Shown piece after piece: positions 1-27,071 of a stretch of DNA of 27,071 bases. Below the pieces are notes generated by a model. The model was not told where the DNA came from, made no database searches, and was given only the letters and a program-made list of their open reading frames with translations. The stretch comes from a virus: IMG/VR virus record IMGVR_UViG_3300044825_002854, positions 1 to 27,071 of that record; one strand, written 5' to 3'. Every line of letters begins with the position of its first letter. The stretch's first letter is position 1. The position numbers and the translations under genes are program-made.

Positions 1-2
1 AC

Positions 3-1001
3 AGCCTTTACGGTTGCTTGGGAAACCCAGCGTTCATATATTCGTCACCTGAATTGGCAACTGCCGTTACTGTTACAGGTCAGGTAATCATTCGCACAGC
101 AGAGAACTGCATGAATGGTTACATTCGCCATTTGACCAAGGACAATGACAAGGATTATGTCCTTGCCGTGGATACAGATTCTGTCTATCTAAATCTTGAT
201 GATATCATTACTCAAATTCAGCAAAAGACCCAGATCACGGATATTACCGATTTCGTTGACAAGATCTGTGAACAAAAGATTCAACCAGAACTCAAGAAGG
301 AAATGGATCTTCTCACAAAGACATTGAATTGCTCTGAGAACAAGATCTTCTTCAAGCGTGAAGCCATTGCTTCCGCTGGAATGTTCATTGCCAAGAAGCG
401 GTATGCTCTGCTTGTGCAGGATCTTGAAGGCATTCGCTTTGAAGAACCCAAACTGAAGATCATGGGTCTGGAAACTGCACGAAGCAGCACACCAGCAATC
501 GTTAGAAAGAAACTAAAAGACTGCATTAAGATCATCTTGACCAAAACCCCGGAGGAGCTGCGACAATATGTGAATGAATTCTATGATGAATTTATGATAC
601 TTCCTATATCTGATGTCGCAGCTCCTCGGGGAGTCAAGGGAATAAACAAGTATTCTGACAATACAAAGATTTACCAAACTGGAACACCGATTGCAACCAA
701 GGCTGCATTGCTTTACAACAGTTACAGCAAGAAGATTGGCATTGACAAGCAGTATGCAGCAATCAAGGAAAATGACAAGATGAAGTTTGTTTTTGTTAAG
801 GTTCCAAATCCATATGGAATGGCAGGCAAAGATGCTGTAATGGGCTTCATCAATAGTCCCCCCAAGGAATTTAATCTTGAAAAATACATTGATCGCAAGA
901 AGCAATTTGAAAAAACTTTTGGAGAACCATTGGACAATATTTTGCAGGCAATAAACTGGAAACTAAATGCAGAAGTCTCACTTGAATCTTTCTTCGTATG
1001 A
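3..1001 (+). CDS. 43: DNA polymerase, family B (T4 gp43-like), C-terminal part, 5' truncated by window edge
   Basis: Replicative DNA polymerase of the phage replisome. The reading frame is open from base 3 and begins inside polymerase motif B (SLYGCLGNPAF, like the NSLYGALGN of T4 gp43). Motif C with the catalytic aspartates follows as VLAVDTDSVYL. Next come the KKRY thumb motif and KIMGLETARSSTP, which closely resembles the KIMGMETQQSSTP region of T4 gp43. The protein ends in SLESFFV, which matches the C-terminal sliding-clamp-binding peptide of T4-type polymerases (SLDFLF). The exonuclease domain and fingers lie upstream of the window. The family assignment is secure; only the 5' end is missing. 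A TTG at 18 is an internal codon, not the start. Confidence 0.97.
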   Translation, partial: SLYGCLGNPAFIYSSPELATAVTVTGQVIIRTAENCMNGYIRHLTKDNDKDYVLAVDTDSVYLNLDDIITQIQQKTQITDITDFVDKICEQKIQPELKKEMDLLTKTLNCSENKIFFKREAIASAGMFIAKKRYALLVQDLEGIRFEEPKLKIMGLETARSSTPAIVRKKLKDCIKIILTKTPEELRQYVNEFYDEFMILPISDVAAPRGVKGINKYSDNTKIYQTGTPIATKAALLYNSYSKKIGIDKQYAAIKENDKMKFVFVKVPNPYGMAGKDAVMGFINSPPKEFNLEKYIDRKKQFEKTFGEPLDNILQAINWKLNAEVSLESFFV

Positions 1002-1020
1002 TGTAGAATATAGAAAAGCA

Positions 1021-1242
1021 ATGACCAACATCTATAAAAAATATCAAACACCAAAAATTAAAAAAGAGTATTATCTCAACGATAATCCTTTTCATGTTCC
1101 TACACACCCAACTTCTGTAATTCCTCAAGCAATAAAGGACTCTTTAAAAGAAAAAGATGCAAAAATTGCTGAGTTGACTGAAGAGTTGGAAGAACTCAAG
1201 AAGGAACTAGAAACCATGCGTGCCATGATGGAAGAATGTTAA
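1021..1242 (+). CDS. Small coiled-coil protein, unknown function
   Basis: Unrecognised protein of 73 residues if it starts at the ATG at 1021. An in-frame ATG at 967 would add 18 residues but would overlap the clamp-binding tail of the polymerase gene by 35 bp, so the shorter form is preferred without strong ribosome-site evidence. The C-terminal half (KEKDAKIAELTEELEELKKE and following) is a clear heptad-repeat coiled coil. The N-terminal part is basic and tyrosine-rich. It sits between the polymerase and uvsX, a place where T4-like phages often keep small replication-era genes of unknown role. No catalytic motif is visible. Confidence 0.75.
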   Translation: MTNIYKKYQTPKIKKEYYLNDNPFHVPTHPTSVIPQAIKDSLKEKDAKIAELTEELEELKKELETMRAMMEEC

Positions 1243-1245
1243 GAT

Positions 1246-1542
1246 ATGGTAAAGAAAATTAAATCTAGATATGGTGATGAAAGAATTATCACACTTCTTG
1301 AAGACGGATCTTACAAAGTCGAAGGCAGGTCTTTGTACTCTCGCTTTGGCGATGGTCTATTTGATTTTGAAGGTGGGCCATGCTTTATCGTTGGTAACCG
1401 ACTACTTGATGTTGAAGATGATGTAGTCATCGAATCCATCAAGATTATTCATGACACTCCTGAAGGTGTCGCTGGTTGTATTTTGTACGTAAAGGAAAAT
1501 AATGTCAAAGTATCTAAAAAGTCTAATAGGAAAAATAAATAA
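1246..1542 (+). CDS. Hypothetical protein, 98 aa
   Basis: Not recognised. It starts 3 nt after the previous stop, and its 3' end overlaps the start of uvsX by 41 bp in another frame, so the genes are probably co-transcribed and translationally linked. The sequence alternates short beta-like stretches (ITLLEDGSYKVEGRSLYSRF, GPCFIVGNRLLDVEDDVVI) and has a lysine-rich tail (KVSKKSNRKNK). There are no cysteine clusters, signal peptide or membrane segment. A small beta-rich accessory protein is plausible, but no function can be assigned. Confidence 0.8.
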   Translation: MVKKIKSRYGDERIITLLEDGSYKVEGRSLYSRFGDGLFDFEGGPCFIVGNRLLDVEDDVVIESIKIIHDTPEGVAGCILYVKENNVKVSKKSNRKNK

Positions 1543-2524
1543 CCCAGACGCAAAGATTGTTGAAGAGGGACTGGAGGGTTCAGATGTCACTGGATTCATT
1601 GACACTGGATCTTATGTGCTAAATGCACTTCTCTCGGGAACAATCTATGGTGGTCTTCCAAACAACAAGATCTCATGCTTGGCTGGTGATCCTGCTACTG
1701 GTAAAACCTTTTATGCGATTGGTATTGCGTCACAATTCTTAAAGGACAATAAAGATGGTGTCGTGGTTTACTTTGACACCGAGCAGGCTGTAACAACCGA
1801 TATGTTCAAGCAGCGTGGTATTGATACTGAAAGAGTTGCGGTGGTTCCTGTTGCAACTATTGAGGAATTCAAGACACAATCTCTAAAGATTGTCAATGAC
1901 ATTCTTGAACAACCTGAAGAGGATCGTAAGCCAGTGCTATTCGTTCTAGATTCTCTTGGTATGTTGTCTACAGAGAAGGAAATGAACGACTCTGCTGAAG
2001 GTAAGAATGTGCGCGACATGACCAAAGCCCAACAGACCAAGGCAACATTCCGTGTGTTGACTCTCAAACTTGGTAAAGCCAAGATCCCAATGCTTATGAC
2101 TAACCACACATATCAGGTCATTGGCGCTTATGTTCCAACCAAGGAACTGGGTGGTGGTATTGGTTTGAAGTATGCTGCAAGCAATATTCTAACACTTTCC
2201 AAGAGCAAAGACAAGACTGATGAAGGTGTTGTTGGTATCTTCATCAAGTGCACAAACTACAAGAATAGGTTCGTAAAGGAGAACATGAATGTAGAGACTC
2301 GCTTGAATTACACTTCAGGTCTAAGCCGCTATTACGGGCTGACTGAACTTGCAATCAAGTATGGTATCTTCAAGAAGGTATCTACACGAATTGAACTTCC
2401 AGACGGAAGTAAAGTGTTTGAAAAAAATATTGATGATGAGCCTGAGAAATACTACACCAAAGATATCCTAGATAAGTTGGACGCAGAGATTCAAAAGGAT
2501 TTCAAGTATGGACAAAACACCTAA
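1502..2524 (+). CDS. uvsX: UvsX-like RecA/Rad51 recombinase
   Basis: ATP-dependent strand-exchange protein of 340 aa for recombination-dependent replication and repair of phage DNA. The RecA core is plain: Walker A GDPATGKT at residues 62-69, the catalytic glutamate in YFDTE at about 94, Walker B VLFVLD at 145-150, and the DNA-binding/nucleotide-sensing stretch LMTNHTYQ at about 198-205. Length and motif order match T4 UvsX (about 390 aa), with a slightly shorter C-terminus. It overlaps the preceding gene by 41 bp and the following one by 17 bp. Its position upstream of the helicase and primase genes follows T4-like gene order. Confidence 0.95.
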   Translation: MSKYLKSLIGKINNPDAKIVEEGLEGSDVTGFIDTGSYVLNALLSGTIYGGLPNNKISCLAGDPATGKTFYAIGIASQFLKDNKDGVVVYFDTEQAVTTDMFKQRGIDTERVAVVPVATIEEFKTQSLKIVNDILEQPEEDRKPVLFVLDSLGMLSTEKEMNDSAEGKNVRDMTKAQQTKATFRVLTLKLGKAKIPMLMTNHTYQVIGAYVPTKELGGGIGLKYAASNILTLSKSKDKTDEGVVGIFIKCTNYKNRFVKENMNVETRLNYTSGLSRYYGLTELAIKYGIFKKVSTRIELPDGSKVFEKNIDDEPEKYYTKDILDKLDAEIQKDFKYGQNT

Positions 2525-2816
2525 GTTCAAGTATGTTCCTGAAGCATCTTCAGATGTGGGGGCAAATTGTCCCATTCAGATATTGGAAGGAAAGTACAAG
2601 GACATCGTATATCGCTATGGAAAAATTTCATTAAAAGAAACAGCAAACGAAGAGATTAACGTTACAATGGAAATTGATGTATTGAAAGCACCAGAAAACT
2701 TTGATCAACAGCAAGAAGATTTTACAAATGCAGTTGGTCAAATTTTTACACAAATTGTCGAAGAGGGAATCGAACAGGAACCCGTTGATCTTGAGGACGA
2801 TGTTCACCAAGATTAA
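2508..2816 (+). CDS. Small acidic protein between uvsX and helicase, unknown function
   Basis: A 102-residue protein overlapping the end of uvsX by 17 bp. The N-terminus is proline/lysine containing (MDKTPKFKYVPEASSD). The middle is beta-like (GKYKDIVYRYGKISLKE, INVTMEIDVLKAP). The C-terminus is strongly acidic (VEEGIEQEPVDLEDDVHQD). T4 has gene 40 between uvsX and gene 41, but I see no sequence reason to equate the two. A role in replication or recombination is inferred only from the neighbours. Confidence 0.8.
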   Translation: MDKTPKFKYVPEASSDVGANCPIQILEGKYKDIVYRYGKISLKETANEEINVTMEIDVLKAPENFDQQQEDFTNAVGQIFTQIVEEGIEQEPVDLEDDVHQD

Positions 2817-2819
2817 TGG

Positions 2820-2847
2820 TGGACATTTCCCATACCAAGAGTATAAT
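2820..2847 (+). promoter_or_regulatory. sigma70-type promoter in front of helicase gene
   Basis: TGGACA (2820-2825), a 16-nt spacer and a perfect TATAAT (2842-2847). The expected transcription start falls at or next to the helicase ATG at 2854, so the transcript would be leaderless or nearly so. It lies in the 37-nt gap after the preceding stop codon, the only noticeable gap in this part of the replication block. Confidence 0.6.
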
Positions 2848-2853
2848 TAAAAC

Positions 2854-4269
2854 ATGGAATCAGTAATTCTAAAGAACTTGGTCCTCAACGAGGACTATGC
2901 TCGCAAAGTTGTACCATTCCTTCAAGAGGAATATTTTCACGACAAGTCCGAAAAGATAATCTTCGGCATTGTTGGTAAGTTCATTCTTAAGTACAACAAC
3001 ATACCAACAAAGGATGCTGTTCTTATCTCACTTGGAGATGAAAAGTCTCTGAGTGAAGTTGAATTCAAGAAATGTACGTCAATCACGGATGAGATGTACA
3101 AAGAGGGTGAGAAGTCAGACACAGCATGGCTGGTTGAGCAAACAGAAAAGTTCTGCAAGGAAAAGGCAATATACAATGGCATCATGGCATCCATTGGGAT
3201 TATTGAAGGCAAGGACAAGGAAAGAACTCAAAATGCTATTCCTGAAATCATGTCAAAGGCTCTTTCTGTATCTTTTGATACTAGAGTTGGCCATGACTTT
3301 TTGGAAGATGTTGACGAGCGATATGAATATTATCACAGGGTAGAAGAGAAGGTGCCATTTGATCTTGAGATGTTCAACAAGATCACCCGTGGCGGAACTC
3401 GCAAGAAGACTCTTAATGTAGTCATGGCAGCATCCGGCGTAGGAAAGAGCGCTTTCCTGTGCCACCATGCAGCAGCATGCCTATCTCAGAATCTGAATGT
3501 GCTATACATCACTTTGGAAATGGCAGAAGAAGAGATTGCAAAGCGCATCGATGCGAATCTATTGGATAGCGATATGCATGTGCTTGAGCAGATGGCCCAA
3601 GATCAATATGAAGCAAAAGTTGAAAACTTGAAGAAGACTTGCAAAGGCAAACTTATCATCAAGGAGTATCCAACTGCTGCAGCTAACGTAACTCACTTCA
3701 GAAATCTCATTGAAGAATTGAAGATCAAGAAGAAGTTTACACCAGATGTAATTTTTGTTGATTATTTGAATATCTGTTCATGTGCCAGGTTTAAACTTGG
3801 AAACGGAATGAACAGTTATACCTATGTCAAGGGTATTGCAGAAGAACTTCGTGGCATGGCCAAGCAATTCAACATTCCTCTTTGGACAGCAACACAAGTC
3901 AATCGTGAAGGTGCCAAGAGCAGCGACATGGAGATGACTGATACGTCAGAGAGTTTTGGTCTTCCACAGACTGCTGACTTCTTCTTTGCTCTTATTGAGA
4001 ACGAGGAACTTGCAGAGGCTGGACAACTGATGGTCAAGCAGCTCAAGAATCGTGGCAATGATACAACTAAGAATAGAAAGTTCTTGGTGGGTGTAAACAA
4101 GTCAAAGATGAAGTTCTATGATGTTGACAATACAAATTCAGATTTGGTGAACTCAAACCAGACCGAAGAAGAAGGGTTTGGATCCGGTTCTGATGGCCAA
4201 GGTTTCAATCCAAAATTTGGAAAGAAGCGAAACAAAGCAATCAACTGGACTTTTGAAGAAGCCAAATGA
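2854..4269 (+). CDS. 41: Replicative DNA helicase, DnaB family (T4 gp41-like)
   Basis: Hexameric 5'-3' helicase that unwinds the fork and partners with the primase encoded next to it. It has 471 aa, almost the same length as T4 gp41 (475). Residues 1-150 are the helical N-terminal domain and the rest is the RecA-like motor. Walker A is AASGVGKS at 192-199, followed by the DnaB-type TLEM motif at 220-223 carrying the catalytic glutamate. Walker B is DVIFVDYL at 298-305, and TQVNREG at 347-353 is the family sensor/glutamine motif. The stop codon overlaps the primase start by 4 bp (ATGA). The C-terminal tail after about 430 is glycine/asparagine-rich and probably flexible. Confidence 0.95.
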   Translation: MESVILKNLVLNEDYARKVVPFLQEEYFHDKSEKIIFGIVGKFILKYNNIPTKDAVLISLGDEKSLSEVEFKKCTSITDEMYKEGEKSDTAWLVEQTEKFCKEKAIYNGIMASIGIIEGKDKERTQNAIPEIMSKALSVSFDTRVGHDFLEDVDERYEYYHRVEEKVPFDLEMFNKITRGGTRKKTLNVVMAASGVGKSAFLCHHAAACLSQNLNVLYITLEMAEEEIAKRIDANLLDSDMHVLEQMAQDQYEAKVENLKKTCKGKLIIKEYPTAAANVTHFRNLIEELKIKKKFTPDVIFVDYLNICSCARFKLGNGMNSYTYVKGIAEELRGMAKQFNIPLWTATQVNREGAKSSDMEMTDTSESFGLPQTADFFFALIENEELAEAGQLMVKQLKNRGNDTTKNRKFLVGVNKSKMKFYDVDNTNSDLVNSNQTEEEGFGSGSDGQGFNPKFGKKRNKAINWTFEEAK

Positions 4270-5252
4270 CGCTATATATTGATAAGAAGTTTGTCAATTT
4301 GGTATCTGGTTCACTTGAGAAGTTTAAGTGGAAGAAAGATACTCTAGCCACATGCAGGTGTTTCAAGTGTGGCGACTCACAGAAGAACAAGTCCAAGACA
4401 AGGGGATACTTCTTTGAGCACAAAGGCCATTATGTTTACAAATGCCACAATTGCGGTTTTTCTTGCAATGTATATTCTGTACTTGAAACTATTAGCCCAA
4501 CGCTCGCAAAAGAATATGCATTTGAAAAATTTAAAGATTCGCATCCGAGAGAAGCTGAACCGAAACAGGAAGTTGCCCGCCAACCAGTGTTTACTGATCT
4601 CGGAACAAGGCTTGACTTACTCAATGTTGATCACAAGGCGATAAAATATGTTAAGTCCCGTGAAATCCCCAAGGAAAAGTATTGCAACTTTTATTATTGC
4701 AATAACTTTGAAAAAGTCATGCGATCCTTTGACCGTGAAGGAACTAAGGAAGACAGACTCATCATACCATTCTATAATGATTCTGGGGAGCTTATCGGAG
4801 TTCAAGGCCGCTCTCTTGACCCAACTGGCCAAGCGATCCGTTATATCACTCTGAAGCGTGAAGGCGAAGAGCGCCTTTGGTACAACCTAGATAAGATAGA
4901 ACCGCGTGAGACGGTATATGTAACTGAAGGTCCGATTGACTCCATGTTTATTCCAAATGGAGTCGCAATGCAAGGTGCTGGTTGGTTGGCCGAATTACCT
5001 GACAAATTGAAAAAGTCAAAGGTCGTGTTCATCTTTGACAATGAACCAAGAAATTTTGAAATTGTTGGTTTGATAGGAAAGTACATAGAGGCTGGACGAA
5101 ATGTAGTAATCTGGCCATCGGAAATAGACAAGAAAGATATAAACGACATGGTATTGGCTTATGGAATCAATACAACCATGAAGCTGATAATCAACAATGT
5201 ATATACTGGACTTGTCGCAAAAATGAAGTATACTTACTGGAAGAAGGTTTAA
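4266..5252 (+). CDS. 61: DNA primase (T4 gp61-like, zinc-finger and TOPRIM)
   Basis: Makes the RNA primers for lagging-strand synthesis and works with the helicase encoded directly upstream (4-bp overlap). The 328 residues contain an N-terminal zinc ribbon with cysteines at 32, 35, 60 and 63 (CFKC and CHNC), with extra cysteines at 30 and 67. The catalytic TOPRIM domain follows: YVTEGPIDSMF with glutamate 221, then FIFDNEPRN with the acidic D258/E260, and KDINDM at 290-295. Length is close to T4 gp61 (342). The DNE form of the second acidic motif replaces the DxD of bacterial DnaG; I believe this is usual in T4-type primases. Confidence 0.94.
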   Translation: MTLYIDKKFVNLVSGSLEKFKWKKDTLATCRCFKCGDSQKNKSKTRGYFFEHKGHYVYKCHNCGFSCNVYSVLETISPTLAKEYAFEKFKDSHPREAEPKQEVARQPVFTDLGTRLDLLNVDHKAIKYVKSREIPKEKYCNFYYCNNFEKVMRSFDREGTKEDRLIIPFYNDSGELIGVQGRSLDPTGQAIRYITLKREGEERLWYNLDKIEPRETVYVTEGPIDSMFIPNGVAMQGAGWLAELPDKLKKSKVVFIFDNEPRNFEIVGLIGKYIEAGRNVVIWPSEIDKKDINDMVLAYGINTTMKLIINNVYTGLVAKMKYTYWKKV

Positions 5253-5486
5253 ATGAAAGACGATAACGACGAAATGACCGAAGAAGAAATCCTGAAGGCT
5301 AGTGAAGCCTATCTCACCTTTGTCCAAAGATTTGGTGAGTATGTAAAGGAAATGAACCCTGAACTTTGGGAAAAAGCACGGGAATATGCCGCTGACTTTA
5401 CCAAGATTCCCGGTGTGACTGTTGAACTTGTTGATAAGGATGAACTTGAAGATGACACAGATGACACAAAGCGTGCGTCCGACTGA
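5253..5486 (+). CDS. Small acidic protein, 77 aa, unknown function
   Basis: Begins on the base after the primase stop codon, so it is probably translated by coupling. It is very acidic at both ends (MKDDNDEMTEEE and KDELEDDTDDTK), with a helical, aromatic middle (LTFVQRFGEYVKEMNPELWE). Its 3' end overlaps the thyX start region by 35 bp or more. There are no cysteines or known motif. A small acidic protein in the replication block could bind a replication protein or mimic DNA, but that is speculation. Confidence 0.75.
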   Translation: MKDDNDEMTEEEILKASEAYLTFVQRFGEYVKEMNPELWEKAREYAADFTKIPGVTVELVDKDELEDDTDDTKRASD

Positions 5487-6177
5487 TATAAAGGTTCTTG
5501 ATCACGGGCATGTTCAGTTGATTGATTGGATGGGTTCGGATCTTAGCATTGTCAATGCTGCAAGAGTCTCCTTCAACAAGGAGAGTTCTTGGGAGTATGC
5601 TGACAGCCATGTTCCATCCCAATCTCTCTCTGAGCGAGATGGAAAACTCATCAAGTATCTCGCAAAGCATAATCATTTCACTCCATTTTGCCATGCCACT
5701 ATTTCTGTGCGAGTAAAGTGTCCAATCTTTGTTCGTGCACAACTCGGTAAGCATCAGATTGGTCTGACGATGAATGAAGTCAGTCGAAGATATGTCACAT
5801 TTGATCCTGAAGTCTATGTTCCTCTTTGGCGTTCTGCACCGACTGATGGTGCAAAGCAGGGAAGCAGTGGACGAATTGAAGATATAGATCTCTGTATTCG
5901 TATGCGACAGGAATATGAATCTGTTGCAAATGAATGTTTGAAACTTTACAATGATCTTCTTGCAGATGGAGTTGCACCCGAACAAGCCCGTTCCATATTG
6001 CCACAGGGCACATATACGGAATTTGTTTGGACAGGTTCACTGTACGCATTTGCCCGTATTTATAATCTAAGAATTGATGCTCACGCACAATGGGAAATTC
6101 AAGAATATGCAAAAGCAATTGACAAAATAATTGCTCCACTTTTCCCAGTTTCGTGGCAAACTCTAACAACTAAATAA
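5452..6177 (+). CDS. thyX: FAD-dependent thymidylate synthase ThyX
   Basis: Converts dUMP to dTMP using methylene-tetrahydrofolate, FAD and NADPH (EC 2.1.1.148). It has 241 aa from the ATG at 5452; ATGs at 5422 and 5461 are also in frame, and 5461 is nearly as likely. Family landmarks are HNHFTPFCH at 73-81, the substrate-binding signature region FVRAQLGKHQIGLTMNEVSRRY (93-114), and the C-terminal ARSILPQGTYTEFVWTGSLYAF. The signature is unusual: the textbook RHRx7S is replaced by KHQ at 100-102 with serine 111 eight residues further on. The gene lies directly upstream of the ribonucleotide reductase, so the two form a deoxynucleotide supply unit. Confidence 0.93.
   Translation: MTQMTQSVRPTDIKVLDHGHVQLIDWMGSDLSIVNAARVSFNKESSWEYADSHVPSQSLSERDGKLIKYLAKHNHFTPFCHATISVRVKCPIFVRAQLGKHQIGLTMNEVSRRYVTFDPEVYVPLWRSAPTDGAKQGSSGRIEDIDLCIRMRQEYESVANECLKLYNDLLADGVAPEQARSILPQGTYTEFVWTGSLYAFARIYNLRIDAHAQWEIQEYAKAIDKIIAPLFPVSWQTLTTK
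6169..6176 (+). promoter_or_regulatory. Possible T4-type late promoter element ACTAAATA before the reductase
   Basis: ACTAAATA overlaps the thyX stop codon and lies 26 nt before the reductase ATG. The motif matches seven of the eight bases of the T4 late consensus TATAAATA and is identical to elements in front of several other genes here. A weak ribosome site (AAAGG) follows. Because a nucleotide-metabolism gene is not expected to be late, this could be chance. Confidence 0.3.
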
Positions 6178-6202
6178 AGACACCAATATAGAAAGGCCAA
6201 GT

Positions 6203-8092
6203 ATGCCAGAAATTTTATCACCATTCCAATCGTTCATTTTCATCTCGCGCTATTCACGATGGCTTCCATCAGAAAATCGTAGAGAAACTTGGGATGAATG
6301 TGTCGATAGATGGTGGAATTATTTCACGGACAAGGTTCCCGCTCTAGCAGAGCGTCCAGACATCAAGAAGGCAATTGTAAATCTTGAAGTGCTTCCTTCA
6401 ATGAGAAGTCTGATGACTGCTGGCCCTGCGCTTGATCATGACAACACTTGTCTGTACAATTGTTCTTACTTGCCAATCGACTCAATTGATTCGTTTGCCG
6501 AGTTGTTTGTCATTCTCATGAATGGAACAGGTGTTGGCTACAGTGTTGAGCGACAATACACTGACAAACTACCAAATGTCGCTAATAAGATAGAAAAGGA
6601 TTTTAATGTTGTTGTCAAAGTTGAAGACTCTAAAGAAGGTTGGGGAAACGCTCTCAAGGAAGTTCTACGACATCTGTATTCGGGTCGTCACGTTAAATGG
6701 GATGTGTCCGGGATCAGACCCGCTGGAGCTAGACTTAAGACTTTTGGCGGTCGCGCTAGTGGCCCTGCTCCTCTTGATAATCTCTTTAAGTTAATAGTAA
6801 AGGTATTCTATGCAGCACAAGGAAGAAGACTTACCGCTTTGGAATGTCACGATATTTGCTGTGCTATTGCTAATGCTGTTATAGTGGGTGGAGTTCGTCG
6901 TTCTGCCATGATTTCACTCAGCGATCTTTCTGATCGTGAGATGGCTCTATGCAAGAGTGGAGCATGGTGGGAGCAGGCTGGATTCCGTTCTTACGCAAAC
7001 AACTCTGCTGTGTACCGTGGTCGTCCACCAATGGGTCAGTTCCTTGAGGAATGGACTTCGCTCTACAACAGCCATAGCGGTGAGCGTGGAATGATCAATC
7101 GAAAGGCTTTGCAAGAGCAAGCAGCCAAGTGGGGTCGTGATGCTGATTCCGAGTATGGGACAAACCCATGCTCAGAGATCATCTTAAAGCCATTTGAGTT
7201 CTGCAATCTTTCAACAGTTGTTGTTCGTCCTGATGATACAGCAGCAACATTGAAGAAAAAGATTGAGATGGCGACAATCATTGGAACTGTTCAATCTACA
7301 TTTACTAAATTCCCATATCTTCGCCCTGAGTGGAAGAAGAACTGTGAGGACGAGAGACTTCTTGGTGTCAGCATGACTGGTATCTATGATAATAAGTTAA
7401 CCAGTGGTCTTGAGGGTAAGCCTAAACTCATTCGTTTGCTTGAAAGCCTTCGTGATCATGCAACTGCAACCAATCTGCAATGGGCAGAGAAGTTGGGAAT
7501 CAATCCAAGCAAGTCCATCACTTGCGTCAAACCAGAGGGAACTACTTCATGTTTGGTAGACTCTGCATCTGGTCTGCACCCAAGATATGCAGATTATTAT
7601 TATCGTAGAGTTCGTATTGATAAAAAGGATCCAATATATCAACTCATGAAAGATCAAGGAGTTCCTTGTGAGGATGATGTAATCAATCCAAACAACACTG
7701 CGGTCTTTACATTTGCAATGAAGGCTCCACGTGGCACAGTAACTACTGAAGATCTCCGTGCACTTGATCACTTGGATCTTTGGAAGACATACCAAGAACA
7801 TTATTGCCAACACAAGCCTTCTGTAACTGTAAACTACCGTGACAGCGAATTCCTTGAAGTTGGTCAATGGTTGTGGGAAAACTTTGATGTTGCAACTGGC
7901 ATTTCTTTTTTGCCCGGTGGCGACAATCACACATATGCTCAGGCTCCGTTTGAGCAGATTGACGCAGCAGCATACAATGAACATCCCAAGATTAAAGTGA
8001 ACTTTAAGGAACTTTCAAAGTATGAATCACAGGACAACACAGAGGCAGCAAAGGAATTTGCATGTTCTGCAGGAGGTTGTCAGATAGTGTAA
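6203..8092 (+). CDS. nrdJ: Ribonucleoside-triphosphate reductase, adenosylcobalamin-dependent (class II, monomeric RTPR)
   Basis: Reduces ribonucleotides to deoxyribonucleotides using a radical generated from coenzyme B12, so a single chain replaces the NrdA/NrdB pair of T4. It has 629 aa, somewhat shorter than the Lactobacillus leichmannii enzyme (739). Cys83 in NTCLYNC matches the first active-site cysteine. NPCSEIILKPFEFCNLS holds Cys323, Glu325 and Cys334, with exactly the C408/E410/C419 spacing of the Lactobacillus enzyme. The C-terminus CSAGGCQIV (Cys621, Cys626) is the swinging redox pair with the same CxxxxC spacing. GRASGPAPL (183-191) is another family motif. It follows thyX and precedes the tRNA island. 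Activity depends on host cobalamin. Confidence 0.95.
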   Translation: MPEILSPFQSFIFISRYSRWLPSENRRETWDECVDRWWNYFTDKVPALAERPDIKKAIVNLEVLPSMRSLMTAGPALDHDNTCLYNCSYLPIDSIDSFAELFVILMNGTGVGYSVERQYTDKLPNVANKIEKDFNVVVKVEDSKEGWGNALKEVLRHLYSGRHVKWDVSGIRPAGARLKTFGGRASGPAPLDNLFKLIVKVFYAAQGRRLTALECHDICCAIANAVIVGGVRRSAMISLSDLSDREMALCKSGAWWEQAGFRSYANNSAVYRGRPPMGQFLEEWTSLYNSHSGERGMINRKALQEQAAKWGRDADSEYGTNPCSEIILKPFEFCNLSTVVVRPDDTAATLKKKIEMATIIGTVQSTFTKFPYLRPEWKKNCEDERLLGVSMTGIYDNKLTSGLEGKPKLIRLLESLRDHATATNLQWAEKLGINPSKSITCVKPEGTTSCLVDSASGLHPRYADYYYRRVRIDKKDPIYQLMKDQGVPCEDDVINPNNTAVFTFAMKAPRGTVTTEDLRALDHLDLWKTYQEHYCQHKPSVTVNYRDSEFLEVGQWLWENFDVATGISFLPGGDNHTYAQAPFEQIDAAAYNEHPKIKVNFKELSKYESQDNTEAAKEFACSAGGCQIV

Positions 8093-8097
8093 AAAGG

Positions 8098-8169
8098 TGG
8101 AGCGTAGCACAAAGGAAGTGCATTCGCCTGTTAAGTGAATGGTTGCAGGTTCGAATCCTGCCGCTCCAG
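8098..8169 (+). tRNA. tRNA-Asn (GTT)
   Basis: Full cloverleaf: acceptor TGGAGCG (8098-8104) pairs with CGCTCCA (8162-8168), with discriminator G8169. The D stem is GCAC/GTGC. The anticodon stem TTCGC/GTGAA encloses loop CTGTTAA with anticodon GTT at 8130-8132. The T arm is GCAGG-TTCGAAT-CCTGC. CCA is not encoded. It starts 5 nt after the reductase stop codon. Confidence 0.95.
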
Positions 8170-8197
8170 TTAAAATGGCAGTACAAATATTGTTCTT

Positions 8198-8205
8198 ACT
8201 AAATA
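8198..8205 (+). promoter_or_regulatory. T4-type late promoter element ACTAAATA for HNH gene
   Basis: ACTAAATA ends 5 nt before the ATG at 8211 (ACTAAATAATAGTATG). The spacing equals that in front of the genes at 9089, 24432 and 26615. If it is a promoter, the mRNA is leaderless. Confidence 0.45.
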
Positions 8206-8210
8206 ATAGT

Positions 8211-8555
8211 ATGGACAATAAATGTAAAAGATGTTTAAGAGAATTTACTTACTCAAGAGACGTTGGACACAGAAAAACTTTATGTAATTCTTGTTCAGTA
8301 ACAATTTTTAGACAAAGAAGAAAACAAAAGTGCGTAGAATATAAAGGTGGAAAATGTATAAATTGTGGTTACGATAAATGTATCGCAGCACTTCAATTTC
8401 ATCACAGAGATCCAGATCAAAAAGATTTTGGTCTTTCATATAAAGGAATGCCTAGATCTTGGGAAAAATGTCAAAAAGAATTAGATAAATGTGATTTATT
8501 ATGTGCAAACTGTCATTTTGAAGTTCATCATCAATCTTTGATTAAAAGTAAGTAA
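8211..8555 (+). CDS. HNH endonuclease with zinc ribbon (free-standing homing type)
   Basis: A 114-aa protein. The ATG at 8211 is chosen because the in-frame extension upstream to 8139 is translated tRNA-Asn sequence. The N-terminal zinc ribbon is CKRC (5-8) paired with CNSC (25-28). The HNH core has CINC, then LQFHHRDPDQKDF with the catalytic histidines, and LLCANCHFEVHH at the end. Codon use is more AT-rich than in the flanking phage genes, as expected for a recently arrived mobile gene. It separates tRNA-Asn from tRNA-Thr, a typical niche for free-standing homing endonucleases that cleave tRNA-cluster alleles lacking the insertion. The exact target is unknown. Confidence 0.88.
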   Translation: MDNKCKRCLREFTYSRDVGHRKTLCNSCSVTIFRQRRKQKCVEYKGGKCINCGYDKCIAALQFHHRDPDQKDFGLSYKGMPRSWEKCQKELDKCDLLCANCHFEVHHQSLIKSK

Positions 8556-8565
8556 AAATTTAAAT

Positions 8566-8637
8566 GCCACTTTAGCTCAACGGTAGAGCCTTACTTTTGT
8601 AAAGTAGAGGTTGTGGGTTCAAATCCCACAGGTGGCT
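8566..8637 (+). tRNA. tRNA-Thr (TGT)
   Basis: Acceptor GCCACTT (8566-8572) pairs with AGGTGGC (8630-8636), with discriminator T8637. The D stem is GCTC/GAGC with GG in the loop. The anticodon stem TTACT/AGTAG encloses loop TTTGTAA with anticodon TGT at 8598-8600. The T arm is TGTGG-GTTCAAA-TCCCACA in register with a normal TTCAAAT loop. CCA is not encoded. Confidence 0.95.
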
Positions 8638-8640
8638 TTT

Positions 8641-8722
8641 GCGAGTATACTCAAGCGGTCAACGAGGGCACACTGTAAATGTGCTGGCATTGCCTACGGG
8701 AGTTCGAATCTCTCTGCTCGCA
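8641..8722 (+). tRNA. tRNA-Tyr (GTA), long variable arm
   Basis: Acceptor GCGAGTA (8641-8647) pairs with TGCTCGC (8715-8721), discriminator A8722. Anticodon stem GCACA/TGTGC encloses CTGTAAA with anticodon GTA at 8675-8677. The 13-nt variable region TGGCATTGCCTAC folds as GGC-ATT-GCC, the class II form expected of bacterial tRNA-Tyr. The T arm is GGGAG-TTCGAAT-CTCTC. The next promoter element begins on its last base. Confidence 0.95.
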
Positions 8723-8729
8723 CTAAATA
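8722..8729 (+). promoter_or_regulatory. T4-type late promoter element driving the tmRNA unit
   Basis: ACTAAATA followed by ATTTTATG. The 14-nt string TAAATAATTTTATG is repeated exactly before the start codons at 9089 and 24432. Here no long gene follows, and the expected start (8735-8737) falls on the first base of the long helix that opens the tmRNA region. Confidence 0.55.
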
Positions 8730-8736
8730 ATTTTAT

Positions 8737-8833
8737 GCGTAGTCCAGCAGCGAGATAATCGTCCGGCTGATAGGGTCTTTGGTCTAGAACAGGGATCTGA
8801 TAAGCAATAGAGGTGCAAGTCCTCCACTACGCT
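8737..8833 (+). other. Cloverleaf-like RNA domain at the 5' end of the tmRNA precursor
   Basis: GCGTAGT (8737-8743) and ACTACGC (8826-8832) form a perfect 7-bp closing helix. Inside are a hairpin CAGC...GCTG (8745-8769) extended by GCGA/TCGT, a weak hairpin GGTC...GATC (8781-8797), and GAGG-TGCAAGT-CCTC (8811-8824 region), which resembles a T arm but lacks the TTC of a normal T loop. No anticodon arm with a 7-nt loop can be drawn, so it is not called a tRNA. It probably represents the remnant pseudoknot region of the acceptor piece or a degenerate tRNA fused to it. Confidence 0.4.
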
Positions 8834-8983
8834 TTGGTATTGTTGATCTCGGATAGAAATGCATATGACACGGGAGTTCGAATCTCCCCGGATCCATTCA
8901 CGGGTCCGACAGGCATCGATCAGTGCAGAGTATTGAAGAAGGAGATACCCGACACGGGTAACAAGTGTCGTAAATAAACAGTT

Positions 8984-9022
8984 GCAAATATAAAAGCCGC
9001 ACCAATGCGGATGGCTGCTTAA
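8984..9022 (+). CDS. tmRNA tag reading frame, ANIKAAPMRMAA
   Basis: Twelve codons from the resume codon GCA to TAA give ANIKAAPMRMAA. It begins with Ala-Asn like many bacterial tags and ends in Ala-Ala, as needed for recognition by ClpXP-type proteases, although Met replaces the usual Leu or Val before it. The flank CAGTTGCAAAT resembles TAGTCGCAAAC of Escherichia coli tmRNA. It has no start codon because it is read after trans-translation. Confidence 0.85.
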   Translation, partial: ANIKAAPMRMAA

Positions 9023-9035
9023 AGCAGTGGGGTTT

Positions 9036-9070
9036 CCCGGTTTTCCCGCGACTGAAAAACCGGGATTTTT
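9036..9070 (+). terminator. Rho-independent terminator of the tmRNA unit
   Basis: CCCGGTTTT (9036-9044) and AAAACCGGG (9056-9064) form a perfect 9-bp stem with an 11-nt loop, followed by ATTTTT. It ends the tmRNA transcript just before the next promoter element. Confidence 0.85.
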
Positions 9071-9075
9071 ATTGG

Positions 9076-9083
9076 CATAAATA
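9076..9083 (+). promoter_or_regulatory. T4-type late promoter element CATAAATA
   Basis: CATAAATA differs from the T4 late consensus TATAAATA only in its first base. It ends 5 nt before the ATG at 9089, with no ribosome site between, so the transcript would be leaderless. Confidence 0.6.
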
Positions 9084-9088
9084 ATTTT

Positions 9089-10072
9089 ATGAACTATTTA
9101 ACGAATTACTATAAAAATTTATCAGAACAACTTCAAGAAAGAGTTAACCATCTTTCAAGTTTATTAGAATCCGTTACGGTAAATACTGGACCAATAGATT
9201 GGAACCATGAAAGAGAAGTCAGACATCTTCGTTCTATCACTGATATGACTTCAGAAATAGATCAAACATTATCAGCAGATATGCAAAAGATCCAAAGAGA
9301 TATTAGAGCCGCTGACTTTAAAGAAGCAGGATTGGTTCCTCCGCATGAACAAGCAACAGGTAGAATGCGGTTGGGTGCATGGTCTCCCTCATCAAGTGAT
9401 TTGGAAGAATTGGAAAAAATGGGAGTTGTAGATGCAAAAAATTATACAGTAGATGAATGGGGAGTTTTGCATAGACCCGGCCCACTTCCCTCAGAAGCAG
9501 AACGTAGAGCTACTGCTATAAAAAGACAGGAGACAGCCGGCATAGGAGGAGGGCTTATAGGTACAAATACTCCTGAAACAAAACAATTTCGTTCTGATGC
9601 CCTTCGTGCTTATTATAATTCTCCTAGATCAGCAAAATATTCTGGAAGGCCAGAAAATTTGTCCATTGGTGCTAGAATATTTCCTGATGAAACCGGACAG
9701 CAAATTATTCCACCGCCACAAACTCCGGGCACGCCTCCAGGATCGCTGCGCACGCCTCTCAAAGCAGCAGGAAAAGCAGCATTAAAATCTGTACCACTAA
9801 TCGGAACATTGGCATCCGTTGCTGCCATTGCAGATAGAGCACAAGCAGGAGACTATACAGGTGCTGCATTGGAAGCAGGATCCGAGATTGCAGATTGGGT
9901 TCCCGGAATTGGAACTGCAACATCTTTGGGAATTCAAGGATATTTGGCAGCAAGAGATGCAGGGGAAACAGATGAGAAAGCACCAACAGATGAGAAAGCA
10001 AAAAGAGAAGTTGACGCTGCAATAAAAGCTGGATCACCATCCAAAGTACGAGTAACTGGTCCAAAATTTTAA
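9089..10072 (+). CDS. Low-complexity, probably virion-associated protein
   Basis: Unrecognised 327-aa protein. Residues 1-30 (MNYLTNYYKNLSEQLQERVN...) form a short coiled coil sharing a residue pattern with the start of the 814-aa protein at 13056, and contain several LxE triplets (11-13, 15-17, 25-27) of the kind cut by T4 prohead protease. The middle is proline/glycine-rich. Residues about 225-290 are alanine/glycine-rich and weakly hydrophobic (SVPLIGTLASVAAIADRAQA, WVPGIGTATSLGIQGYLAA), reminiscent of membrane-active or ejected virion proteins. The late-type promoter supports a structural role. The function is a guess. Confidence 0.8.
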   Translation: MNYLTNYYKNLSEQLQERVNHLSSLLESVTVNTGPIDWNHEREVRHLRSITDMTSEIDQTLSADMQKIQRDIRAADFKEAGLVPPHEQATGRMRLGAWSPSSSDLEELEKMGVVDAKNYTVDEWGVLHRPGPLPSEAERRATAIKRQETAGIGGGLIGTNTPETKQFRSDALRAYYNSPRSAKYSGRPENLSIGARIFPDETGQQIIPPPQTPGTPPGSLRTPLKAAGKAALKSVPLIGTLASVAAIADRAQAGDYTGAALEAGSEIADWVPGIGTATSLGIQGYLAARDAGETDEKAPTDEKAKREVDAAIKAGSPSKVRVTGPKF

Positions 10073-10077
10073 TTTAA

Positions 10078-10085
10078 GATAAATA
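10078..10085 (+). promoter_or_regulatory. T4-type late promoter element GATAAATA for a hairpin RNA
   Basis: GATAAATA followed by TTTTT. The expected start at about 10091 coincides with the first paired base of a long hairpin. No reading frame starts within 100 nt. Confidence 0.45.
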
Positions 10086-10090
10086 TTTTT

Positions 10091-10173
10091 GCCAAAGGAT
10101 GTTGGATACCACATTTTCTCTTGGGTCTTCGAAGTACCACACAACAGAAAATTTAGGTCCTCATCCTTTGCGC
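10091..10173 (+). ncRNA. Candidate small structured RNA (long imperfect hairpin)
   Basis: The gap between the genes at 9089 and 10198 can fold end to end. CAAAGGATG (10093-10101) pairs with CATCCTTTG (10162-10170). GGA and CC (10104-10110) pair with GG and TCC (10156-10160). ATTTTCT (10113-10119) pairs with AGAAAAT (10146-10152). The apical part contains GGGTCTTCGAAGTACC. It fits no tRNA or riboswitch class that I recognise. It may be an independent small RNA or a structured leader of the resolvase gene. Confidence 0.45.
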
Positions 10174-10177
10174 GAGG

Positions 10178-10185
10178 TATAAATA
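10178..10185 (+). promoter_or_regulatory. Perfect T4 late promoter element TATAAATA inside a palindrome
   Basis: TATAAATA is an exact match to the T4 late consensus and is the centre of the palindrome AGGTATAAATACCT (10175-10188). It lies 12 nt before the preferred resolvase start at 10198 and 3 nt before an alternative ATG at 10189. The symmetry could allow an operator function. Confidence 0.55.
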
Positions 10186-10197
10186 CCTATGTTCTAT

Positions 10198-10737
10198 ATG
10201 CTTGTAGGTGTTGACTATTCAATAACTTGCCCGTGCTTATGTCTATTTGACGAGCGCAAAGAATTCAAATTCTCAAACTGTTTTTTCTATTATCTGACAA
10301 ACACTAAAAAATTTGCAGATAAAATTTTGCCCAATATCAATGGTGAAAGTTTTCAGGAATATGTGGCAGATGTTGACCGTTTTGACAGCATATCCGATTG
10401 GGCATCAAATTTATGTATTGGGGCTTCTGATGTTGCCATAGAAGGTTATTCTTACGGTTCAAAAGGCAAAATTTTTAATCTTGCTGAGAATATGGGTATC
10501 TTTAAGCATAAGCTCTATAAGGCCGGGGTTCCCGTGACCATCATAGAGCCGTCCAAGGCAAAGAAACTCGCCACAGGGAAAGGTAACGCCGATAAACAGG
10601 CAATGTATAAAGCCTTCTGCCAAGAAACAAATACAGATTTGGTCTTTACTTTTAATCAAAAAAGTTTAACAAATCCTGTGACGGATATTGTGGACAGTTA
10701 TTATATTTTAAAATCTTTGCTGGCTACCAAAAATTAA
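10198..10737 (+). CDS. RuvC-like Holliday junction resolvase (RNase H fold)
   Basis: Probable structure-specific endonuclease that trims branched phage DNA before packaging; T4 uses the unrelated gp49 for this. It has 179 aa from the ATG at 10198 (an ATG at 10189 adds three residues but lies too close to the promoter). The RuvC acidic set is visible: Asp6 in VGVDYS, Glu82 in VAIEGYSYG, and Asp163/Asp166 in TDIVDSYYI, the last pair with the DxxD spacing of RuvC. GKGNADKQAMYKAF (127-140) matches the helix carrying the conserved lysine. The stop codon overlaps that of the convergent minus-strand gene in a shared TTAA. Confidence 0.85.
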   Translation: MLVGVDYSITCPCLCLFDERKEFKFSNCFFYYLTNTKKFADKILPNINGESFQEYVADVDRFDSISDWASNLCIGASDVAIEGYSYGSKGKIFNLAENMGIFKHKLYKAGVPVTIIEPSKAKKLATGKGNADKQAMYKAFCQETNTDLVFTFNQKSLTNPVTDIVDSYYILKSLLATKN

Positions 10738-11039
10738 CGGACGTAGCGGACAGCGGATCCCTTGCCAGCATTGTCTAGCCGGTCATGGAATCTCTTTGGA
10801 ACTTGGCCAGATCCCTTGATTCTTGAAATAACTTCATTCCATGCACTTCCACAAACTTTGGTGGGAGTCAAAGTTGCATCAAAGGCAATTGAGTTTCTTT
10901 GGGCACCCCAATTTTTGGCAACCTTCTTTTTCCCACAGTTTGGGCATTTTTCCTTTGTGGGTTGATCGTTTTCACTCATTTTCAAAAAAACTTCAAATTC
11001 ATGTTTACAGGCACCGCATTCGAATGAATAATTAGGCAT
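10734..11039 (-). CDS. FmdB-type zinc-ribbon protein
   Basis: A 101-aa protein with an N-terminal FmdB-like zinc ribbon: MPNYSFECGACKHEFE with Cys8 and Cys11, then CPNC with Cys32 and Cys35. The rest (residues 40-101) is basic and unlike other FmdB proteins: NWGAQRNSIAFDATLTPTKV and a tail with KRFHDRLDNAGKGSAVRYVR. Its start overlaps the stop of the upstream HNH gene by 8 bp, so the two are one minus-strand operon. FmdB domains are often found in regulators and small phage proteins; the role here is unknown. Confidence 0.85.
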   Translation of the reverse strand: MPNYSFECGACKHEFEVFLKMSENDQPTKEKCPNCGKKKVAKNWGAQRNSIAFDATLTPTKVCGSAWNEVISRIKGSGQVPKRFHDRLDNAGKGSAVRYVR

Positions 11040-11529
11040 TGTTTTTGTTCCTAAAAGTAATTAGCATGTGGTCAAACAGGAATCCGTAAGAAGGTTCCTT
11101 TGGCTTGTTTTTCAACTGCATCTTGGCTTCCTTGGGAGTTCTGTTTCCCTTGGTTGTATTGCAATCTTTGCATGATGTGACCATATTGACCCACGTGGAT
11201 CCACCGCCCTTTGATCTTGGAACTACATGGTCAACCGTTGCAGTCTTTTCACATAGATCAATTCCACAATATTGACAGACATAACTGTCTCTGCGGAAGA
11301 TGTTCTTTCTATTTGCAACTACCTTCTTGAAAGGAAGTTTGACATAATACTTGAGAATCAAAATTTTGGGAATCTTGACAATTTTGCTGACAGATACCAC
11401 TTCATAATATTCAGGAGAAGTTTCATCGATCCAAACCTTGTCTTTGGACATTAACTTAAAGGCTTTTCCAACGGTAATGATATTCAGCGGTGTATTGTCT
11501 TGATTGAGCAAGAGAACCTGCTTAGTCAT
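11032..11529 (-). CDS. HNH endonuclease
   Basis: A 165-aa protein. The ATG at 11529 is preferred over one at 11571 because it follows a late promoter element (CATAAATA) and a ribosome site (AAAGG), and gives a typical start MTKQVLLLNQDNTPLNI. The HNH core is complete: YVCQYCG (Cys85, Cys88), TVDHVVPRSKGGG (Asp100, His101), WVNMV (Asn115) and CKDCN (Cys120, Cys123). This is the McrA-like class common in bacteria and phages. It is co-transcribed with the FmdB protein. A packaging-related or DNA-damaging role is possible; a homing role is less likely because the codon use matches its neighbours. Confidence 0.88.
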   Translation of the reverse strand: MTKQVLLLNQDNTPLNIITVGKAFKLMSKDKVWIDETSPEYYEVVSVSKIVKIPKILILKYYVKLPFKKVVANRKNIFRRDSYVCQYCGIDLCEKTATVDHVVPRSKGGGSTWVNMVTSCKDCNTTKGNRTPKEAKMQLKNKPKEPSYGFLFDHMLITFRNKNNA

Positions 11530-11539
11530 ACCTTTTAAG

Positions 11540-11547
11540 TATTTATG
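11540..11547 (-). promoter_or_regulatory. Late promoter element CATAAATA, minus strand
   Basis: Reads CATAAATA on the minus strand, followed by CTTAAAAGGT and the ATG at 11529. It lies back to back with the plus-strand element at 11552, forming a compact divergent late promoter pair. Confidence 0.5.
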
Positions 11548-11551
11548 AAAA

Positions 11552-11559
11552 TCTAAATA
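11552..11559 (+). promoter_or_regulatory. Late promoter element TCTAAATA
   Basis: TCTAAATA ends 10 nt before the ATG at 11570 of the 494-aa protein. Confidence 0.5.
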
Positions 11560-11569
11560 TTTTACAGCC

Positions 11570-13054
11570 ATGGATAATAATAAAGATAGAAAATTTTATT
11601 GGGAAGTCAAGGATTTTATGACCAAAAAACATGAACCAAAGACCTCAGCTCCTTCATCAAGTCTAAAGGATAGCATAAAAAACGTACTAGAGCAAAATAA
11701 TTCTTATGTACAAAAAACATTTGATAAGGCTTCGGAGGCTGTGAATATTGGTTCAAACTTTATTGCTAAAAATGTCGATGCTCAAAGAGGATACAACACA
11801 AATTGTGCAGCATACACAAAGAATAAAAATGTAAATGACTTTAGCGTTGGAAAAATGATCACCGAACAACAAGCCACATCTTTTGGTCAATCCAATCGTA
11901 GAGGTGGGTCTGTTGGTGGTCCCGGTGGTGCTGGTGTTATGGGTGGCGGTGGTGGTGGTGGATCATGGCGTGAAAGAAATCCAGAAGCATATGCACGAAA
12001 TGTTGCTGCTCAACAAGAACTAGAAGCAAAAAGAGCACAAAATTTGGCAGCAAGTCGCAGACGCAGAGCAGAAGATGAAGCTGCCGATTATAACACAACA
12101 CAACCACAAGGACCAACTCCAACTGGTGGAAATATAGGCAGTGAACTTGAAATGGATCCTAATGATCCAACCATGCCTTTGGATACTCCAGCCAATAGAG
12201 CAAAATTAAGAGATTTCAGACAAAACAAACAAGCAGATAAAGTTGCCTCAAGACTTCAAGAACTTTCTGGAAAGGATCCAAGTTCATTAACTGCTTCCGA
12301 GACAGCTGAAATAAGTTTGTTGAAATCAATGACACAAGGTTCAGTTGCAACTGCGGGTCTTGAAGGAAAAGTAAAAGAAAGATTGGGTGCTGCGTATTAC
12401 GGAGGACAGGCAATAAAAGGACCCAATGAAGTTATTCTCAAAACATTAGGTCGTTCTCAGGCTGATCTTGTGGCTCAAACACAAACTAAAGTAAAATCAG
12501 AAGCAGAAGCCAAAGCAGCAGAACAAAAAGCATATGAGCAACAACTTGCTGCCGAACGCTATGCAAAAATGCAAGATCAAATAATCCAAGGTACAAATAT
12601 GACCTATGGACAATTTAAGGCTCAATATAACCGAGATTATGATGCAAGAAATCCAGAAGATTCTGCAATGCTAGTTCGTGCTGCCAGCAATCGTTCTGCA
12701 TTCCGTGTTTCTCCGACTGCCCGTGCTTTGGATCAAACCACTGTAGATTTCAACAGATCATACAGAGACATCAATGCAGCAAATGCAGCCCGTCAAGGAC
12801 AACTTGATCGCAGAGTTGACGCTGCTCAGAGAGATCTTGACCAGTTCAATGCTGATCGCCAAGGAACCGTTCAGAGAGAAATTCAAGCAATCCAGACACC
12901 TGAATTCATTCAAGGTGTTGCCCAAGACATGGCTCGCGCTGCTGGCGGTCAAATGAGAAGAACCAATATGATTCCTCCTCCTCTTCTTCAAAGACCAACT
13001 GCATCAAGAGCTTCATCTGCCTCTCAAACAGCCCCAAAAACTTACAGGATCTAA
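11570..13054 (+). CDS. Large low-complexity protein, probably virion-associated
   Basis: Unrecognised 494-aa protein. In order: a lysine-rich N-terminus; a glycine run at about 112-132 (RGGSVGGPGGAGVMGGGGGGGS); an Arg/Glu/Ala-rich coiled-coil stretch (about 135-175); an acidic proline linker; helical segments at 210-350 rich in Ala, Gln, Lys and Glu (KSEAEAKAAEQKAYEQQLAA); and a C-terminal helix rich in Arg/Asp/Gln ending in a Pro/Ser/Ala tail. The composition suggests an elongated, flexible structural or head-internal protein. It is followed after 1 nt by the 814-aa gene, so the two are probably one transcription unit behind the late element at 11552. Confidence 0.8.
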   Translation: MDNNKDRKFYWEVKDFMTKKHEPKTSAPSSSLKDSIKNVLEQNNSYVQKTFDKASEAVNIGSNFIAKNVDAQRGYNTNCAAYTKNKNVNDFSVGKMITEQQATSFGQSNRRGGSVGGPGGAGVMGGGGGGGSWRERNPEAYARNVAAQQELEAKRAQNLAASRRRRAEDEAADYNTTQPQGPTPTGGNIGSELEMDPNDPTMPLDTPANRAKLRDFRQNKQADKVASRLQELSGKDPSSLTASETAEISLLKSMTQGSVATAGLEGKVKERLGAAYYGGQAIKGPNEVILKTLGRSQADLVAQTQTKVKSEAEAKAAEQKAYEQQLAAERYAKMQDQIIQGTNMTYGQFKAQYNRDYDARNPEDSAMLVRAASNRSAFRVSPTARALDQTTVDFNRSYRDINAANAARQGQLDRRVDAAQRDLDQFNADRQGTVQREIQAIQTPEFIQGVAQDMARAAGGQMRRTNMIPPPLLQRPTASRASSASQTAPKTYRI

Positions 13055-13055
13055 T

Positions 13056-15500
13056 ATGGATCAACTGACAAATCTCTATCGCAATAGAGCAATTCAATTA
13101 CAAAATAAAGTTCGGTTGCTTGAACAACTTCTTTCTGAAAAAGAAGACAAGGAACCGAGTGTTTACAGACAATCTGAGGCTTCTGCGGCAATGCAACAAC
13201 CATGGCGAGTTGCTGCAGGACAAGAAGCATCTATGTCTGAAAAACAAATGTCAGAACTTCAGGCAAGGTTTGAAAAAGAATTAAAAAAAGAAACTCTTTT
13301 AAGAAAAGCACAAGAGGAAAAAAATCTTGCTGCTATGCCGCCTGAAATGCGTAAGGAATATTTAAAAGGCGCTGAAAAAATTACAGACGAAATGGTAAGG
13401 GATCAGGCTTTGAAGGCCGTCGTCTTTAAACATCCTGAACTTTCAGATGTACTTCCTGAAGAAGATTATGTAAGATTGGCTGGAAGTTTGACAAGCCCCC
13501 TTGTTGTTAGCCAAAGAGGAACCTTCTATGAACATCAGCCAAATCTTTCGTCTGAAGCATTAGAGGGTTTGGCTGCTGCTCAACAAGCAGGACAAGGACC
13601 AACTGAAGATGGTGGAAATAGAGTAGGTTTTCAAATAGTAACACCTGCTCACAAATCTTTCAAAGATGCTGGTTCTTGGGAAAAATTTGTAACTAAAACA
13701 ATTGAAGCTTCTAAGGATCCTGAAAACATTAAAGCCGCATTTGCAATGGGATTACCAATTGGTGTTGCACATAGGGGAACTCAGTTACTACTTAAGCCTG
13801 TAGCTGGTGCCCTAGAAAGAGCTGGAGCAAAGACAGCCGCCAAAGCAGTGTCTGCAATACCAAGTGCTGCTTTGGCAACTGGTTTGGCTGCAGGGACTGC
13901 TATTGATGTTGCTCAAGAAAGAGAACGAGCAGCAAAAGGTCTTTCGGTAACAAGTTGGGAAGAAACCCTTGGGAGATTGGCTCCATCATTGGTTGCTGGT
14001 CTTCCTACTTTTTCTGCAGGCCGTGGTGTGTTTGGAACTGTCGGTGCTGCTGGAAGAGCCCGAGTTCCTTCTGGTATGGCTCCGTCTGCACGGGGTGAAA
14101 TGTCTTTGAAACCGGAACCAGCAAGAGCAGCAGGACCAAAACCACCTGAAACAAAATTTGAAATTCCCGAACAACAACCATTTGCTCCAAAAATGGAACC
14201 AATGACTGATGTAAAACCAAGAGTAAGAATGGTTCGCGGAAAATATGGTGAAATGACTTTTGAATTGGTTGGTGAAAGAGGTCAAGTACAGGTTCCCGGT
14301 GGTCAAAGAATTTCTGGTAGACCCGAAGGAATCAATCTTCGTGGTATGGAAGGACGAAGACCAAGTGAACCAAACCCACCTCTACAACTTCCAAGTGAAA
14401 CACCAGTACCTGAAGCACAACAAACTAAAGCATCAGTTGTTTCAGATATTGTAAAAATGATTACAAATCCTCTTGAATTTTCATTAGAAAAAATTAGAGC
14501 AGAAAGAATGTCTCCAAAACCAATAGAAGTTGGTGCTGAATTGGGAGCCAATAAACCTTTTATTGTTACAACTCCCGGTCTTCCCGATACAGCAATAACA
14601 CCTGCTGGAGGAAGATTGCCTAATGTACAGAAACCATTGAGCGTACCAAGTGCTGCAGAATTTTCTGTAAAACCAACAACAGAACCACCTTCAGCAGGAA
14701 GAGTTGCTGGCACAGTCATGGGAATTCCCGGAGCAATTGCAGCCGCAGAAGCCCCCGTTACACCAAGGGGACTACCACCAGTTGCAGCAGAAGTCTCAAG
14801 AATGCCTGCATGGGCAGAAACTGCTCCAAAAATCGTTGTAGAACCTGGAGTAAGTGGACGAGTCTCATCAAGACCTAGTGGTGGTTCTGTCTCTGGAGAA
14901 GTTCCTGCTGCTCGTACTCCAACACAACTAAGTGCCATGGATTTGGTGCTACCCAAACAAATGGCAGATACTGTCAAACAAGCACAAAAAGCACAAGAGG
15001 CTTCCAAAGAAGCACAAAAGGCACCAGAAACAACACAAGTAACAGACGCAACAAAGGCAACAGAAACTGCAAAAGAAGCAGAAGAGGCTGCAAAAGATGT
15101 TGCCAAAGAAGCAGAAAAAGCAGCAGAAGATACAGTTCAAAAGGCTACAGATAGAGCAGAAGAAACAACACAAAGAAAGACTGAAGATACCAGTAAAGAA
15201 ACTACAAGTTCAACTGTAAGTGCTTTGGCTACTTCTTTGTCAACTGCAGCCACTTCAGTTGTTAATACATTCAATCAATGGGGTCAAAGCAGAATTAATT
15301 ATCCACCTAATAAACCACCTATGGTTCCTCAAAGAAGAGGTGGTGAGGGGGGTAAAGGAGGAGGAGTACCCGGAATCCCATCCGATAAAGGTGGAATGGG
15401 AGTTGGTGGCAAGGGTGCTCAGGAAAAATTAGGAATTGATTTGACAGCAGATTCTTGGGGTGGTAAATATTCAAGATATTTAAGAATTGCTCCATCTTAA
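13056..15500 (+). CDS. Very large low-complexity protein with LEA-like helical repeats, probably virion-associated
   Basis: Unrecognised 814-aa protein. Residues 1-30 (MDQLTNLYRNRAIQLQNKVR...) share a residue pattern with the 327-aa protein at 9089. Residues about 220-335 are Ala/Gly-rich and weakly hydrophobic (KPVAGALERAGAKTAAKAVS, PSAALATGLAAGTAIDVAQ). Residues 340-635 are a long proline-rich linker. Residues about 640-715 are a charged Ala/Lys/Glu/Thr repeat (QKAQEASKEAQKAPE, TAKEAEEAAKDVAKEAEKAA) like LEA-type amphipathic helices. A glycine-rich segment and a compact end (LGIDLTADSWGGKYSRYLR) follow. The open frame is uninterrupted and composition is uniform, so it is a real gene. Confidence 0.8.
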   Translation: MDQLTNLYRNRAIQLQNKVRLLEQLLSEKEDKEPSVYRQSEASAAMQQPWRVAAGQEASMSEKQMSELQARFEKELKKETLLRKAQEEKNLAAMPPEMRKEYLKGAEKITDEMVRDQALKAVVFKHPELSDVLPEEDYVRLAGSLTSPLVVSQRGTFYEHQPNLSSEALEGLAAAQQAGQGPTEDGGNRVGFQIVTPAHKSFKDAGSWEKFVTKTIEASKDPENIKAAFAMGLPIGVAHRGTQLLLKPVAGALERAGAKTAAKAVSAIPSAALATGLAAGTAIDVAQERERAAKGLSVTSWEETLGRLAPSLVAGLPTFSAGRGVFGTVGAAGRARVPSGMAPSARGEMSLKPEPARAAGPKPPETKFEIPEQQPFAPKMEPMTDVKPRVRMVRGKYGEMTFELVGERGQVQVPGGQRISGRPEGINLRGMEGRRPSEPNPPLQLPSETPVPEAQQTKASVVSDIVKMITNPLEFSLEKIRAERMSPKPIEVGAELGANKPFIVTTPGLPDTAITPAGGRLPNVQKPLSVPSAAEFSVKPTTEPPSAGRVAGTVMGIPGAIAAAEAPVTPRGLPPVAAEVSRMPAWAETAPKIVVEPGVSGRVSSRPSGGSVSGEVPAARTPTQLSAMDLVLPKQMADTVKQAQKAQEASKEAQKAPETTQVTDATKATETAKEAEEAAKDVAKEAEKAAEDTVQKATDRAEETTQRKTEDTSKETTSSTVSALATSLSTAATSVVNTFNQWGQSRINYPPNKPPMVPQRRGGEGGKGGGVPGIPSDKGGMGVGGKGAQEKLGIDLTADSWGGKYSRYLRIAPS

Positions 15501-15514
15501 TTCTGTGTTATAAT
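15487..15514 (+). promoter_or_regulatory. Possible sigma70-type promoter before the exonuclease gene
   Basis: TTGCTC (15487-15492), 16-nt spacer, TATAAT (15509-15514), giving a start near 15521 and a leader of about 12 nt before the GTG at 15533. A second candidate, TTGACA-17 nt-TAAATA at 15441-15469, lies in the end of the previous gene. Confidence 0.4.
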
Positions 15515-15532
15515 TACATAAAGTCGTATCTA

Positions 15533-16207
15533 GTGAATATAAAAACATTTACACACAAACCTATTGACATTTCTTGGAAACTTGAAGAAGTAACTCATAA
15601 CGGATCACGTTTTTACAAGACTCCCGATGGCATTTTTCCAAGTGTCACCACAGTTGTTGGTTGGGAAAAACAAAAGTTTTTCAGCGAGTGGAGATCCAAG
15701 AATCCCGAGGAAAGCAAAAGAGTCACTTCACGGGGAACAAAGTTTCACAAACTTCTTGAAACTTATTTGAATAATGAAAACTTAGATTATGAAAATATGC
15801 ATTCAATGCAAAAATCATTATTTTCATTGATCAAGCCAGAAATAGACAAGATAGACAACATCATTGCTTTGGAAACTCCATTGTTTTCAAAGACAATAGG
15901 GTTGGCCGGAAGAGTCGATTGTATTGCAGAATACGACGGAAAACTCTCCATAATAGATTTCAAGGCCAGCACAAAAGAAAAACGAGAAGAGGACATCGAC
16001 AATTACTTTGCACAAGCCACTGCGTATGCACTCATGTTCCAAGAAAGAACAGGAGTAAGAATTGACAATTTTGCAATCTTAATTGCGTGTGAAGATGGTC
16101 TTCGCCAAGTCTTCAGTGGCCAGCCTCTTAAATATGTTAGACACTTATCGAATCTCATAAAACGATATAAGGAAGCCCACGATGTACCAAGAACAGAAGA
16201 CACTTGA
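15533..16207 (+). CDS. PD-(D/E)XK exonuclease, RecB/Cas4/MGME1-like
   Basis: A 224-aa protein starting at GTG, with only a weak AAAG ribosome site. The nuclease core is clear: PSVTTVVGWEK (36-46), SRGTKFHKLLE (66-76) with the conserved GxxxH, Glu114 before LFSKTIGLAGRVD (Arg127, Asp129), the catalytic SIIDFKAS (Asp142, Lys144), and the QATAYALM helix (Gln161, Tyr165) of RecB-like nucleases. Such single-strand exonucleases are common in T4-like marine phages and probably process recombination or repair ends. It overlaps the next gene by 26 bp. Confidence 0.88.
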   Translation: MNIKTFTHKPIDISWKLEEVTHNGSRFYKTPDGIFPSVTTVVGWEKQKFFSEWRSKNPEESKRVTSRGTKFHKLLETYLNNENLDYENMHSMQKSLFSLIKPEIDKIDNIIALETPLFSKTIGLAGRVDCIAEYDGKLSIIDFKASTKEKREEDIDNYFAQATAYALMFQERTGVRIDNFAILIACEDGLRQVFSGQPLKYVRHLSNLIKRYKEAHDVPRTEDT

Positions 16208-16778
16208 GGATCAGGTAAACACCAAAGGCACAAAACTTTGGATGCAGATGAATGATAACTCCAAGGCCGCAAAATTGCGAGCCTTGTTTGTTCAAAAGAA
16301 CGGAGGATTTTTCCTCCAAGAAGGAAGATATTGGATTTGGAAGAGCCCAATAGAAGAACATAATGGATATTGGTTGAAGAGAGCAGATACCGGGGAAAAA
16401 GTATTCTTCACCAACATGACTGAATTTGGTGCAAAGCATGGACTTTCTTGCGTAAAAATTTGTGAGTTGATGAATGGAAAGAGAAAGACATACAAGGGTT
16501 GGACAGCAGTTGAAATTCGTGCAGTCCAGAAACAAGAAGGCCCAAAGAAAAGAATTAAAAAACCAAAGAAGAAAAAGATTCAAATAACCATGTCTGCGAC
16601 TTTTGTGGACATACGTACAAATCAACAAATACAAGTTGCAAACATATCCCAATTTGCCAAAGACAACAACTTAGACTATGCAAATTTGAGAAAATTGGCC
16701 ATAGGCAAGGCAAAGACATATAAACATCTAAAATTATACAATCCTTTTGAGGTTCCCGGCGAATCTACGGAAGGCTAA
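16182..16778 (+). CDS. DNA-binding protein with two NUMOD1/IENR1-like helix-turn-helix repeats
   Basis: A 198-aa protein with two related modules. Repeat 1 (about 63-112) has YWLKRADTGEKVFFTNMTEF and GLSCVKICELMNGKRKTYKGW. Repeat 2 (about 140-187) has TFVDIRTNQQIQVANISQFA and NLDYANLRKLAIGKAKTYKHL. The pattern (tag on a surface feature, 'F', small helix, 'L..G..KTYKGW') is that of the intron-encoded nuclease repeat found in homing enzymes. A lysine-rich linker (PKKRIKKPKKKK) joins them. No nuclease domain is present. It overlaps the exonuclease gene and may guide it or regulate transcription. Confidence 0.75.
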   Translation: MYQEQKTLEDQVNTKGTKLWMQMNDNSKAAKLRALFVQKNGGFFLQEGRYWIWKSPIEEHNGYWLKRADTGEKVFFTNMTEFGAKHGLSCVKICELMNGKRKTYKGWTAVEIRAVQKQEGPKKRIKKPKKKKIQITMSATFVDIRTNQQIQVANISQFAKDNNLDYANLRKLAIGKAKTYKHLKLYNPFEVPGESTEG

Positions 16779-16781
16779 ATA
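16774..16781 (+). promoter_or_regulatory. Late promoter element GCTAAATA
   Basis: GCTAAATA ends 7 nt before the ATG at 16789 and spans the stop codon of the previous gene. Confidence 0.5.
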
Positions 16782-16788
16782 ATTTGAG

Positions 16789-19155
16789 ATGAACTTCATT
16801 ACTCTTTTACAAAAATTACAAGAAGCAGCCACACCCAAAACAGGCCAATCCATGCAAAAAGACCGTGCCAAAAGCACTGGCACCGATGCAAAGGCCAAGG
16901 ATGCTGCCAGAAAGCGTGCAGAACGATCACGCCAGATTCCCCGTGACCGAAAGCCAAAGCAGGAACTGGTAAAGGAAGTAATTGCTGTAAAAACCAGAGA
17001 TGGTCGTATTCAATTAATATTCAAAGATTCGTTTAATGAATCGGTTCACGAAAGAGTCAGCAAGGATACAATGACTCTTGAAGAAGCCCAACAGATCTCA
17101 AAAGATCCAAAATTTGAACAAACCAGAGCCTCCAAACTTCTTTTTGGTGATGTGAAGGAAAAAGAGCCTGCTGAGAAAAAGGGTGGAGCCAAAAAAGAAG
17201 AAAAGAAAGAAGGTGGCAAACCTTCTGCAAAGGGAAAAGCAGATAAAAAAGAAGATAATAAGCCAAAGGCAAAAAGACTTTCCAAAGAACAGATCTTTCA
17301 AGCCATGAGCCAGATGAGTGCAGATCAGTTGGCAACAATGCCACTTGATATGCGCCAAGAATACTTCAAAATGACACGAAAGCCCCCGACAAACGTGGAC
17401 TTCGACAATGTTTCGTTTGAAACGCTTTCGGTAAAGTATGCAATCAGCCCAATCTCAAGTTTGCCTTACAATCAGCAAGTATTGAATGCGTTGATGTTTT
17501 TGGCAAAGATTAAGGCTGGTGCATCTGACCAAGAGATGCAGACATATAGTGCAGTCGCACCCAGTGCCACAGAGTTCACAAGAACTGCTTTCAACACAGC
17601 CCGAAAGATTCTGTCGCAAATTGGCGAAGAATGCATTCAAAATCTTGTATCCACTGTAGAGACAGGTGGACAGCCGATTAATGCAGAAGGCTCGGTTGAC
17701 ATGGAATGTGGAAATTATAAATTTAAGGTTTCTGCTGGTGGCGAAATGTCCTTGTCAACCACGCAGTTTGATCAATCAAACAAGTCTTTCCGAGGACTGA
17801 TCGGAAATGCTTTGATGCAGGCATTGTCAAATCCAAAGACAATTCAATCGGATCCAAAACTTGCCGAACTCATGCAAACTGGTTCACAAGAAGCACAAAA
17901 ATTTGCAACCACTTTGATTCCAGATGACATGGTTCAGCAATTGATGCAGGATCCAGAGATGGCAAAGCAACTTCAATCAATGAAGTTGAAAGATTCTAGT
18001 GGAAATGATATTGGGCCTGTCATTGACGAAGAGGGAAATTTAAATCCACTTGCATCACTGAGCAATTACCAAAATCTTTGGCTTGAAAGAAGTAAGAGTA
18101 TATTGGCAGGAAACAAGTCTTCAGCCAAGTCTCCATTCAGAGCAATCGTTGCCTCAAGTATTCTGAAGAATTATCTTCGTGGAGATGGAATCGTTGATCC
18201 AAAGGCGGCTCCGAATCATTTGGTTACCGTCAACGGTGTATTTCCATTGTCCGATCAATACTTTGATGCTATTTCAACTCAAGCAGATATTGATGTAAAG
18301 CCTGCAAAGGATGTAATCAATTCATCAAACATAGGATCGCTAAAGGCTTCTTCTGCAGAAGCAATGAAAAAGTATAGAGTGGTCGTTGAAGCCAAGGAAG
18401 AAAAAGAAACCAAGAAGCCATCTTTGAAACAGGCTTTGGTCAACATCAAAGACATTGATCCGATTCAATTGATGGTTTCTAACATAGTTGACAATAGAGA
18501 TTTCCTTTTCAATGTAAGTCTATTGCCAGGATTTAGTCCCAAAGACTTGAACGCCGTTGAATACAATTATGTCACCATTGGCAAGAAAACAATAAAAATT
18601 CCTGTAATTACTCATGAAAAAATAGCGCAGCAGATGATGCAGGAATCTGCTCTCTTGATAAATGATTGTCTTATAGAAGCACTGACAAATAATTTTGTTC
18701 TTCGTGCTTTGAGAAATGTAGAACTTCTCACGGATTCAGAACAAGCATTGTTTGAAACCAATCCTTCAGTACTCCTTGAATCCTATGAAAATATCACTCC
18801 TCTCAAGGAAATTTACAAATCCATAATGGAAAAAATTGAAATGGATCCTTCAATTCTTGAAGCATTCATTCTTCAACTTGAGGAAGCCGAAAGAGATTAC
18901 AAGAAGGAATACAAGAATTATCACGGCAAGCCAAAGCAAAGAAAAGAAAGAGCAGCCCGAACTGCTGCCCGTGAATTGATGATCAAAAAGGGGCGAGCCA
19001 AGCGTGGGGATGGGAAAGACATTGACCACAAGAAGCCTCTTCGCAGTGGTGGTTCCAAAGGCATAAATAATCTACGTGTCAGAGATAAATCTTCCAATAG
19101 ATCCGACAATGGACACAAAAAAGGTGAAAAACAGAAAAAAGGCAGCTGGAAATGA
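16789..19155 (+). CDS. Large virion-type protein with N-terminal LxE signal and C-terminal HNH motif
   Basis: A 788-aa protein. It begins MNFITLLQKLQEAATP: a short amphipathic helix ending in LQE|A (10-12), like the head-targeting peptides of T4 internal proteins that gp21 cuts after (L/I)xE. Residues 20-165 are very basic and lysine-rich (EKKGGAKKEEKKEGGKPSAK). The centre (170-690) is a globular helical region without recognised domains. The C-terminus carries an HNH-like nuclease motif: GDGKDIDHKKPLRSGG (DxDH at 744-747), NNLRV (Asn760/761) and SSNRS (Asn770, Arg771). This suggests a DNA-bound protein packaged in the head. The stop overlaps the next start by 4 bp. Confidence 0.85.
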   Translation: MNFITLLQKLQEAATPKTGQSMQKDRAKSTGTDAKAKDAARKRAERSRQIPRDRKPKQELVKEVIAVKTRDGRIQLIFKDSFNESVHERVSKDTMTLEEAQQISKDPKFEQTRASKLLFGDVKEKEPAEKKGGAKKEEKKEGGKPSAKGKADKKEDNKPKAKRLSKEQIFQAMSQMSADQLATMPLDMRQEYFKMTRKPPTNVDFDNVSFETLSVKYAISPISSLPYNQQVLNALMFLAKIKAGASDQEMQTYSAVAPSATEFTRTAFNTARKILSQIGEECIQNLVSTVETGGQPINAEGSVDMECGNYKFKVSAGGEMSLSTTQFDQSNKSFRGLIGNALMQALSNPKTIQSDPKLAELMQTGSQEAQKFATTLIPDDMVQQLMQDPEMAKQLQSMKLKDSSGNDIGPVIDEEGNLNPLASLSNYQNLWLERSKSILAGNKSSAKSPFRAIVASSILKNYLRGDGIVDPKAAPNHLVTVNGVFPLSDQYFDAISTQADIDVKPAKDVINSSNIGSLKASSAEAMKKYRVVVEAKEEKETKKPSLKQALVNIKDIDPIQLMVSNIVDNRDFLFNVSLLPGFSPKDLNAVEYNYVTIGKKTIKIPVITHEKIAQQMMQESALLINDCLIEALTNNFVLRALRNVELLTDSEQALFETNPSVLLESYENITPLKEIYKSIMEKIEMDPSILEAFILQLEEAERDYKKEYKNYHGKPKQRKERAARTAARELMIKKGRAKRGDGKDIDHKKPLRSGGSKGINNLRVRDKSSNRSDNGHKKGEKQKKGSWK

Positions 19156-20303
19156 TATCAAGTCACATAAAGTTGATTACTGAAAAAGTTTATTCAGATT
19201 CCGGTTTGGGAAAATGGTTCAATCGGGAATCTGCTGGTGGTGGTCCAGGCTGGGATCGCTATAACACCAAAGGCGAACGAGTTGGCAAATGCGGTGATGC
19301 CAAGGAAGGTGAAGCCTATGCTGCTTGCCTCAGCCGTCAAAAGGCAGAAAAACTTGGAAAGAAAAAGATTGGGAGTTTTGTACGCAGAAAGCGTGCAGCC
19401 CAACACAAGGCAGGAAGAGGAAAGAAAGGTGAAGGCAAGAGTGGAAAGAAGCCAATCTTTGTCAAGACTGGAGTAACTGAAGTAAAGGAATGCTTTGATT
19501 ACTTTTTGGTTGAAAATTCAAACCATGTAATTCCATTGACATTTTCTCCCATCGAAGCACATGAACTTCTTCCTTTTGATTTGGTCATCAATGAAAATGG
19601 TGACTTCTTGAATGTAGACATGGTTGAAATCACAGAAGATGGAAAGTATGCAGTCACTTTCAGTGATGAATATGGTTGTGAACTAAGGGAATCTTTCACG
19701 CCTGACACAATCATGGGTTTTGTTGATGTTACCGAAGGACAAGAATACAATGAATTTGACGAGATGCTTGAACTTCATGAAGAAGAAAAGAAGAAGGTCA
19801 AACTCAACAAGATCATGCGTGGAGATGTCAAGAAATACAAAGTTTATGTAAAGAACGACAAAGGAAATGTAGTTAAGGTAAACTTTGGTGATCCCAACAT
19901 GGAAATCAAGAGAGATGATCCTGCACGGAGAAAGAACTTCCGTGCTCGCCATAATTGCGCCAATCCCGGTCCTCGCTGGAAGGCTCGTTATTGGGCCTGC
20001 AAGACTTGGAGTTCCCAATCTGTGTCATCCATGTTGAAGGAATCGGAAGTTCTTGAAGAAGCCAAGAACAAGCCAAAGAATCCAAAGAAATGGTCATCAT
20101 GTATTGCACAAGCAAAACAAAAATTTGATGTCTATCCTAGCGCCTACGCCAATGCTTGGGCTGCAAAATGCTACAAAGGTAAGGGTGGAAAGTGGAAAAA
20201 ATTGACAGAAGAGATTGCTGAATATGCTTTGAATACAATGAAGAACAAAATTTACAATCCAGATCTTTTTGGGTTGATAAAGAATAGAAACAGTAAAAAT
20301 TAA
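19152..20303 (+). CDS. Multi-module cysteine-containing phage protein, probably virion-associated
   Basis: A 383-aa protein starting MISSHIKLITEKVYSD, with an ITE triplet at 9-11 like a prohead-protease site. Three modules that I recognise as recurring in phage and large-virus proteins of unknown function follow: about 20-62 (GKWFNRESAGGGPGWDRYNT, with Cys47 and Cys59), about 226-288 (VKVNFGDPNMEIKRDDPARR then FRARHNC and YWACKTW), and about 308-350 (NPKKWSSCIAQAKQKFDVYP then AYANAWAAKCYKGKGGKW). The middle (105-215) is acidic and beta-like. The ATGA overlap with the 788-aa gene means the two are co-translated. No enzymatic residues can be named. Confidence 0.83.
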   Translation: MISSHIKLITEKVYSDSGLGKWFNRESAGGGPGWDRYNTKGERVGKCGDAKEGEAYAACLSRQKAEKLGKKKIGSFVRRKRAAQHKAGRGKKGEGKSGKKPIFVKTGVTEVKECFDYFLVENSNHVIPLTFSPIEAHELLPFDLVINENGDFLNVDMVEITEDGKYAVTFSDEYGCELRESFTPDTIMGFVDVTEGQEYNEFDEMLELHEEEKKKVKLNKIMRGDVKKYKVYVKNDKGNVVKVNFGDPNMEIKRDDPARRKNFRARHNCANPGPRWKARYWACKTWSSQSVSSMLKESEVLEEAKNKPKNPKKWSSCIAQAKQKFDVYPSAYANAWAAKCYKGKGGKWKKLTEEIAEYALNTMKNKIYNPDLFGLIKNRNSKN

Positions 20304-20311
20304 TCTAAATA
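20304..20311 (+). promoter_or_regulatory. Late promoter element TCTAAATA
   Basis: TCTAAATA immediately follows the previous stop codon and ends 11 nt before the ATG at 20323. A purine-rich AAAAGAGAAG lies between. Confidence 0.5.
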
Positions 20312-20322
20312 AAAGAGAAGCC

Positions 20323-20877
20323 ATGAAATTTAAACAATTACTTTCAAAAATCAACACATTGGTAGAAAATGCTCCCGAGCACACTTTCGGTGGTGGTCTC
20401 TATATTGGAGATCCCCAAGGAGCAGCAAAAGTTTCAGCTCTTTCCGACAAAGGAACTTTCAATCTAAAACTTCCTCGTTCTATTGATGCAATCAATGCAT
20501 TGCTTCATACATTCTCAAATAGAGATTACATCGACCCAGATGGTCTCACAGGCATCGTAAAGCAGAAGTTGAATCACTTCGGTCTTGACTTCTCTTGCAG
20601 TGGCAAAGTTGGAGATGGTGAAAATGTATATGAACTAGTCCAATACGGAAGCCCACAACTCGGTGTTTATGGCCAAAATCCATACGATGACATCAACAAG
20701 ACAGGCTTCAAGCAAGGTGATGGAATCAAGGAAAAACTTGGCCACTCATTGAACCTAGTAGTATCCGTCCAAAAGATGCCCAATGGCCTTCGCAAAGTCG
20801 GAATGATGATTGTTCCAGCCGCTTCTTCTTCGTACAATAGTGACATGGCGGGTTCTGACTGTGGATGCAAACACTAA
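20323..20877 (+). CDS. Hypothetical protein with N-terminal LxE signal
   Basis: A 184-aa protein starting MKFKQLLSKINTLVENAPE: an amphipathic helix with LVE|N at 13-15, similar in form to the 788-aa protein start. The body is globular (AINALLHTFSNRDYIDPDGL, FGLDFSCSGKVGDGENVYEL) and ends in a cysteine cluster SDCGCKH that could bind metal. Its own late element and ribosome site (GAGAAG) point to late expression. No family is recognised. Confidence 0.82.
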   Translation: MKFKQLLSKINTLVENAPEHTFGGGLYIGDPQGAAKVSALSDKGTFNLKLPRSIDAINALLHTFSNRDYIDPDGLTGIVKQKLNHFGLDFSCSGKVGDGENVYELVQYGSPQLGVYGQNPYDDINKTGFKQGDGIKEKLGHSLNLVVSVQKMPNGLRKVGMMIVPAASSSYNSDMAGSDCGCKH

Positions 20878-20884
20878 CTTATTG

Positions 20885-21283
20885 ATGCAAGAAAAAATAA
20901 ACTCTCTGACAGAAGAAAACTTTGTAGAATTCTGTCAGAGATATTATTTTAATCCAGAATGTTCTGGAAAAAATGAGTTTGTAGATGATCTCAAGCGGGT
21001 CAAGTACATAAAAAGATTATTGCAGAAGATTCATAAGCACAAGACCTTAAAGTCAATCCGTGAACGACTCATAATAAACCATTTAATAATTTTAAGAAAT
21101 GTATTCGGGGACCAAAATTGTTCCCGAATTTTATTTTTCAAGTTAGAACCAAGACTACATTCATATCTTAAATCTTTCACTGTATTTTTGGAATTTAACA
21201 TCAAAAATTCACCGGAAGTAAGATATACGGATTTGAACACAGATCCCAGAGTTGACAGAAAACTGTCTCAAACAGAAAACTAA
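20885..21283 (+). CDS. Conserved phage protein of unknown function, 132 aa
   Basis: The ATG at 20885 is preferred; the open frame reaches back to 20810, but that part overlaps the previous gene. Features: NFVEFCQRYYFNPECSGKNE, FVDDLKRVKYIKRLLQKIHK, then ERLIINHLIILRNVFG and RILFFKLEPRLHSYLKSF. I recall this pattern of basic helices followed by a hydrophobic LIINH-type helix from other T4-like marine phage genomes, where it is also uncharacterised. It ends 10 nt before the next gene, and a late element sits across its stop codon. Confidence 0.83.
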   Translation: MQEKINSLTEENFVEFCQRYYFNPECSGKNEFVDDLKRVKYIKRLLQKIHKHKTLKSIRERLIINHLIILRNVFGDQNCSRILFFKLEPRLHSYLKSFTVFLEFNIKNSPEVRYTDLNTDPRVDRKLSQTEN

Positions 21284-21286
21284 ATA
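21279..21286 (+). promoter_or_regulatory. Late promoter element ACTAAATA
   Basis: ACTAAATA overlaps the stop codon of the 132-aa gene and ends 7 nt before the ATG at 21294. Confidence 0.5.
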
Positions 21287-21293
21287 TTTCTAG

Positions 21294-23039
21294 ATGCGCC
21301 CCGGTAATCTAGTCCCTTCCTTTTACTTCTATAAGTTGGCTGATGCCCTCAGCAGCCCCTATACGGCTTTAACAGCGTATTCTGCTGGACTGATCGATGC
21401 ACAAGGAAATGTTCTAAAGCCAGAGAGCAGCATTGATCCATTTGAATATCTGGTCATAAAATTAAAGAAAATCTTTGATCAATTACCCTATGGAATGACA
21501 AGAGCAAGACTTGGAAATTATCTGTCAACTCTTCAAATGTTTTCTGAAGAAGTAGAAAATTTTGACATCACCCAAGAACAGTTTCATTGCTTGGTGGAAG
21601 GATTTGTAACTCAGCATTCAAATGGTGAACTGAGTTATTTGGAACTGCTTGAAGACATGGCAACAGGAGGTGGTGCTGGTGCTTTGGGTGTTCCTGCACA
21701 GGGTGGAAACATCAATCAAGGTGGTATCTCTGGATTTGATCCACCACTTGGAATGCCTATTCAAAGAAGAAAGCAACCAAAGTATTTTGACAATTGTGAA
21801 ATATTTGAAGTCTGCCCAGAAGAGTTTTTGCAATTGAAAGCAGCAAGAACTTGGAAAGAAGTTCCAGAAGGCGACACTAAGAATTATTTGCAAAGATTTC
21901 AACGAAGAAACAAGGGCGGAAAGATTGCAGTCAAGTCATTGAATCCATTGAGTGCAGAACATGAATTGCATTGGATAACATATCCTGCAAAAAACTTTAT
22001 GGAGGATGTTGATCTGTCTTTTTTTTCTGAATTATTAACTGAAACAAATGATGTTGATCCGGATCAATTTGATAGTCCTGATGCAGGATCAAAAGCTGAT
22101 TCAGGTGAAGTTGCATTGGCGCAAGTAAGCAAACAAATGGGAGATGCGGAGAAAGCAAGAAGACAAAAAAAAGGACGCCCCACTCCTCCAAGAACTTTTC
22201 CCGATGATCCTCACAAAGAATTTGTAGGACACATGAAACATATGATGTTTCAATATTTAGATCCTAACTTAAAGGAAGGACAAAAAACTGAAATTGAAGG
22301 AAGAATGCTTTTTCATGCAAAAGCATATCATATGCTGAAAGATAATCATGATGAATTACAAAAATATATTAATAGATCTCATTCTATAATTCATTCCTCT
22401 ACAAGTGGTAATGATTATGAACCAAAAAAAGAAGGCGATTCTCTTCTTGTACGACAGGGTAGTGATGGAATTACAACCCACATTTTAGAAATAAAAGGAA
22501 AAGGTGGAAATTTAAAAGACAGCATTACTCATGAACAAAAAGATCATCTTATAAAAAATTATGGGCATTTGATGCCAACTTGGGTGCAAGGATCAACACC
22601 ACATCCTCTTTTAAAACAAAGATTCGTATTTCCTACACATCAAAATAAAAAATTGGAAGAAGAATTCAAAGCTGCCTTGGATGCCGAAGAAGCAGATGCA
22701 ATCAAAGAACAAAGAGTTTCAATGAAACATCAAATTCTTTCCAACTTGAAAGCACCACCATCACATTTAGTAAGAAAAATAGGCAAAAGATTTTATTATT
22801 TTGGAAATCCAACAGCAGCAGATCCTAAACTAAAATTAGGATGGTCTGGCGCAGATAAAAACAAAGAGGCACCAGAAAGAAGGGCTTCTCTTCGGATGGA
22901 ACGTAATTTGGGCCTGCAAAATACCAAATTTAATGGAGAATTGGTAAAAATAACCCAAGAAGAATATTCTCCTTGGGTATCTTCGCTTGATGATGCTTCA
23001 AAAACTCAATTTGAAGCACTTTTCAAACAACATCATTAA
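21294..23039 (+). CDS. Virion-type protein, 581 aa, unknown function
   Basis: Residues 1-115 form a compact region with YFYKLADALSSPYTALTAYS, LIDAQGNVLKPESSIDPFEY and LVIKLKKIFDQLPYGMTRAR, a pattern I associate with structural genes of T4-like marine phages. Residues 122-150 are a glycine-rich linker. The centre is basic and aromatic (PKYFDNCEIFEVCPEEFLQL). The C-terminal half (290-581) is lysine/histidine-rich. It includes THILEIKGKGG after GDSLLV, which loosely resembles a PD-(D/E)XK core but lacks the other motifs. Its 3' end overlaps the convergent minus-strand gene by 4 bp. Function unknown. Confidence 0.82.
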   Translation: MRPGNLVPSFYFYKLADALSSPYTALTAYSAGLIDAQGNVLKPESSIDPFEYLVIKLKKIFDQLPYGMTRARLGNYLSTLQMFSEEVENFDITQEQFHCLVEGFVTQHSNGELSYLELLEDMATGGGAGALGVPAQGGNINQGGISGFDPPLGMPIQRRKQPKYFDNCEIFEVCPEEFLQLKAARTWKEVPEGDTKNYLQRFQRRNKGGKIAVKSLNPLSAEHELHWITYPAKNFMEDVDLSFFSELLTETNDVDPDQFDSPDAGSKADSGEVALAQVSKQMGDAEKARRQKKGRPTPPRTFPDDPHKEFVGHMKHMMFQYLDPNLKEGQKTEIEGRMLFHAKAYHMLKDNHDELQKYINRSHSIIHSSTSGNDYEPKKEGDSLLVRQGSDGITTHILEIKGKGGNLKDSITHEQKDHLIKNYGHLMPTWVQGSTPHPLLKQRFVFPTHQNKKLEEEFKAALDAEEADAIKEQRVSMKHQILSNLKAPPSHLVRKIGKRFYYFGNPTAADPKLKLGWSGADKNKEAPERRASLRMERNLGLQNTKFNGELVKITQEEYSPWVSSLDDASKTQFEALFKQHH

Positions 23040-23257
23040 TCCTGAATAAAGTTTTTGTTCTTGCAGCACTTTGGCTTTGTGCAAGAGTTTCTTTCTCTGG
23101 CTTCGTTGATGATCTTGGTATCTGCATCTTCCCAACCAGTCTTGTATTCTTTCCAATAAGGATCAATAGAAAAGACTGCTTGATTTGGAAGTTCACCACC
23201 ACTCATGCGACAATTGAAACCTTTGTCATAACCTTCACCGGGCTTGTATGTAGTCAT
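23036..23257 (-). CDS. Small cysteine-containing protein, 73 aa
   Basis: Starts 2 nt after the upstream gene's stop, with ribosome site AAAGGA. It is aromatic and polar (FSIDPYWKEYKTGWEDAD), with Cys16, Cys59 and a CC pair at 64-65 that may bind a metal. It is the last gene of the minus-strand operon. Not recognised. Confidence 0.7.
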   Translation of the reverse strand: MTTYKPGEGYDKGFNCRMSGGELPNQAVFSIDPYWKEYKTGWEDADTKIINEARERNSCTKPKCCKNKNFIQD

Positions 23258-23259
23258 AA

Positions 23260-23676
23260 TTAATCCTTTTGATTTGGGGGAATTGGAATCATTTGAATTT
23301 GATTGATTACCTTATCCAAGGCCTTCACATGGGCAAATTGCTCAGTGATGGCGAGATAACCACGAATCTCAATCAACCTCATGTATTCATCATGAGTAAA
23401 TTGCACGACAGTAGACTTTCTGTAAGTTTTTTTTCCATTCTTTCTATTATGTTGTTTTGAATGTTCTTTCATGGCCTCATTTAGATTGAGGTAATTTGCA
23501 AGATCATCCATTCCATCGCCTTTGTTCATGTTTTCAAACATCTTGCGAAATTGTTCGGAATATTTTGGATTGTAGTTAAATTTCCAAAAACTAAATGGAA
23601 AGTAATTATTTGGATTGTTGTCCTCATAATCTCCATTTTGCCATTGATTAAAATCGTTATAGTCAGAGTTATTCAT
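23260..23676 (-). CDS. Hypothetical protein, 138 aa
   Basis: Strong ribosome site (TAAAGGAAACC then ATG). The N-terminus is rich in Asn, Asp, Phe, Tyr and Trp (NDFNQWQNGDYEDNNPNNYF) and probably disordered. A basic middle (EHSKQHNRKNGKKTYRKS) precedes a helical C-terminal domain (FTHDEYMRLIEIRGYLAITE) ending in MIPIPPNQKD. No known domain. It is the third-from-last gene of the minus-strand early-type operon by map order. Confidence 0.75.
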   Translation of the reverse strand: MNNSDYNDFNQWQNGDYEDNNPNNYFPFSFWKFNYNPKYSEQFRKMFENMNKGDGMDDLANYLNLNEAMKEHSKQHNRKNGKKTYRKSTVVQFTHDEYMRLIEIRGYLAITEQFAHVKALDKVINQIQMIPIPPNQKD

Positions 23677-23684
23677 GGTTTCCT

Positions 23685-23981
23685 TTAGTTGACATCAAAG
23701 AACTGCTCGTACAGAACTTTTCCATGGTTGTCTGTCACGGAAAGATATCGTACATGACGAGTCAATGCGTCACTAATATTTAGACCGTCCTTTGAACCAA
23801 AGGACAGGTTTTTTATCCAAGCAGCACAACCACCCAATGAAATTCTGACCTCATTTCCATTCATGTCAGATCCATAGAAATCAAAAGTGGCTTTCTCACC
23901 ATCATAATAGGTGAAGAAACAATCAATCTTATCAAACTTCTTACGAATGTCCTCTATGGACAACTGTGTAGTATTAGCCAT
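23685..23981 (-). CDS. Hypothetical protein, 98 aa
   Basis: The start at 23981 is chosen because it overlaps the stop of the upstream 57-aa gene (ATGGCTAA), while a longer frame to 24050 would run through that gene. It is globular, mixed alpha/beta (IRKKFDKIDCFFTYYDGEKA, GNEVRISLGGCAAWIKNLSF) and likely soluble. Not recognised. Confidence 0.75.
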   Translation of the reverse strand: MANTTQLSIEDIRKKFDKIDCFFTYYDGEKATFDFYGSDMNGNEVRISLGGCAAWIKNLSFGSKDGLNISDALTRHVRYLSVTDNHGKVLYEQFFDVN

Positions 23982-24147
23982 TCGGCAATCTCTCTTGCTT
24001 GACAGACTTAGGAAGTTGGTTAATCCGGTCAAGCTCTCGGAGTGTTCCAACCTTGGCGTTCATCAGGCTAGCAGCCCTCTTACGCTTACGAAGTTCATGG
24101 CTTCTCTTGTGCTTACGATTTGTGATGCGTTGCTTTGAATTAGGCAT
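23974..24147 (-). CDS. Small very basic protein, 57 aa
   Basis: Reads MPNSKQRITNRKHKRSHELR, then KRKRAASLMNAKVGTLREL and a basic tail ending LPNG. With about 18 Lys/Arg it could bind nucleic acid or ribosomes. A near-perfect sigma70 promoter ends 6 nt before its ATG. It overlaps the next gene by 8 bp. Confidence 0.7.
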   Translation of the reverse strand: MPNSKQRITNRKHKRSHELRKRKRAASLMNAKVGTLRELDRINQLPKSVKQERLPNG

Positions 24148-24153
24148 GATAAA

Positions 24154-24182
24154 AGTATATCACTGTTCTGTGTGCTTGTCAA
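24154..24182 (-). promoter_or_regulatory. Strong sigma70 promoter, minus strand
   Basis: TTGACA (24182-24177), a 17-nt spacer and TATACT (24159-24154): one mismatch from consensus overall. The start is expected at or beside the ATG at 24147, so the mRNA would be leaderless. The -35 box and spacer lie inside the 3' end of the 48-aa gene. It drives four downstream small genes. Confidence 0.75.
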
Positions 24183-24306
24183 GTTTTTTCTTGAGTTCCA
24201 TGTTCTCTACGGCAAGTTTTCCCGCAGAAACAATCAGTTCCATGTTCACTTTTTGGAGTTCTTGGATCTTTTCCTTGAGTTTTTTGATTTCCTCTTCTTT
24301 GGGCAT
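24160..24306 (-). CDS. Small leucine-zipper-like coiled-coil protein, 48 aa
   Basis: MPKEEEIKKLKEKIQELQKV and following: heptads of Leu/Ile/Val run along almost the full length, so it should form a coiled-coil dimer. Its start lies inside the 45-aa gene in another frame, and its end carries the promoter for the next gene. Confidence 0.65.
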   Translation of the reverse strand: MPKEEEIKKLKEKIQELQKVNMELIVSAGKLAVENMELKKKLDKHTEQ

Positions 24307-24383
24307 CCAAAAATTTTCTCCCAATTTTCACAGTAAATTTTGTAGTTTACTGGCCGATATGAATCACCTTTACCTGCACTCAT
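24246..24383 (-). CDS. Small conserved phage protein (MSAGKGD type), 45 aa
   Basis: MSAGKGDSYRPVNYKIYCEN then WEKIFG. The start pattern 'M.aGKGD..RPV....Y..NW..IFG' is one I know from many unrelated phages, where it has no assigned function. After IFG the chain continues with a Lys/Arg/Ser-rich tail, read in a frame overlapping the coiled-coil gene. It is the first gene behind the minus-strand promoter at 24390, whose -10 box ends 6 nt before this ATG. Confidence 0.7.
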   Translation of the reverse strand: MSAGKGDSYRPVNYKIYCENWEKIFGCPKKRKSKNSRKRSKNSKK

Positions 24384-24389
24384 GACAAT

Positions 24390-24417
24390 AGTATATATCA
24401 AGCCAACAAAATGTCAA
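24390..24417 (-). promoter_or_regulatory. Strong sigma70 promoter, minus strand
   Basis: TTGACA (24417-24412), a 16-nt spacer and TATACT (24395-24390), ending 6 nt before the ATG at 24383, so probably leaderless. It lies back to back with the late element at 24419, so early leftward and late rightward transcription start from the same 40 bp. Confidence 0.72.
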
Positions 24418-24418
24418 A

Positions 24419-24426
24419 TCTAAATA
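24419..24426 (+). promoter_or_regulatory. Late promoter element TCTAAATA
   Basis: TCTAAATA, then ATTTT and the ATG at 24432; TAAATAATTTTATG is the same 14-nt string as at 8724 and 9078. Confidence 0.55.
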
Positions 24427-24431
24427 ATTTT

Positions 24432-25244
24432 ATGAAGAACAATAAAGGTTATTATACTTGGATTCACTCCCTAAAGCAAGCCGCAATGCAGTCTCACACC
24501 AAGGGTGCTGAGATGCTTTCTGAGGCAAGAAAAAGAGTAGAACAAGGCCCAGATCTTGATGTAAAGGCTGCAATCGATGCTGAAATTCGTGCAAGAGGTG
24601 AACGAAGAGCCTTGAGCGCTAGAGAACTGGCTGCTGCTGGTGATGCAAATGATGTTGAAACAGAGGCTCAAGAAGACGAAGATGGAGACCACATTCCAGA
24701 CATTGCTGATCCAGATTCTGCTCTTCCAACTTTCAATGTTCCAATGGTCCCAACGACAACAGAACACCCAGAACCGTGGTATAAAACCAAAGAAGAAGCA
24801 GAGGAAGCTGCAAGAGTCATGGGTGCTCATTACAGAGGTGAAACTGCCCCCGAAGAAGAAGATTTTGTTCCACCCCATGAAGAAAAACCTGCTGCAGCAG
24901 GTGGTGCTTGGTCAAAGCCAGCGACATTTAAAGAAAGCGTCAATAAAAAGATAAAGAAAATTATTTCCGAGATGCGTGGTGAGGAACCTATCAGAGATTT
25001 GCCAGTAATGGGTGAAAGAGGAACCTTGAAAACTGGACAATCGGGAGAATCTGCAGGGCTTTTGGGTCAAAGACTCCCAACGGATTTACTTAATAATATC
25101 AACCCAACTCAAAGAAATCCACAGGGAATTATCCGGCATCTGATTCAAGTTGTTGAAAATCCCGAAGAACACCCCCCACACCATTTTAAAGTTGCAAATG
25201 AAATATTAAGTACTATGGGTCAATTTTATAGAAGAGGCAGTTAA
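24432..25244 (+). CDS. Acidic low-complexity protein with DxDGDxIPD motif, probably virion-associated
   Basis: 270 aa from the ATG at 24432. An in-frame ATG at 24411 would place the start upstream of the promoter. The N-terminal helix MKNNKGYYTWIHSLKQAAMQ runs to LSE|A at 29-31, a possible prohead-protease site. Residues 80-96 (QEDEDGDHIPDIADPDS) match the DxDGDxxPDxxD calcium-binding repeat of thrombospondin type 3. An acidic, proline-rich middle follows, then a basic helix (FKESVNKKIKKIISEMRGEE) and a compact C-terminus. Function unknown. It ends overlapping the minus-strand gene at 25241. Confidence 0.8.
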   Translation: MKNNKGYYTWIHSLKQAAMQSHTKGAEMLSEARKRVEQGPDLDVKAAIDAEIRARGERRALSARELAAAGDANDVETEAQEDEDGDHIPDIADPDSALPTFNVPMVPTTTEHPEPWYKTKEEAEEAARVMGAHYRGETAPEEEDFVPPHEEKPAAAGGAWSKPATFKESVNKKIKKIISEMRGEEPIRDLPVMGERGTLKTGQSGESAGLLGQRLPTDLLNNINPTQRNPQGIIRHLIQVVENPEEHPPHHFKVANEILSTMGQFYRRGS

Positions 25245-25447
25245 ACTTCGGGAAATCCAATTTCTCTAGTCCATTCCCATTCTTCCCAGATTATTTGAGC
25301 AAAATCGTCGCCCTTATTATGGCGACGATTTTCTATTTCAGTCATTCCGGGAGCGGAGATTGGGGCTTCAAGTTCCCATGAATACCAATACCACTCTCCG
25401 GGATCTAGTCTCCTATTCGTAACCAGACACCGGATTTCTCTAGACAT
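25241..25447 (-). CDS. Small tryptophan-rich protein, 68 aa
   Basis: Starts 3 nt after the upstream stop. MSREIRCLVTNRRLDPGEWY and WYSWELEAPISAPGMTEIEN, then IIWEEWEWTREIGFPEV: six or more tryptophans in 68 residues, with a beta-like start. Soluble, no cysteine motif. Not recognised. Confidence 0.7.
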   Translation of the reverse strand: MSREIRCLVTNRRLDPGEWYWYSWELEAPISAPGMTEIENRRHNKGDDFAQIIWEEWEWTREIGFPEV

Positions 25448-25450
25448 AAA

Positions 25451-25702
25451 TCAGTTCAAAAGCCAACCCGTTACTCCTGCTTGCATTGTTACGCCAGCAT
25501 AACATTCAATTGGAATGATCGAACTAGCAGCAGCTGAAACATAAAAATCAATATTTCCTGTAGTTCCCGAAACATTTAAGACTTGCATTCTAGCATATGC
25601 ATTATTTGTTTTATCAGAATTTATTAATAGTAGACCTTTATGTTTAGGTAACTTAGTTCCGTTAACAGAAAATTGTGTTGCTTGTGAGTATTTGTCGTAC
25701 AT
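25451..25702 (-). CDS. Small beta-rich protein, 83 aa
   Basis: The start at 25702 is chosen because a late element (CCTAAATA) ends 8 nt upstream; a longer frame to 25810 would overlap the upstream gene. The sequence is Gly/Ser/Thr/Ala-rich and beta-like (MYDKYSQATQFSVNGTKLP, LNVSGTTGNIDFYVSAAASS, AGVTMQAGVTGWLLN), as in small phage head- or tail-surface proteins. The late promoter supports a structural role. It is not identified. Confidence 0.75.
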   Translation of the reverse strand: MYDKYSQATQFSVNGTKLPKHKGLLLINSDKTNNAYARMQVLNVSGTTGNIDFYVSAAASSIIPIECYAGVTMQAGVTGWLLN

Positions 25703-25710
25703 GTTACAAA

Positions 25711-25718
25711 TATTTAGG
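25711..25718 (-). promoter_or_regulatory. Late promoter element CCTAAATA, minus strand
   Basis: CCTAAATA on the minus strand, then TTTGTAAC and the ATG at 25702; it crosses the stop codon of the upstream minus-strand gene. Confidence 0.5.
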
Positions 25719-26016
25719 TTGATTTTATAGTCACATCTTTCATTGCCAAAGAACTCCAGAATGGCTGCAAATGTTCTGAACCTGTGGCAAATCCAACCAT
25801 CCAAATACACCTCTGCACCCTTCCAACAATTTGATTGACTCCCACATGGTAGGCAGCATCTTCCTCATATTGGTCAATTTTTACCTTGAAAGGTGTCTTA
25901 GATTCCACTTCCTGAATAAATTTTTTAATGTATTCAGGATAGACTGGTTTGACAATTTTAACAGACTTTTTTGGCTTACGCTTTGGTTGTGTTGAAGTTT
26001 TTCTAAATCTTGGCAT
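25714..26016 (-). CDS. Hypothetical protein with basic N-terminus, 100 aa
   Basis: MPRFRKTSTQPKRKPKKSVK is strongly basic, followed by a globular part (YPEYIKKFIQEVESKTPFKV, YHVGVNQIVGRVQRCIWMVG). It may bind nucleic acid. There is no clear ribosome site; TATAAT lies 12 nt upstream on the minus strand but without a good -35 box. Not recognised. Confidence 0.72.
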   Translation of the reverse strand: MPRFRKTSTQPKRKPKKSVKIVKPVYPEYIKKFIQEVESKTPFKVKIDQYEEDAAYHVGVNQIVGRVQRCIWMVGFATGSEHLQPFWSSLAMKDVTIKST

Positions 26017-26029
26017 AATTAATTGAAAT

Positions 26030-26037
26030 TATAAATA
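26030..26037 (+). promoter_or_regulatory. Perfect T4 late element TATAAATA, antisense to tRNA-Gly
   Basis: TATAAATA on the plus strand, followed by AAAGGAG (26040-26046) and ATG at 26051. Transcription from it would cross tRNA-Gly in antisense and reach the HNH gene at 26139. Confidence 0.5.
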
Positions 26038-26050
26038 TTAAAGGAGTCCA

Positions 26051-26134
26051 ATGCGTATACAGGGATTCGAACCCAGACGATCAGAATGGAAATCTGAAAT
26101 GCTACCATTACATCATATACGCATAAAAAAATAA
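26051..26134 (+). CDS. Possible 27-aa leader ORF, antisense to tRNA-Gly
   Basis: ATG at 26051 with a good ribosome site (AAAGGAG, 4 nt away) and a perfect late promoter element upstream. It encodes MRIQGFEPRRSEWKSEMLPL and seven more residues, all translated from the complement of the tRNA gene, and ends 4 nt before the HNH start. It may couple translation to the endonuclease. It may also be chance. Confidence 0.25.
   Translation: MRIQGFEPRRSEWKSEMLPLHHIRIKK
26052..26122 (-). tRNA. tRNA-Gly (TCC)
   Basis: Minus strand. Acceptor GCGTATA pairs with TATACGC (perfect 7 bp), discriminator A. The D stem is ATG/CAT with GG in the loop. Anticodon stem TCAGA/TCTGA encloses TTTCCAT with anticodon TCC (plus-strand 26088-26090). 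The T arm CTGGG-TTCGAAT-CCCTG has one T-T mismatch. CCA is not encoded. Confidence 0.92.
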
Positions 26135-26138
26135 TACA

Positions 26139-26606
26139 ATGAATTGTCCTGTTTGTCAAATAAAAACTAGTAATCCTAAATTTTGTTCTAGAAGTTGTGC
26201 AGCAAAATTAAATAATCATAAACACCCCAAAAGAAAAAGAGGATCATCTTTATGTTGTTGTGGAGAATTAAAAACACATAATTCTAAATTATGTAGAACT
26301 TGTTTTTATGAGACAAAATTTATAGAATATGGAAAAAAATCTTTACAAGATTTAATAAATGAATCAAAAAATTATGCTTCAAAGCACAAATATGAAAAAA
26401 TTAGACAACATGCTAAGAGGATAGCCAAACAATTAAATTGGTATAAAGATTGTGAGTTCTGTGGTTATTCAAAACATGTAGAAATATGCCATAAAAAACC
26501 TATTTGTAGTTTTTCAAAAACTACATTAATTGAAGAGATTAATTCAAAAAATAATTTGTTATTTTTATGCCCAAATTGTCATTGGGAGTATGATAATTTA
26601 AAATAA
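26139..26606 (+). CDS. HNH endonuclease with N-terminal zinc ribbons (homing type)
   Basis: A 155-aa protein. The N-terminus has two zinc ribbons (MNCPVC with FCSRSC; LCCCGE with LCRTC). The C-terminus is the HNH nuclease: DCEFCGY, VEICHKKPI, NLLFLCPNCHWEYDN. The arrangement parallels the HNH gene at 8211, and both sit next to tRNA genes. The gene is markedly AT-rich (lysine/asparagine codons AAA and AAT) compared with neighbours, pointing to recent transfer. It is presumably a free-standing homing endonuclease whose target is in or near tRNA-Gly. Confidence 0.87.
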   Translation: MNCPVCQIKTSNPKFCSRSCAAKLNNHKHPKRKRGSSLCCCGELKTHNSKLCRTCFYETKFIEYGKKSLQDLINESKNYASKHKYEKIRQHAKRIAKQLNWYKDCEFCGYSKHVEICHKKPICSFSKTTLIEEINSKNNLLFLCPNCHWEYDNLK

Positions 26607-26609
26607 ATA
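26602..26609 (+). promoter_or_regulatory. Late promoter element AATAAATA
   Basis: AATAAATA overlaps the HNH stop codon and ends 5 nt before the ATG at 26615. Confidence 0.45.
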
Positions 26610-26614
26610 TTTAC

Positions 26615-26809
26615 ATGAAAAAATTAAAAGAAGGCAATCTTTACAATGTTGAGCAATCCGTGACTCCCGGAATGGGAACAAATGTCAGCAAGGTTGGGTT
26701 GTCTGCTTGGCAGCGGGAAATGAGAAAGCAATTGATGCAAAAATTGAAGCATTACGCACCCGACCAAGTACAGAAGATAATAAATGCTACTTTTGGGGAT
26801 AACATTTAA
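26615..26809 (+). CDS. Small basic protein, 64 aa, late promoter
   Basis: MKKLKEGNLYNVEQSVTPGM, then KVGLSAWQREMRKQLMQKL and a short helical end. It is basic and helical in its second half. A late element lies 5 nt upstream. It ends overlapping the convergent minus-strand gene by 4 bp. Not recognised. Confidence 0.7.
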   Translation: MKKLKEGNLYNVEQSVTPGMGTNVSKVGLSAWQREMRKQLMQKLKHYAPDQVQKIINATFGDNI

Positions 26810-27000
26810 ACTCCAAGCGTCTTTCTGAGTTTGATATTTCCCTTAAAATACGAATCAAATCTAGAAACAATCTTTTCCTTCTCGGAAATCAGTTTGTTGT
26901 ATTCCTTGGTGCCGGATTTGTCATTGGTTTCACAGCGCCCAATATGCTTCATCGTCTCACCATACTCATAAATCAACTCTTCAAGTTCCTTGTTGTTCAT
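26806..27000 (-). CDS. Small helical protein, 64 aa
   Basis: MNNKELEELIYEYGETMKHI and KSGTKEYNKLISEKEKIVSR: charged helical hairpin type, one cysteine (Cys23). Driven by a sigma70-type promoter whose -10 box ends 9 nt before the ATG. Not recognised. Confidence 0.7.
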   Translation of the reverse strand: MNNKELEELIYEYGETMKHIGRCETNDKSGTKEYNKLISEKEKIVSRFDSYFKGNIKLRKTLGV

Positions 27001-27009
27001 GGTCTAAAT

Positions 27010-27037
27010 AGTATAGCAGCGAATAGAGGTTGGTCAA
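27010..27037 (-). promoter_or_regulatory. sigma70 promoter, minus strand
   Basis: TTGACC (27037-27032), a 16-nt spacer and TATACT (27015-27010). Same -10 sequence as the promoters at 24154 and 24390. Confidence 0.65.
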
Positions 27038-27044
27038 GCAATTC

Positions 27045-27071
27045 ATGAAACACCCAAATCAATCATTTATT
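27045..27071 (+). CDS. Possible start of a gene cut by the window end
   Basis: ATG at 27045 opens a frame (MKHPNQSFI) to the last base. A TCTAAATA element lies at 27003-27010, 34 nt upstream. Too short to judge. Confidence 0.2.

Follow-up and report, generated by a model that had tools for sequence, protein, structure and literature searches.

The 27,071-nt stretch analyzed here (the window; IMG/VR record IMGVR_UViG_3300044825_002854, positions 1 to 27,071) is only a 27-kb piece from a T4-like (Kyanoviridae-like) aquatic phage, and it very probably contains an island of late cargo genes whose products carry removable head-targeting leaders, the larger products probably having further gp21 sites. 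Leader sharing, conserved LxE triplets at leader ends and seams, gp21 and gp23 sites in relatives, and a link between T4-type leaders and virion proteins in one related cyanophage were all found by sequence comparison. We infer from this that, in the window's phage, the proteins are packaged, cleaved, and ejected and that the freed modules act separately, as follows. Six or seven proteins would bear exchangeable leaders, of type B (genes at 9089 and 13056), type D (11570), type E (16789 and 20323), and type C (24432), plus a short one (19152). Each leader would be a capsid-targeting propeptide that binds the scaffold during prohead formation, so that the cargo is enclosed; a gp21-type S77 protease would then cleave after (L/I)xE and set the mature protein free in the head, and the mature cargo probably enters the cell along with the DNA. 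Cuts at domain seams would probably also split the 788- and 383-aa proteins, releasing small HNH-like, HVA1/DUF5754-like, and DUF5872-like basic modules separately.

Leaders of the window genes and the head genes of relatives

The six protein starts claimed in the initial annotation were all located: four of them end in (L/I)xE (LQE/A at 16789, ITE/K at 19152, LVE/N at 20323, and LSE/A at 24432; the slash marks the predicted cut), and the two said to be related and to hold several LxE triplets, 9089 and 13056, both carry leader type B. The shared leader of the 11570 protein had been overlooked. The leaders, with one complete gene, are as follows:

9089 to 9169, plus strand: type B leader (MNYLTNYYKNLSEQLQERVNHLSSLLE) of the 327-aa protein, with LSE, LQE, and LLE triplets; 17 unrelated body clusters carry this leader
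9089 to 10072, plus strand: 327-aa cargo candidate, whose hydrophobic, Gly/Ala-rich C-terminal region has counterparts in phage peptidase/endolysin families
11570 to 11620, plus strand: type D leader of the 494-aa protein (MDNNKDRKFYWEVKDFM), which also opens other proteins of 96-590 aa whose bodies are unrelated
13056 to 13139, plus strand: type B leader of the 814-aa protein (MDQLTNLYRNRAIQLQNKVRLLEQLLSE), a related sequence that holds several LxE
16789 to 16824, plus strand: type E leader of the 788-aa protein (MNFITLLQKLQE/A), predicted cut LQE/A after residue 12
19152 to 19184, plus strand: leader of the 383-aa protein (MISSHIKLITE/K), predicted cut ITE/K after residue 11
20323 to 20367, plus strand: type E leader of the 184-aa protein (MKFKQLLSKINTLVE/N), predicted cut LVE/N after residue 15
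24432 to 24524, plus strand: type C leader (MKNNKGYYTWIHSLKQAAMQSHTKGAEMLSE/A); the protein it opens ends at 25244, and a CTAAATA box lies directly upstream of the ATG

The triplets occupy residues 10-12 (LQE), 9-11 (ITE), and 13-15 (LVE) in the 16789, 19152, and 20323 proteins, which have leaders of about 10-20 residues with an (L/I)xE end; types B and C are longer (23-31 residues). The 24432 leader ends in KGAEMLSE/A; counting from the ATG at 24432, the triplet falls at residues 29-31. An earlier start, at 24411, gives the longest ORF at this locus; the ATG at 24432 has CTAAATAATTTT directly upstream, as other window genes do, and is the start used by most relatives of that protein. Classical late-promoter boxes (NATAAATA) were set aside, as they exceed chance only weakly.

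When about ten leader-bearing bodies were scanned against Pfam and PHROG, almost none had a family match; the C-terminal region of the 327-aa protein matched phrog_23178 (1.7e-13) and phrog_34252 (6.6e-10). A domain search found no peptidase domain in any window candidate. A shared C-terminal motif, YSxTYRI, was rejected as a family mark because it occurs in too few proteins. The description "basic, low-complexity" fits some members and fails as a general label: pI values of 6.0 (9089), 5.4 (24411), and 7.7 (20323) are not basic, and the 16789 product, of 788 residues, is conserved and has a fold predicted in part with confidence.

No DNA-level relatives of the window were found in INPHARED, and gp21 (Peptidase S77) was not found in the 27-kb window, itself a genome fragment. 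The gp21 prohead protease is present in a 52%-identical relative and in four named T4-like phages; in the 126-kb relative G001 the gp21/Peptidase S77 match scores 138.9 bits and has gp20, gp22, and gp23 as neighbors, the same set being found in hundreds of IMG/VR loci. As read from sequence, gp23 in the window's phage group keeps an LxE near residue 55, the propeptide end, in 11/11 sequences. With gp21 in a relative, LxE in gp23, the shared leaders, and the S-CREM2 data described below, the proposal that these N-termini are head-targeting propeptides, which a gp21-type protease removes by cutting after (L/I)xE, is well supported.

Conservation, exchange, and virion association of leaders

The presence of (L/I)xE in one single protein says little, because 16 of 62 T4 genes (26%) from a region without internal head proteins carry the triplet at residues 6-22, compared with 16% of internal 17-mers, and LxE counts by themselves were dropped as evidence. 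Among the sequences compared, the above-chance signal is conservation across relatives, not the bare motif. In the 16789 family, 14/15 distinct leaders end in (L/I)xE (3.4 expected by shuffling), the exception being VNE, and the predicted cut shifts from about residue 11 to 19. The triplet is found in 9/9 distinct leaders of the 19152 family, before K-V-(Y/F) (2.1 expected), and in 10/10 of the 20323 family (3.2 expected), so that 33 of the 34 distinct leaders of these three families retain it while leader length and sequence vary. None of 5000 shuffles reached the observed count, a result that shared ancestry makes optimistic: orthologues are not independent, and the shuffle tests therefore exaggerate significance. 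Type C leaders retain LxE in 14/14 distinct sequences; type D leaders have it within residues 15-46 in 12/17 and lack it in 5/17. The families of the PD-(D/E)XK nuclease and of small ORF 20885 in the window, probably non-head, also retain an N-terminal LxE.

Leader sharing among unrelated bodies is evidence independent of motif conservation. In addition to type B, type A (MxxFKQFLxE) is attached to 17 body clusters and type F to about 7, and the 9089 protein body (residues 206-317) is also found behind another leader, MLRFKQFLxE, in three cases (L023, L026, and L028); leaders are thus modular and interchangeable between unrelated proteins. Neither the further leader types nor this exchange had been noted in the initial annotation. 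The type A leader MKSFKQFLIE bears what we take to be a close resemblance to the T4 leader, and types B, C, and E sit on cargo in the same genomes as such type A leaders.

Virion mass spectrometry has been published for S-CREM2, a T4-like cyanophage of another clade than the window (PMC10665884). The T4-derived leader pattern is present in 4 of 27 virion-detected non-structural proteins vs. 1 of 150 undetected ones (p = 0.002), and the virion-associated SAM hydrolase, APH-like kinase, and cytidylyltransferase have the leaders MKDFDSFLEE, MKRFDAFLTE, and MKNFSSFLTE; the passages of the study that were consulted make no mention of leaders. ORF14 of S-CREM2 fits the pattern too, given its annotated start. 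This enrichment supports the packaging of S-CREM2's own leader-bearing proteins.

Predicted internal seams and competing explanations

Conserved LxE triplets at apparent internal domain seams are an addition to the initial annotation. The predicted sites and the module behind one of them are listed below:

18382 to 18390, plus strand: possible internal site VVE534/A of the 788-aa protein, hydrophobic-x-E in 22/22 rows, pLDDT <50 at 525-543; weaker, P3 mostly V
18772 to 18780, plus strand: predicted internal site LLE664/S, hydrophobic-x-E in 22/22 distinct rows (21 L and 1 I at P3)
18877 to 18885, plus strand: predicted internal site LEE699/A (or E698), conserved E, hydrophobic P3 in 95% of rows
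18886 to 19152, plus strand: HNH-like basic C-terminal module, residues 700-788 (phrog_4590, 2.2e-20); fragment 699-788 has pI 10.5
19506 to 19514, plus strand: predicted seam LVE121/N of the 383-aa protein, kept in 94% of 17 distinct rows
19773 to 19781, plus strand: predicted seam LHE210/E before the HVA1/DUF5754-like module, 100% of 17 rows
20052 to 20060, plus strand: predicted seam LEE303/A before the DUF5872-like module, (L/I/M)xE retained in a variable-length linker
20202 to 20210, plus strand: predicted seam LTE353/E after the DUF5872-like module, 100% of 17 rows

LEE699 precedes the HNH-like module, and pLDDT is <50 at 701-713. The module scores 15.6 bits against PF01844, below the cut-off. 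A 94-aa protein in PQ867848 is a stand-alone homologue of it, and stand-alone HNHc proteins ranging from 73 to 100 aa were also found. For the 788-aa protein there was no PDB match among solved structures; in BFVD the matches were two cyanophage proteins of 276 aa (best E 1e-7) together with stand-alone HNHc proteins. The structure model of the 383-aa protein (pLDDT 42) is too poor to place domain borders. Several modules of the window proteins are assigned through PHROG matches and weak Pfam ones. At some seams P3 is V, M, or F, which is looser than the T4 rule.

The same kinds of module were found in other phages. HVA1 follows directly after LxE in leader-bearing proteins at 39:4 (with:without) vs. 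5:8 in leaderless ones (p = 3e-4), and as a stand-alone protein in CRP-901 and Aegir it starts with Met exactly at the predicted cut. Cleavage of the leaderless HVA1 proteins at [VL]xA by a different protease was considered and rejected, no S77 or S78 protease having been found in those contigs; these stretches were taken as ordinary linkers. In marine relatives a zeta-toxin-like kinase module has (LIVMF)xE in front in all contexts seen (45/45); in 8 the kinase lies within a longer ORF and elsewhere it is a separate gene, which suggests cargo polyproteins cut inside the prohead. HTVC008M, where GLYDP follows the LxE, and Melnitz EXVC044M both have the kinase module, and HTVC008M has the HVA1 module as well. 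One ORF of 1265 aa (L203) combines cytidylyltransferase-like, DUF5824, zeta-toxin-like kinase, and HVA1 modules. Such cargo polyproteins in T4-like aquatic phages, with one leader, gp21 cutting the string at (L/I)xE seams, and effectors co-injected, come close to an even chance in our judgment.

We find it plausible, though short of probable, that these proteins are targeted to the prohead and cut only N-terminally, the internal LxE being part of ordinary amphipathic helices and the long proteins staying intact like T4 Alt apart from their ends. T4 internal proteins mostly lose the N-terminal propeptide alone (PMC9026906), E- and L-rich helices often contain LxE (present in 16% of the window's internal 17-mers), and most of the 788-aa body is folded in its model. 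However, LLE664 is kept in all its rows despite a flanking column conservation of 0.27, the lowest around any of the sites found, and the same modules elsewhere are separate leader-bearing genes with LxE at the same border.

The length of types B and D (17 to 30 residues), unlike the 10-residue CTS of T4, and the several type D leaders without LxE would suit a docking tag for a non-prohead target (baseplate, chaperone, or membrane, for example) in which LxE is merely part of a helix. We consider this unlikely: LxE is retained though leader length varies, cargo with leaders B, C, and E shares genomes with T4-like type A leaders, and gp23 and gp21 of the same phages agree with the LxE rule. Selection by eye of short amphipathic N-termini in an E-rich proteome might also produce such a set, as the frequency in T4 genes given above illustrates; conservation in divergent leaders, leader swaps between bodies, and the link to published virion proteins make chance very improbable.

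If removable head-targeting leaders are indeed the explanation, leader plus LxE seam is a sequence rule that would place in the head many hypothetical proteins encoded by abundant aquatic T4-like phages, predict exact mature N-termini, and give function to a large set of unexplained phage genes. If the polyprotein reading is true, the head protease doubles as a cargo-releasing enzyme, a role that to our knowledge is known in no other phage.

Comparison with known systems

T4 internal head proteins carry a capsid-targeting sequence (CTS) cut by gp21 under the L/I-x-E rule (PMC9026906). Processing of T4 IPIII is blocked by an E-to-D change at P1. Like T4 IPI, IPII, IPIII, and Alt, the window candidates have a short N-terminal amphipathic leader with an (L/I)xE end; as in T4, one leader is common to several unrelated cargos, and the S77 protease, scaffold, and gp23 genes stand together in the window's relatives. 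Unlike T4, with one leader and four such genes, the window's group has at least six leader types, some 18-20 genes with leaders in a single 126-kb relative, and large bodies (to 815 aa) with apparent internal cleavage seams. The ejection proteins of phiKZ and SPN3US (PMC5694885) resemble the proposed set in that many head-internal proteins are processed after E by a gp21-like protease; they differ in an SxE or AxE motif and in several propeptides of >100 residues, whereas the window group has LxE or IxE in place of the phiKZ-type motif and leaders of 11-31 residues. Polyvalent proteins (Iyer et al., 2017; PMC5512222) are multi-domain and predicted to be packaged and injected, as some window candidates may be, but their processing is credited to a built-in metallopeptidase domain, common though not universal among them, whereas none was found in the window candidates and their seams fit the head protease.

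Conserved leaders and the predicted protease

The window spans an entire IMG/VR virus record (27,071 bases) and encodes DNA polymerase, UvsX and a DnaB-type helicase, followed by tRNAs and then by the leader genes; primase, ThyX and ribonucleotide reductase were also assigned by sequence. Because its UvsX is 58% identical to that of Methylophilales phage Melnitz and 57% to that of cyanophage S-RIM2, the phage is classed as T4-like, of the Kyanoviridae type. An INPHARED search with the window gave no DNA-level match. The 788-aa protein encoded at 16789 has 42 IMG/VR relatives, nearly all full length and 46-98% identical, some of them on long contigs (G001, 126 kb; G002, 117 kb). ORFs at approximately 1-2000 and 120000-126000 of G001 and 25000-30000 of G002 are rich in Arg/Pro/Ala, unlike the remaining contig, and these stretches are possible assembly chimaeras.

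It had been proposed in the initial annotation that six window proteins start with a head-targeting peptide carrying (L/I)xE, and each of the six N-termini was confirmed as described. The triplet by itself is statistically weak: in a T4 region that encodes no internal head proteins, 26% of 62 genes have one at residues 6-22. Of the families represented by five or more distinct N-termini, two that are probably non-head (a PD-(D/E)XK nuclease and ORF 20885) also keep an N-terminal (L/I)xE. Conservation across orthologous leaders is the stronger evidence. Distinct leaders keep the triplet in 14/15 (16789), 9/9 (19152) and 10/10 (20323) cases vs. 3.4, 2.1 and 3.2 expected from shuffling, which takes no account of common descent and makes the significance figures upper limits. 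Most other window genes show no comparable conservation. Leaders of the 16789 family (MNFKELLKLTE, MNFITLLQKLQE, MNFKNLITKITKNSLIME, MNFKTLLQQIVTESVLNE) always end in xxE with a hydrophobic first residue (P3), although the predicted cut position shifts.

That the cut follows L/I-x-E is established for T4 (PMC9026906). The initial annotation had suggested finding the phage's gp21 homologue as a check; a gp21 was found in the relative G001 (Peptidase_S77, 138.9 bits), where it adjoins gp20, scaffold and gp23, and not in the window. Hundreds of IMG/VR loci encode close relatives of gp21. All 11 distinct gp23 sequences of this group keep L(T/N/V/I)E near residue 55, immediately N-terminal of a variable linker. 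We can only infer that the T4 rule extends to the window phage, because the 27-kb fragment is without head genes. Overall, head-targeting leaders cut after LxE are very likely.

Leaders as modules and neighboring features

Separate clustering of 1198 proteins (window and relatives) by N-terminus and by body revealed unrelated bodies with a common leader: the leaders are modules. Type A (MxxFKQFLxE, T4-like) and type B (MNYLTNYYKNLSEQLQ.., as at 9089 and 13056) each precede 17 body clusters, and type F (MKxxNPVLxxILExRY) about 7. Residues 206-317 of the 9089 protein, its C-terminal body, are found behind MLRFKQFLIE in other phages. LxE is present in 14/14 distinct cases of type C (..YYSWIHSLNxAAM...MLSEA, as at 24432) and in 19/20 of type B, the lone exception resembling a chance pattern match. 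Several cargo candidates with differing bodies (11570-13054; G001 4567, 5067 and 86917) have (G)KYSxTYRI or PKTYRI-like C-termini.

Other features near or within leader genes are as follows.

Window 8836-9022, + strand: permuted tmRNA gene (RF04321, 51.7 bits), tag ANIKAAPMRMAA
Window 11553, 16775, 20305, 21280 and 24420: CTAAATA box, usually followed by TTT
G001 101349-102389 and 102464-103813 (in locus L049): dockerin type I repeats in leader-bearing proteins (34.0 and 31.3 bits, above cut-off)
G001 24250-24924 (locus L045 4250-4924): T4-type leader MKSFKQFLIE with a lysozyme-like domain (17.8 bits, below cut-off)

The tmRNA gene directly precedes the first leader gene, and relatives L001, L002 and L012 (72.5 bits) carry a permuted tmRNA too. 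Several leader genes and the gene at 21294 have the CTAAATA box 12-18 nt before their ATG, as is also seen in G001, G002 and HTVC008M; the box is possibly a late-expression signal. Dockerin repeats are unusual in a phage head protein; the G001 24250-24924 product is a candidate packaged lysozyme.

Predicted internal seams between protein modules

In the 788-aa protein, residues 662-664 are LxE in 22/22 distinct rows, while the other columns of this stretch are 27% conserved, the lowest among the sites found. A second hydrophobic-x-E (697-699) directly precedes a conserved basic HNH-like module that stands alone in other phages. The AlphaFold model (mean pLDDT 69) has low confidence at residues 1-31, 525-543 and 701-713, as expected if these are flexible. 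The 383-aa protein (19152) has conserved sites at 11, 121, 210 and 353 and a further one at about 303 within a linker of variable length; they border a basic N-terminal module, an acidic middle domain, and HVA1/DUF5754-like and DUF5872-like modules. Its structure model was too poor to inform on domain borders. In the L017 orthologue (12373-14247) the DUF5872-like module is interrupted by an intein-like insertion (FDVYP|C...GN|SAYANAW; Pfam Intein_splicing 21.6 bits, below cut-off). The genome paper of Chrysochromulina parva virus, a eukaryotic algal virus, likewise names DUF5754 and DUF5872 (PMC12085832), and the small domains at window 19818-20210 may be shared with giant viruses.

As an independent test, 56 distinct HVA1 contexts from IMG/VR were examined: (L/I/V)xE directly precedes the module in 39/43 leader-bearing vs. 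5/13 leaderless proteins (p=3e-4), and on inspection most exceptions proved to be proteins that the leader pattern had misclassed. The HVA1 module is alone in Roseobacter phage CRP-901 and Pelagibacter phage Aegir, where it starts with Met then A(T/K)YxG, the Met being at the exact cut position predicted in the longer proteins. Two large leader-type contigs with HVA1 encode gp21 and gp23, which are absent from the large HVA1 contigs of the non-leader type, all contigs being possibly fragments. A zeta-toxin-like kinase module (PF06414) has (LIVMF)xE before it in all 45 distinct contexts; 37 are short leaders, and the other 8 lie within longer ORFs. In marine relatives, leader-like FExYLxE stretches of ORFs 940-1265 aa long alternate with cytidylyltransferase-like, nucleotidyltransferase-like, PAP2, DUF5824, kinase and HVA1 modules, several of which HTVC008M encodes as separate genes. 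Internal cutting into separate modules has, in our estimate, slightly below an even chance.

Virion proteomes and comparison with T4

For S-CREM2, a T4-like cyanophage, published virion mass spectrometry gives 28 proteins that are non-structural or hypothetical (PMC10665884). A pattern modelled on the T4 IPIII leader matched 4/27 detected vs. 1/150 undetected non-structural ORFs (p=0.002, not blind, as the pattern was written after the S-CREM2 N-termini had been seen). The matches include a SAM hydrolase (MKDFDSFLEE) and a cytidylyltransferase (MKNFSSFLTE); an APH-like kinase (MKRFDAFLTE) fits if the annotated start is taken. Cytidylyltransferase was detected in S-SZBM1 virions (PMC9146016) and NMNAT in S-SCSM1 virions (PMC9602691). 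In the passages covered, the presence of such enzymes is explained only as possible carriage, not by a leader.

By analogy with T4, ejection of the cargo into the host is plausible. In the open-access papers searched, neither multiple leader types nor seam-cut cargo polyproteins were described for T4-like phages. About 18-20 genes of one 126-kb relative bear leaders, whereas the T4 counterparts are IPI, IPII, IPIII and Alt (PMC9026906). The finding is a variation on the known T4 capsid-targeting system.
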